Shown: piece after piece, positions 1-64,000 of the stretch
How positions within the stretch are numbered: the stretch's first letter is position 1
How the letters are laid out: each line of letters begins with the position of its first letter
From: Crambe crambe
Lineage: Eukaryota > Porifera > Demospongiae > Poecilosclerida > Crambeidae
Reading direction: 5' to 3'
Length of the DNA stretch: 64,000 bases
Assembly: GCA_963924555.1 (NCBI GenBank)
Contig: OZ004581.1
Coordinates: forward strand, 6,859,338 to 6,923,337
Program-made: the position numbers and the translations under genes
The notes under the pieces: generated by a model
Told to the model about the DNA's origin: nothing
The model's database searches: none
The model's input: only the letters and a program-made list of their open reading frames with translations

Positions 1-59
1 ACATAGAACAGTTTCTGCACATAATGATTATGCGTACATTGCAAATGGTCATAATAGTA

Positions 60-2872
60 GATGTGATAGTCAAACCAATAATTATTAGACGCACTGATAC
101 GTACTTGGCCACTTTTCCATACTTTAGCTGACCATAACTCATGACTGCTAGTGGCCTACGTACGTAGGTCTTGAACTTTGCTATAAAGATATATATTTCA
201 ATAATTTATAAGAACACAGAAGTTTAATATTCATCAAAGCATGTTTGAGAAATTGCCCATTCAATTTAGCCTGCTAAAAAGCAGAGAGTAACTAATTGGT
301 GTTAAATCATCTAGCTATAATAACCATTTCCAGTCTGTTTCTGGTCATTTTTGTAGCAATATAGCTAGCAAAAATAGTTATATGGAACAACTATATTAAT
401 AACCTTACAGAGATTGGGACCATGTATAAATTCCCTTTCTTAAGTAGCTATGACTCTATAGCTATACTTCCTCTAAAGTCTAGTCCGTGCATGACTTTGC
501 ATGGGAAACTACATGTAACTGGCTATACATATAATATTTTGTAACTATATATGATTATAATGTGCAGTTGTTTCTTGTAACAGTTGTTGACTGGGGAAAC
601 ATTTACACTGAGATGAAATAGTTGTGACAAGAGGGAGTAGGAAGAAGTAGGAGGGAAACTATAGCTTATAGCTAATACATTATGATTTGATGAAAATGTC
701 AAGTTTCATCTGCCGTCTACGTACAGGGGGGATTTTTTGTTACATCATGCAAGAGCACCTTGCTAATGTTGTTATGTCATGTCTTGTCTATGCAGCTAGC
801 TACAATGTTGGATGGATGTGGCTATGTACTATGTACATGTAGGAAGGACTGGAAAATAAATATTAGCCAAGTGCTGAGGGCATAAGTATGATAAAGGAAA
901 AAATATATATTCTAAATAAAAAAAGACAAGTAGCTAGTAGATATAGGGATGGCTAATATGTACGGTTCCAAAAAGTTCAGCAACAAGTGAGTCAAGTAAC
1001 CCCTTACCCATACCCATCACCAAACTCAAGAACCACACCAATATTATTACCAAACTACAAGCTAACTATTCCTACTTGCACTCCTAGCTCTAATACGTAG
1101 CTATGCTTCAATAAAATTTTCTGGTATCAACTAAATTAAGTTGTGATGGCCTAAATCTAGCTGGGCTGTAAATGTAGCTCGTATGAAAACAATCCCATAG
1201 CTAGCTAATGGCAGTTGTAAATGTAGGGATTGTTTTCATACGAGGCTGCATACAGCCCAGCTAGATTTAGGCCATCCCTATACCTTGTGCTCACTTGTTT
1301 CCATCCTTTTTTTGTGTAGCTGGCTAGCTATAGCTAAGACGTGCTTTAGCTTTTCCTTTGTAGTGACTGTGAAGTTGGAAGTAATGAGGCTACAGTTCTA
1401 TACTAAGCCAGATAGCTATATCCCAACATAACCATTTTACTAACTTATCTTTTGTACTAGAGATTGAAGAATTAATTTCTTGTCAGGTGGCCCCGCCCCT
1501 CCAGCGCACGTGTGCTGGCTTCAAAATGGTGGAGAAAGACTAGCTAGTGTTCCAAGTGCTATTGATATCACTGAATTGTGAAGCAGAACCTTAATAGTCA
1601 AAATTAATAGCAAAAGATCAGCCTCTATGTGCCGCTCTAACAGATGGCCATAACAGAATTGTAGCCAGTGAGTCAATACGTCAATCTTATTATTAAAGAA
1701 AAAGAAAAAGAACAAAAGTCAATTAATTTTCAGCAAATGAATTTTAGAACATCCTTCCTTCTTCTGTGTATAGATGTACTAATTCACTATAGCCTTCTGA
1801 GAACCTGAAGAGTAAGGGTAGAAGAGAAAGAAGAATTTTTAATTTATATAATCTTATGACCTTTGACCTGCCATCCCTACTTAGAGAGTGCTACCGCACT
1901 CTCTGATTATGTATGCTCCATGACACTAAAATTAATATTCAGCTGCAAAATTAAGTCCATAGTCTATAGCTACAGGAAATTGCTACACTAAGATAAAACT
2001 GTAGTGACATAACAGTGACATGATAGTAGCTTTATTGTGTCATGTTAATACATGTACGTACATAGTTAGGATACTTTGATGAAATCTATAATGAATGGTT
2101 GACTAGCTACACTAAAATTCAGCTGCAAAATATTGAGAAGTCCTCCATGGTCTACATCTAAATTAAATGCTATAGCTAATCTAGGACTCAGCATGTAGTT
2201 AGCTATATGTGTGGGATAAGTTTTCCTTGCCTTGCAAAAGAGCTCAAGCCAGATGACTGATGAGGTGATTGTATTCCCTCTATCCAGTTTGGTGGATGTG
2301 GTCTCATAAAATGAACAGTCGGCAAATGCTATATGATGTGAAAATCAGATCACAGCTTACGTAGATTCTGTATGTGAATTGTCATAGGTGTATTCCAGCT
2401 ACATATCGATAGAAAAGCAGTGAATTCAACTAATGTGTTGGCTTGGACTCATCAAAGTGAGAAATGTAAATCATATCAAGATAGTCTAACCCTTCTACAT
2501 GTATATGGCTTCCATACAGTTGTGAGGGAAGTTAAAAAAAAATTATATTGTCAATCGTACAATACATCCAGTGTTAGCTACCACCGGAACAGAAATAGCT
2601 ACTGTATACAACTACTACCGGTATAGAGTACACAGTATTAAAAACACTTATATGAGATGCATTTCCGGTATTCTTTGTTATATTAGCTAACAGCAAAAGT
2701 TTGTTTAATTTGACATAAAATAGAAATCATAGCTAATACAACTGTTTTACTGTGTATATCTACGTAGCTACGTAATTGAATGTAGGTCAGCTGCACTAGC
2801 TAACTTGCTGGTATAGTAACTTGCTGATATAGCTACATGCATGTTTCATGAGTTGACAGAAACTGATACTAC
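60..2872. repeat. Segmental duplication D1, 5' flank of GPCR copy 1
   Basis: No coding region is supported here. The stretch is paralogous to 12520-15894, with shared blocks such as the run around 480-600 (matched near 12850-12990) and the 2150-2600 block (matched near 14700-15180 and again near 21700-22170). It therefore belongs to the same duplicated unit as the GPCR gene that follows. It contains mobile element copy E1 at 905-1906. The copies differ mostly by small gains of TAGC or ACGT tetranucleotides, with few larger changes. No promoter motif could be assigned with confidence. Confidence 0.75.
905..1906 (+). mobile_element. Composite E element, copy E1, with terminal hairpin
   Basis: A non-coding repeat shared with 13333-14458, 5161-7596, 40876-41775, 42063-42998, 43011-43943 and, inverted, 63651-64000. 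It has an imperfect palindrome (about 1144-1290), then a tail with a GC-rich GTGGCCCCGCCC block near 1488 and a conserved end. The end is a hairpin, AGAGAGTGC (1883-1891), loop TACC, GCACTCTCT (1896-1904), then GA, then a T. In each hairpin-ending copy this GA is followed by T and then by unrelated or locus-specific DNA, which looks like insertion next to a host T. A terminal hairpin without target duplication is a Helitron/Helentron trait; the class is inferred. Confidence 0.7.
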
Positions 2873-4021
2873 ATGAGCAACAACACAAGTATAACTCGCT
2901 TTTGCTTCAATGCCAGCGAAGATGTTCTCACCGATGAAATGTGGCACCTTGAAGAGACACATGAAACAAGCAAATTCGTGCTCGCCTTCTTCTTCATACT
3001 CATCTGTGTCATTGGATTGCCATGGAACTTGATGGTGATTGTGACCGTAGTCAAAGAGAAACTTTACAAGGATCCTTCCATTGTGCTCCTCCTGAATTTA
3101 GTGGTTAGTGATCTTTTTGCGTTGCTGCTCGTGTTACCACTTTATATAGCAGTGGGATTAGCTCAAGGATATATCATCGGAAATAATGACTCACAGAGGT
3201 GCAAAATCTGTAGACTTGGAATCTTAGAAGTCACTTTCCCGATCACATTAGTTTATGCCATGGCATTACTGTCATTTGATCGATTTATCTATTTTTACAA
3301 ACCAATGAAGTACAACAGCATCATCACGATACCAAGGCTGCTTTTAGTTATCTCAATGATATGGGTATCAGCGATCATAATCGCAGCAATGCCATTTTAT
3401 GATGTCAATGTGATACAAATAGCCTTTTATCGCACGATTGTAGCATGCACGGTAGCCATCCTTCCAGCGAGTATAAATATATTCTACTTGGTCCTTTTTA
3501 CAACCATTAGCCTGCCCATAATTGTGCTAATAGTGTGCAATGTGTGGATGATATGTATAGTGCAGAAGACCATCCGAGAAATGTACAATGTGAAGAAATT
3601 TGGAAGCAGTGAGGGTAGGGATTTTCTTGAAAAAATGAAACAGATACGTCGAAAAAAGCAATTCAAACTCCTCAGAGTTTTCGGAGGAATATTTTTGTGC
3701 TCTGCACTATCATTCCTGCCAACAGCTGTACTTTTGTTTCTCTTTATCTCCGAAGAAGCAGAGAAAGTTCCTATTGGTTTTCAAGCCAGCGTATTTGTTT
3801 CATTCTATGCACAGACTGCCATTCACCCTATACTGGAATCTACACTGATTCATGACGTTAAAGAACCACTGAAGAAGAAACTTTGCTTTTGCTGTTCAAA
3901 GGTGTCTCAAGGCAATGACTGTAATTGCTTGTGTCTTGTTGAGAGTGACCACTGTTGCACAGACTTCTGTGGGAAGTTAAAGGTCTTTCATGAAATATCA
4001 GCCGAGATTCCAGCTGAAAGA

Positions 4022-4058
<37 letters not shown>

Positions 4059-4738
4059 CTCCAGCTGCTATTAAGGTAGAACCTCATGCAGAAAACAGCA
4101 AGAGACATTGTTCAGTTGGAGTGGAAATTAACAGTCAAAATCATTCTAATGAGGATCACTTAACCATCAAGCTCACGGCTAGTTCTAGTCTCACTAGCAA
4201 TGCTATTTCGGAATGTCATGCACAAAATAACAGGAACCATTGTTCTGTTGGAGTGGGAAAAAATCCTCTAAATCTTTCCAATGAGGGCAATGAGAGCACA
4301 GCTTATTCATCTGATCTTAATGTTGCTTATGCACAAGGTTCTGTTGAAGTGGAAATCAACTCTCAAGAGCTTTCTGATGAGGATCATATTACCTATGAGA
4401 TTACAGCTAATTCATCTAATCGCAATGACAATTCTACTCTCAATAGGACCATGAAAAGCCCTTCAACTCTATCTGATGAAAGAGATCGCTTAACTAATGA
4501 TAATAACACAGCAGATGACATCACTTCAAACAAGACCATTATGGAATCTGATAACGAAGGGTCAATTACTGCTTCAAAGAAGACCATTCAAATTGATGGA
4601 GGAAAAAGGATTACAGTTGATGCTGATGACATAGCCACTGCTTTGAATACCATATCCAACCCTTCACCTCTCTCTGATGATAATAAAAAGGGGGTAACTA
4701 CCAATACTCACCTACTATCTACTGTACGTATGTGTTGA
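2873..4738 (+). CDS. Class A (rhodopsin-like) GPCR, copy 1, with long acidic tail
   Basis: An intronless 621-residue receptor predicted at the plasma membrane, coupling an unknown ligand to G proteins. Seven hydrophobic segments are visible at about 36-61, 69-94, 118-141, 155-176, 210-232, 266-292 and 301-324. Family marks are GLPWN in TM1, NLVVSD in TM2, DRF (136-138) in place of DRY, a basic QIRRKKQFKLLRVF stretch leading into TM6, and HPILE (318-322) in place of NPxxY. N-glycosylation sequons lie near N3, N4 and N13. A cysteine cluster follows TM7, then 12 aspartates coded by (GAT)12 at 4022-4057, then a long Ser/Thr/Asn-rich tail. The start is the first ATG of the open frame. It is nearly identical to the copy at 15895 and shares architecture with the gene at 10382. 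The ligand is unknown. Confidence 0.9.
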
Positions 4739-5160
4739 TAACTATCCTTCTTGCACTTTTATTAGCCATTGTTCACTAGTTTTTGTCATTAAATTTTAGC
4801 TAGCTATCTTCTTTGGCTATACATTAATTATGTTTTCCTCCTAGTAATCATTACTTGTTAGCTTTTGGAGAAGAGTTTGTAGCTACATACAAAAAGATGG
4901 CTATTGAGTTGAGATCAGCTGGTGTCTGCATAGCTAGCTATAGTCCTTGAGTAGTTCATTGCATGCAGAATCTCGTAGAATAAATTTCTATGATCATCTC
5001 ATTCAACATCGATATTTATTTTTGGGCGTGGCTAGGCAAAAGTGGGCACAGTTAGGCCAAAAATGCAAGCATGAAATCTATAGCTACGCCCCTAGCTGTT
5101 TATCACTTAATTTGACTTGCGACAACTCTACAAATAATTTTACTGTGGTCCCTATTATTA
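4739..5160. repeat. 3' flank of GPCR copy 1, duplicated
   Basis: Non-coding, and paralogous to 17713-18037, 23847-24240 and the inverted 18440-18578. The three aligned copies differ by whole tetranucleotides. A TAGCTAGCTA run at 4797-4806 is TAGCTA at 17842-17847 and plain TA at 23930-23931. The G run at 4690-4694 (5 G) is 13 G at 17717-17729. Confidence 0.75.
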
Positions 5161-5170
5161 TAATTATAAG

Positions 5171-5429
5171 CGCAAAAAATTTCTTCTAAATAAAAAGTTA
5201 GCTAAGTAGGATAGCCTAAAATCTAACTGGGCTGTATAAATTATAATGTACTGCAGCATTGTATGAAAACAATCCCTACATTTACCATTCACTACCTATA
5301 GCTAGCTATGGGCCATTGTAAAAGTAGGGATTGTTTTCATACGATGCTGCAGTACATTATAATTTATACAGCCCAGTTAGATTTTAGGCTATCCCTACTT
5401 AACTTTTTATTTAGAAGAAATTTTTTGCG
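5171..5429. repeat. Palindrome of element E2
   Basis: Arms of about 115 bases pair across a short centre containing a TAGCTAGCTA run. The outer ends read (A)CGCAAAAAATTTCTTC and its complement. The left arm has GTTAGCTAAG at 5198-5206 where the right arm implies GTTAAG. The arm therefore gained TAGC after the palindrome formed. Confidence 0.8.
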
Positions 5430-5950
5430 TTTACTTGTTTCTATCCTTTTTTTAGTGCTTGAAGTTGAAAGTAAGTTCGTGTAAGTAAAGAATTGAGGAT
5501 GGCAGTATTGATCGTCACTTGAACTAAGAGTACGCAGTGATTATTAATATTTGACATGAGGCTACAGTACAGTACTATAGTCTACATAAATCTATTTTTT
5601 TCTTTTGTAGGCACATGCACATAGCTACACAGTCTCTGGAAGAATTTATTTAGCTATATAGCTATTTAAGTTTTGTCTATTATAAAGAATAAATTAATAG
5701 CTAGCTAAACGATTAAACTGAAGACCTAGCTTATAGGACTTATACGTGGCCCCGCCCATACGCTCCGCCCCCTACCGACGTGCGCTTCAAAATGGCGTAG
5801 AAAGATTAGCCGAGTGCTATCATAGGTGCTATGATTTGTGAAGTAGCGATTTAGTCAAAACTAATAGCCTCTAGGTGCCGCTCTAACAGATGGCCAAAGC
5901 AGAATTTTGATGACTATAGCCAGTAAGTCGGTAGGTTGATCTGAGCTGAA

Positions 5951-6135
5951 TGTGATGTATGTATCCACTGCCAGAGAGCCAAGATCTGCCGACACTCTGT
6001 CACACCAGCCTCAACCTTCACACCACCGATTGCTAGGTTCATTCATATCGACTTGGTGGGACCATTGCCACCCTCTAGAGGGCTAGGGCAGACCTACCTG
6101 CTTACCTGCATAGACAGATTCACCAGGTTGCTCAT
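5951..6135 (+). pseudogene. Ty3/gypsy retrotransposon integrase fragment
   Basis: An open frame following a stop at 5942 reads through a cysteine pair of the HHCC zinc finger (CIHCQRAK), then the start of the integrase catalytic core, with HIDLVGPLPPS and TYLLTCIDRFTR. These phrases are typical of gypsy-type pol polyproteins, where integrase joins the cDNA to host DNA; the D of HIDLVG is the first catalytic aspartate. Only about 60 residues remain. There is no reverse transcriptase, LTR or second catalytic residue nearby. The fragment stops where it runs antisense into the end of the STPR-like ORF, so it is a dead scrap inside element E2. Confidence 0.8.
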
Positions 6136-6145
6136 TCTCTGCAGC

Positions 6146-7138
6146 CTAGCCTGTCTCTCCTCGGCTGTCTCTGAAGATGACCTCTGACCTCTCACTTCTA
6201 TTCTGTCTCAACCTATCAAGCCTGGCTTGTCTCTCCTCAGATGTCTCTAAGGATAAACTCTGACTTGCACTGTCTCTAATATGCTCAAGTCTAGTCTGTC
6301 TTTCCTCAGTTATCTCTGAAGATAATCTCTGGTTTGTATTCTCTCTTAGGATTTGGAGCCTGACATCTCTTTCCTCACTTGTTTCTGAAGATAATCTCTG
6401 GTCTGCATTCTCTCTCAGGATTTGGAGTCTGGCCTCTCTTTCCTCAGCTGTCTCTGAAGATAATCTCTGGTCTGCATTCTCTCTCAGGATTTGGAGCCTG
6501 GCCTCTCTTTCCTCAGTTGTCTCTGAAGATAATCTCCCGTCTGCATTCTCTCTCAGGATTTGGAGCCTGGCCTCTCTTTCCTCAGTTGTCTCTGAAGATA
6601 ATCTCCCGTCTGCATTCTCTCTCAGGATTTGGAGCCTGGCCTCTCTTTCCTCAGTTGTCTCTGAAGATAATCTCCCGTCTGCATTCTCTCTCAGGATTTG
6701 GAGCCTGGCCTCTCTTTCCTCAGTTGTCTCTGAAGATAATCTCCCGTCTGCATTCTCTCTCAGGATTTGGAGCCTGGCCTCTCTTTCCTCAGTTGTCTCT
6801 GAAGATAATCTCCCGTCTGCATTCTCTCTCAGGATTTGGAGCCTGGCCTCTCTTTCCTCAGTTGTCTCTGAAGACAATCTCCTGTCTGCATTCTCTCTCA
6901 GGATTTGGAGCCTTGCTTCTCTTTCCTCAGCTGTCTCTGACATCAACCTCTGACTTGCACTCTCCCTCAAGCGCTCTAACGTAGCCTGTCTTTTCTCTGT
7001 GCTTTGAGCAGCACGTCTTGCCTTTATCTCGTACTCTTCGCTTTCTGAGTCTTTCTTCTTTCTGTTCAGCGGTCTCGGAAGCACGCTGAGCTCCCTCTCC
7101 CTTCTACGTCTGAGTTTGTCGGCTTTAACTTGATTCAT
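6146..7138 (-). CDS. STPR-like protein with twelve 23-residue repeats
   Basis: A 330-residue ORF on the minus strand. The N-terminus is strongly basic (KLRRRRERE, NRKKK), suggesting nuclear entry. From residue 44 come twelve tandem 23-residue units of the type SETTEEREARLQILRENA followed by DGRLS, ending near residue 319. The 23-residue period and charged helical pattern match the STPR (score-and-three peptide repeat) DNA-binding module known from silkworm FMBP-1; similar repeats also occur, from memory, at the front of some transposon proteins. Five central units are almost identical at DNA level (69-bp period, about 6470-6840). Near the 3' end the repeat pattern continues in another frame (SSSETAEERQAR, about 6140-6180). 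The last 11 residues are therefore probably a frameshift product. It may be transposon cargo and no longer functional. Confidence 0.6.
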   Translation of the reverse strand: MNQVKADKLRRRRERELSVLPRPLNRKKKDSESEEYEIKARRAAQSTEKRQATLERLRESASQRLMSETAEEREARLQILRENADRRLSSETTEEREARLQILRENADGRLSSETTEEREARLQILRENADGRLSSETTEEREARLQILRENADGRLSSETTEEREARLQILRENADGRLSSETTEEREARLQILRENADGRLSSETTEEREARLQILRENADQRLSSETAEEREARLQILRENADQRLSSETSEERDVRLQILRENTNQRLSSEITEERQTRLEHIRDSASQSLSLETSEERQARLDRLRQNRSERSEVIFRDSRGETG

Positions 7139-7265
7139 TCTTTAGTAGCTAGTTAGCAAACAATAATTTCTAGTGAACAAACAAGATTGAACCGGTCATT
7201 GGGCGCGCATGTGCAAGGACATACCCGATGGTCGCAAAGAATGAAAACCACGTTAATAGAACGTA

Positions 7266-7268
<3 letters not shown>

Positions 7269-7318
<50 letters not shown>
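7269..7318. repeat. (TA)n microsatellite
   Basis: About 25 uninterrupted TA units lie between the STPR-like ORF start and the resumed E2 tail, inside the foreign cargo of element E2. Confidence 0.95.
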
Positions 7319-7325
<7 letters not shown>

Positions 7326-7593
7326 CTCAATATAATTTTTCTACACCAATCCGCTAGTGTGGGGCTCGCTCAGGCTCGCCCCAATTATTTTTACAAAGAA
7401 ATAGAACAAAAGTCAATTTTGGAACTCTTATGTTAGCGAATTAATTCTAGACTTTTAAACATTCTTCCCTCTTCTGTGTAGAAGTAGTTTTTCACTGTAG
7501 CCTTCTGAGAACCTGTAGAGCAAGGGTAGAAGAGAAAGAAGAGTTTTAGTTTATACAGTCTTATGACCTTTGACCTGCCATCCCTAGCACTCT

Positions 7594-7760
7594 CGATAAT
7601 CCCCATGCCAGTCCAATGTGTCTGGCAGTTTGATCCAAACAAGGACCTGTCATGCACAGCTGCTACTACCTGTACCTGAGACATGTCAGAGGAGACACCA
7701 GCAAGAATCAAAGACATAAATTTTTACGCATGCGCCCTAATCACCTGTCACCTGTGTAGG
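7594..7760. repeat. Duplicated flank shared with 24239-24400 and (inverted) 18190-18385
   Basis: A non-coding block starting CCCCATGCCAGTCCAATG. The other two copies lie downstream of GPCR copies 3 and 4. It marks the right border of the E2 insertion and shows that this DNA belongs to the GPCR segmental duplication. Confidence 0.75.
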
Positions 7761-7867
7761 AGCGATATGGGGCCCCCCGGCCGTATAGAAATGGGGCCCC
7801 CAGGGGGCCTCATAGCGCTAGTATTTTGGGGCTCCCCCAGTGAAATAGGGCCCACGCACGCGTGCTG

Positions 7868-8003
7868 GCAATCAGCTGGGAATACAGCCATCAAAGAGTA
7901 CTTGACAGGTGGAGTGTATCCTGATGGCTATGACAAGCAGTCTAAGAATGGTCTTAGAAAGAGAAGGAGGAAGATCCAGCAACATATAAAAATTGCTATA
8001 GGC
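7868..8003 (+). pseudogene. Possible degraded transposon-protein fragment
   Basis: The frame at 7683-8021 contains a short stretch, NTAIKEYLTGGVYPDGYDKQ, followed by a basic KNGLRKRRRKIQ segment. It resembles, from memory, the N-terminal 'YL..G.YP.....K..LRKR..KF' segment found before integrase domains in some metazoan retroelement-derived proteins. Nothing else of such a protein is visible. The upstream part of the frame is GC-rich filler, so the call is weak. Confidence 0.25.
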
Positions 8004-8821
8004 GCTAGACTGATGTGTTAATTGATTTGGTGGCAGAGCTTCTTGGAGTTAGCCCCTGCCCTGTTCATCTAGGCATGCATAGCTAGCTGCCATGAGTTTC
8101 AGGGGGCTAACCGTGTGAGGTAGGATGCCATTGACTTTGGCTAGCTGGCATGCATTGTATACAAGAGGCAAAGATACATAGTTTCTATATAGATTCCTCA
8201 TAGCTACAGTATTCTAATGGTGTGTTAGTCAGTTGGAGTATTATAACCACGATTGAGTGTAAATTTTCTGACTTGCTTCATAGACCATGCAGACTGAGAC
8301 ACTTTTCTAGTGTCATGTGACACAGCTTATGGAGTAGAAAATAGGGAACCTCGATCACCTAGCTAGATAGCTATTTTGTGGTAGACTCTCCAATTGTGGA
8401 CCAAGAATCAAGATGACATTTTCTTATCTATAGCACGCGACATATAGCTAGCTAGAGTTTCACCACGCTTCTTCCAAGGTGATTTTTATAGCTAGACTGG
8501 AGAAAACCACCAATTTCTCTCTCGCATCCATGCAGTGACAATTCTTCAGCCTTGAGGATTTCATTATTCGCTGAGGGGGGACATTACATTGGTGACAGAA
8601 ACAGTTTCAATCTGAGGGGGCACTCACTACATTAATAATTATTGCACATAGTAAATTTATTATGATAACTAAAAAATGCCTTCTCCTAATTTTACAGAAT
8701 CAGCTGTATTGTAAATAATCAGTTTTGTCTTTGAACATGATATTTTTAAACAGTGTTTGTGTGATTAAAGCTAACTAGCTTGTCAGAGGAGTGCCCCCCT
8801 GTGCCCCCGATTCTAGAAAAC

Positions 8822-8856
8822 TGGGGGGGGGAGGGGGGGGGGGCAAGTGCCCCCCT

Positions 8857-8889
<33 letters not shown>
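8822..8889. repeat. Adjacent poly-G and poly-C tracts
   Basis: A G-rich tract is followed within 10 bases by more than 30 C. The pair could fold into a G:C hairpin, or into a quadruplex on one strand and an i-motif on the other. Tract length is unlikely to be exact in an assembly. Confidence 0.9.
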
Positions 8890-9063
8890 ACTTCCAGCAC
8901 CTATGCATTATGGCATTATGTCCTAGGGGGACATTACTCACTGGTGAAAATTGTCCACTGGGACAAATTTTGGGAGGACAATATTCAGACACCATTGCAG
9001 TTAGCTACACTGTAAAGTTAGCTTGCACGTGTCACTTCAAAGATATCTTTGGCTTACATTTTT

Positions 9064-9235
9064 AAGGTCACACATTAGATAACTCAGTGCTGTGATTTGA
9101 GGTGTGACCTTACATGTCAGTGAACGGCCCACATGGGTCCTCCAAATAACTATGCTCCTTCCCTCATGGTCCAGTATTTGAGCTGTTAGTCCTGCAACCC
9201 CACCTATCTAAAAATCCTGGATATCCAGCCCTGCA
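9064..9235. repeat. Dispersed repeat with terminal AAGGTCACAC / GTGTGACCTT
   Basis: The first 50 bases form a small inverted repeat (TAAGGTCACAC ... GTGTGACCTTA). The right part (CTGCAACCCCACCTATC...) matches the reverse strand of 20580-20640. An AAGGTCA nuclear-receptor half-site is embedded, but no function can be claimed. Confidence 0.6.
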
Positions 9236-9859
9236 ATGGATGCTCTTCCTCCAACAAGAACTGCTCTTATGCAGTACATTAAAAGAGCAGTTTACCAAGG
9301 TGGACATTGCTTGGGCAAGACGTTACAAATTTGCCTGGACATGCCAACTCCTGGAACTGGGGATGGGTTGATCCAAGGAACTGGAAACTACTGTTGGACC
9401 ACACACTACCTGTGTCTCATCCAGAGAAAAGGTAGCACTACAGGACGATGCTAGTGTAAAAAGGCAGCATTGAAATGCACAGCTCTGTGCCAATGTGGTG
9501 GAGCCTGAACCATGCAAGATTGAATTGACTTAGTTTCTCTAAGCATGGTTCTGCCATAAAATATCTACTTTGCAGCTCTAATACTTTGAATGAGTTTAAA
9601 CGAATTGACCAAAATAATTTTCGCGTTTTTTATTTCGTGCATTGAAAATATATGGTGAGCGAAAAATTTTTGCAAAAATCTTTATTATGAAGTGCTGGAA
9701 AATCCAGATCAAACATTTTTGCAGGTGGCTCCACTTCCAAAACTGTTTCTGATACCATAATCTTTACTTATACCAAGTTTTGACACTTGTAACTCAAAGG
9801 GGAACGATTTTTCACATATCCGCCTGACTAGTTGTAGTACAGGCACACCCAAGAAGCAT

Positions 9860-9942
9860 GTTTACTGCAACCATTTTGTCCCAATACACACACTATTTTG
9901 TTTTGTAGCTATATTGGGACAACTTAGTGTGCAGTACACACT
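9860..9942. mobile_element. Small foldback (MITE-like), copy 1
   Basis: The arms read roughly GTCCCAATACACACACT and its complement around a TTTTGTTTT loop. A second copy lies at 26262-26354 upstream of the secreted-protein gene. Two copies of a hairpin in unrelated places indicate a small non-autonomous element. Confidence 0.6.
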
Positions 9943-10381
9943 TTCATTTTTACAAGGTGGTTATAGCTACTATATTTATTTATTCTCTCACCCTCAGGCT
10001 CTAGCAATATAAATCATATACGTAGCTACAGCCTTCTGCATGGTTGTGGAAATAACCTATAGCTACTTGCAGCATGGGACAACCAATACATGCAGAGTCA
10101 ATATAGCACTGATGGGTATTACGGTTGCCATAATTGTTATGATAGCTGCAGTGCAATTTGATAAGTTAACACAAACAATAACAGCTATTGCATGAGATTA
10201 ATTTGCTTTCACTTTGTCACACGTGCAAGTACGTAACTATAAGTATAATATCATTATTATATAACTAACACCATAATCCTTCGATGAATATACAGAGCAG
10301 TATGATTTAGCCATCATTATTCTATGAACTATATATACAATAATTGCTTGCTATAGCTACGACCACTCGACCACTTGATGT

Positions 10382-11713
10382 ATGATGAATGATAGTCTTG
10401 ATGATTTCGAATCTTTTTGCAAGAATGTACATGCCAATGAGAATGACACGACTGATGAAATGTGGGAGCTTGGAGAGTACAGAATGAATGGGATTGTGTT
10501 GGCAGTGTTCCAGACCATCTTTCTCCTAATAGGTCTGCCATGGAACTTGATGGTGATTGTGACCATAGTCAAAGAGAAGCTTTACAAGCAACCCACTATT
10601 GTACTCCTCCTGAATCTAGTCATCACTGAACTATTGTACCTGATAACTCTAGTCCCCCTATTCATAGTAGTCGGATCTGCTGGCGAGTTTATTCTTGGAA
10701 GTAACGATTCGATGAGGTGCAATTCATGTGTAGCAATAGCATTACTGGGTATCCCTTTCCCCACTTCAATTATTTACGCAATAGCTTTACTATCGTTGGA
10801 TAGATTTTTCTATTTTTATAAGCCCCTTCATTACGAAAAAATCATCACTGTACCCAGAATATCTATAGCAATTTCAGTGATATGGGTTTCTGCCTTTATA
10901 ACCGCATCAATTCCCCTCTTTGAAATTGAAACTTTATTCAAAAATATATTTTTTCATCGTTCACTTGGCACATGCGTACCAAATTTTTTACCAACAGGAA
11001 AGCTTATAATTGTGCTATTGATAATGATATGCTTGCCTCTAATTGTACTGATAGTGTGCAATGTGTTGGTGATTTGCTTAGTGTATAAAACCATCAAACA
11101 AGTTTACAGTGTCAGAAAAATGGACCAAGATACTGATTTCCTTGAAAAAGTCAAAGAGATACGCCAGAAAAAGCAATTTCACCTCATCAAAGTTTTCGGA
11201 GGATTAATGATATCATCTCTCATATCATGGCTACCTTTGGTTATACTTGCCATTTTGTTCTCCACTAAAAAAGATCGAAAAGACTATGAAACAGTCCCTA
11301 CTCCTTTTCAAGTAATAGCATTACTACTCTACAATGCACAGGCGGTAATTCATCCCATACTTGAGACCATTCTTATTCGTGATGTTAGAAAGCCACTAAA
11401 ACAAATTTTTTTTTGTTGTGTGAATAGAAGAAACTCTGGGGAACACACTACATCTTCTGCTACATGCTCGCAATTCCTCAAAGTGTGTCCTCGGAAGGTT
11501 GAGATCAGCTGCAGCTGTGAAAATGTTTCATGCTGGAGACTGGCAGCATTCTGTGTTGTAATCTCTGAAAAGGAAGAAATTTGTGATACGAATAATCATA
11601 TTGATGTGAGAGGAGATACCATCACTACTTTCACTCCTACTTCATATGTCATGCAGTCAAGTCCACATACAATTACTCCCGAGGAACCATCCCCAAATCA
11701 CAATCACTATTAA
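10382..11713 (+). CDS. Class A (rhodopsin-like) GPCR, divergent family member
   Basis: An intronless 443-residue receptor, shorter than the copies at 2873 and 15895 because it lacks the long acidic/Ser-rich tail. Seven hydrophobic segments are visible; marks are GLPWN (51-55), NLVITE (78-83, with E where D is usual in TM2), DRF (140-142) for DRY, and HPILE (324-328) for NPxxY. A cysteine-rich patch after TM7 could be palmitoylated. The N-terminus carries an N-glycosylation sequon at N21 (NDT). The TM1/TM2 region is close to the other copies, including WNLMVIVT and VKEKLYK, and the remainder is clearly diverged. The ORF is intact and sits between the two large duplicated units. An earlier ATG is adjacent (MM). 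The ligand is unknown. Confidence 0.9.
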   Translation: MMNDSLDDFESFCKNVHANENDTTDEMWELGEYRMNGIVLAVFQTIFLLIGLPWNLMVIVTIVKEKLYKQPTIVLLLNLVITELLYLITLVPLFIVVGSAGEFILGSNDSMRCNSCVAIALLGIPFPTSIIYAIALLSLDRFFYFYKPLHYEKIITVPRISIAISVIWVSAFITASIPLFEIETLFKNIFFHRSLGTCVPNFLPTGKLIIVLLIMICLPLIVLIVCNVLVICLVYKTIKQVYSVRKMDQDTDFLEKVKEIRQKKQFHLIKVFGGLMISSLISWLPLVILAILFSTKKDRKDYETVPTPFQVIALLLYNAQAVIHPILETILIRDVRKPLKQIFFCCVNRRNSGEHTTSSATCSQFLKVCPRKVEISCSCENVSCWRLAAFCVVISEKEEICDTNNHIDVRGDTITTFTPTSYVMQSSPHTITPEEPSPNHNHY

Positions 11714-11956
11714 TAAGAATCATTAAAATCGATATTATTTTCACATCATGTAGCTATGCATAACTCAACAACTGTAACAGGAATTCTCAGATTCTTTTGA
11801 AGTGATGAAAACATTATTATGAAGCTACATCCACAAATAATCTTAAGAATTTCAAAATTTCCATCTCTTCCTTTGATAGTGTCATAGCTACGTACTTGAA
11901 AGGTGAAAACTGTAGTCTTTTCCAAGCTGACTTTCCATGCATTCTCCAGTAGTTAC

Positions 11957-12074
11957 TTAATGCACCTGCACGAGAATGCTATAATGCTTGAGGTGAATGT
12001 AATGCATGAGCCAAAGGTGAGTGCATTACATAACCGAGAGCATTATAGCATCATTCGAGTGCACCATGCATTAA
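11957..12074. repeat. Imperfect hairpin with ~50-base arms
   Basis: The left arm begins TTAATGCACC and includes ATGCTATAATGC. The right arm carries GCATTATAGCAT and ends GGTGCACCATGCATTAA-like in complement. The loop is short (around GCCAAAGG). It is probably a foldback element remnant. Confidence 0.65.
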
Positions 12075-12106
12075 AACACATGGAGCTAGAAAAGAGTGAT
12101 CTAAAC

Positions 12107-12507
12107 ATTTTAGTGCTGATCACATGACTTGTGACCAATCAAATTCCAGTTGGTCCTTAGTACCTAGCAAGCTCTGACACACTTTGGTTCAGTAAAAATG
12201 CTCTAATTAATGATATTCAAAAAAATAAATGAAGTAAATTCCCTGTTTGAAACCCAATGTAACAAGTAAAATGCTAAAGTCTATAAAAGAAGACAGTGAG
12301 ATATTGACTTACTGTAAGCACTAGGGACTGAGGCTGGAAGGTCATAGTCCTAGTGGATCTTCCGCTAGGCTCCTAGCTATGTACCTTCAGCACAGTTCCT
12401 CAAGTGTGCACTAAATATTTAGTGCACATAAAAGTGTGTTTTATGAGATTTAAAGCACACTTTTCAGAGGATCTGATTGGTCACAAGTCATGTGACCAGC
12501 ACTAAAT
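12107..12507. mobile_element. TIR-bounded MITE-like element (~400 bp)
   Basis: The left end TTTAGTGCTGATCACATGAC... and the right end (...GTCATGTGACCAGCACTAAAT) are inverted copies of about 38 bases, with a few mismatches. There is no ORF inside. A target duplication could not be defined, so the family is unassigned. Confidence 0.6.
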
Positions 12508-13332
12508 CAATATTAGACCCATTGATACTTGGGCCATTTTTCCATACTTTAACTCATGACTACTATAGTGGCCTAGGTCTATACGTATTATAGTTCAATC
12601 ATTATAGAACACATAACAGAAGTTTAATATTCATCAAAGCATGCTGAGAAATTGCCCATTCAATTTGTAGCTAAAAAGCAGAGTATAATGGTCTAATAAC
12701 CATTTCCAGGTCATTTTTCGCAATATACGTAGCTAGCAAAAATAGTTATGGAACAACTAGCTATAGCTAATAAGCTTACAGGATTGGGACTATCATCTAA
12801 CACATGCAGTCACATGTAGAAATTCCCATTCTTAAGTAGCTATGACTCTATACTTCCTCTAAAGTCTAGTCTGTGCATGACTTTGCATGGGAAACTACCT
12901 ATAGCTAACTGGCTATACACGTATAATTTGTAACTATATATCGTAATAATATGTGCAGTTGTTTCTTGTAACAGTTGTTGACTGGGGAAACATTTACACT
13001 GAGATGAAACAGTTGTGACAAATTACTATTTGTACATTGGGGGAGTAGGAAGAGGTAGGAGGGAAACTACATAATTATAGCTAATAGCTAATAATTAATT
13101 TTATTATAACTCATGATTTGATGAAAATGTCCCATGCAAAGTTTCATCATGACACACGTCTGCCGTCTACAGGGGGAATTTTTTGTTACACCATGCATGC
13201 AAGAGCACCTTGCTAACTTTGTTATGTCATGTTCTTGTTTATGTAGCTATAGAATAGATGTGCTATGTACATATAGGAAAATATTAGCTAAGTACTGAGG
13301 GCATAAGTATGATAAAGGAAAAAAATATTTAT

Positions 13333-14458
13333 CCTAAATAAAAAAGACAAGTAACTAGCTATAGGGATAGCTAATACGTACAGTTCAAAAAAGTTCAGCA
13401 ATAAGTGAGTCAAGTAACCCCTTACCCGTGTAATCCATCACCAAACTCAAGAACCACACCAATAATTATTATCAAACTAGCTACAAGCTAACTATTCCTA
13501 CTTCACTCCTAGTTCTAATATAGCTAGCTATGCTTGGATAAAAATTTCTGCTATCAACTAAGGTTAAGTAGTGATGGCCTAAATCTAGCTGGGCTGTGAA
13601 CGTACAGCTCATATGAAAAAAATCCCTACATTTACATCCACTGCTTATAGCTAGCTAATGGCAGTGGGATTGTTTTCATACGAGGCTGCAGTACATTAGC
13701 TTTAGGCCATCCCTGTACCTTTTGTGCTCACTTGTTTCCATCCTTTTTTTGTAGCTATATAGCTAATACGTGCTTTAGCTTTTCTTTTCTAGAAGTTGAA
13801 AGTAATGAGGCTACAGTTCTATACAAAGCCATATAGGGCCATCCCTTTACTAACTTATTTTTTTTTTGTAGGTACCTACACTGGCATGGCATGGTGAAGA
13901 GAGAGCAGTTTAGCTGCAGCTCACAGACTGCAGCCATGCAAGTACTGACTGAGCTGGTGTCTATATATAGCTAGCTGCTAACATTTTGTTGTCTTGAGCA
14001 TGTCTTGAGGTAACTTAGATGAGTAGTAATGCAGTAGGGAGTGACGGTGACTGAAACTCTGGTGATATGTGGCCCCGCCCCTCCAGCGCACGTGCGCTGG
14101 CTTCAAAATGGCGGAGAAAGACTAGCTAGACACCAGAGTGCTATTGATATCATTGAATTGTGAAGCAGAACCTTAGTCAAAACTAATAGCAAAAGATCAG
14201 CCTCTATGTTGCGCTCTAACAGATGGCCATAACAGAATTGTAGCCAGTGAGTCAGTACGTTGATCTTATAAGAAAAAATCAATTTTAGAAAACGTTTTTC
14301 AGCGAACGAATTTTAAATTTTTAAAACATCCTTGCTTCTTCTGTGTAGATGTACTAATTCACTATAGCCTTCTGAGAACCTGTAGAGTAAGGGTAGAAGA
14401 GAAAAAAGAGTTTCAGTCTTATGACCTTTGACCTGCCATCCCTACTTAGAGAGTCTGA
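13333..14458 (+). mobile_element. Composite E element, copy E1'
   Basis: Duplicate of E1. Its terminal hairpin has collapsed: the end reads TTAGAGAGTCTGATT, lacking the loop and part of both arms seen at 1883-1904. Its GTGGCCCCGCCC block is at about 14069. Confidence 0.7.
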
Positions 14459-14951
14459 TTATGTATGTTCCATGACACTAAAATTAATATTTCGATATTC
14501 AGCTGCAAAATTAAGTCCATAGTCTACATAGGAAATTGCTACACTAAGATAAAACTGTAGTGACATGACAGTGTACGTGCATAGCTAGGAAGGAGTGCCG
14601 AGGGCATAAGTGTGATAGCCATTATAGCTACTTTGATGAAATCTATAATGAATGGTTGACTAGCTACACTAAAATTCAGCTGCAAAATATTGAGAAGTCC
14701 TCCATGGTCTACATCTAAATTATTAAATGCTAGCTATAATGTAGGACTCAGCATGTAGCTAGTTATATACGTACGTATATGTGTGGGATAAGTTTTCCTT
14801 GTCTTGCAAAAGAGCTTGAGCCAGATGACTGATGAGGTGATTGTATTCCCTCTATGAAAAGTTCTGGTTTGGTGGATGTGGTCTCACATAGTCGGCAAAT
14901 GCTATTATGATGTGAAAATCAGATCACAGCTTACGTACATAGATTCTGTAT

Positions 14952-15890
14952 GTGAATTGTCATACATTATTGGTGTACGTATTCCAGCTACATATCGATA
15001 GAAGAGCAGAGAATTCAACTAATGTGTTGACTTGGATTCGCCAAAATGGACTGGTAAATCATTTCCATTTCAAAAGATGTCTAACCCTTCTATATGGCTT
15101 CTAACATGCTACAGTTGTGAGGGAAGTTAGTGTATTGTCATTGTGCAATACATCCAGTGTTACTTGAACACTACTATAAAAGTACACAGTATTAAAAAAA
15201 AAAACAACTTATGTTATAATTAGCTATGAGATGCATTTCTGTTATTCTTTCAAAATTTGTCAATTTGACATAAAATAGAAAATGATGCATCATAGCTATA
15301 GCTAGCTAACATACTCTGACAAAACTGTTTTTACTGTGTGTAGCTAGCTAGCTAATTGAATGTAAGTCAGCTGCACTAGCTAACTTAATTGCTGGTAATA
15401 GTAGCTTGCTGATATTCTTACGTGAATTGTCATACATTATTGGTGCATGCATTCTAGATAGAAGAGCAGAGAATTCAACTAATGAATTGGCTTGGACTCA
15501 TCAAAATGAGAAATGTAAATCATTTCCATTTCAAAAGATAGTCTAGCCCTTCTAGCTATATGGCTTCTATACAGTTGTGTGAGGGAAGTTAATAAATTGT
15601 ATTATCATCGTGCAATGACACCCAGTGTTAGCTACCGAAAATAGGAATAGTTACATACTACTACCGGTATGAAGTACACAGTATTAAAAACACTTATATG
15701 AGATGCATTTCCGGTATTCTTTGTTATATTAGCTAACAGCAAAAGTTTGTTTAATTTGACATAAAAAAGAAAATGATTCATCATATAGCTTAATATCTGT
15801 TACTTTGACAAAACTGTTTTTACTGTGTAGCTATAGCTAATTAAATGTAGGTTAGCTGCACTAGCTAACTTGCTGAGTTACGAAACTGAT
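14952..15890 (+). repeat. Tandem duplication (~470 bp) upstream of GPCR copy 3
   Basis: GTGAATTGTCATACATTATT occurs at 14952 and again at 15422, followed by parallel sequence up to the gene start. The first unit is closer to the flank of GPCR copy 4 and the second to that of copy 1. This may be a duplicated promoter-proximal region. Confidence 0.75.
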
Positions 15891-15894
15891 ACAC

Positions 15895-17712
15895 ATGAGC
15901 AATAACACAAGTATAACTCGCTTTTGCTTCAATGCCAGTGAAGATGTTCTCACCGATGAAATGTGGCACCTTGAAGAGACACATGAAACAAGCAAATTCG
16001 TGCTCGCCTTTTTCTTCATACTCATCTGTGTCATTGGATTGCCATGGAACTTGATGGTGATTGTGACCGTAGTCAAAGAGAAACTTTACAAAGATCCTTC
16101 CATTGTGCTCCTCCTGAATTTAGTGGTTAGTGATCTTTTTGCGTTGCTGCTCGTGTTACCACTTTATATAGCAGTGGGATTAGCTCAAGGATATATCATC
16201 GGAAATAATGACTTACAGAGGTGCAAAATCTGTAGACTTGGAATCTTAGAAATCATTTTCCCGATCACATTAGTTTATGCCATGGCATTACTGTCATTCG
16301 ATCGATTTATCTATTTTTATAAACCAATGAAGTACAACAGCATCATCACGATACCAAGGCTGCTTTTAGTTATCTCAATGATATGGGTATCAGCGATCAT
16401 AATTGCAGCAATGCCATTTTATGATGTCAATGTGATACAAATAGTCTTTTATCGCACGATTGCAGCATGCACTGTAGCCAGCCTTCCAGGAAGTATAAAT
16501 ATATTCAACTTGGTTCGTTTTACAGCCATTAGCCTGCCCATAATTGTACTAATAGTGTGCAATGTGTGGATGATATGTATAGTGCAGAAGACCATCCGAG
16601 AAGTGTATAATGTGAAGAAATTTGGAAACAATGAGGGTAGGGATTTTCTTGAAAAAATGAAACAGATACGTCGAAAGAAGCAATTCAAACTCCTCAGAGT
16701 TTTCGGAGGAATATTTTTGTGCTCTGCACTATCATTCCTGCCAGCAGCTGTATTTTTGTTTCTCTCTATCTCCGAAGAAGCAGAGAAAGTTCCTATTGGT
16801 TTTCAAGCCAGTGTATTTGTTTCATTCTATGCACAGACTGCCATTCACCCTATACTGGAATCTACACTGATTCGTGACGTTAAAGAACCACTGAAGAAGA
16901 AACTTTGCTTTTGCTGTTCAAAGGTGTCTCAAGGCAATGACTGTAATTGCTCGTGTCTTGTTGAGAGTGATCACTGTTGCACAGACTTCTGTGGGAAGTT
17001 AAAGGTCTTTCATGAAATATCAGCCGAGACTCCAGCTGAAAGAGATGATGATGATGATGATGTTTCTGCTCCAGTTGCTATTAAGGTAGAACCTCATGAA
17101 AAAAATAACAAGAGACATTGTTCAGTTGGAGTGGAAATTAACAATCAAAATCATTCTAATGAGGATCACTTAACCATCAAGCTCACAGTCACAGCTAGTT
17201 CTAGTCTCACTAGCAATGCTACTTCGGAATGTCATGCACAAAATAACAGGAACCATTGTTCTGTTGGAGTGGGGAAAAACCCTCTAAATCATTCCAATGA
17301 GGGCAATGAGAGCACAGCTTATTCATCTGATCTTAATGTTGCTTATGCACAAGGTTCTGTTGAAGTGGAAATCAACTCTCAAGAGCTTTCTGATGAGGAT
17401 CACATTACCTATGAGATCACAGCTAATTCATCTAATCCCAATGACAATTCTACTCTCAATAGGACCATGAAAAGCCCTTCAACTCTATCTAATGAAGGAG
17501 ATTGTTTAACTAATGATAATAGCACAGCAGATAAAGATGACATCACTTCAAAAAAGACCATTATGGAATCTGATAACGAAGGGTCAATTATTGCTTCAAA
17601 GAAGACCATTCAATTTGATGGAGGAAAAAGGATTACAGTTGATGCTGATGACATAGCCACTGCTTTGAATATCATATCCAACCCTTTACCTCTCTCTGAT
17701 GATGATAATTAA
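15895..17712 (+). CDS. Class A (rhodopsin-like) GPCR, copy 3
   Basis: An intronless 605-residue paralogue of the receptor at 2873, with the same seven membrane segments, DRF in place of DRY and HPILE in place of NPxxY. Differences are scattered substitutions in TM3-TM5 (for example EIIFPI for EVTFPI) and a shorter acidic tract: five GAT codons then GTT, against twelve GAT in copy 1. The C-terminus ends SDDDN where copy 1 runs on about 17 residues, because the two frames part at the final GAT codons. The ORF looks functional. High identity in both gene and flanks indicates a recent segmental duplication. Confidence 0.9.
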   Translation: MSNNTSITRFCFNASEDVLTDEMWHLEETHETSKFVLAFFFILICVIGLPWNLMVIVTVVKEKLYKDPSIVLLLNLVVSDLFALLLVLPLYIAVGLAQGYIIGNNDLQRCKICRLGILEIIFPITLVYAMALLSFDRFIYFYKPMKYNSIITIPRLLLVISMIWVSAIIIAAMPFYDVNVIQIVFYRTIAACTVASLPGSINIFNLVRFTAISLPIIVLIVCNVWMICIVQKTIREVYNVKKFGNNEGRDFLEKMKQIRRKKQFKLLRVFGGIFLCSALSFLPAAVFLFLSISEEAEKVPIGFQASVFVSFYAQTAIHPILESTLIRDVKEPLKKKLCFCCSKVSQGNDCNCSCLVESDHCCTDFCGKLKVFHEISAETPAERDDDDDDVSAPVAIKVEPHEKNNKRHCSVGVEINNQNHSNEDHLTIKLTVTASSSLTSNATSECHAQNNRNHCSVGVGKNPLNHSNEGNESTAYSSDLNVAYAQGSVEVEINSQELSDEDHITYEITANSSNPNDNSTLNRTMKSPSTLSNEGDCLTNDNSTADKDDITSKKTIMESDNEGSIIASKKTIQFDGGKRITVDADDIATALNIISNPLPLSDDDN

Positions 17713-18037
17713 CAAAGGGGGGGGGGGGGTAACTACCAATACTCATCTAATATCTACTGTACGTATGTGCTTATAACTATCCTTCTTGCACTTTTATCAG
17801 CCATTTTTTATTAATTTTATCTAGCTTTTGTTATTAAATTTTAGCTATCTTCTTTGGCTATACATTAGTTATGTTTTCCTTCTATTAATTATTACTTGTT
17901 TGTTGTGTCTCTGAGAAGCTTTTGGAGAAGAGTTTGTAGCTACATCCAAAAAGATGGCTATTGAAATGACTTGACTTGAGATCAGCTGGTGTCTGCATAG
18001 CTAGCTATAGTCCTTGAGTAGTTCATTGCAGAATCTC
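17713..18037. repeat. 3' flank of GPCR copy 3
   Basis: Non-coding and paralogous to 4739-4970. A G13 run at 17717-17729 replaces G5 of copy 1. TAGCTA at 17842-17847 is intermediate between the two-unit and zero-unit states of the other copies. Confidence 0.7.
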
Positions 18038-18601
18038 GGGGGGGGGGGGGGGGGGGGAGAAATCCCAGGTTTTCGCGACCTCTGTATTAATCCCTGCTAG
18101 GATACTAGCTATAGCCATTTTTTCCGGCATTGGGTCTTTGCCTAGCAAAAGTCTTTACTTGAAAGCACTATTTATTTTTGTAACAATGATGAGATAGGTG
18201 ACAGATGATTAGGGTGCATGCGTACAAATTTATGTCTTTGATTCCTGGAAGTGAGCTTTAGCTATATTCTTGCTGGTGTCTCCTCTGACATGTCTCCGGT
18301 ACAGGTAGCTAGTAGCAGCTGTGCATGACAGGTCCTTGTTTGGATCAAACTTCCAGACACATTGGACTGGCATGGGGATTAGCTATAGCTATAGCTATAA
18401 TAGGGACTAGTAAAATTATTTGTAGAGTTGTTGCAAGTCAAATTAAGTGATAAACAGCTATAGGGGCGTAGCTATAGATTTCATGCTTACATTTTTGGCC
18501 TAACTATACCACTTTTGCCTAGCCATGCCCAAAAATAAATATCGATGTTGAATGAGATGATCATAGAAATTTATTCTACCCCCCCCCCCCCCCCCCCCCC
18601 C
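18038..18601. repeat. Inverted segment bounded by G20 and C23
   Basis: G20 (18038-18057) and C23 (18579-18601) enclose about 520 bases. These read as the reverse complement of the downstream flanks of copies 1 and 4; compare 4975-5115 and 24120-24500. Outside the tracts, collinearity with copy 4 resumes near 18770. This is an inversion within the duplicated unit with homopolymers at both breakpoints. Confidence 0.75.
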
Positions 18602-20545
18602 TCACTAAAGTTTACTTCAAAAAGTTCAGGGCCTTCAATGCTTCAAGATTGGCAAGCACAAAATTACAGTATAGATAATAAGCTCCTAACACAGATCTGA
18701 TATTCAGCATACATGTTGTTCATACAATTTCTCCCCCCTCAAGCAAAAAATCCTGTATCAATCCCTACCTAGTAGAGTTCAAATCCTCACCAATTGGAGT
18801 GCCACTTCATTTGCCCTCTCAGTAAAAATTGGCTAGCTATCTGCTAGCTACTTGCCATATTGGACAACTGATCATGATATGAAAATTAATGAATGGAGTC
18901 ATGCTGCAGTCCTGAATAATTACGCATATCGACACTGCCAGGGAATGATTCATTAATTTATGTTCCAGATTTAATAGCAAGGTGCACATGACACAGGAAA
19001 CAGATGTCACAGTGACATGCACACACCCCTCAGTTATTGTTACCCCGCTCGCGCATGCGCAGCAAGGGGTAAAGCAATCGATCGTGGTACGGCCAAAATT
19101 TTTGAAAGACTAATCGACGCTCTATCGCGATGGCAGAAGACTTACCTCTCAATATAGTTCCACAACAGTGCTTTCATTGCTAATTACAGAAATCACAAGT
19201 TCTAATTAAACGTATGTAATTCGCTCCGTACCTACTACAAAATACTCTGCAGCTATGTACAGGCCAGGCACTGCTTATTTGCACTGCAGATGTTTATCCG
19301 ATCCCCCCCCCCCCATACTCTCCTCCTATCCTTAGTAGCCTACTGTATTGCACTGCATCTTTCAAGGTGGTCATACTCTCCTCTCTCAAGCAAAACATTC
19401 TCAGCTATAGGCTAAAATGAAAATGAAGACAAATTCATCGCAAAATACCCTGAAATTTTATTAAATGAATTGTCATAGCTAGCTAATTACAAAGAAAAAG
19501 AATGGAAACAAGTGAGTGCAAAAAATTTCTTCTATGTTAAGTAGGAATGGCCCCAGAATTTAGCTGGGCTATGACTGCAGCATCATATCAAACCAAGCCG
19601 TGTGGCCCCAAAACCTATGGTAGCCATGGATTATACGTATATGACTGCAGAATCATATCAAACCAAGCCAAAATCCAGCTATTATGTACGCGGCTCTGAC
19701 TGCAACAGATTAGCTATGTAGCTAACTAGCTATCTATTCTGGTCAGATGGCCACTCCTCATAGCTAGATGCTCATTCTACATGGTTAGTCAGCTCACTTC
19801 ACCATGCCAGCTAGTGTGTGCGCCTCCAACCTGTGAACTTTGATGCATGAATTTCAGTTAGTAATGCTATAATAAAATGCATGTAAGTTTACCTGAAATT
19901 CTTCAGTATTAGCTATCAGTAAAAATACTGAGGAATTGGTTGGAGGCTCTGCCATGCCATGCAGATGTCATTTACATTGTTTGATTTTGTTAATAATCTT
20001 CGATCACCAGTGCTATGTACCTACAAAGAGGAAGATAAGAAATAGATTAAAAAGGTTGTTATGAATTTCTCATTATAAAGAAAAAGAATAGTTTATACAG
20101 TCTTATGACCTTTGACCTACTTATGGTTGACAACACGTATTCAGCTGCAAAATAATTATTAAGAAGTCAATAATCTACGCAGGAAATTGCTACACTAAGA
20201 TAAAACTAGTGACAAGACAGTAACTTTTTTTTCTTTTTTCTATGTTAGCTAATACATGCAGGGGATGGAAGGAGTGCCAAGGGGATATTATGCCTGACTG
20301 GCTATGCCATTATGCCATTTATATACTAAATTTCAGCTGTCATAAAGCCTACCATCCAATACGATACTTTTGTATCCAGATACATGGATACTTTGTATCT
20401 GGATACAAAAATCTCCAGTGTGGATGTTGAAGAGTATATCTTGTGGATACTTTCAGGATACATGTAGCTATCCAGAGAGTAGAATGAGGCTCTATTTTTG
20501 GCAACATGTAGCTATTCACAAAATCAAAGGGATTAATGTGACCCT
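18602..20545. other. Intergenic; duplicated flank then unique DNA
   Basis: 18770-19030 matches 24540-24830. 19497-19690 holds a degraded piece of the E-element front (ACAAGTGAGTGCAAAAAATT), and 20095-20125 a scrap of its tail. A C10 run lies near 19304. I see no gene. Confidence 0.5.
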
Positions 20546-20566
20546 GGGGGGGGGGGGGGGGGGGGG
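20546..20566 (+). repeat. Poly-G tract (21 G)
   Basis: An uninterrupted G run at the edge of a dispersed repeat whose inverted relative is at 9064-9235. Confidence 0.95.
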
Positions 20567-20666
20567 TTTATATTTTCAGGGCCAGATCCAGGCTTTTTGG
20601 ATAGGTGGGGTTGCAGGACTATAGGATCACAAACACTGGGCTATTGGGGGGAGGGGATGTGGTTGT

Positions 20667-21005
20667 TCAGTTAGTAGCTATACACTGAGCTATTATGTGA
20701 CCTTGAAAATGTAAAAAATCTTGAAGTGACACATGCAGGATCACAGGTGTGATCGTTAAAGAAGTCACAGTTAGTATGCACCGAGTTATCTCATGTGTGA
20801 CCTTGAAAGTGAAACCCATGTATACATAGAATGTTTCTTTAACACATGCAAGGTCACAGGTGTGATCATTAAGGAAGTCACAGTTAGTATGCACTGAGTT
20901 ATCCAATGTGTACGTGACCTTGCAAGTGAAACCCAAAATGGATGCACTGAGTTATCCAATGTGTACGTGACCTTGCAAGTGAAACCCAAAATGGATGTGT
21001 CATAA
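20667..21005. repeat. Tandem repeats with AAGGTCA half-sites
   Basis: Units of about 56 bases (GAGTTATCCAATGTGTACGTGACC...) and longer diverged units carry TGACCTTG/CAAGGTCA repeatedly, at about 20699, 20799, 20848, 20914 and 20969. The TCAAGGTCA form is the extended half-site of ERR/FTZ-F1-type nuclear receptors. The motif may simply be part of the repeat. No gene. Confidence 0.7.
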
Positions 21006-21689
21006 TAAGACTGTTTCTTTCTGACTGTAGCCTTAGATAATATTATGCTAGTAACCACCTACGTAGTTAAGTTAGCCCATGCATGTTCTCTAACTACTTC
21101 ACATTGTCAAAAATAAAAATAGACATGGCTAAGCAAGTAGGCATGGGGTCAAAGTGCATTAGAGTGCACCATTTTATAGCTTAAGCGCTTATTGGGAACA
21201 AAAAGGGGGGGGCCCTCAATCCCACCCCTGGATCCCTGATTTTCCAACCTTGTATAGCTAGCTACGTACACATAATTTTTATGCTAATTCAAATTCACTA
21301 GCAGCTCTCAGCTACGTAGCTATAATTATAAGGGACATCTTCATTAGGACTGATTTTCTAAACCATGTGTCCTGGTGAACTGTTTTTATCCACTTTTGTC
21401 AAAAGTTCTTAAAATGTAGAAGAATTCTATTTCTAGCTCTCTGATTAATTGATTATATGCACCTAGTTCTTCCCTTTTTGTGAGCCATTGCTTGACCCAT
21501 ATTTGATGATGACTTTTTGCTTCTCTTTTCTTTTTTTTAAAGCAATAGCAATAGCAATTACACATGCAGCTATCCTACTATTCTCAGCCATTTTAAGTTG
21601 CATAGATACAAAGTATCCAAATGGATGTGTACTTGAATACATGTATCCGAATACAAAGTATCTGGATACTAAGTATCCTAGTGGATGGT

Positions 21690-22452
21690 AGGCTTAATAT
21701 TGAGAAGTCCTCCATGGTCTACATCTAAATTAAATGCTATAGTTACGTAATCTAGGACTATTGTATAACAATAGCATGTAGCTATTATAATTATTACATG
21801 TGTGTGGGATAATTTTTCCTCATCTTGCAAAAGAGCTTGAGCCAGGTGACTTTCCCTCTATGAAAAGTTCTAGTTTGGTCTCATAAAATGAGCATTATAG
21901 TCAGCAAATGCTATGATGTGAAAATCAGATCACAGCTTACGTAGATTCTGTATGTGAATTGTCATAATATTATTAGTGCATGCATTCTAGATAGAAGAGA
22001 ATTCGACTAATGTGCTGGCTTGGATTCATCATAATGGACTGGTAAATCATTTCCATTTCAAAAGATGTCTATAACCCTTCTACGTATATGGCTTCTAACA
22101 TGCTACAGTTGTGAGGGAAGTTAGAGCTAAAATATTGTATTGTCATTGTGCAATACATGTGTTACCTGAACACTACTATAAAAGTACACAGTATTAAAAA
22201 AAACTTGTGATGTTATACATGAGATGATTTCTGTTATTCTTTCAAAATTAATTTTGTCGATTTGACATAAAATAGAAAATGATGCATCATAGCTATATAG
22301 CTAACATACTTTGACAAAACTGTTTTTACTGTGTAGCTACGTAGGTAATTGAATGTAGGTCAGCTGCACTAGCTAACTTGCTGGTATAGTAACTTGCTGA
22401 TATAGCTACATAGCTAGCTACATGTTTATTGAGTTAATAAAACTGATACTAC
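21690..22452. repeat. Segmental duplication D3, 5' flank of GPCR copy 4
   Basis: Non-coding; matches 2110-2872 and 14650-15400. It shows a third copy of the duplicated GPCR unit, truncated on its left. Confidence 0.75.
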
Positions 22453-23846
22453 ATGAGCAATAACATAAGTATAACTCGCTTTTGCTTCAATGCCAGTGAA
22501 GATGTTCTCACCGATGAAATGTGGCACCTTGAAGAGACACATGAAACAAGCAAATTCGTGCTCGCCTTCTTCTTCATACTCATCTGTGTCATTGGATTGC
22601 CATGGAACTTGATGGTGATTGTGACTGTAGTCAAAGAGAAACTTTACAAGGATCCTTCCATTGTGCTCCTCCTGAATTTAGTGGTTAGTGATCTTTTTAC
22701 GTTGCTGTTCGTGTTACCACTTTATATAGCAGTGGGATTAGCTCAAGGATATAGCTATCATCGGAAATAATGACTTACAGAGGTGCAAAATCTGTAAACT
22801 TGGAATCTTAGAAGTCATTTTCCCGATCACATTAGTTTATGCCATGGCATTACTATCTTTCGATCGATTCATCTATTTTTACAAACCAGTGAAGTACAAC
22901 AGCATCATCACGATACCAAGGCTGCTTTTAGTCATCTCAATGATATGGGTATCAGCAATTGTGATCGCAGCAATGCCATTTTATGATGTCAATATGATAC
23001 AAATAGCCTTTTATCGCACGATTGCAGCATGCACTGTAGCCAGCCTTCCAGCAAGTATAAATATATTCAACTTGGTTCATTTTACAGCCATTAGCCTTCC
23101 CATAATTGTGCTAATAGTGTGCAATGTGTGGATGATATGTATAGTGCAGAAGACGATCCGAGATGTGTACAATGTGAAGAAATTTGGAAACAATGAGGGT
23201 AGGGATTTTCTTGAAAAAATGAAACAGATACGTCGAAAGAAGCAATTCAAACTCCTCAGAGTTTTCGGAGGAATATTTTTGTGCTCTGCACTATCATTCC
23301 TGCCAGCAGCTGTACTTTTGTTTCTCCTTATCTCTGAAGAAGCAGAGAAAGTTCCTATTGGTTTTCAAGCCAGTACATTTGTTTCATTCTATGCACAGAC
23401 TGCCATTCACCCTATACTGGAATCTACGACGTTAAAGAACCACTGAAGAAGAAACTTTGCTTTTGCTGTTCAAAGGTGTCTCAAGGCAATGACTGTAATT
23501 GCTCGTGTCTTGTTGAGAGCGACCACTGTTGCACAGACTTCTGTGGGAAGTTAAAGGTCTTTCATGCAATATCAGCCGAGATTCCAGCTGAAAGAGATGA
23601 TGATGATGATGATAATGATGCTCCAGCTGCCATTAAGGTAGAACCTTATGCAGAAAACAGCAAGAGACATTGTTCAGTTGGAGTGGAAATTAACAATCAA
23701 AATCATTCTAATGAAGATCACTTAACCATCAAGCTCACAGCTAGTTCTAGTCTCACTAGCAATGCTACTTCGGAATGTCATGCACAAAATAACAGGAACC
23801 ATTGTTCTGTTGGAGTGGGGGAAAACCCTCTAAATAATTATTAATT
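22453..23846 (+). pseudogene. Class A GPCR, copy 4, broken
   Basis: A paralogue of the receptors at 2873 and 15895 with three lesions. A 4-bp TAGC gain (TAGCTA at 22752-22757, where the intact copies have TA) shifts the frame after TM2. A 10-bp deletion after 23427 restores the frame (net -6). The 3' part is missing: after 23840 the sequence jumps to the downstream flank, removing about 450 bp of the tail seen in copy 3, and ends at TAA. The middle 225 codons remain well conserved in the shifted frame, so inactivation appears recent. The acidic tract is DDDDDND. A truncated product of about 105 residues is all the first frame could give. Confidence 0.9.
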
Positions 23847-24830
23847 GAGTCACTCACCTAATACATATCTACTGCATGTGCTGATATGTAACTATGCACT
23901 TTTATATCAGACATTAATTTTATGTCATTTATTTTCTTTGGCTATACATTAATTATGTTTTCCTTTTATGTAGCTAATCATTAGCTACTTGTTAGCTATG
24001 TCTCTGAGATCTTTACACAAAAAAAAAGCAGTTTGTATATCCATTGAGTTGGTTGCATGACATGAGTTGAAATCAGCTGGTGACTGCATAGCGAGTAGTT
24101 CATTGCAGAATCTTATAAAATAGATTTTTATGTTCAAATATCAATAATTATTTTTGGGCGTGGCCAGGCAAGCGCTACGCCCCTATTTGTTATATCACAC
24201 TTAATTTCACTTGCGACCACTCTACAAATAATTTTACTAGTTCCCATTATAATCTTCATGCCAGTCCAATGTGTCTGGCAGTTCGAAGGACCTGTCATGC
24301 ACAGCAGCTACCTGTTAGCTACCTGCAACATGTCAGAAGAGATACCAGCTAGTATAGCTAAAGCACACTTGCAGGAATAAAAGATAATTTTTATGCATGC
24401 ACTTGATGGTGAACATGTACTAGCTACATGAATAATTTAAAGGTTTAGTTACTAATCACCTGTTATCTGTCTCATCATTGTCACATTGACAAAGACCCAA
24501 TGCCGGAAAATAATGGCTATACGTACGTACATCCTAGTAGAGTTCAACTCCTCACCAATTGAAGTGCCACTTCATTTGCTCTCTAAGTAAAGTTGGCTAT
24601 CTGCTACTTGCCATATTGGACAACTGATCATGATATGAAATGTTAAATGGAGGTGAAAGGTCATGCAGTAATTTTATGTTTCAGATTACTTATAGCTACA
24701 CTATACATGACCATGTGCATCTCAGAGCAGAACTTGAAGTTTGAGAGCCACTAATAGCAACTGCCAAGGTGCATATAACACAGAAAACAGATGTCACATT
24801 GACCTCCACAGCCCTCAGTTATTGTTTATA
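23847..24830. repeat. Segmental duplication D3, 3' flank
   Basis: Non-coding, collinear with the flank of GPCR copy 1 and, with one inversion, that of copy 3. It has no E element, so it gives an empty site for E2. TAGCTA at 23971-23976 and 23982-23987 stand where copy 1 has TA (4845-4846, 4852-4853). Confidence 0.75.
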
Positions 24831-25841
24831 ATGGAATGATCTGCCATTTCTAAAAATGCTTTAAGGACACAAACCACACCCATCTATAATTTAATCAACA
24901 CGCCCCTAATTAACATAACCACGCCCCAACCACGCCCACATTAATGGAATAAGTGAATTTTATTTTTTATTATGCAGTACAGTTGCTTGCACATCCCCAG
25001 CAGAGCATTTTGCCATAATATTTATAATGTGCTGTAACTACAACTGCAAGCTTACATAGTTGTAGCTGGCTAGACAACTTTTAAGGACAAATAATACATG
25101 GGGCAGTAGCAAGCCATTGAAGGATGAAGGACGAAGTCTAAAAATTAAGGACTGTTCTTCAGATACAGCCACATAGCTAGCTAATACTCTCAATCCCACT
25201 TCAGTAATATTATGTTCTCAATGAAAGGTCTATGTATTATTGAATTTTTATATGTCTGGTTAATTTTCCCACTTCAGAATGTGGCTGTAGCTACTATATA
25301 CTAGCTAACACATCTTCTCATTATAATAACAAAATAATAATTATGCAGTATGCACACTAGTGAATGCTCAAAGACATGTATTGTTGGGTGAGCGAGCAAA
25401 GCTTTCTTCACTCTATAGGTGCCAAAGTAGAGATTGAAGATTGATGATGATCCTTTCCTCATTTTCGTCGCTTTAGAGCTCTCCATGTTTATAGTTTCTA
25501 GTTGATACTTTTAGTTTCCCAGCAATGAGTTTGGAGCCTGCGCAGTATTATTAACTATTGGAGCATGCCCGCTAGTTATTGATGTACCAAATATACATAA
25601 ATCGCGAATCTCAATTCGCATCACAAGTGTGTGGCTCACTCGCTTCGCTCACTTGCCAATTATACATACATTCCCTTGTACATTGTAATATTTTCTTTGA
25701 CAGAAGTTTACATATAAATGCTAAATTCAATAATGCATCAACAGCAGAGTTCCCAGCTATTATTATAGCTATTAATAGCTAAAATTAATTCCAGTTAAGT
25801 TTTTTAAATTTTTATGGAATGATGTAGTACTGTTCTCTATA
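24831..25841. other. Intergenic, no gene seen
   Basis: AT-rich. It includes a cluster of CCACGCCC-type motifs at about 24880-24935 of unknown meaning. Short ORFs here have no recognisable composition. Confidence 0.4.
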
Positions 25842-26165
25842 TCACTGATACAAAACTGGGCAATCATCGTTTTCATATTTAACAAGAACATATGTAATAC
25901 TATTGGGACCACCAGCGTTTCCATAGTATTCATCCTTATCATGGAGAACCCTCTTCACAACGTTACACCTTCCTTGTAAATTGAGGTGATTTTTCTTAGT
26001 CCTGGAAAGGGTCAGGAAATTTTTTCCACAGTGAAGGTGTGGATACTTTTTGCCTGGATTCCCGACATATTCTTGATTGTTACAGTACTCCTTCTTGAAG
26101 TTCACAGCTTCTACACTCAACATAAGAATAACAGCAAAAAGAGATACTATGAGAAAGGTCTTCAT
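25842..26165 (-). CDS. Small secreted four-cysteine protein
   Basis: A 107-residue ORF with a clear signal peptide: MK start, hydrophobic core FLIVSLFAVILML, and a small-residue cleavage site after VEA (about residue 20). The mature part of about 87 residues has four cysteines (28, 46, 67, 102), enough for two disulphides, and is rich in Lys, Asn, His and Tyr. I do not recognise the family. The ORF is single-exon. A foldback element (26262-26354) lies about 100 bases upstream. Secretion and an extracellular role are inferred from the signal peptide only. Confidence 0.65.
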   Translation of the reverse strand: MKTFLIVSLFAVILMLSVEAVNFKKEYCNNQEYVGNPGKKYPHLHCGKNFLTLSRTKKNHLNLQGRCNVVKRVLHDKDEYYGNAGGPNSITYVLVKYENDDCPVLYQ

Positions 26166-26261
26166 GATTTTCAGAGCTCAGATCGAGTTTCGAATACGTA
26201 AATCTTGCAATATGGTTGTAATGAGTGCATAGAACTGAGCCTTTATAATTATATTGCTCCA

Positions 26262-26354
26262 AAGTGTGTAGCTGCATACTAAATTGTCCCAACACACACA
26301 CTGAAAACAAAACAGTGTGTGTATTGGGATAAAATGGTGTGCAGTAAACACTTT
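26262..26354. mobile_element. Small foldback (MITE-like), copy 2
   Basis: The arms GTCCCAACACACACACT and AGTGTGTGTATTGGGAT pair around GAAAACAAAAC. It is the relative of 9860-9942 and sits just upstream of the secreted-protein gene. Confidence 0.65.
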
Positions 26355-26399
26355 CACTTTTGCAGTACCGGTATATAATCATACAGCTACATTATACGT

Positions 26400-27440
26400 A
26401 GCTAGCTAAGTATCACAGAGAAGCTATCAATTCCTTGATTCAGACTAGCTATTATGCTACAGTATGCAGTAATGCCAGCTGAATGCTAAAGAGGAATGCT
26501 AAAGAGTTGACAGTTATATGAGCAGTGTGCGTGGAAGCTAGCTATTATCATGCTAGCTATAGTATTATTAGCAGGTTCTCATTTTAGTGCCTAAATCACT
26601 AATATCATGCTGCACGCTAAAATAAAATAATGTACGTAGCTATATTCCAATTGCATAACAATCATGCATGTATGACTCAACTTTCTATAGGCCTAGCTAT
26701 AGATCTGTAATTCTTATCAATTTATTAAGCTGCTGTAACTAACGCTATGTTAGAATCTTGGGAATGAAATCTAATAGTGAACTACATGTAGCTATGTTGA
26801 AGTAATTAATTTTTTTTGGTTTTCTAAAATTAGTATACCAACTGAATCCTTTTGTTTTCAAACTGCGCTAAAATTCAGCTAAAAATACCAGCTAGGTACG
26901 TAGTTATTGGCTATAGGTCCATTAGCCAGAACTATACTGAAGTCTGAAGGTTCAGAGTTTAGTAGCTATTTGAGCAGCTCATACGTAACTGTGAGGGTAT
27001 ACAGTATTGGGGCAATTTGTAACATTTTGACAGCCAGCTGATTATAATAGTTGTGATATCAAATAAATTTACAGATCTCTACAGTAGCACCTCCAAATAA
27101 TGAACACTCTGAATCTTGACTTGTTGCTGTCCCACATACGTAGTAGCTACCTATCGTTGTCAAAAATTCATGATAATCCATATGTATACAAGATACGTAT
27201 AGCCCCCCCCCCCCCCCCCCCCCCACCCCCGGCAAACTCTGTGTTTCTTTAGCTACATGTACTTTATCTTGCGATTAAACTTATTCAACGTCCAGGGAAG
27301 TCCTTAAAAATTTGGTCAGCCATAATCATCAGGAGAGGAATTACTCCACACATAGCTATTATCCAGTACTTCATAACCCTCAGAGATCCCAGTGCCCTCC
27401 AGAACAGCTAGTGTATTGTCTCGTGAGCCAAATAGCTATA
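26400..27440. other. Intergenic, no gene seen
   Basis: Contains C22 at 27203-27224 and TAGC-rich runs. No open frame with protein-like composition. Confidence 0.5.
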
Positions 27441-27526
27441 TAGTCTCGCGTAGCCAGACCCAATTCTTTCCCTTTTCTTGGGGGTGGGGGAAAAAGGAAA
27501 GAATCGGGTCTGGCTACGCGAGACTA
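27441..27526. mobile_element. 86-bp foldback MITE, TAGTCTCGCG family
   Basis: Arms of about 35 bases begin TAGTCTCGCGTAGCCAGACC and end with the complement. The flanks are an imperfect direct repeat: AGCCAAATATA on the right, and AGCCAAATA plus GCTA plus TA on the left. The left copy of the probable target duplication has gained a TAGC unit. It shares its TAGTCTC terminus with 50678-51083. Confidence 0.7.
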
Positions 27527-27773
27527 AGCCAAATATATTTTGAGCTCAGAAATCTGAAAAAATTTCAAGCATAGCTAATAGAATTTCCCCACTATCAGAA
27601 TTGATCTGCTTCACCTTAATTAGCTTATAGCTACCATTCCAAATAGTGGAGGAAAAATAGCTAGCCACATGATACCTTTTCCTATACGAGATGTTCCGAT
27701 TAATAGGAGGAAAAGGTACGATTGAAAGTAAACAATAAACAATTTTATTAGCATAATAATAAATAATGAAATT

Positions 27774-30692
27774 CTCCAAAGTGTGGGAAACAAGGTTTAG
27801 GATTGTGCACATGCCAGTTGTGCAGAAATATAAACAGATTAGCTATAGCTAGCTGCAAACATGATAGAAGAAAATTTCATTTGCTACAGTAAAAGAATGA
27901 CACACAGGCATGCTTAAAGTAAAATCCTACTTGGTTAACTTGGACTATATTTCCTGAACTCGAACTCACATCTTGTTTTGTTGCAGACTATTTGGGAAGA
28001 CCTTTCATACAAGGATCTAATGGAATGATATTAATAAATTTAGCCGTTATAGCTTAGAGCTACATAATGCTAACCTGGAACTGTATGAATGAAATACTTT
28101 AGAGACATCTTTGTGTCCAATTTTGGTTGGTCTAATCGTAATCATCCTTGTGGTAGGTTTGATATTATTGCAGAGTTTCTTGATATGGATGTTTGCTATA
28201 ATATTATTATTGATATCATAATATCAGTAACAACTATGACCAAAGGGATAATAAAGTGGTTAGAACAAGAAGTCAAAACAATGATTATTACGGATAATTA
28301 TAGTGAGTCATTAAACTATGAACAACACAATAATTATCCAAACTAATTCACCTATCCAGCAGCTTGGAAAAAAATTTGGCCAAAGGTGTCTGAGTAACCG
28401 AGGTTCCACTGTGAATTTATGTGCAGCTGCTTGTAAGATATAGCTATAGACTGCTTGGGGGGAGTATCCTGACTATCCAGCAGACTTCAATAGGCTAGCT
28501 ATCTCTATATACCTGTTTCCTTATCTTTATCTTTAAAAGGACCAAGAATTATCCAATCTATAGTTTCACCATTCATTTCTTCAGAGATAAGGTCGTCACT
28601 CTGTAATAAGGATAGATGGCCAAGATCTATAAGAGGTTATTCAAGACTGATGACTAGCTTAATCCTAGGATCCTGCAGGTATAAGTTTTGCACATTCTCA
28701 TAGATATTGTTGTTCATCAGCAGAAGCTTCACAAGCTTTTTACATCATATCTGTAAGCAGTTTTTTATCAACCCTAATAGCAAGCTACATATATTTTCTT
28801 ATGGAGTTATGTAATGTTTTGCCACTGATGCTAGTCTAGAAATTTCAATTTACCCTGTCCATTGAATAACCTCTATAGCTATAAGTCACGGTCTTGCTGA
28901 AATATGCAGATCAGGTGGGAGGGAATAAACTATTACACCTATAGTCACCTAGTTAAATATGGAGCCAACCTTTTTGATGTTCTCTTCATCTTGACTATAA
29001 ATATCTTCAGCAAGATTAATGATAGACAATTTATTGCCATGATATTTCTTTTTCTTAGTAATACTCCCATAGTGTGGATGGAAGTTCACAGATACTATCT
29101 GTATAATAATCATTGCCATAATAATAAGACGAGGGAGGTGACTATTAAGTTTGCTTGGCCTAACAAACCTTTTCAAATGTAAGTGCAAACTGCACACCTC
29201 TTCTGATAGCTCCAAATGAAATAACATGAGCAAGCTTGACTGGAGTTTCATCACCTAATATGTCATTTTGGATGACTTCATCACAAATGTCACCATACTC
29301 CTGCATTTCAAAGAGTAATAGTTAGTAGTGAAGATTTAATTAATATCTGGACAAATTAATCCTAGCTAGGTAATAAAAGTTTCGGTAAATGTTCCCACTT
29401 GATTATTAGCCTTGGCTGTGCACAATGACATTATTAGTTTCCATGCACCAAGGCACCCAGTTAGCTATTTAAAGGTCAGTTATAGGTCAAGTGTTCCAAG
29501 TTGTCAGAGTTACACACCATTTTATCTTTTTTGTCTATATTTTTATCTTGCCTGCCTCACCTTGTTAAGGATGCAGGAATGTAAACGCTCTTTTCTTTCA
29601 CGAAACAGGTAATCCAGCTTTTTACAGACCTGAACATCTTTAAACACACGACCATGACCAGTATCTGTGCAAAACAATTTCAATAGTAAGAAATCGAGGT
29701 CATCTTTAATGCAAGGAGAAAACAGTTGGAAACGCTTGAATACATGGTCTTCTGGAGAGAGAAAAGACATAAATGAGAATTTTGCAACATCTTGATGGCC
29801 CAGAGCATTTCGGTGGCATTTGAAGCACATGGCCAATCCATAGAGAACTGTTATCAGTGCAAAAATGAGCAGAATATAGTCCATCACTTGGATTTTACTC
29901 AATATTCGAAAAGGAGGGTAAGTGCATTCAACAGAAAAGGAATATGGCCATCCAGTAATGGTCACGTTCAAATCATTAAAATTACTTGGACATTCAAAGA
30001 CAACAGTGAAGTCTGATATCTTGAATACCACAATATTAACAGATAAACTACCAGCTATGATAATCAACTGAATAACTAGTTTCAGTATGTACTTTATGAA
30101 TACGCTGAGTTTTCTCAACTCTTTAAATTCCTTTTCCAATTTCTTGATGATAGCAAAGTTGATGGGGCGATAGTCACCAGTACTACCATCTCGTAGTCTA
30201 TCAAGCTGCTTCACAAGACCAACAAAGAAGTTAAAACGACCAGTAGCTATAGTTAACCTTCCACATAAAGTGAGGAACTGCTATCATAGTGCCTTGAAGG
30301 AGGAGGAAAACAGCGTAATATTCATTCCAACTTAAGCTATTATGACAAAATGTATCCACATAAGCATTCTGATCTCGAGTTGCTTCAAATATGGTTGGGA
30401 GGAAGCATTTCAAACCATATGTTGATGTTAAGAGTTCCAGGGACAAGTCAAGGAATGTCAGTATCCCAATGGCTGATCCAATGTAGAGCAGAAATTTATC
30501 CCAAGAAAACTCCTTCAATTCACTATATGTTTCGCCTTTCTTTGCCTCCTCATTTTCCTTCACTGTCAGATTGCTCTGTGCTACTACTTCAGTAATAATC
30601 TCAGTCATTTTTAGCTAATCAGTTTGAATTCTGGAGTAGCTAGTTATGGCTAGTAGCTAAAGTGCACCACACAAATATCTCTAGGAAGTATA
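27774..30692. repeat. Inverted duplication, arm A
   Basis: A ~2.9 kb arm matching the reverse strand of 52092-55196, covering the whole pannexin-like gene and its short promoter flank. Small indels distinguish the arms; TAGC-rich runs such as the one near 27840-27860 are present here and absent from arm B. Confidence 0.85.
28513..30608 (-). pseudogene. Pannexin/innexin/LRRC8-like four-TM channel gene, copy A
   Basis: Exon 1 (29561-30608) encodes TM1 (about residues 38-60), a first outer loop with C68 and C88, and TM2 preceded by WNEYYAVFLLLQ and ending VPHFMWK. This recalls the innexin YYQW...P..LWK signature. TM3 follows, then a second outer loop with two cysteines (FECPSN ... VECTYPP), TM4, and a cytoplasmic region with DDLDFLLLKLF, as in pannexin/LRRC8. 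Further exons fit with phase-0 GT-AG junctions at 29169-29300 and 28970-29098, and probably 28513-28600. The frame is broken only by TAGCTA at 30244-30249, where copy B has TA. If that is a sequencing error, the gene is intact. Large-pore channel function is inferred from family resemblance. Confidence 0.7.
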
Positions 30693-33600
30693 ATTAGTCT
30701 AGGACTGTAGTAGATTATAGTAATAATGCTTGCATCATTCTAGCTCCACCCCTCTCCACCCCTCATTTACTGAGCTCTACAGTAGTTTGTTTACCTAACA
30801 GTAACCAGGAATGCACCACACTGCATGGCACTCAGACAATGCAAGACAGCTGCATAGGTTGCATGTACCAATCAACAGTGTACAAGGTTAAATAATTATA
30901 TGTAGCTACAGTGTCCAGTTAGTTCTAATAGCTATTAGTTCTTCTCCACAATCTATCCAGTTCTTGAGTCCACCTTCTGTCCATTTAGTTCTTCTGGTTG
31001 GCCAGTATATGGTGCATAGTACTGGGGATGGAACTTCAATAGTAGGTGTGGCTTGTGGTAGAATTTAGTGCCCTTGAATGAAGTTGTGAACTATGATAAC
31101 TTAAGGGAATCACATGTGATGGTGTCTCACTCCTAGTGTAACAGTTAATAATTAAGCATGTTCTCTTATCCTTAGAATGGAGTTCAGGGATTCAGGGGGG
31201 GGGGGGGGGGGCAAATTTGAGGGGGAGCCATGCTGGCTGCCAGGGGAGCAAAATCTTTTCTTTTTTTTTTTGGGGGGGGGGGGGGGGGGAGGATACCTCA
31301 TTGCCCCCATCAAGTTGTGCAGCTACACATAAAAAGATCTCTACTTGTGGTTATAACAAACAGCTATGTGTCATTAGTTTGCTAACAATACTAGTAGAGG
31401 AGACAACTATCACTTTAAGGTTATCATGGCAAATAATGAATTAATGAATTCATTTCCATCATAACAAAACATTTGTTGTGTCTCACAAACTGTTATTTAG
31501 AACCAGATCTGGATGAATTCCGGGGTTCAAAGTGCAAATAATTATATCAACAGGTACAGGGACTGCTAGAGTCATAACAGAACTTCACATCACTACATGT
31601 CCACCAGGGAGCCACTGACCATAATGAGAGTAGGAGTTCCCTCCACCTACCAATACACCTCTCTACTGCTTCAAAAGGAAGTAGCAATTAATAGAGTACA
31701 TATATTGGAGGTATTAGCGTGATTTCTTCAGGCTTTTAGGAGGGGGGGGGGGGGGGGGCAAATCAGGGTTTGCATTGTTATAGGGGACATGAGCCTCAGA
31801 GGTCACACAATCTTTAGTTACAATCATATGATTTATGCGATTAGTAAGTTTCAGTGCATGTTCAATGTGCTATACACTGAAAGTGCATGCAACACATCCA
31901 GCACCTCAGTCAGCATTAATAAGTTTTTTTGGTGATTCTATCACTATTTTTCAAGTTTGTATCATCTTCGAATTCATCAGTGAAAATTATGCTCAACAGA
32001 TGCAATTCCAATAGCAATAGAAAGATAGAATAGCTAATAATGTATTCATGTTAACTTCATGCAGTTATGATCCCATAATTATCGATTTAAAACTAATCAG
32101 CTAGATTATGACTTAGCTTAACTGCAAACTAGCTGCTATCTCCATGAAACTTTACAGCATGAATAACACGATCATCTATAAGTATACTAAGAAGATTTTG
32201 AACTGAGACTCGGGGCTAGCTTGAGCACAGGGTATTCAAATGCTTCCCCGTGTTGACTTCATCGCACATTTGCACGCTAAAGCGCGCTAAATCGTGACAA
32301 TAAACAGCACGTGTAGACGTTATTTTATGCGAGATTATTGCCGTTTTACGCCATTTTCTGTGGAATTATATGATAAAGCGTGCTTAGCGCGTGTCTCCGA
32401 ATACACAAACGCGAAGCTTGACGTATTTACGCACTTTAGCAGATCATACATGTAATTGCGCACTGAATTCTACACGGGTCACTCACCGACCATTATTTTT
32501 AAAAAAGTATACCATTGGTGGTTTTATCATCCATCCCTTAACCATTCATTATAGCTAACAGCTATAATTCTCTAAATTCTTAATCAAATTTCAAATGTCA
32601 GCTATAGAGGGTAATCAGTGCAAAACAATAGTACCTTGATTGTAAATTAAATATAATTAAGCTAAAATTGTGTATCAAGTTACTCCAGAGAATGTGGAGG
32701 ATTTATTCCTCATGAGTAAAAACTAATGAATTATCTGAGACAGCCCACACAGATGGTGGGACCACTTACAGCATTAGCAATGTCAATTCAGCTTCAATAG
32801 TCAGGTTTTATCATGCATGGATAGTTGAATTAGTAGCAAAAATGATCTGATTTCTAGGAACAGCACAAATATTTTGATGATTTGATTAGCAATAAAATTC
32901 TGTGTATTAATTGCATGTTTATATATTTCATTGACCTTTCATCCCATGAAGTCAGGAGGGTGTAGGAATTTGATAATACTGCAAGAGAAGTTTTGTACAC
33001 GTAGAAACTATTAAGGAGCCAATTGTCATGGATCGGTATATGAATGTATGAATAATGCAGTTTCGGTGCATGGAACCATTATAGGTGGAGCCAATTTAAC
33101 CTCCACAGGAAGGCATGCTTTACAATGATCATGTCATGGTGCCAGGTTTTCATTTAGGATTATACCCGGGGGGGGGGGGGGGGGGGGGGGTAACATATGA
33201 TTTGCTAATATTATTTTAAATCTTAAAAAATAGAACCTAATATCCATAGGCATGTGCATGTCAGAGGAGTAGCTACCATTGAGGCAACTGAGGCACTCGC
33301 CTCAGTGAAAAATTTAGGAAATTAGTACATGATCAACAGAGAGGTTTGCAGTGTCAGAGCATTGCTGACCCTTCCTGACATCTTTAGCACTTAAGAATTG
33401 GCTATGTACATCACTAACTATCAATGTCTGAATCATGAATAATCTATTTAATCATACTGCATGAGCTTATCAGTAAAATGATTGATTCCAAATTTTATTT
33501 AGAAAATTGCTTTGCGCTCCACACGGGAGGGGGCACATCCTCCTCCTGCACCCTCCCCCTTGCCGTGGCCTTATGGCCATGCAATCCACTGTACCCCCAA

Positions 33601-34600
33601 TTTTGCCTCAGTGAAATTAAAAACCTGGCTATTCCCCTGCATGTGCATTGTCTAGATAATGAGTGCAGCTATATAAGAACGTTTCTGTGTGCATTTTTGT
33701 ATCACCCTGATGAAGGCTGGCTGAAATATCTTATTAGTGATTTGTTTCATAAAGCTATTCTTGCTTCACGAAAACATTGTAAGTATGAAGTGCTAGTGAA
33801 TAAGTACGTATTTTAGTAGTATTACGAGTTTTCAAAATTTCCTGCCACAGACATAGTCCCAAACGATTGCGCCCCTTGCTATATATAGGGGCAATAAATA
33901 ATATTGTAATGCTTCTGCTCTTATGCTTCATTCTTCCCATCTCAGTACTGACTACTGTATCATACTTGAGCCAAAGAATTGAATGCTTTCTCAGCCATTG
34001 CTCGGCAAATGATGATAGTTTAGTGAGGAAGTGCTTTTATCTAAGCTTTACTTTTGATTGTTCTATCTGGAGTCATGTGCACAAGTACTGATCTGACCAC
34101 CTTTACCAAAATATTTACTCCTGTTTACTAGCTACTTAGTATGCAGTTGGCCCTAGTCATACTAGCTACTAGAGCAAAAAATTACAACCATCTTCTCCAT
34201 TGTTCAGCAAACACTTATAGTTTGTCAGGCGGAACACCATTTTTTCCCTAATACGTCATGTACTAACATGCAATATTGGCAACCCCTACCCACTACATGC
34301 ATCCATTCCTGATTGAGCCACCTCAAGATAGTTTTAAAGCTTAGAAAGGCTTCGATTAATTAGCTATAGCTACGTAAGTAGTCAGCCATGAAAGCTCATG
34401 CGCGGAGAGAGTTGTGTAGAAAAATCACAGGTGCATAACTTATAAACTATACACTATACTACTGTGCTACCTTCGGTACCTCGTTGCTCTTCCCTAGGCT
34501 TTAGCTAGTTGGTGTTGTTAAAGAGTACACTGCACCAGGGCTTTGCACCACTGGTGCTTTCATTAATTTATAGATAGCAGTTAGTTCTCATCAGCCACCA
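30693..34600. other. Intergenic, homopolymers and repeat remnants
   Basis: G tracts at about 31196-31211, 31272-31289, 31742-31757 and 33169-33190, most of them beside CAAAT-type repeat borders. A region of high CpG and GCGC content lies at 32230-32470 with no ORF. 33246-33655 looks like an element with degenerate inverted ends (GCATGTC...GTAGC / GCTATTCCCCTGCATG). The 112-residue frame at 33478 falls inside that remnant. I see no gene. Confidence 0.5.
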
Positions 34601-34609
34601 GTTGCTATC

Positions 34610-35528
34610 ATGCATTTGCAATTACTTCCACATAATAATAATTTGCAGGTTGATATCTTCCACCCTCTAGCAGAACTTCACTGGGAGGAATGCTGTAAAC
34701 TTCCAGAGAGTATGTATCATTCCCAGTGTGTATCACTGCATGGCAAGATTTATGTGGGAGGAGGTTACACATCATCAGGTGACCCTTACAAGCTGTTCAT
34801 TTCTCCTGATCTGAAGTCTTGGAATATTTTTAATACACCTACCAAATACTATGCACTCACCACCTACCACTCCCAGCTGGTGCTGATTGGTGGAATGGAG
34901 CGAAATGAGTATTGTACCAACAAGGTGTGGACTACTGGAGCAGAACGAATCAAATGGCAGTCATCTCTGCCTCCAATGAGAATATCACGCCGCTCTTCAT
35001 CAGCCAATTCTCAAAGTAAACAGAATCAAGCTGAGTGTATAATCGTTACAGGTGGTTTGAAAACGCCAGGAGTTTGACTGAATACAATTGAAGTGTTTGT
35101 GCAGGGGGAGTGGTCAATTGTGCAACCTCTACCTCTTCAATGTTTCTGTATAAAATGCACTATCCATGATGAGATCTTGTACTTGATGGGAAGTTATCAA
35201 CAAGACAACTCCGTATTATACTGCGAATTAGACTCTCTCCTGTCATCTAATGATACTCTGTGGAAAACGTTTCGAGTCCCTCTCTGCTACTCAAGTTGCG
35301 TGACGTTCCATCATTATCTTGCGTCTGTAGGAGGATCCTCCACTTCCCCCTCATCTAAGATCCATGCCCACTCTCCTCTCACTCGGTCCTGGCTGCATGT
35401 GGGGGACTTGCCTTTTGAACTTGAATCCACTACCTCCACTGTCATCTCAACAGGAGAACTGGTGGTGATAGGTGGAAGGACTACTAATACTTCAAACAGT
35501 CGCAAGGTATACAAGGCATCATTAAAAG
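34610..35528 (+). pseudogene. Kelch-repeat exon
   Basis: About five Kelch-like blades are visible: KIYVGGGYTS, QLVLIGGME, CIIVTGGLK, EILYLMGSY, and ELVVIGGRTT, each followed by a W or aromatic position (for example LKSWNIF, GEWSIVQPLP, RSWLHVGDLP). The frame is continuous except for TGA at 35075-35077, where the motif calls for a large residue; a TGG-to-TGA change would explain it. The exon ends at ...TTAAAAG before GTAAGG. The true start may lie upstream, since a TTGCAG acceptor-like site at about 34642-34647 precedes the first blade. Confidence 0.75.
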
Positions 35529-35830
35529 GTAAGGATGTACGTCCTCATAACAATCTTCCGATTAAAGAATTAGTTGATACCTTCATTCCATATTCCAGGG
35601 TAGCCCACAAAAGGGAGCACTAACTATCGAGCAATGATTTGGTGGGAAAGTTTTTTGTACTACAACAAAAATTAAACTGTGAATCCATGAATTATGTTGA
35701 GCAATTAAAGTTGGCACGTCACCAAGTGCATGGCAGTATCCTGATTGATGTTATAGGAGCCAGTTTATTTTTATAGTTTGAGCACAAAAATAAGCCAATC
35801 ACAAAAAATTCTGTTTCTATATCCCCACAG

Positions 35831-36103
35831 TGTCCCCATTCAACCTTGAGAGTCAATTCAGCATGCTTGCACTCTCCAAATTGGAGTATGCAGGAGTCCA
35901 GATCATAACATCATTCAAGGCAGTCCTTAATCAACTAACAGCATACATTGGAGTTACATACCCTGAAGTTAGTGTTAAACAGGCTATTGTTGAGTGGGAG
36001 TCTGGAAGGAGCCGTTTCTCTCCAACTTGGAAGTCACTACTATCTGTACTGAAGAACTTGAATCAAGAGGAACTGAGTCAGCAGATTGAAGACTACCTCT
36101 ATG
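35831..36103 (+). CDS. Death-like-domain exon of the ROCO-type gene
   Basis: This exon follows CCCACAG and ends ATG before GTGAG; phases match both neighbours. It encodes about 91 residues with YPEVSVKQAIVEWESG, then PTWKSLLSVLKNLN and QQIEDYLYG. That is the usual second half of a death-fold domain, with W, then a LL.AL-like helix, then a terminal helix. It is intact and would mediate homotypic protein contacts. Confidence 0.6.
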
Positions 36104-37056
36104 GTGAGTCAGAGTCTAAAGGAAATTTTATTCGAAATAAAAAGGAGAAAAGTAGGGATGGCTGTGTGCGGTTCAAAAAAGTTCAGCAACAAGGGAGTGA
36201 ACTTCAGTCAAGTAACATCTTACCCATCACTGAACTAAGAGCTAACTATTCCTACTTCACTATACTAATAGTTAGACACTGAGACCTAGGGATCTATACA
36301 GTATTTGGAAATCTGACAGCCCTGGGCCAGCTGTAGCAGCCCACTAGCTAAGGGCCCAAGGGTTTGTAGATCCTGTTATAGTCGAGGTGTCTAACTATTT
36401 CAGACTATGGCCAATCTAAACAGTGAAGTCATCTGTTAAATAGCTAGCATAGCAACAAATAGCTACATTTAAAGAGCTAGCTAGAGACGACTATGAACAA
36501 ACGGCAGCTTACTCAGTCAATCATCCATTAAATAAATAGCTAGCCTAGGCAACAAATATAGCTATATCTAAGAGCTAGCTAGAGATGAAGCTCACTCACA
36601 TACTATCGTTAGTGGGGGTGTGGCCTCACTCGCATCTGCGCAGAGTACTAGTGCAGAATGCTAGCTTGTAGTAACCAGCTAGAAAGTTTGTTGTTGTTTT
36701 TATGCTATATAGCTACTTTAAAGGGTTTGAAACTTGGAATGTGGGTAATGAAAATCGATTGAAGTGACATCATTCATTGGATTTGACCAATCAAATAGCT
36801 AGATTACAGGTTTTCTTTATAATTGCTTGAGGATACGTAGATTTACAGGTGTTCTAAGTGCCAACAGGCATAATTGCAGGTAGCTATATAGAAAATAGAA
36901 ATCTGTAATTGACCGATTAGCTAAATTGCTGGATTGGGTCAAGCTACGTATAGTCTAAAGGAATCTAGAGAGGGAAATGAAAGTCATATTTCCTCCAAAT
37001 GGCCCCCCTGTGGCTCAATTTTGACTCATATTCCCTGAATTATTTTTCTTTTCCAG
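36104..37056 (+). other. Intron with an inserted E-element fragment
   Basis: A GT-AG intron of 953 bp, long for this window. 36129-36285 is a piece of the E family (AAGTAGGGATGGC, then GTTCAAAAAAGTTCAGCAAC), which accounts for some of the extra length. The rest is TAGC-rich without features. Confidence 0.65.
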
Positions 37057-38828
37057 GTAAACCAGTCAACCAATATCTTGCTGCCTACTACCAGATCCTT
37101 AAAACACGTGGTTCTTTGGATATGATCTTTCTTAAAATGGTCTTTGTTGGTTCTCCTCGTTTGGGAAAGACAAGTGCTCTTCGCCGTCTCACAGGAGAGA
37201 TTGTTGATATCAGCTCAGCTGGAGAACCAGAGCAGCCAAGCACAGGGACAGTGGAGTCAGGACCAACAGTTGTCCTCAGAAACTTGACCAGCACCACAGT
37301 AATGACTCCATCAGAATGGCTTGCCACCAAAAACCTCACAGAAGAGGCAAGCATACTTCTAAGAGTTCATTTACGGTCACTCTCGTCAGCTAAGTGAAGA
37401 TGATGAAGTAGCTATCAAGCGTCAGTAATGCTTCCATTCCCTAAGACTAAGACAGATTTAGACCAAAATGTAAATTCCTCCTCTTCTGCTCCATTCTCAA
37501 ATAGTGATGGTGACTCACCTGATTCAATCCTCATTTCTTCATCACCAAAACAGTGTTAAATCTCAAGGTATGGGTATGGAAATTGCCAACTTATTTCATA
37601 AGGTTATGGATTCAAAATACTGGAAGGATATCAAGCATTTATTCAAATATACAGCTCTCATAAGAATGGAAGACACGGGAGGCCAGCCAGAATTCATGGA
37701 CATGCTCCCGGCTCTGACTATCGGTCCTGCCCTCTACCTGTTATTCTGTACGGTCCACAGATTTCTTCCACAAAGATTTCGTTCAGTTTTCATCTGATAA
37801 TAGGATGGTGCTCCCCATTGATATTATGACAGGAGGAATGGAAGAAATTAAGAACATACGAAAGTTGCTGACTGAAAATATTTCAAGAAGTTGTCTATTC
37901 CAGCTGCATGGTTAATACTGAGCAACAGAGCTGAGAGAATAATCAGCCTGCACGATTGCCTTCAACTTGCTGAACACCATGGTATGGCATCAGATGAATT
38001 GAAAGTGGCCTTATGGTTTCTCCATAACTATGCTGGGGTCCTAATGTACTTCCCAGACTTGCCTGGACTTCCCAGACTTGCCTGGACTCAAGGACACTGT
38101 CATCTGTGATATGCAGATCATGTATGACAGTGTTATTAATCTGTCAACACATTTAGATTTGGTCCACTCAGCAAAGCAAATGCTGAAAAGTTTCGAGAGA
38201 CAGGACAATTCTCATTGGAGGAGATCAAAGGAGCAACTGCCAGTATCTCTGGAAACAACATTCCACTAGGCCTACGTACTTGTGAAGCTACTGGAATACC
38301 TCAATATCATAGCTCCTCTGGCAAAACCTGATCAAAAAATTGTCTACTTCTTCAGAATGCTGCAAATGAAGAGCTTCTTATTTGCCAAGAGAACGACTCC
38401 AATTCACTCCTCCCAGCTTCTTTGATGATTCGATACAAGTGTGGCTTTGTACCCCTTGGTCTCTTTCCTGCCACCATTGCTAATCTAGTCCAGTTTCAAT
38501 TTGGAGCTGATCATGATAAGGTCACCTTCATATCTTGACCACACTACTATGAGATCCACATCACACGACAAGCAGCTGCTGTCACCAAAACACATGAAGT
38601 GTGTGGTGCAGTTCGAGAAATCATCGAGTCAGCAATCAAGACAGTTACGTACTTCTATGCCTTCACTGTCAGCTATCAGTTTGCATTTGAATGTCCATCT
38701 CACCCTGGGAGGGACCACCTGTGTGTGTTGACAGCAGAGAGACCTATCCCCGCTTGATGGACTGTCTATTCGATCTCAAAGACCCTGAACCAGTAAAAAT
38801 GCAAAGTCAGCACTTAGTGTGGTTTAAG
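37057..38828 (+). pseudogene. Roc GTPase and COR-like exon, frameshifted
   Basis: Walker A reads GSPRLGKTS (about 37147-37173). The G3 motif DTGGQPEF (about 37673-37696) is typical of Roc domains. In broken frames follow FFHKDFVQFS, IPAAWLILSN, then LQLAEHHGMASDELKVALWFLHNYAGVLMYFP split over frames, with DTVICDMQIMYDSV and FRETGQFSLEEI. The end reads FAFECPSHPG and QSQHLVWFK before a GTATAA donor. These COR-like phrases recur, from memory, in sponge and cnidarian ROCO-type proteins. At least five frame changes are needed to read through. Confidence 0.75.
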
Positions 38829-38949
38829 GTATAATTATGTGTTTAGCTTAATATACATGAACTGACCCATGCATGAATATAATTATATTTACCCCCTGCA
38901 GCCTAATGGCAGTGTACAAATTCAAAAATCTCATTCAGGCAAGTTATTC

Positions 38950-40058
38950 TGTCAAGCAAACTTGATTATTAGTAAGTTTCTCAACTCATTTCTTGTTAAA
39001 CAGGATGCGGGTGGATGGTAATTATTCATTACTTCATTATACTTCCTGTCTTTTAAAAAATATTACAATAACAGCCTGGACCACAGTCCATGGATGAAAC
39101 AGCCCAGAGTCATACAGCCCATGAAACAGCCCAGAGTCATTCCGTAGCTAAATTCTGCAGATAGCTAAGATGGCACACACTATCTACAGCAATCCACAGA
39201 GAGAACATAGATAGAATACGTGAAGGAGAGAGACTCTACAGCTGCTGCATGCGCTGCCTTGTAGCGCTCATGTGACATAAAAATTTTTTATATCGAATAA
39301 TGAATAATTAGGACGTTTAGGAAAAGGAGACGAGAAACTAATAATCAAGTTTGCTTGGCCTTAGTCGAGGGTGTCTGTAATACCAATTAAGCCCTAGTGA
39401 TTTTTTACTCCCTTCAAAACTGCTATCACCAATAGCTATTTCAATATCCTAGCACTAATGATTATCAATTGATCTTTGGGCTAAAAATGCAGATAATAAG
39501 AACTGAAATTTCATAGTTCACTAATTTGAACTTACATAGTTTATCACTTAACAGTTTACAAGTTTACATAGCTACATTTTTAAGGAGTTTCCCCATTACC
39601 TATAACATTATCTGATAGGCAAAAAACGATCTTCAGTAGATGGATAACCTTTGCCAAAGTCTAAGAAACGCCGTCGGTCCTCACGATTTGCTCATACATT
39701 TATTAGATCAGAGCATGCTAAACAGAGTGGATTATAACAGCCGGTCACCGGTCAAAATCCGGACAAAACCACACAATGACAGACCAATTAACTATATATA
39801 CTGTCACTCTTGACCGGTCATAATTGTGGTTACTTTAAACTTGGCTCACTGCTAGCTAGCTAGCCAATAGGGAGACAAGTAGTGTGTGCCACATGGCTAA
39901 ATATGGTATAAACTTAAGTTCAAATCACTGAAGTGTCAAGCTTTATATAAATTGGTCTGTTATCTTTGATGTCAGACCACTAATACCAAATGACCTATGT
40001 AACAATTCTCTGAATGGTCTGTCATTGACAAAAGTTATAATCCTCACTGCTATTATGT
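38950..40058. other. Intergenic or intronic, no gene seen
   Basis: Contains a short tandem repeat of CATGAAACAGCCCAGAGTCAT-like units at about 39095-39140. A possible exon of the preceding gene cannot be excluded. 39740-39830 has the word ACCGGTCA repeated in both orientations. Confidence 0.4.
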
Positions 40059-40507
40059 ACAAGTGAATGCAAAAAATTTCTTCGAAATAAAAATGTGAAG
40101 TAGGGATGTTATTATAACTGCAGCTTCATTATGAAAACCAAGTACTGCAGCATCGAAGCAGTATGGCCCAAAAATCTAGCAGGAATATGTATTATAACTG
40201 CATGCAAGAGAGTGAACTTAGTGAAGTGACCCTTACCCATCATCAAGTACGAGATACTATTCCTACTTCACTCCATTGGCCCTTGATCATGGGAGTGAAG
40301 TAGGAATAGTATCTTGTACTTGATGATGGGTAAGGGTCACTTCACTAAGTTCACTCTCTTGCATGCAGTTATAATACATATTCCTGCTAGATTTTTGGGC
40401 CATACTGCTTCGATGCTGCAGTACTTGGTTTTCATAATGAAGCTGCAGTTATAATAACATCCCTACTTCACATTTTTATTTCGAAGAAATTTTTTGCATT
40501 CACTTGT
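40059..40507. mobile_element. 449-bp near-perfect palindrome (foldback element)
   Basis: Two 216-base arms (40059-40274 and 40292-40507) are separated by 17 bases. I find a single mismatch between the arms (GTACGAGATAC against a complement reading GTACAAGATAC). The outer ends ACAAGTGAATGCAAAAAATT are the E-family front. It also contains the AAGTAGGGATG word and an E-type CTATTCCTACTTCACTCC block. Near-identity of the arms implies very recent formation. Confidence 0.9.
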
Positions 40508-40875
40508 TTGCATTCTTTTTCTTTGTGATTATGAAAATTGATAGACACTAAAGGCTTCCTTGATTGATTTAATGATCAGTATTTCATTCTGTTCAGGGAG
40601 GAGAGTTTGAAGGATGATCATCTGCAGTGTAATGGAGTACTGAAAGGAGTGAACATTTTAAAAAGTGAACAGCATTAGCTAATTGTTACATATGTGATCA
40701 CTGAAATAATTATTGAGATGGTACGTATGTCTTGCTTGAGGGAGGAGTATGGGGAGTTTATGCATTTGGTGTAGTGATCATAATAGTGGATGCCATCAAA
40801 TGGCCACATCCTGTGCAGGTGTTATATGAGGAGAACTGCTATTAATTGCCCCACCCCTTTTATGAGGTAATATCG

Positions 40876-41775
40876 CGAAGATTTTTTTCATACGAGGCTG
40901 CAGCACATTATAGATAGCCCAGCTAGATTTTAGGCTATCCCTACTTAACCTTTTTATTTTTTATGCTCACTTGTTTCTATCCTTTTTCTTAGTGCTTGAA
41001 GTTGAATGAGGGAGGCTACAGTACAGTACTATACAAAGCCAGCTCTACATAAACCTCTTTTGTAGGTACATACAGTGTCTCTGGTTGAAGAATTTGTTTA
41101 GCTATTTAAGTTTTGTTGATATAAAACTTTACAGCAACAGCAATGTAAATGACATGTACACGGCATGGTGAAGTGAGCTGACTACACTACAGCAAAGTAC
41201 TGGCTATAATGCTACTATAGGATGAGCATCTGTACTGTAATTCAGCAAGGAGTGACTGGAACATCATCAGATAATGAATGAAGACCTTGGCTATAGCTAA
41301 ACTTAAGCTTACGTGGCTCCGCCCATAAGCCCCGCCCCCTTCAAAATGGCGTAGAAAGATTAGCAGCTGTGTTCCGAGTGCTATCGAATAGTGAAGTAGA
41401 GCCTTAGTCAAAACTAATAGCAAAAGATCAGCCTCTAGGTGCCGCTCTAACAGATGGCCAAAGCAGAATTTTGATGACTATAGCCAGTAAGTCGGTACGT
41501 CGATCTTATTATTATTATTATTATCCTTATTATTATTATTATTATAAAGAAAAAGAACGAAAAGTCAATTTTAGAACTCGTTTTTTTCTTATGTTGGCGA
41601 ATGAATTTTTGGCTTTTGAACATTCTCCTCTCTTCTTTGTAGATATAATAATTCACTGTAGCCTTCTGAGAACCTGTAGAGTAAGGGTAGAAGAGAAAGA
41701 AGAGTTTTTAGTTTATACTGTCCTATGGACTTTGACCTGCCATCCCTACTTAGAGAGTGCTACCGCACTCTCTGA
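40876..41775 (+). mobile_element. Composite E element, copy E3
   Basis: Begins inside the right palindrome arm (CATACGAGGCTGCAG) and runs through the CGCCCATAAGCCCCGCCCCC block, a (TTA)n run at 41505-41544 and the conserved tail to the hairpin AGAGAGTGC/TACC/GCACTCTCT (41752-41773), then GA and T. The left arm is missing. Confidence 0.75.
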
Positions 41776-41907
41776 TACCAGTGATGTTGGAAGCAAAGTT
41801 GAAGTGAAGGGCCCCAATAACTATAGTCTCTCTATTGGTATTAGCTTATGTTTCCATCTCACCATTAAAATGTGTGACTTTGACTCCCATCACCATTCTT
41901 ACCACAG

Positions 41908-42006
41908 ACCCAGAAGCATTGCAGCAATCTATATCAGCATCCAACCATTCAACTCTTCCTGCTTTGAGAGAAACACACACTCCACAACGACCACAAGGTT
42001 CATCAG
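41908..42006 (+). pseudogene. Ser/Thr-rich linker exon of a death-domain gene, copy 1
   Basis: A phase-1 exon between ACCACAG and GTAAATAC, reading DPEALQQSISASNHSTLPAL and on to PQGSS. A paralogous exon stands at 56187-56273 before a second death-domain exon. The intron that follows contains elements E4 and E5. Confidence 0.5.
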
Positions 42007-42062
42007 GTAAATACGTATGAATGTCTTTATCTGGTGGTACTATAGCTAACATTACTAATGGT

Positions 42063-42998
42063 ACAAGTGAGCGTAAAAAATTTCTTCTAAATAAAAAGGT
42101 TAAGTAGGGATAGCCTAAAATCTAGCTGGGCTATAATAATGTACTGCAGCCTCATATGAAAACAATCCCTACATCTACATCCACTACCTATAGCTAGCTA
42201 TGGCAGTTGTAAAAGTAGGGATTGTTTTCATATGAGGCTGCAGTACATTATTATAGCCCAGCTAGATTTTAGGCTATCCCTACTTAACCTTTTTATTTAG
42301 AAGAAATTTTTTACGCTCACTTGTTTCCATCCTTTTTTCTTATTGCTTGAAGTTGAATGTAAGTTTGTGTATGTAAAGAATTGAATGGCAGTAGTGACCG
42401 TCACTTCAACTGAGACACTACAGCCAAGTACTGGCTATAATACTACTATAAGATGAGCATCTGTACTGTAATTCAGCAAGGAGTGACTGGAACATCATCA
42501 GATAAGAATAAAATTAGCTACCTAAACGATTAAACTGAGAAGCTTACGTGGCTCCGCCCATAAGCCCCGCCCCCTACCGACGTGCGCTTCAAAATGGCGT
42601 CGAAAGATTGGCTAGTGTTCCGAGTGCTCGAATAGTGAAGTAGAGCCTTAGTCAAAACTAATAGCAAAAGATCAGCCTCTAGGTGCCGCTCTAACAGATG
42701 GCCAAAGCAGAATTTTGATGACTATAGCCAGTAAGCCGGTACGTCGATCTTATATTTATTATCCTTATTATTATTATTATTATTATTATTATAAAGAAAA
42801 AGAACAAAAGTCAATTTTAGACATCGTTTTTTTCTTATGTTAGCGAATGAATTTTTGGTTTTGGAACATTCTCCTCTCTTCTTTGTAGATGTAATAATTC
42901 ACTGTAGCCTTCTGAGAACCTGTAGAGCAAGGGTAGAAGAGAAAGAAGAGTTTTTAGTTCATACAGTCTTATGACCTTTGACCCGCCATCCCTACTTA
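42063..42998 (+). mobile_element. Composite E element, copy E4
   Basis: A full palindrome (42063-42324, ends ACAAGTGAGCG...CGCTCACTTGT) followed by the usual tail. The terminal hairpin is missing: after CCCTACTTA the sequence passes directly into E5. 42167-42998 shows no difference from 43089-43920. Confidence 0.8.
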
Positions 42999-43010
42999 TG
43001 ATAGCACTAA

Positions 43011-43943
43011 CAGTAAAAAGGTTAAGTAGGGATAATACAACCCTACAATTATGATATATGTTACATTATGATATATGTTACAATTGTTCCCTACATCTAC
43101 ATCCACTACCTATAGCTAGCTATGGCAGTTGTAAAAGTAGGGATTGTTTTCATATGAGGCTGCAGTACATTATTATAGCCCAGCTAGATTTTAGGCTATC
43201 CCTACTTAACCTTTTTATTTAGAAGAAATTTTTTACGCTCACTTGTTTCCATCCTTTTTTCTTATTGCTTGAAGTTGAATGTAAGTTTGTGTATGTAAAG
43301 AATTGAATGGCAGTAGTGACCGTCACTTCAACTGAGACACTACAGCCAAGTACTGGCTATAATACTACTATAAGATGAGCATCTGTACTGTAATTCAGCA
43401 AGGAGTGACTGGAACATCATCAGATAAGAATAAAATTAGCTACCTAAACGATTAAACTGAGAAGCTTACGTGGCTCCGCCCATAAGCCCCGCCCCCTACC
43501 GACGTGCGCTTCAAAATGGCGTCGAAAGATTGGCTAGTGTTCCGAGTGCTCGAATAGTGAAGTAGAGCCTTAGTCAAAACTAATAGCAAAAGATCAGCCT
43601 CTAGGTGCCGCTCTAACAGATGGCCAAAGCAGAATTTTGATGACTATAGCCAGTAAGCCGGTACGTCGATCTTATATTTATTATCCTTATTATTATTATT
43701 ATTATTATTATTATAAAGAAAAAGAACAAAAGTCAATTTTAGACATCGTTTTTTTCTTATGTTAGCGAATGAATTTTTGGTTTTGGAACATTCTCCTCTC
43801 TTCTTTGTAGATGTAATAATTCACTGTAGCCTTCTGAGAACCTGTAGAGCAAGGGTAGAAGAGAAAGAAGAGTTTTTAGTTCATACAGTCTTATGACCTT
43901 TGACCCGCCATCCCTACTTAGAGAGTGCTAGCGCACTCTCTGA
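43011..43943 (+). mobile_element. Composite E element, copy E5, tandem to E4
   Basis: Shares 832 bases with E4 at an offset of 922, with no difference seen by eye. Its left palindrome arm is replaced by a short divergent stretch containing a 17-base direct repeat (ATGATATATGTTACA type, 43050-43085). It ends in hairpin AGAGAGTGC/TAGC/GCACTCTCT (43920-43941), GA, then T. Confidence 0.8.
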
Positions 43944-44137
43944 TACCTATTATACCAGCGATGTTGGAAGCAAAGTTGAAGTGAAGGGCCCCAATAACTA
44001 TAATCTGTCTATTAGTGTTAGCTTATATTTTCATCTCACCATTAAAATGTGTATTCTCTAATTTAAGACTTTTGACTCCCGTCTCCTCAATTACCTTTTA
44101 ATTGTCTGAATGAAAATTTCATGGACCCTTAATGCAG

Positions 44138-44442
44138 GCTCTTGCAGTCCCCCAACCATGATGGACATCATCTGCTTCCCTTTGCAAGACTCTAAAGTGG
44201 ACTTGACTAAAGAAGTGGGAACAAAGTACTTTCAGTTCGGGATTCTCCTCCTGGAAGACCAGACTGGAGCACATATCAGTGCCCTTGAAAGAGAACTGAT
44301 GAAGAATGCACAAGACATCAATTATCGAGTGTTTCAAGAATGGCTGCATGGGAAAGGGAGACGACCTGTGTCCTGGGAGACTCTGATTTCTGTGGAAGAT
44401 ATTGGATTGATAAATCTATTAGTGATGCCAAACTGTAGATAG
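44138..44442 (+). pseudogene. Death-domain exon, copy 1
   Basis: Follows an AATGCAG acceptor in phase 1 and reads SPPTMMDIICFPLQDSK, then FQFGILLLEDQTGAHISAL, then FQEWLHGKGRRPVSWETLIS. This is the death-domain pattern of hydrophobic helices, followed by a W...L. helix 5 and the usual DIGL turn. The last helix is lost: compared with 56640-56690, about 14 bases after GATATTGGATT are missing, giving an early TAG. It is probably the 3' end of a ROCO-type or other adaptor gene. Confidence 0.6.
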
Positions 44443-45078
44443 AATTATGTACCCTTTCGCGCATGCGCATTATTTGAAGGTGGGGCTGGTTGGTGGTGTG
44501 CATTATTTCCTGGAGAACTGTGACGTTAGATTACAGGTTGCTCGTGGAGTGTCTGCCTAACTGAATTCAGAGGGATGTGCTTTGCAGGAACCATCTATGG
44601 GCAAGAAACTTTCTATTCCGTGTATGTACATACCTATCAAGGACTGTTGTATCAGTGATAGCTTCTAGCTTGTAAGCATCCAGTGATCCACCCATCTGAT
44701 CATAGACATGTCTTGACAGAGTGAGTGTGTCTGGGGAGAACACTAATGCATTAATTTTATGGATTCCTCTCTCTCTTGATAGGGTTCCTGCATCATCTAA
44801 ATGCCTGAGAACTACCCCCATATGTCTCCAATGTCCATGCCTCAGACTCAATTCAGTCCCTGATGAACAAGTTGTGGGTTGCTGAAAGAGAGCTGGAAAG
44901 AGATCTCTATGAGATGGCTCACTCAGGCACTCAGTCTGATAGGTATAATCAGAATAAGTGTGTCTTTTAAATGCACCCCCACCCCATATCGGTATCTCAT
45001 GGTCCACCACTTTCAGTCTAGATGGAAATGTTGACATTGTGTCCTTAATGTTGAGACCCTTTACCCACTCTATCCTAG

Positions 45079-45113
<35 letters not shown>
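44443..45113. repeat. Duplicated region shared with 56700-57800, ending in C35
   Basis: Blocks such as CGCGCATGCGCATT, the GGAACCATCTATGGGCAAGAAA segment and CCCTTTACCCACTCTATCC recur downstream of the second death-domain exon. A C35 homopolymer lies at 45079-45113. The ORFs over this tract are artefacts. Confidence 0.7.
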
Positions 45114-45115
<2 letters not shown>

Positions 45116-45389
45116 AAAAAAATGGGCCTGGGTACAAGGCTATGACAATCAGGTGCTCTTACTCATGAGGGGTAATCCTCCACATTCTCTGTAACTTGAT
45201 AACCACCTAGAGGAATTGGCTTATCCAAAAAAAAAAATAATAATTACATACTAAGTAGAAAAAAAAAAAAGAAATACGTAATGTAATGTAAATAATCAAA
45301 GCGTGATCCTTCCCTGAGTACCTCAGCGCTTCGTCCTTTTCCATGCTATTAACTTAGAGCGCCTAACTCTACTTCGTTTGTGACTGCGC

Positions 45390-45765
45390 ATCAGGTCAGA
45401 AATTGTACTACCGTCTCCATGTTGATGATCTTTACCATACGATCTAAGAACACATGGAAGCAGAGTTCTTTAGCTTTCTCCTGTAGACTAGTAGCGGCAA
45501 GCCTTGATTGCAGACAGAGATGAGACTCTGCTAAGCAGCAGCGTACAGGCATTATGTGGTTCAGGTGAGTATCTAGTCAGCTTTACTATCATCGGTAATT
45601 GTACTACTGTCTCCATGTTGACTATCTTTACCATGCAATCTAAGAACACATGCAAGCAGAGTTCTTTAGCTTTCTCCTGCGGCAAGCCTTGATTGCAGAC
45701 AGAGATGAGACTCGTGTACAGACATTATGTGGTTCAGGTGAGTATCTAGTCAGCTTTAACTATCA
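45390..45765. repeat. Two-copy tandem repeat, period ~185 bp
   Basis: GGCAAGCCTTGATTGCAGAC occurs at 45496 and 45681, with the surrounding sequence duplicated. No gene. Confidence 0.75.
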
Positions 45766-46453
45766 TCTGTATAATAACTGATAAAAAGCAGTTAGTTCAT
45801 AATCAACTGCTTTATTTTTATCAGGTTATGGCCTTCCAGCTTCAATAATCTGTGACTTGGGACAGTAGTGAGAGAGTAGAGTTGTGCTTCCTGACCTTTC
45901 ACCTGTTAACTTGCTACAAAAAATATTTTTAATGATCAAAATAATTGTTGCCTTGATAGCTTCTCTCAGTGACATATCTGTAATATAAAAAAAATCATAC
46001 ATTGTAAATATGAATAAGACTTATGTTTTTTCTGCTTAGTATGCGGTCGAGTCTTGAAAAAAAAAAAACAAAAAAAAACAACTCTCTTGTTTAATATAGG
46101 CAGAGGACTGAAATGAAATCTACACCCCCAGGGAGGTAGTATTATATATCCTTGAGTGTATAGTCTATACTTAAGTCCCTACTTTAACAGTGTGAAGGTT
46201 GAAAAGTGGTCAGGTAAATACCTGACCTAGCTAAGACTCCACCCATGCATGAGGGCCTGAATGTGAACTATGCAGGCTCTCTCATAAGAGTTATTGCTAT
46301 TTGCATGCACTTGATCCCTTCATCATTTTGTTATTATCTGATCACTCACTCTGAGTAAATTTTGGTAGAGAAGTGGTTCTAGATGTATGAAATCCTAAAA
46401 CCATCAATGGTATGCTTTGTGTTGGTGAGTGAAGCGTTTGAGTACCCTGTGTT
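45766..46453. other. Intergenic, no gene seen
   Basis: AT-rich with A-rich runs near 46060. No supported feature. Confidence 0.4.
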
Positions 46454-46796
46454 CAGGCTATGAGTCTTTAGGAACAAGATCCTTTTGGCATACTAATGAA
46501 GAATAGACAGCTAGCCAGATCACTTTGTTATTTCAATCATGCTCAGTGCAGCTGTAGCATCTCCTGTGCTCAGGCTATGAGTCTTTAGGAACAAGATCCT
46601 TTTGGCATACTGATGAAGAATAGACAGATCACTTTGTTATTTCAATCATGCTCAGTGCAGCTGTAGCATCTCCTGTGCTCAGGCTATGAGTCTTTAGGAA
46701 CAAGATCCTTTTGGCATACTAATGAAGAATAGACAGCTAGCCAGATCACTTTATTATTTCAATCATGCTCAGTGCAGCTGTAGCATCTCATGGAGA
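46454..46796. repeat. Three-copy tandem repeat, 117/109/117 bp
   Basis: CAGGCTATGAGTCTTTAGG starts at 46454, 46571 and 46680. The middle unit lacks 8 bases (CTAGCCAG) present in the other two. There is no spacer structure, so it is not a CRISPR array. Confidence 0.85.
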
Positions 46797-49671
46797 TGCC
46801 AGAAAGGGGTGTGGCAATCCATGTCAAGATTTAATTTAAAAAAACAGTAATTTTACAGGTAATTTTATGATAAACAAACATGTCATGTTGTGACCACTAG
46901 TGTCCTTGTCCAGACATGTCCACTAATGGGGTCTATGCAATTTCAACCCCTTCCCCTTCCCTCACCTCCCCCTCCCTCTGCCCAGATGGAGCACCACCCT
47001 CAAGTGTTTCAACAGACATATCTGTAGCCTTGTATCCAGGCCTTTGCCTATAGTGAATACCCTCAACTGTTGATAAACAAACATGACTAGCAAGCAGCTC
47101 ATAGCTAGATTAGACTGTGTCATAGGAAATCAGATAAGACAACAGTTAGTTACTAACAATGCATGAATGTTTTAGAGATGATGAATTCATTGACGTTATC
47201 TGGCATGGTAACCTTAAAGTGGGTGAAAATATCAGTTGTAGTGGGTGTGAGTGTAATCATGACAGTGTTTTCATGGCAAGTGTATCTGATCTATCAGTGT
47301 GTGCATGGTAGGTGTGTCAGTAATGTTGTTGTGCCTGCCTCTTCATCTAACATGCAATCCATTTGGTACACTACAGATTGAGAGCACTCTACCTTTCAAC
47401 CCTTGCATGCTCACTCTCATAAGAGTTGTTGATCTCTATTTATGCTATTTGCATTCACTTGATCCCTTCATCATTTCTTGTATCTGCTCCTTGATCAAGT
47501 GAATGCCAAGGGATCAAGTGAATGCCATGGCCATAGGCATACTGAGCTATTCAACATGGAGCCCCACCCTCCCTCGTTTAGCAGATATGCATAGTTTTGG
47601 GAATAATAGGTCTATCAAAGCAGGAAGCATAATACTGTAATTAATAGGCTATCGATTACATGTGCCTATACACATGTCTGTTAGTGAGATTGCAGATATG
47701 ACATTAGCTACAGGCATAATTAAAGAATAAATGGGTCAGTAAAAAAAGAATAATAACTTTATAAAGCTGGAATAAAGCATAATGTGCCGGTCCCTAGTGG
47801 TAATTCACCCTCACTGTTGATAAACAAACATGTAGTTATACTTATATGGATGTATTACATCATGTGGTTCCACTGAAACTGACCAGTGACCAAGCTGTGT
47901 CCATGCATATATAGAGGTGGTTTGCAGGGAGATTCTTGCTTGGATTTCCTTCAGGAGGAGGCGGGAGTGGGAACTTAAGAGTGTTCAAGACTGTAGCTAA
48001 AATTAAGTTTTAGAATCACACAATTATAAACTATTCTTCTACCACATTTTCAGTGCCTCTACAGCGCACTTTGACCTCCGTTTCCCTTATACACACATGG
48101 ATGATTGCACTATCATCAGGTTGTTCTCTATTGTTGTGGTTCAGGTCTGTGTTCTACATAATAAAAAGATCTCCAATGGTTTTATTTTTCGACCAGATGC
48201 TAGTGTTCAATCCCCAGCTGGTGGATATGAACCCTCACATGACCCCTAGATGCTTATCCTGATAAGTCCATACTCATTATAATGGTGGACATGTAAGTGA
48301 TGTGAAGTTCTGTTGTGACTCTAGCACCTAAGCACAAAAAGAGGGGTGGATGATACCATTACTGACACACCTACCATGCACACAGATTAGATACACTTCC
48401 CATGAAAACACTGTCATGATTACACTCACAACATTCATCAGTACCCACAAAAACTGACACTTTAAAGGTTACCATGGCAAATATCAAGTCAATGACAAAT
48501 ACATTGTTAGCAATTAGCTGTTTTATCGGAAGTATGTGTGTCCATCTAGCATTGTTGTTAGACAAACATGTTGTGGGCGACTACTAGTGTCCTTAGAGGT
48601 ATTCATATCCTCAACTCCTCCCCCACCCCTCTTCCTAGATGGAGCCCCACCCTCCCTCATCTCCAAGTGACATGCCTGCAGTGCTGGTAGATGAAGGGAG
48701 AATTAAGCTGTACATCTAAACAATCCAATGGTGGATTAGCCTGGCTTCTTTTTTTTCTTTTTTTTGCAGGGGGAGGGAAAAAATAGGGCCTAGTATACAC
48801 TGATAGCGCATGATAACAACTATGTTATTGATGACATAGCTTAGTAATCAACAGTAAGATATGAAATAGGGCACAAAGAAGACACTGTACGTGTTGAAGC
48901 AAGGTAAGCCTACTCTTTAGTGATAGAACAGCATTTGGATGAGATGACCACTGATTTCACAATTCTCTTTCAAAGAGTTTCAACTTGGTCAACCATCAGA
49001 ACGAAGAGAGCACTAGTCTAGCCAGACCTAACTTGTGGTCCATATCATGAAGGAAGCACTTCTGTGAGTGGAGATATCGACACATCACTACCCTCGTAAA
49101 TTCCTTCATAGGCAGGCGCTGCTCTCCTTCAAGGCAAGATCAAATGAACTTTCTCTAAAGCATGGGAGATGGCATCACAAGGACTCTCCTCCATAATAAT
49201 TGTATTGCATGCAGAAATTAACTGCACACCATAGCTAATTCTTATGTAGTAGTAGCATGCGCAATCAGGCCTTTTTCCCCCCTCCCCCGCAAAAAAGGAG
49301 GGCCTAGGAATAAGGCTATAAATGCGTGGATTTATAGTGATGTGAAGTTCTGTTATGACCCTCCCCATGTACTTATTATACTTTGTCCTCCATGGCCCTT
49401 TCCCCTTTCCCCTAATATACGTGACATTAAATCATTTATGATTGCACTAGCTACCATCAGGTTCTCTGCAGGCTTGTATTAATGGCAGATAAAACAAAAA
49501 AATTTGTGGAAGTGTCAGTTGTAGTGAGTGACAACTAGCATTCACTAACTGTCTTTATCATTATTCAGAACCCCATGGTTTTGGGGGCAAAGGGGCATTT
49601 CCCCCGAAAATTATTTAGCCAAATCTTATTTGCCCCTGAATTTTTTTCTACATTCTTAACACATGTAAGTG

Positions 49672-49707
<36 letters not shown>

Positions 49708-50668
49708 CACAGGTTGCACTTGGAGTGATACACATCACATGTCGTTTCCTATTAGTTATCAATTACTACACAATCTATATTCTTGCTCTAGGAAAAATTT
49801 GGAGACTCTTAATGCTATTCCATACTGTCCATAATGAACATGTGTGACCTTTAGCCACTCATTCACAGCTGGATAGGACGCCATTGTAACATAGCTGGAT
49901 AGGGCACTTAGAGTTTTAATCATAAGTAAGCCATATAGAGTCAAACTATGACTAGAAAAGTATAAACGTCAGGTCAACTATGACTTACCTTATGGGAACA
50001 GATATCAGAGTATAAGCAACTTCTACGTAATTGGTCACATAAGGACCAGCTGAATTGGCCCGTTTTACAGAAAAAGCACATACCATGAAATACTTTGATA
50101 CCTTTACAAGTGCATGGTATGTTCAAATACCAATCAAGGTACTATGGGCTCACTCACTGTTGATAAGCAAACAATCATTATTGTGGGTATGGATATCTTC
50201 ATAATTGTAGTGATCACTAGTACAGGGTCAATTATAGCGAATCACTGGCTAATTAATTTTGAGTCTCAAGTCATAAATTTCCGGCCGTACAATATCATGC
50301 TCTGCTTTTGTTTGTATGTATATAATCTATAACAGTCGTGGAATCTCTGATCGCCTGTTGAATGTTGGAGGCAATAGTGTAGTCTGGTCTCATAATGCCA
50401 GGTGACCTTTGACCCTTTAATGCACAAGACCCTGGCTCTCAGTACTTTCTGTCAAGTGTAATTATATCTCAGCAGTTCAAGTTTTCCAGTTGTGTAGGAC
50501 ACTTGTACTACCAGGGAGTAATTGGCTGCCAGAATAGAATAGACTTAAGTTGTTCGGTAAGGTGTGATGACCCTAGCTTTTAAAGGGTGTATGAAGTCAC
50601 ATCAGGGAAACCATGAGACTATAGCACTTCTACTGGCTAGCCATACTATACTATATTAAAGTTATGAT
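46797..50668. repeat. Decayed low-copy repeats, no gene seen
   Basis: Recurring words show old duplications: CACTGTTGATAAACAAACATG-like at about 47057, 47812 and 50156; the GTCCTTGTCC...GATGGAGC block at about 46900-47000 and 48580-48650; and an inverted pair, 47200-47325 against 48350-48480. (TTG)n lies at 49675-49705. The ORFs here have no protein-like pattern. Confidence 0.55.
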
Positions 50669-50677
50669 GATGTAATG

Positions 50678-51083
50678 TAGTCTCACGCAGACTTTCCTGG
50701 TGGGCGGGGCTTCACGGAGAGGGAAGTCTGGTAACTGTGGCCAGGTTTCAGTGGACACTGCAGGAATTTGTGGCAGCACCAATCAGATCGCAGATCCAAA
50801 AAATGGGTATGAATGTCATGTGATTGTCATGAATATCAGCTATAAACGATTGCGCGTTGGAAGCTGTCAATTAGCTCCATTAGCTGATTGCTGAAACCTC
50901 GCACAGATGGCAATCAAATCCTTAAACCTCCTCCCTAAAAAAGGAAAACCACTCTAAAATAAATTCTTTTGTGCACGTGACAAGCGCATTCCAGAGTGTC
51001 CACTGAAACCTGGCCACAGTTACCAGACTTCCCCTCTCCCTCTTCGTGAAGCCCCGCCCACCAGGAAAGTCTGCGTGAGACTA
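50678..51083. mobile_element. MULE-type MITE with 9-bp target duplication
   Basis: A 406-bp element with long terminal inverted repeats (about 85 bases, beginning TAGTCTCACGCAGACTTTCC). It is flanked by a perfect 9-bp direct repeat GATGTAATG (50669-50677 and 51084-51092). Long TIRs with 9-bp target duplications are characteristic of Mutator-like elements. There is no transposase inside. It shares its TAGTCTC end with the foldback at 27441. Confidence 0.8.
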
Positions 51084-51092
51084 GATGTAATG

Positions 51093-52091
51093 GATGATGA
51101 CATTCAGGCAACAGAAGATTACAAGAAGAATATAAATTATCAAAAGTTGGGTAAAAATCTGCACATGCGTAGTTGGCTGAAACCAGGCTCTCTTTTTCCT
51201 TCCCCCTCCCCTTTTTGCAGAGAGAGCCTGGGGATGAGGCTGAACTAATTCTATCGAAGCCTCTATCATTGTTCAGAACCACATCTTATTCAACTCTGGG
51301 GGGGGGGGGGGGGGGCATTCTACCCCCTCCCCTGAACATAATTTTGCCATGTTTTGATTTGCCCCCCTAAATTATTTTTTTTTGGAAAAAACCTGAACTC
51401 TGATAAGAGGGCATTCATTATTTTGATACAGGAGTGAGACACATCACCTTATAATTACTACTACACTATAATTATTATATTGGAACAAAGAAAATTTGGA
51501 GACTCTTGACACTGACCACAATGAGTGGAAAGGGTAAGCTTTTGCTTCTGGGTTGACTTGTGCTAGGTGAAGCAAAGAAGAACTCGTAGTGAGTCAACTA
51601 TTTGCATGCATGTGAGGTTCAGAGGTTATATTCCTGATGTGTGACCTTTAGGCACTCTTTCACAATGACATATATCTCCATCCCCACTTGGACACCCATA
51701 CAGACTAATTAAAGTACTCTACAGTACTGAATAAGAGCCAAGGGAGAACACTTCTTAATGTCATGAGGACTTTCGTGTGTTTATGTAGGAATTCCTGTGA
51801 GAGCTGGTTCTAATTCCATTCCTGGAATCACTGCTGTATAAATGTGACCCATACTGGATCCTACAATGTCATCTCATTGAATCTCTAGGATGATGTAAAT
51901 AACCATTCAGGACAATAACACCTCACAACTAGCTTTTAGCCATCATGCACCAGTAAAGTTGATTCTATGAATACTTTACAGTGAATTTTGTTACAGATGG
52001 ACAGGATATTGATGAAATGAGGGGTGGGGCTAGAATGATGGCATTACTGCTAATCAACTACACTAATCATACTACTATTATAGCAATATAT
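51093..52091. other. Intergenic with G18 tract and repeat ends
   Basis: G18 at 51298-51315 in a repeat with TTTGCCCCCCTAAATT-type borders. A small AGGCTCTC...GAGAGCCTGGGG repeat lies near 51184-51233. No gene. Confidence 0.5.
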
Positions 52092-52147
52092 ATATTTGTG
52101 TGGTGCACTTTAGCTAGTCTCTCACTATAACAACTGCTTAGCTAAAA

Positions 52148-53981
52148 ATGACTGAGATTGTTACTGAAGTATTGGCACAGAGCAATCCGACATTAAAGGG
52201 AAGTGAGGAAGCAAAGGAGACAAAAGCAGGTGAAACATAATAGTGAATTGAAAGAGTTTTCTTGGGATAAATTTCTGCTCTACATTGGATCAGCCATTGG
52301 GATACTGACATTCCTTGACTTGTCCCTGGAACTCTTAACATCAACATATGGTTTGAAATGCTTCCTCCCAACCATATTTGAAGCAACTCGAGATCAGAAT
52401 GCTTATGTGAATACATTTTGTCATAATAGCTTAACTTGGAATGAATATTACGCTGTTTTCCTCCTCCTTCAAGGCACTATGATAGCAGTTCCTCACTTTA
52501 TGTGGAAGGTTAACTATACTGGTCGTTTTAACTTCTTTGTTGGTCTTGTGAAGCAGCTTGATAGACTACGAGATGGTAGTACTGGTGACTATCGCCCCAT
52601 CAACTTTGCTATCATCAAGAAGTTGGAAAAGGAATTTGAAGAGTTGAGAAAACTCAGCATATTCACAAAGTACATACTGAAACTAGTTATTCAGTTGATT
52701 ATCATAGCTGGTAGTTTATCTGTTAATATTGTGGTATTCAAGATATCTGACTTCACTGTTGTCTTTGAATGTCCAAGTAATTTTAATGATTTGAACGTGA
52801 CCATTACTGGATGGCCATATTCCTTTTCTGTTGAATGCACTTACCCACCTTTTCGACTATTGAGTAAAATTGAAGTGATGGACTATATTCTGCTCATTTT
52901 TGCACTGATAACAGTTCTCTATGGATTGGCCATGTGCTTCAAATGCCACCGAAATGCTCTGGGCCATCAAGATGTTGCAAAATTCTCATTTATGTCTTTT
53001 CTCTCTCCAGAAGACCATGTATTCAAGCGTTTCCAACTGTTTTCTCCTTGCATTAAAGACGACCTCGATTTCTTACTATTGAAATTGTTTTGCACAGATA
53101 CTGGTCACGGTCGTGTGTTTAAAGATGTTCAGGTCTGTAAAAAACTGGATTACCTGTTTTGTGAAAGAAAAGACAAAAAAGATAAAAAGGTGTGTAACTC
53201 TGACAACTTGGAACACTTGACCTATAACTGACCTTTAAATAGCTAACTGGGTGCCTTGGTGCATGGAAACTAATAATGTCATTGTGCACAGCCAAGGCTA
53301 ATAATCAAGTGGGAACATTCTATAGCTACCGAAACTTTTATTACCTAGCTAGGATTAATTTGTCCAGATATTAATTAAATCTTCACTACTAACTATTACT
53401 CTTTGAAATGCAGGAGCATGGTGACAGTTGTGATGAAGAGTACATATGTAATAAAACTCCAGTCAAGCTTCCTCATGTTATTTCATATGGAGCTATCAAA
53501 AGAGCTAAATCTGAAAAGGTTTGTTAGGCCAAACAAACTTAATAGTCACCTCCCTCGTCTTATTATTATGGCAATGATTATTATACAGATAGTATCTGTG
53601 AACTTCCATCCACACTAAATCTTCACTACTAACTATTACTCTTTGAAATGCAGGAGCATGGTGACATTTGTGATGAAGTCATCAAAGAATACATACATAA
53701 TAAAACTCCAGTCAAGCTTGCTCATGTTATTTCATTTGGAGCTATCAGAAGAGGTGTGCAGTTTGCACCTAAATTTGAAAAGGTTTGTTAGGCCAAACAA
53801 ACTTAATAGTCACCTCCCTCGTCTTATTATTATGGCAATGATTATTATACAGATAGTATCTGTGAACTTCCATCCACACTATGGGGGTATTACTAAGAAA
53901 AAGAAATATCATGGCAATAAATTGTCGATCATTAATCTTGCTGAAGATATTTATAGTCAAGATGAAGAGAACATCAAAAAG
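52148..53981 (+). pseudogene. Pannexin/innexin/LRRC8-like four-TM channel gene, copy B
   Basis: The same protein as copy A. The start ATG at 52148 opens a frame that meets TAA at 52238-52240, because one A was gained (ACATAATAG against ACATATAG in copy A). From 52203 the frame is open to 53231 and covers all four TM segments and both cysteine pairs, and it has TA where copy A has TAGCTA. Compared with copy A, about 53 bases holding the exon 1 donor site are deleted near 53170. Exon 2 is present twice (53414-53518 and 53654-53782) and exon 3 is at 53853-53981. Copies A and B are thus broken at different places, and neither is intact as written. Confidence 0.7.
53380..53860 (+). repeat. 240-bp tandem duplication of exon 2
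   Basis: GGAGCATGGTGACA occurs at 53413 and 53653, and the unit includes acceptor, exon 2, the short intron and the first bases of exon 3. The first unit has lost residues around the VQF segment. This is an exon-duplication intermediate within arm B only. Confidence 0.85.
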
Positions 53982-53999
53982 GTTGGCTCCATATTTAAC

Positions 54000-56186
54000 T
54001 AGGTGACTATAGGTGTAATAGTTAATTCCCTCCCACCTGATCTGCATATTTCAGCAAGACCGTGACTTATAGCTATAGAGGTTATTCAATGGGCAGGGTA
54101 AATTGAAATTTCTAGACTAGCATCAGTGGCAAAACATTACATAACTCCATAAGAAAATATATGTAGCTTGCTATTAGGGTTGATAAAAAACTGCTTACAG
54201 ATATGATGTAAAAAGCTTGTGAAGCTTCTGCTGATGAACAACAATATCTATAAGAATGTGCAAAACTTATACCTGCAGGATCCTAGGATTAAGCTAGTCA
54301 TCAGTCTTGAATAACCTCTTATAGATCTTGGCCATCTATCCTTATTACAGAGTGACGACCTTATCTCTGAAGAAATGAATGGTGAAACTATAGATTGGAT
54401 AATTCTTGGTCCTTTTAAAGATAAAGATAAGGAAACAGGTATATAGAGATAGCTAGCCTATTGAAGTCTGCTGGATAGTCAGGATAGTCAGTAATATTAG
54501 TTCCTCTCCCCCCAAGCAGTCTATAGCTATGTCTTACAAGCAGCTGCTGTGGAAAATCACATTGTGTAAATTCACAGTGGAACCTTGGTTACTCAGACGC
54601 CTTTGGCCAAATTTTTCCCCCCAAGCTGCTGGATAGGTGAATTAGTTTGGATAATTGTGTTGTTCATAGTTTAATGACTCACTATAATTATCCCATCATA
54701 ATATGTAATTGTTTTGACTTCCTAACCACTTTATTATCCCTTTGGTCATAGTTGTTACTGATATTATGATAATCAATATCAATATAGTAAACATCCATAT
54801 CAAGAAACTCCGCACTTTGAATAATATCAAATCTACCACAAGGATGATTACGATCAGACCAACCAAAATTGGACACAAAGATGTCTCTAAAGTATTTCAT
54901 TCATACAGTTCCAGGTTAGCATGTAGCTCTTAGCTATAATAGCTAAATATTTATTAATATCATTCCATTAGATCCTCGCATGAAAAAAGGTCATCCAAAA
55001 TAGTCTGCAATAAAACAAGATGTGAGTTCGAGCTCAGGGAATATACTGATCTAAGTTAACCAAGTAGCTAGGATTTTACTTTATGCATGCATGCCTTCTT
55101 TAGCAAATGAAATTTTCTTTTGTCATATTTGCTGATCTATTTTTATTTCTGCACAACGGGCATGTGCACAATCCTAAACCTTATTTCCCACACAAGAAAC
55201 ACTTTGACATAATTAGGAGATAATTACAAGTAAGCTGTAGAATTTACTGATAATGAAATAGTTAATCACACAAAAATTGTACTGCTAGTGAATGCCAGGT
55301 ATTAGACTCGTTCCCAGGTCTATTTTAGGTCTGCTATACTATATCTCTAGGTAGCTAGGTACTTGGTTTATGTTTGAGCACGTTAGCGTGGCCAAAGCCA
55401 AGGAGGGTCTCTATAGTTCTGTTCATCAACATCATCAATGACAGCTAATAGCTAGTTGTAGCTAGCTAGCTCATTCTTGAACCTGGAGGAAAGTAAGAAG
55501 CTTGGAACTACGTGAAGGAGATGATATGCTAAAGGTGTGGTTGGAACAGCCTCCTCTCACTTAGGCAGCCATCATCAAAGTGCTGGAGTGGAGAATTGGT
55601 CTTCACTCAACTTTGCTACCTCCAATAGGGGGAGGGGCTGATTATAAGGTGGGCGTTTATTCAAAGTAGTTTTGTGTTTATACGAAATTTCCAGGGTGTA
55701 ACAAGCACCTCCTTGTGGTCAGTTTTAATCACTAGTATTTTTTGGTTGTGGTATGAACATCACATGTTGATTGATTGACATAACAAAATATAACACTGAG
55801 ACTCTATTTCGTCGGCACCATCATGCTTGGTGTAGACATCATGATATGAATGAACTCTAGGAATATATACACTTTCTGTAACAACTGATCTCTTTGGTCC
55901 AAGGATGTATCTCTGTGTATTGCTGTATAGCTAGATACTAATGAGCCCATAGCAAAGCAAGAGTCAGGTGTTGATTGCTTACAAGATGTGATTGGAGAAT
56001 GGCTGGCTGGCCAATGCTCCCCAAATGCCCCACTGCAAATGCTACTCAGAGAAATGAAGAGGCTTATACAACTTGCTGAAGGATGGTTGGCAGGAAAATT
56101 CGCAGCATAAATGTTCCATCTGTGGTGAAGGTGTGTATCTACTAGCATTTTATGCTATAACTAGTACCACTACATTTTACATACAG
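54000..56186. other. 3' part of arm B, then intergenic
   Basis: 54000-55196 parallels the 3' exons and introns of copy A, including the SDDLISEEMNGE exon at about 54350-54437. A conserved antisense frame (54688-54900, matching 28089 onward) is of unclear status. 55200-56186 holds no firm gene, although a frame around 55985-56110 (EWLAGQCSPN ... EGWLAGKFAA) could be a decayed exon. Confidence 0.45.
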
Positions 56187-56690
56187 ATTCAGAAGTACTG
56201 CAGTCATCTACATCACTATCCAGCCATGCATCTCCTCCAACTGCTCCTGCATTGCATACTTCACAATCAGAAGGTAAGTTCAACCTTGCCTAATAGCACA
56301 GCTACTTTTGCTATTCTGAAAGTTGCTTGTAGGAAGTGGTAGCCCTTATCTTGCATTTTGTGACATTAATAGTTCCTTGTCTTCTTCAAGTTCCACAGTG
56401 TCTTGCCCTCCTCCAACCATGATGGACATCCTGTGTTTCCCCTTACAAGACTCTAAAGTGAACTTGGCTCGAGAGATTGGGATTTGAATTTGGAACATTA
56501 GCTACTTCTCGAGGATGAAACTGGTGCCCATATCAGTGCCCTAGAACTCCAACTTCATATGAATGTTCAAAGTATCAACTGCCGTATTTTTCGAGTGGGG
56601 GTGGGAGACAACCTGTGTCCTGGGAGACTCTGATTTCTGTCTGGAAGATATTGGATTAGACCAACTTGCTATATCTATTAGAGATGCGAA
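56187..56690 (+). pseudogene. Linker plus death-domain exons, copy 2
   Basis: The linker exon 56187-56273 (SEVLQSSTSLSSHASPP..., phase 1 on both sides, GTAAGT donor) is followed by an exon from 56399 reading SCPPPTMMDILCFPLQDSK. It is paralogous to 41908-42006 and 44138-44442. The death domain is broken by a small deletion near 56482 (giving TGA) and by TAGCTA at 56499-56504. Removing that TAGC restores FGTLLLEDETGAHISAL. A further frame break lies near 56600. The last helix (DQLAISIRDA) survives here but not in copy 1. Confidence 0.65.
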
Positions 56691-58364
56691 TTATAATCGA
56701 GTGTTGTTGTTGCCCTTTTGCGCATGCGCATTGTATTTGAAGGGTGGGGCTGGCAGGCATGGTGGGCATTATTTCCATCAGCTGTTTGAGGCAGTTGTTC
56801 GTGGAAGGTCTCAGCGAACTGCATTCAGAGGGAAGTGTTCTGGAGGAACCATCTGTGAGCAAGAAACTTCTGTCTTTTATGTAAGATCATCCAGTGATCC
56901 ATGGAGTAAGTTGTCTTGACAGAGTGAGTATCTGGGAACACTTCAGATGATCATGCATTCCATGTCACACTGACCCATTTATATTTACGCTGTGGCTAGA
57001 GTACTGGCAGGAAGTTATATATAAAATACAGGGGTGGAGGAGCAACTTGGGGGGGGGGGGGGGGAGGGGGAACTAACTTTGGTCTAGAGTGAGATCACAC
57101 AGTAGATTAATTTAGTGTAGATCACATAATTTAGTGCATTCTGGAGGAGTTTTGAATTAGAACTACTACAGTTGGGGAGGGGGTGCCACCCCCTTCCCCC
57201 CTCATGGAGCATCCCCTGAAACACAGTAGCCTTACCCTTTACCTATTAATAGTCTGCCAGTACTCTAGACACTCTGTTATAATTATTGAGATTATACTTA
57301 TAGGTCAGTGACTCTTGATTGAAGGCGGGAAAGAAATCTGAACATGTATCTGGGCAGAACACTGGCCCCTTGCCATACTAACCCATTGAGTTTTCTCTCC
57401 CTTGATAGGTTTCCTGTACCATCTGAATGCCTGGGAACCTCCTCCCTGATGATGAACAAGTTGTGGGTTATTAGGAGTTGCTGGAGGAGCTGGAGAGAGA
57501 TCTCTGTGAGATGACTGGTCAAAATTCATTCACATCAGTCAAGCAAGTATGTGCAATGTATCGACTCTATCCATCCCCATCAGTATCTGATAGGTATAAT
57601 GTATAATGGTATAATGCTCTTCCCTCCCCTCCCTCTATATATTGTCCCATCTCACTTTGTCCCTAACATGGATAGTGCTGAAGGGGAGTTTTGTAGACCT
57701 GAGCACCCCATGGCCCACTATTGGAATCTTTGACATTGTATCCCATCCATACTTATGACTTTCTTATATTGAAACCCTTTACCCACTCTATCCTTGGCTA
57801 TAGCCTGTTGATGAGTCAATCCATCAAGTTCAGAGCGGTCCTCACTTTACTGATGGGATGTTGTCCTTTAATTTGTTGTGGGTTTATTGTGTCCTCAATT
57901 AATTATTTCAGTCCCTTTTGTGAACCTTCTCAATTCTGCTCTTTGTTTGTTCACTCTTTCTCTCCTGCACATAATTACAATGGAACCTCCCAATAATGGA
58001 CACACTTGGGACCCAGCCTCTTGTCATTTGTAGAGAGCCTCAGAGGTTGTAGATGTAATGAGACAACCAATAATGTGCACTTGTGTGGACCTTAGTACAG
58101 TGTGGGTATTGTCCTTATGGATGTAATGAGGTGACCACTAATGTGCACTTCATTCTAGGTGTGTGGACCTTAGTATAGTGTGGATATTATCCTTATGGAT
58201 GTAATGAGGTGTACATTGGAGATGGTGAGACACAGTTAAATGATCAGGTTTAGTGATTTTGAGATCCACACAAGTTGATACATGCTCTATGTTCTTGAGT
58301 AGAACATCTCTCTTTTGGGAGCAGAGAGTGTATGCAATTATCCCACTGAGACCGATGAAAAAGC
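56691..58364. other. Duplicated flank then intergenic
   Basis: 56700-57800 parallels 44450-45080 in pieces. G runs are at 57050-57068. The ORFs at 57298-57529 have no recognisable features. A 60-base word (GTGGACCTTAGTA...ATGTAATGAGG) repeats at about 58090-58210. Confidence 0.5.
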
Positions 58365-58427
58365 TAAGGAGTTTGCCAAGTAGATCCATGCAGACTGAAT
58401 ATTTATATCTACTTGGCAAACTCCTTA
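58365..58427. other. Perfect 21-bp stem with 21-base loop
   Basis: TAAGGAGTTTGCCAAGTAGAT (58365-58385) pairs exactly with 58407-58427. The size is near that of a small-RNA precursor but lacks the bulges of most animal pre-miRNAs. It may be a small foldback. Confidence 0.6.
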
Positions 58428-58915
58428 CCTTTATTTTCTTGGTCATGTTCAACAATAAAAAATCATGTGAAAATTATTACCTTGTACAAAATAGTGTACA
58501 AGCTAATTACAAGTAAACTGTAACAATTAGCATTAAACTTGAATTATACAATCTAATTATTTATTATATCCTTTTGAGATGATCTTTCCAAAATATTTGT
58601 GTTATAATGTCATTATGGAGTTGATGTAGTCAGAGGATGCTGTCCAACAGGCTTACTTATGAAGGTCTTCTCTAAAACAGCCACTTTACTGATCTTTGAA
58701 GTTCAGAAATTCAAGTCATGTTTCCACTCAAGTATTTTAGGGTATAGGAATCTTGCGTGACCAATCAAAATTCAGGATCTCTTCTTTCTAGCCCTGCTCT
58801 GGAATCTATGCCCTCAGGTATAATCCCTTGCTGCACTTATGATTAGGCCTTGGCAGGTTATGCTATTCCTATAAAGTTGTGGTCTACCTACATTATGTTT
58901 GTACACAGGTCCCTC

Positions 58916-59775
58916 AGTAAGTAGGTCTTGCTGTTAATGAATGGGGCCAGCTGGCTTTATTATTATTTTATCTCATTCTAATGTTGCAGTTTCTTTTAAA
59001 CTCAGCATGCACACTTGCCCCACAATGCTTGCATTTCCCTAATGTACGGCAGATGTGTCCTGCACTTCTCCATTGCAGCCATGTATATGCCTGGAGTGAT
59101 ACAATGCATCCATATAAGGCAATGCAATACCCACAATGACATAATCATTTGTTTATCAACAAGATGGATTGAGCTCAGTAGAGAGGTGTACTGGCGTATA
59201 GAAGCTTTCCCTGATGGAACATTGATCCAATCACTCATAATGGAGGATATGTAGTTCTGTTATGACTCTAGCAGTCCCTCCACCTTGATTCCTGAAACCC
59301 TCATACCTCTTGATACACTTGATGATGTATAGTGGATCATTATTATACTTGAAAGAACAATGTATGGCATGATTGTATGTGTGTCATCATGAAAATTATT
59401 ATCTCAAAGTACTCAACATGTATAGTAGAATAGTTGTCATTTCTTCCTCTTGACAGTCAGTGTAGCACTCAAAGGATTATGGTGAGTCATTTTTTCTGTC
59501 ACTGTAGAAGGCACTTGAAGGTCGTGTGCTGACTCAAATGAAGCACCATCAACATCACCAAGAAAAATAAAGTTAATCCTCGTTTTATCTTTCCTAAGAG
59601 GCTTCTTTTCATATTTTTAAATTGAATTCTTGGCTAGAGAATGCTCCTCTGTGACAGTAAGTAGGTCTTGCTTTAATGAATGGGGCCAGCTGGCTTTATT
59701 ATTATGGGTATTATTTCTTTTCATGACTAAACTCAACATGCACACTCGCCCCACAATGCTTGCATTTCCCCAATA
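58916..59775. repeat. Direct repeat pair (58916-59045 / 59661-59775)
   Basis: Both copies contain AAGTAGGTCTTGCT and GGGGCCAGCTGGCTTTATT, then CACAATGCTTGCATTTCCC. They are low-copy non-coding duplications. Nothing else is supported between them. Confidence 0.75.
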
Positions 59776-60369
59776 TTTTATAGACTCTAATAATTAAGGT
59801 GCTGCTTTAATATTCTTCATGGTATCTCTTTAAATAAAACAGACAAGTAGGGATAATTGTGTATAAAGTTCATCAACAAGAGAGTCCTCACCCCTCCTAG
59901 ATTCAATAACCACACCCATAATTTATTACCCACCAGGAGATAGAGGTGCGAACCCTTTACCTTGAACTTGGTTTCTATTCCAATCAGGAGTGGGTGCAGT
60001 GTATGTGGTGGTATATTAAATTTTCATGGGAGGGGGTTAAATGGAAGTATGAGTCTTGTTTTTAGAAATTTTTCACTACACAGTCTTAGATTCGTTCCAC
60101 TGCATTTAGCAGTTGTTCTTAATAGTGACATTTTTGAGAAGTGACTTTTTCTGTAGTTGTCCTTCCTGTATTATAGACCTCTCTATGTGTATTAAAGTGC
60201 CCTCTTTAATTTTTTAATAGCAGCTTGAATGATAAGACTGGATTTCTTTCAGGATGCAGGGTTGATGATGTAGTGTGGGATCAGAATGTGTGAGAACCCA
60301 ATGTGTCTTGTAGTTCCAGGATTATATTTCATACATCTGAAATGAGGTTCAATGCAAGGACTTAATTAA

Positions 60370-63300
60370 TTGCAATGACAGTCTGTTATTGGATATTTTC
60401 CAATCCATTCCTTCATTTTCCCCCTTATCTGACACTCTAGATAATCATGTGCAGATGTACATACATGATGAAATTGTTACTGCATGTGCTTCTGCTTCTG
60501 GTTGAAGCTGTACACTAATTATGAGGTAGATATAGATTCCACTACTCTACATATCTAGGGGGTGATTACTCAAATTAAATTTAGGGGTTTTAGGGGTTTT
60601 CCCTGGGAAATCACAAACTGCATGGAACAGCAGTTCTTAAGGTTGCAGGAGGGGCCATATTGTCCTCCCAATCATGTATATATGTTCTACCCTTTTGGGT
60701 GGTATGACTTTTGGTGGATAGCTGTTGTAGAGGTCATATTCCGGTCTCAGTCCTCCCTGTCAGGTAAATTCTTTATAACAAGAGTTCCTTAGCTGGACAT
60801 ATTCACAGCTGCCTGATGAGCCTGACCATTATCTTGGTGTGGTAGAGATAGGTCAGACTGCAGACTGGGCTTATCCAATGTTGATGTAGGTTGTGTGATC
60901 TATGTACAGCAGATTGCAGTGGTCTTGCAACATATTATTAAAACCAAATTTACATAGCTTCCTTTCAAGTAGCCCAACTTCAAAGCCACAGTTAAGAAGG
61001 GGCTATGTAAATTTTGGTTTGGAGTTTTAGATTTTGTGTTTCAAGATCACTGCAATCTGCTGTATGATTCTTGTAAGGGAAGTGTGACGCTGAAGGTTCC
61101 TGTACCCAGGCCCTTGGTACCAGGCTATAATAACTTTTTGCTTGTATAAACACTTCATAGTTACATTCTTTTCCAGTGAATTTACACAAGTACACCAGAA
61201 CAAGAGCTATTTCTTCTTGCTCTTGAAGTGGCTATACATGAAGGTTGCATTAATAACTTTTGTGATTGAGAGATTGAGTGTAGTTAAGACTTTGTGGTCC
61301 CTGAGATAGTCCAGACACTTCCACCAATGGAGTATTACTGCACTGTTAGGACCTCTACAGATCAGTAAGGCTTGCTGTGTTTTTACTGCACTGGCCTTCT
61401 AGGAAATCTAATCTCCATCTTCCAACAAGACACTGTGGGGAGATAACCTTCAATGTGTACAGTGAATTGCAAGTGGGTTGTCCAAATGCAAAGCACAAAT
61501 TGACTGCAATAAAAACTAGGAAAAGCCACACATCTATTCAAGAACAGCCTCAAGTTTACACAGCTCTTACATCTTACATTGGACAGCCAACTTGCAATTC
61601 ACTGTATGACCCTTAAGTGAGAGTTTGATGCTTGGAAATGAGGAGAACACTCTACATTGATGGGCGTAAGAAGCAGGGGGGCTGGGGGGGCTTTAGCCCC
61701 CCCCCACTCAAAATGCACATAGGCATTAGTATATGCAAAACAGATGCTGCATGTCAACTAAGTATTAATAACACCTACTAGCTAAGTATTAACATCACAG
61801 AATGGTTAATTAAGTATTAGTAACAATCGATGTAAGATTGCATATGTATATTATAATAAAAATTATTGTATTTGCAAGTGATGATGCTGGTCCATCTTCA
61901 GAGACCTCAATCACAAGCACTGATGCCACTGCATAGGCGGTGGAACAGGTAAGGCCAGTCAGGCCCAGGCCTGACCAATATTTTGGGAAAAACAAGATTA
62001 ATTATTAAGTGGCTATCAATCAATAATAAAATATTTTGGGATTAATTATTATGTGGCTATCAATCAATAACTTAAATACATATGATGCTCAAGTATAGCA
62101 AACTGTAGAACTTCGGTGTTCTGGGGAATTTGTTTCAATTTTGGGCTTGACCAATCGAATCTTGCTTCCAACACCTCTGCACTGTTGAGCCAGTTGATGG
62201 TACATTGGTATCCAAAAATGTGTGTGGTTAAGGAAAGTGGGCATGGTCAGCAAAAAATTTTCCCGCGCGCAAGCACGCGGATCAGCACACATACATCAGC
62301 CCCCCCACCAGAAAACATCTTCTTACGCCCCTGCATTCATGCATAATTATAGGTGTCAAAGTGCCATTGCTGTGTGTAGAACTATTCCTTATTAATCTCT
62401 ACATGTTGGAAGGTATAGTGTCTGTATTGAGATTATTCAGTCACCTCATTAGAATACACATTCCATATTCAGTCCAACAAGAGTACCCATGCTATGTGTT
62501 CAACAAATTCCTCTCAGAATAAAAATGTGCATTCCAATTATTATTCTGCATGCATGTATTCTGAAAATCAGACTCAATGCTAATAATAGTTTGTCATTGG
62601 ACATTTTCCCAGTCCATTTCTTCATTTTGTCCTGTCCTTTAAAATTTAAAAACTTTATCTAGACATAGCTACAGTGTCTGTGTGTCACTAATCATGAGGT
62701 AGATATTTTTACCCTTCTGGGTTGTGTGACTTTTGTTGAATGAATATTCAGGGTGGGAGACATAACTTCAGTCCTGCTCTAGAATCTTATGCACCAGCTG
62801 TGGGGGAAGGAAACCATAATCTTGGTGTGGTATTCTGAGTGGGAATATGGTGGACTTCAGAATGGGGCTTATCAGCTGTTGGTGTGGTAGGCTGTGTGAT
62901 CTATGTATGACCTGCAAGGAAATTTCATGAATTATGGTCACATGCATAATGGATTTCAGTAGGTATAGAATGAACTATGCAGCTAAGCAGGGCATTGGGG
63001 TCCCCCTCCCTCCTCTTATGACTGTGTCAATATTCTAGCCAATGTCATTGGATGCCCTCCTGTTTTTTGTTTTTTTTTTTGATTATGTGAATATGTTTTG
63101 TGATTTTGTGTATAGACCATTGGATAGTAAATTATCTAGATGGCTAGCTCTTGAGATAGTTCAGATACTTCCATCAATGGAGTCCACTTCTAGCAGGAGT
63201 CCCAGAGGGGGGTGGTGCAGTCTTGCAATGTCTGTGAAGGAGAGGTATTTCAGAATGAAAATATAGTTGGAACAGTAAAGCAAGAAATGCTGTATTATCA

Positions 63301-63605
63301 GGGGGGGGGGCATGAAATCCTCAAGGGGGGCATGCCCTCCCTCCCCTAAAAAAACCCTAGTAGTTATTCATGAAGGATATAAGGTTGCATTGCCAGATAC
63401 ACAGTGATAGTGTATGGTAGATATTCCATCCTTCTGGGTAGTCCTGTTGTAGCATAAGTTTCTTAGCATATCATGTATGTGAACTAGCTGCCTTATGAGG
63501 TTGTGGGGAGATAGCTATCATAGAAGGAAACTAGTATCTTGGTGTGGTACTCCAAGTGTGAATATGCATGGTCAGACTTCAGAATGGGGCTTATCAGTTT
63601 GCATC
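60370..63605. repeat. Diverged tandem segments, three copies
   Basis: Blocks around 60370-61340, 62570-63180 and 63360-63605 share words such as TCTTGGTGTGGTA, GGGCTTATC(C/A), TGTGTGATCTATGTA and GAGATAGT(C/T)CAGA. These are old non-coding duplications. Small inverted repeats lie at 60904-61068 and 61463-61605. No gene is supported. Confidence 0.6.
61661..62325. mobile_element. Element with short TIRs (GGGCGTAAGAAG)
   Basis: GGGCGTAAGAAG at 61661 and CTTCTTACGCCC near 62325 face each other, each followed inward by a G/C-rich stretch. There is no transposase, and a clean target duplication was not found. Confidence 0.5.
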
Positions 63606-63650
63606 TACCTTGATTTATGTGAAGGTCGCAAATTTCAGTAGGTGTAGGAA

Positions 63651-64000
63651 TCAGAGAGTGCGGTAGCACTCTCTAAGTAGGGATGGCAGGTCAAAGGTCA
63701 TTAAGACTGTATAAACTAAAAACTCTTCTTTCTCTTCTACCCTTACTCTACAGATTCTCACAAGTCATGGCCCTATCCCTACATCTACACAGAAGATAGG
63801 ACAATGTATAATAATCTAAAATTCATTCTATAACATTAACAAAAAATGATTTCAAAAATTGACTTTTGTTCTAGTTTTCAACATAATAATAATAATAATA
63901 ATAATCAGATCAGCGTACTGACTAACTGGCTATAGTCATCAGAATTCTGTTCGGGCCATCTGTTAGAGCGGCACCTAGAGGCTGATCTTTTGCTATTAGT
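63651..64000 (-). mobile_element. Composite E element, copy E6, cut by the window edge
   Basis: Reading on the minus strand, the tail ends in GCACTCTCT plus GA with the mirror hairpin at 63653-63674, then host T. It includes the TGACCTTTGACCTGCCATCCC end, a (TAA)n run and the GCCGCTCTAACAGATGGCC block, and continues beyond 64000. Confidence 0.8.

Follow-up and report, generated by a model that had tools for sequence, protein, structure and literature searches.

Recurrent gains of TAGC at TA sites in the sponge Crambe crambe: probable excision scars of GC-ended, pogo-like transposons

In the genome of the sponge Crambe crambe, copies of the same sequence repeatedly differ by four nucleotides, with TA in one copy and TAGCTA in the other. 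This recurrent change from TA to TAGCTA is confirmed and goes beyond chance. We also found transposons that insert at TA and have GC at both ends, and we consider it probable that excision of such elements, chiefly of pogo-like (DDE_1) ones, left most of the excess TAGCTA behind as scars. For TAGCTA, this reading has good support; the similar word TACGTA is a candidate scar.

Throughout, the window is the 64,000-nucleotide stretch of DNA at positions 6859338-6923337 of contig C1 (OZ004581.1), in an assembly of 143 Mb and 119 contigs. The local stretch is 264 kb (the window and 100 kb on each side), and the window starts at stretch coordinate 100001. Unless labeled otherwise, coordinates are positions in the window, on the forward strand.

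TA and TAGCTA at matching positions in the window

The first-pass annotation of this DNA had named TAGCTA or TACGTA words at a series of places and had read them as 4-bp insertions at TA. All of the words are where it placed them. The window encodes rhodopsin-type GPCRs (7tm_1 domain), and aligning the paralogues bears out that GPCR copy 4 has TAGCTA at 22752-22757 where copies 1 and 3 have TA. A distant fourth copy (70%) is likewise shorter at this site. For the 3' flanks of the GPCR genes, the claim was of two, one, and zero TAGC units. The double TAGCTAGCTA in the flank of copy 1 (4797-4806) does correspond to a single TAGCTA in the flank of copy 3 (17842-17847), but the "zero" at 23930 is too diverged for a clean reading. 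Two other TAGCTA words in the 3' flank of copy 4, at 23971-23976 and 23982-23987, correspond to TA in copy 1 near 4845 and 4852, and the sequence agrees in both cases. Pannexin-like copy A has TAGCTA at 30244-30249 (reverse strand), which aligns to an empty TA at 52517-52518 in the inverted copy B. Finally, in a palindrome whose arms lie within 5167-5433, the left arm has TAGCTA (5199-5204) and the right arm has TA.

Two claims about exons had been made from the reading frame. The TAGCTA at 56499-56504 is in a putative death-domain-like exon, and it is now backed by a paralogous exon (72%) at 44159-44289 that is 4 nt shorter, as counted on the unaligned strings (BLAST split the gap). The TACGTA at 38273-38278, a proposed scar in a putative ROCO-like exon, is consistent with the frame; we looked for a paralogue to compare it to in the 264-kb sequence and found none. 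In all, seven of the proposed differences hold when paralogues or palindrome arms are compared: the six in the previous paragraph and the one in the death-domain-like exon.

Further TAGCTA words in the window also differ between copies. They are at 55065-55070 in an inverted duplication, whose other arm has TA near 27930; at 18306-18311, where the paralogue at 7666 has TA and two other copies differ; and at 18834-18839, where the paralogue at stretch coordinate 179994 has TA. These three comparisons do not fix the direction of the change (gain or loss).

Genes that contain the insertions

The annotation had also proposed that four of the insertions break genes. We found split frames in two of the genes, with a reservation about one of them. 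In GPCR copies 1 and 3, the 7tm_1 domain lies in open frames that measure 623 and 611 amino acids from stop to stop, and in copy 4 the 7tm_1 frame is split. But copy 4 has a second lesion, a frame-changing 10-bp indel near 23428, so the TAGCTA is not the sole lesion. Pannexin-like copy B is one frame of 344 amino acids, and copy A is two overlapping frames. ("Pannexin-like" is a label from the first reading; the three ORFs had no match in Pfam at E <= 0.01.) Judging from the reading frames, some broken genes of this genome most likely contain four-letter TAGC scars.

Excess of TAGCTA among indels and words

One check that the annotation had suggested was to tabulate the indels between paralogues by their sequence. 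We compared the 264-kb stretch to itself and dropped matches of less than 150 bp or less than 80% identity, close tandem overlaps, repeats of one event, indels not bordered on both sides by 8 identical bases, and indels whose 20-base flanks were less than 85% identical. This left 178 clean indels, of which 22 were 4 bp long. Rotations of TAGC account for 14 of these 22, and by a hand count, 13 are exactly TA versus TAGCTA (the other is at stretch coordinate 222952). Because 4-mers of the TAGC class make up 2.6% of the sequence, the binomial P value for 14 of 22 is about 1.6e-17, and it is 4e-8 if the share of this class is raised fivefold. TAGC differences do outnumber the other 4-bp indels.

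The TACG class is absent from the clean 4-bp indels (0/22). A looser count, from 49 partly overlapping pairs of paralogues, had 15 TAGC and 3 TACG among 42. This count left out pairs that were shorter than 500 bp, over 16% diverged, self-overlapping, or doubly covered. The 15 TAGC and 3 TACG are recent gains per 3,138 substitutions; at steady state, this rate predicts about one quarter of the local density, a point against the excision-scar reading. As a side observation, TAGC is the leading 4-bp difference between paralogues in the 264 kb.

We also counted TAxyTA words, with complements merged to give ten classes, and compared the counts to expectations from an order-2 model. In the 264 kb, TAGCTA occurs 838 times against about 134 expected (6.3-fold) and TACGTA occurs 192 times against about 32 expected (6.0-fold). 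The other eight classes are at most 2.4-fold enriched (2.4-fold if xy is AT, and about 1.4-fold for AC/GT and for CA/TG). Genome-wide, there are 225,395 TAGCTA words in 143 Mb, or 1.57 per kb; the density in the window region is 3.2 per kb, twice the genome average. A 52-kb sample of 16 loci that were chosen by transposase or repeat matches (15 of the 16 are on other contigs) contains 76 TAGCTA against 21.7 expected. The words that GC ends would leave as a 3-nt scar, TAGCGTA and TACGCTA, are not enriched (11 against 15.5 expected), and TACAGTA/TACTGTA, the corresponding 3-nt scar of CAG-ended Tc1-like elements, is enriched 1.9-fold (117 against 63 expected).

GC-ended, pogo-like elements

The 4-bp insertions had led to the prediction of a TA-targeting transposon with GC...GC ends, and the genome does contain one: a family with the arrangement TA-GC...GC-TA that duplicates the TA. 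The annotation had expected the source to be of Tc1/mariner type. The element is indeed a TA-inserting transposon, but it looks pogo-like, and not like Tc1/mariner in the narrow sense.

There are at least 150 matches to DDE_1 (pogo-like) in the genome, many of them with open frames and several in sets of equal score. One family has seven equal-scoring matches on five contigs among the matches listed, with six frames of 829 amino acids and one of 673. The 829-aa frames contain the DDE_1 catalytic domain (PF03184; E = 2.0e-21). A scan for helix-turn-helix domains took in a 148-aa N-terminal piece and a 246-aa C-terminal piece, and the N-terminal piece matched HTH_psq (E = 3.2e-9) instead of CENP-B_N or HTH_Tnp_Tc5.

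We delimited the 829-aa element from two copies on C1. Their borders are at contig positions 7024010 and 7027276 and at 7183676 and 7186942; the copies match inward of these borders and not beyond them. The element is 3,263 bp between the TAs, starts with GCGTAAGC after the first TA, and ends with GCTTACGC before the second TA. It has TAGCGTAAGCNNNCTACTATCGAC as terminal inverted repeats at both ends. Over the two end stretches that we compared, the copies are 99.7% and 100% identical.

Both insertion sites are within repeats, and these repeats have empty relatives. At one site, the junction reads as a single TA in all 13 of the relatives that we fetched. At the other site, one of three is clearly readable and has a single TA, and two are too diverged. 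This shows that the 829-aa element duplicates its target TA on insertion. One diverged empty relative (L069) has TAGCTA beside the junction, which aligns there without extra length, so we did not count it as a scar. Within the repeat at the first site, copies L054 and L055 have TAGCTA where most copies have TA.

A second pogo-like family, of 758 amino acids, starts with TA and then GCGTAGACC in both of the copies compared, and a search with the end motif found GCGTAGACC at both ends of several copies. Of the four further pogo-like families that we compared, GC follows the TA only in the 758-aa family; the border seen for the 614-aa family showed no TA, and the comparisons for the 652- and 797-aa families stopped short of the element ends. 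Genome-wide, the shared end motif has 203 matches (93 + 110), versus 18 (6 + 12) for the reversed control. Among 98 of 100 listed places, matches less than 8 kb apart formed 31 inward pairs, 3 outward pairs, and no same-way pairs. Of the inward pairs, 13 span 830-844 bp and three span 3,265 bp (these lengths include one TA).

Other candidate elements

The genome has at least 151 matches to DDE_3 (Tc1-like). Like the pogo-like elements, the Tc1-like elements are flanked by TA and have many open-frame copies, but the ends of the delimited copies are mostly CAG. We scanned 14 loci and could delimit seven elements, six with CAG at both ends and one with CCG and CAG. Elements with these ends cannot make TAGCTA, so we rejected the delimited Tc1-like elements as its source. 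The mariner domain (PF01359) had no match in this genome, but it had none in 14 control genomes either, so its absence is not established.

Within the 264 kb, we found one convincing GC-ended candidate with terminal inverted repeats, at stretch coordinates 20376-20586 (207 bp between the TAs). It possibly represents another GC-ended family. With one full copy and a few partial relatives genome-wide, it is too scarce to account for most of the scars. No abundant GC-ended family was among the top entries when we listed repeat boundaries in the 264 kb, and none of the large paralogue insertions that we listed was seen to have TA-GC...GC-TA ends. No locus was found that occurs in an occupied, an empty, and a scarred form: the insertion sites gave filled and empty states only. 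As for TACGTA, the annotation had suggested an element with CG...CG ends, and none was found. A CG-ended variant of the end motif had 33 scattered matches; its reversed control had 564 and is therefore uninformative.

From excision to TAGCTA

How might a GC-ended element produce TAGCTA? The first step, duplication of the target TA on insertion, was directly seen. By analogy to relatives of these elements, excision would involve cutting the non-transferred strand 2 nt inside the element, which would leave a 3' GC overhang on each flank. Since GC is self-complementary, the flanks could pair, and the overhangs would anneal and be ligated as TA-GC-TA. A single type of scar is expected, unlike for CAG-ended elements. 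The 2-nt scar is enriched and the 3-nt scar of GC ends is not, which bears indirectly on the 2-nt staggered cut. The net gain of 4 bp would shift the reading frame, and the scar would leave a second TA, so that repeated hits would build chains such as TAGCTAGCTA. By the same route, TACGTA would need CG-ended elements.

The remaining elements are few relative to the scars: about 100 elements of the GC end type (203 end matches) versus a TAGCTA excess of about 150,000 (225,395 minus the scaled expectation). To bridge this gap, excision would have to be frequent or to have gone on for long, or other GC-ended families would have to contribute.

Tc1 and Tc3 from Caenorhabditis elegans also target TA. 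With their CA ends, the overhangs do not match, and scars of two types result; for Tc3, these are TACATA and TATGTA. GC ends would instead pair perfectly and leave one scar, and there are far more scars here. For Tc1, +4 is the typical somatic scar (PMC13148408), which matches the TAGC gain. For the 2-nt cut and the single palindromic junction that we propose, the model is ISY100, a bacterial member of the IS630-Tc1-mariner group. ISY100 is cut 2 nt inside the 5' end, and the backbone ends are ligated to a palindromic TATATA junction (PMC2170065). However, ISY100 is bacterial, has TA outermost, and was shown to act this way in vitro, whereas the sponge elements have GC outermost and the cut is inferred.

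The pogo superfamily (Passer, Tigger, and pogoR) shares the DDE_1 transposase, the TA duplication, and the inverted ends with the elements described here, and in both cases there are also shorter, presumably non-autonomous pairs of ends. Pogo elements usually have CAG-type ends, whereas the ends here are GC. Passer, one of the pogo elements, is reported to leave 0-4 bp behind in cells (PMC9976928). Overall, the proposed mechanism follows a known type; what is unusual is how uniform and how numerous the scars are. The available portions of the literature on scars of TA transposons or genome-wide scars, on TAGCTA words and AGCT microsatellites, and on pogo elements and transposons of sponges yielded no account of such a pattern.

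Could TAGCTA arise without a transposon? Breaks at TA might be filled in, extended by two self-complementary strong nucleotides, and joined as TA-SS-TA. Such end joining would fit with three observations: self-complementary inserts are favored as a class (GC, CG, then AT), chains combine GC and CG units freely, and the search for CG-ended elements found none. But it does not predict that the recent, delimited pogo-like elements end in GC, as observed, and no activity that extends broken TAs by precisely GC or CG is known to us. We consider end joining to be unlikely.

Chains of units and the direction of change

If TAGCTA is instead an excision scar, each event would leave a second TA, and the annotation had proposed that arrays grow by repeated hits. 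The chains support this. The 264 kb contain 641 single GC units, 135 single CG units, 108 doubles, and 12 longer chains (120 chains with at least two units). The doubles comprise 67 GC-GC, 30 mixed, and 11 CG-CG, versus 71, 33, and 4 under random pairing. This nearly random mix of GC and CG points to separate events at TAs and away from slippage. Longer chains are found across the genome: TAGCTACGTAGCTA occurs at 283 places and its reversed control at none.

Tetranucleotide slippage, in which TAGC arrays change their number of units like an ordinary microsatellite, would explain why four units plus TA has 850 matches (overlaps counted) versus 10 for the reversed control. It would also explain why two-unit chains are about three times as common as expected from uniform random hits (108 versus 36). 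But most gains are at a lone TA without a prior TAGC unit, which contradicts slippage for the first unit, and the GC/CG mix is close to random proportions. We view slippage as very unlikely.

A flanking preference for A at -3 and T at +3, as for Tc1-like targets, was apparent while chains were included. For TAGCTA, it mostly disappears once chains are removed, so we discarded it there as largely produced by the chains; for TACGTA, part of it persists. The weak residual preference neither helps nor hurts the excision-scar reading.

A third copy decides the direction of the change in five cases, at stretch coordinates 62741, 122754, 188438, 246847, and 229544, and all five are gains. (At 62741 and 188438, the third copy differs at the TA too.) In one further case, two copies have TAGC and one does not. 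The polarised cases contradict the idea that TAGCTA is ancestral, is kept abundant for another reason (such as being a binding site), and loses TAGC between its TAs. TAGCTA is common, and its two TAs could pair, but the other TAxyTA words are jointly commoner and are hardly represented among the 22 clean 4-bp indels. Loss has, in our view, very little chance of being the explanation. An artefact of sequencing or assembly is the least credible of all: although the evidence is from a single assembly, 119 TAGCTA sites are common to both paralogues across the 49 partly overlapping pairs, and TAGCTA is abundant genome-wide and matches the ends of real elements.

Implications

We lean slightly towards a broader account. 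One GC-ended class of transposons would have written about 10^5 identical scars, which reach about six times the local expectation in the sampled region, form the top 4-bp difference between paralogues, and give rise to tetranucleotide arrays and pseudogenes, with about 100 elements left. TACGTA would derive from a second, CG-ended class.

If this is true, then scars could reveal past transposon traffic even where most of the elements are gone, and whether scars come out uniform would depend on the end sequence alone. A whole class of frameshifts would be accounted for, and tetranucleotide arrays would have a birth route without slippage. Also, counts of TAGCTA gains between haplotypes would measure how often a pogo-like element is excised in the germline.

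Enriched TA words and transposase matches

Among TA-flanked words, TAATTA occurs in the 264-kb stretch (the window plus 100 kb on either side) at 2.4 times the count expected from an order-2 model, and TACAGTA/TACTGTA occurs at 1.9 times the expected count. TACAGTA/TACTGTA is the scar that we would expect from Tc1-like elements ending in CAG, as most of the delimited Tc1-like (DDE_3) copies in this genome do.

Repeats in and around the window

The pannexin-like pair is carried by an inverted duplication (window 27781-30754 and 52019-55193; ~89-90% identity). There is also an inverted repeat at window 40059-40507, whose 216-bp arms are 100% complementary around a 17-bp centre. The two copies of an 833-bp direct repeat (window 42166-42998 and 43088-43920) are 100% identical; this repeat adjoins copies of a foldback-type repeat that is also found at window 5169-5529. 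A 69-bp unit is repeated 9.3 times in tandem at window 6299-6940, inside a minus-strand open frame of 331 aa. Two stretches consist of C alone, one of 31 bases at window 8859-8889 and one of 35 bases at window 45079-45113. A short, dispersed hairpin repeat with sharp borders, TATCAGAGAGTGC..GCACTCTCT, is found at 184308, 184539, and 184770 (L017 start) of the 264-kb stretch.

In the genome-wide profile search, DDE_3 and DDE_1 (pogo-like) matches recur side by side at ~1.6-3.8 Mb of contig C11, mostly on the minus strand; among the matches listed, they are often spaced 5-7 kb apart and recur about every 40-120 kb. This region looks like a megabase-scale tandem array with transposase remnants.
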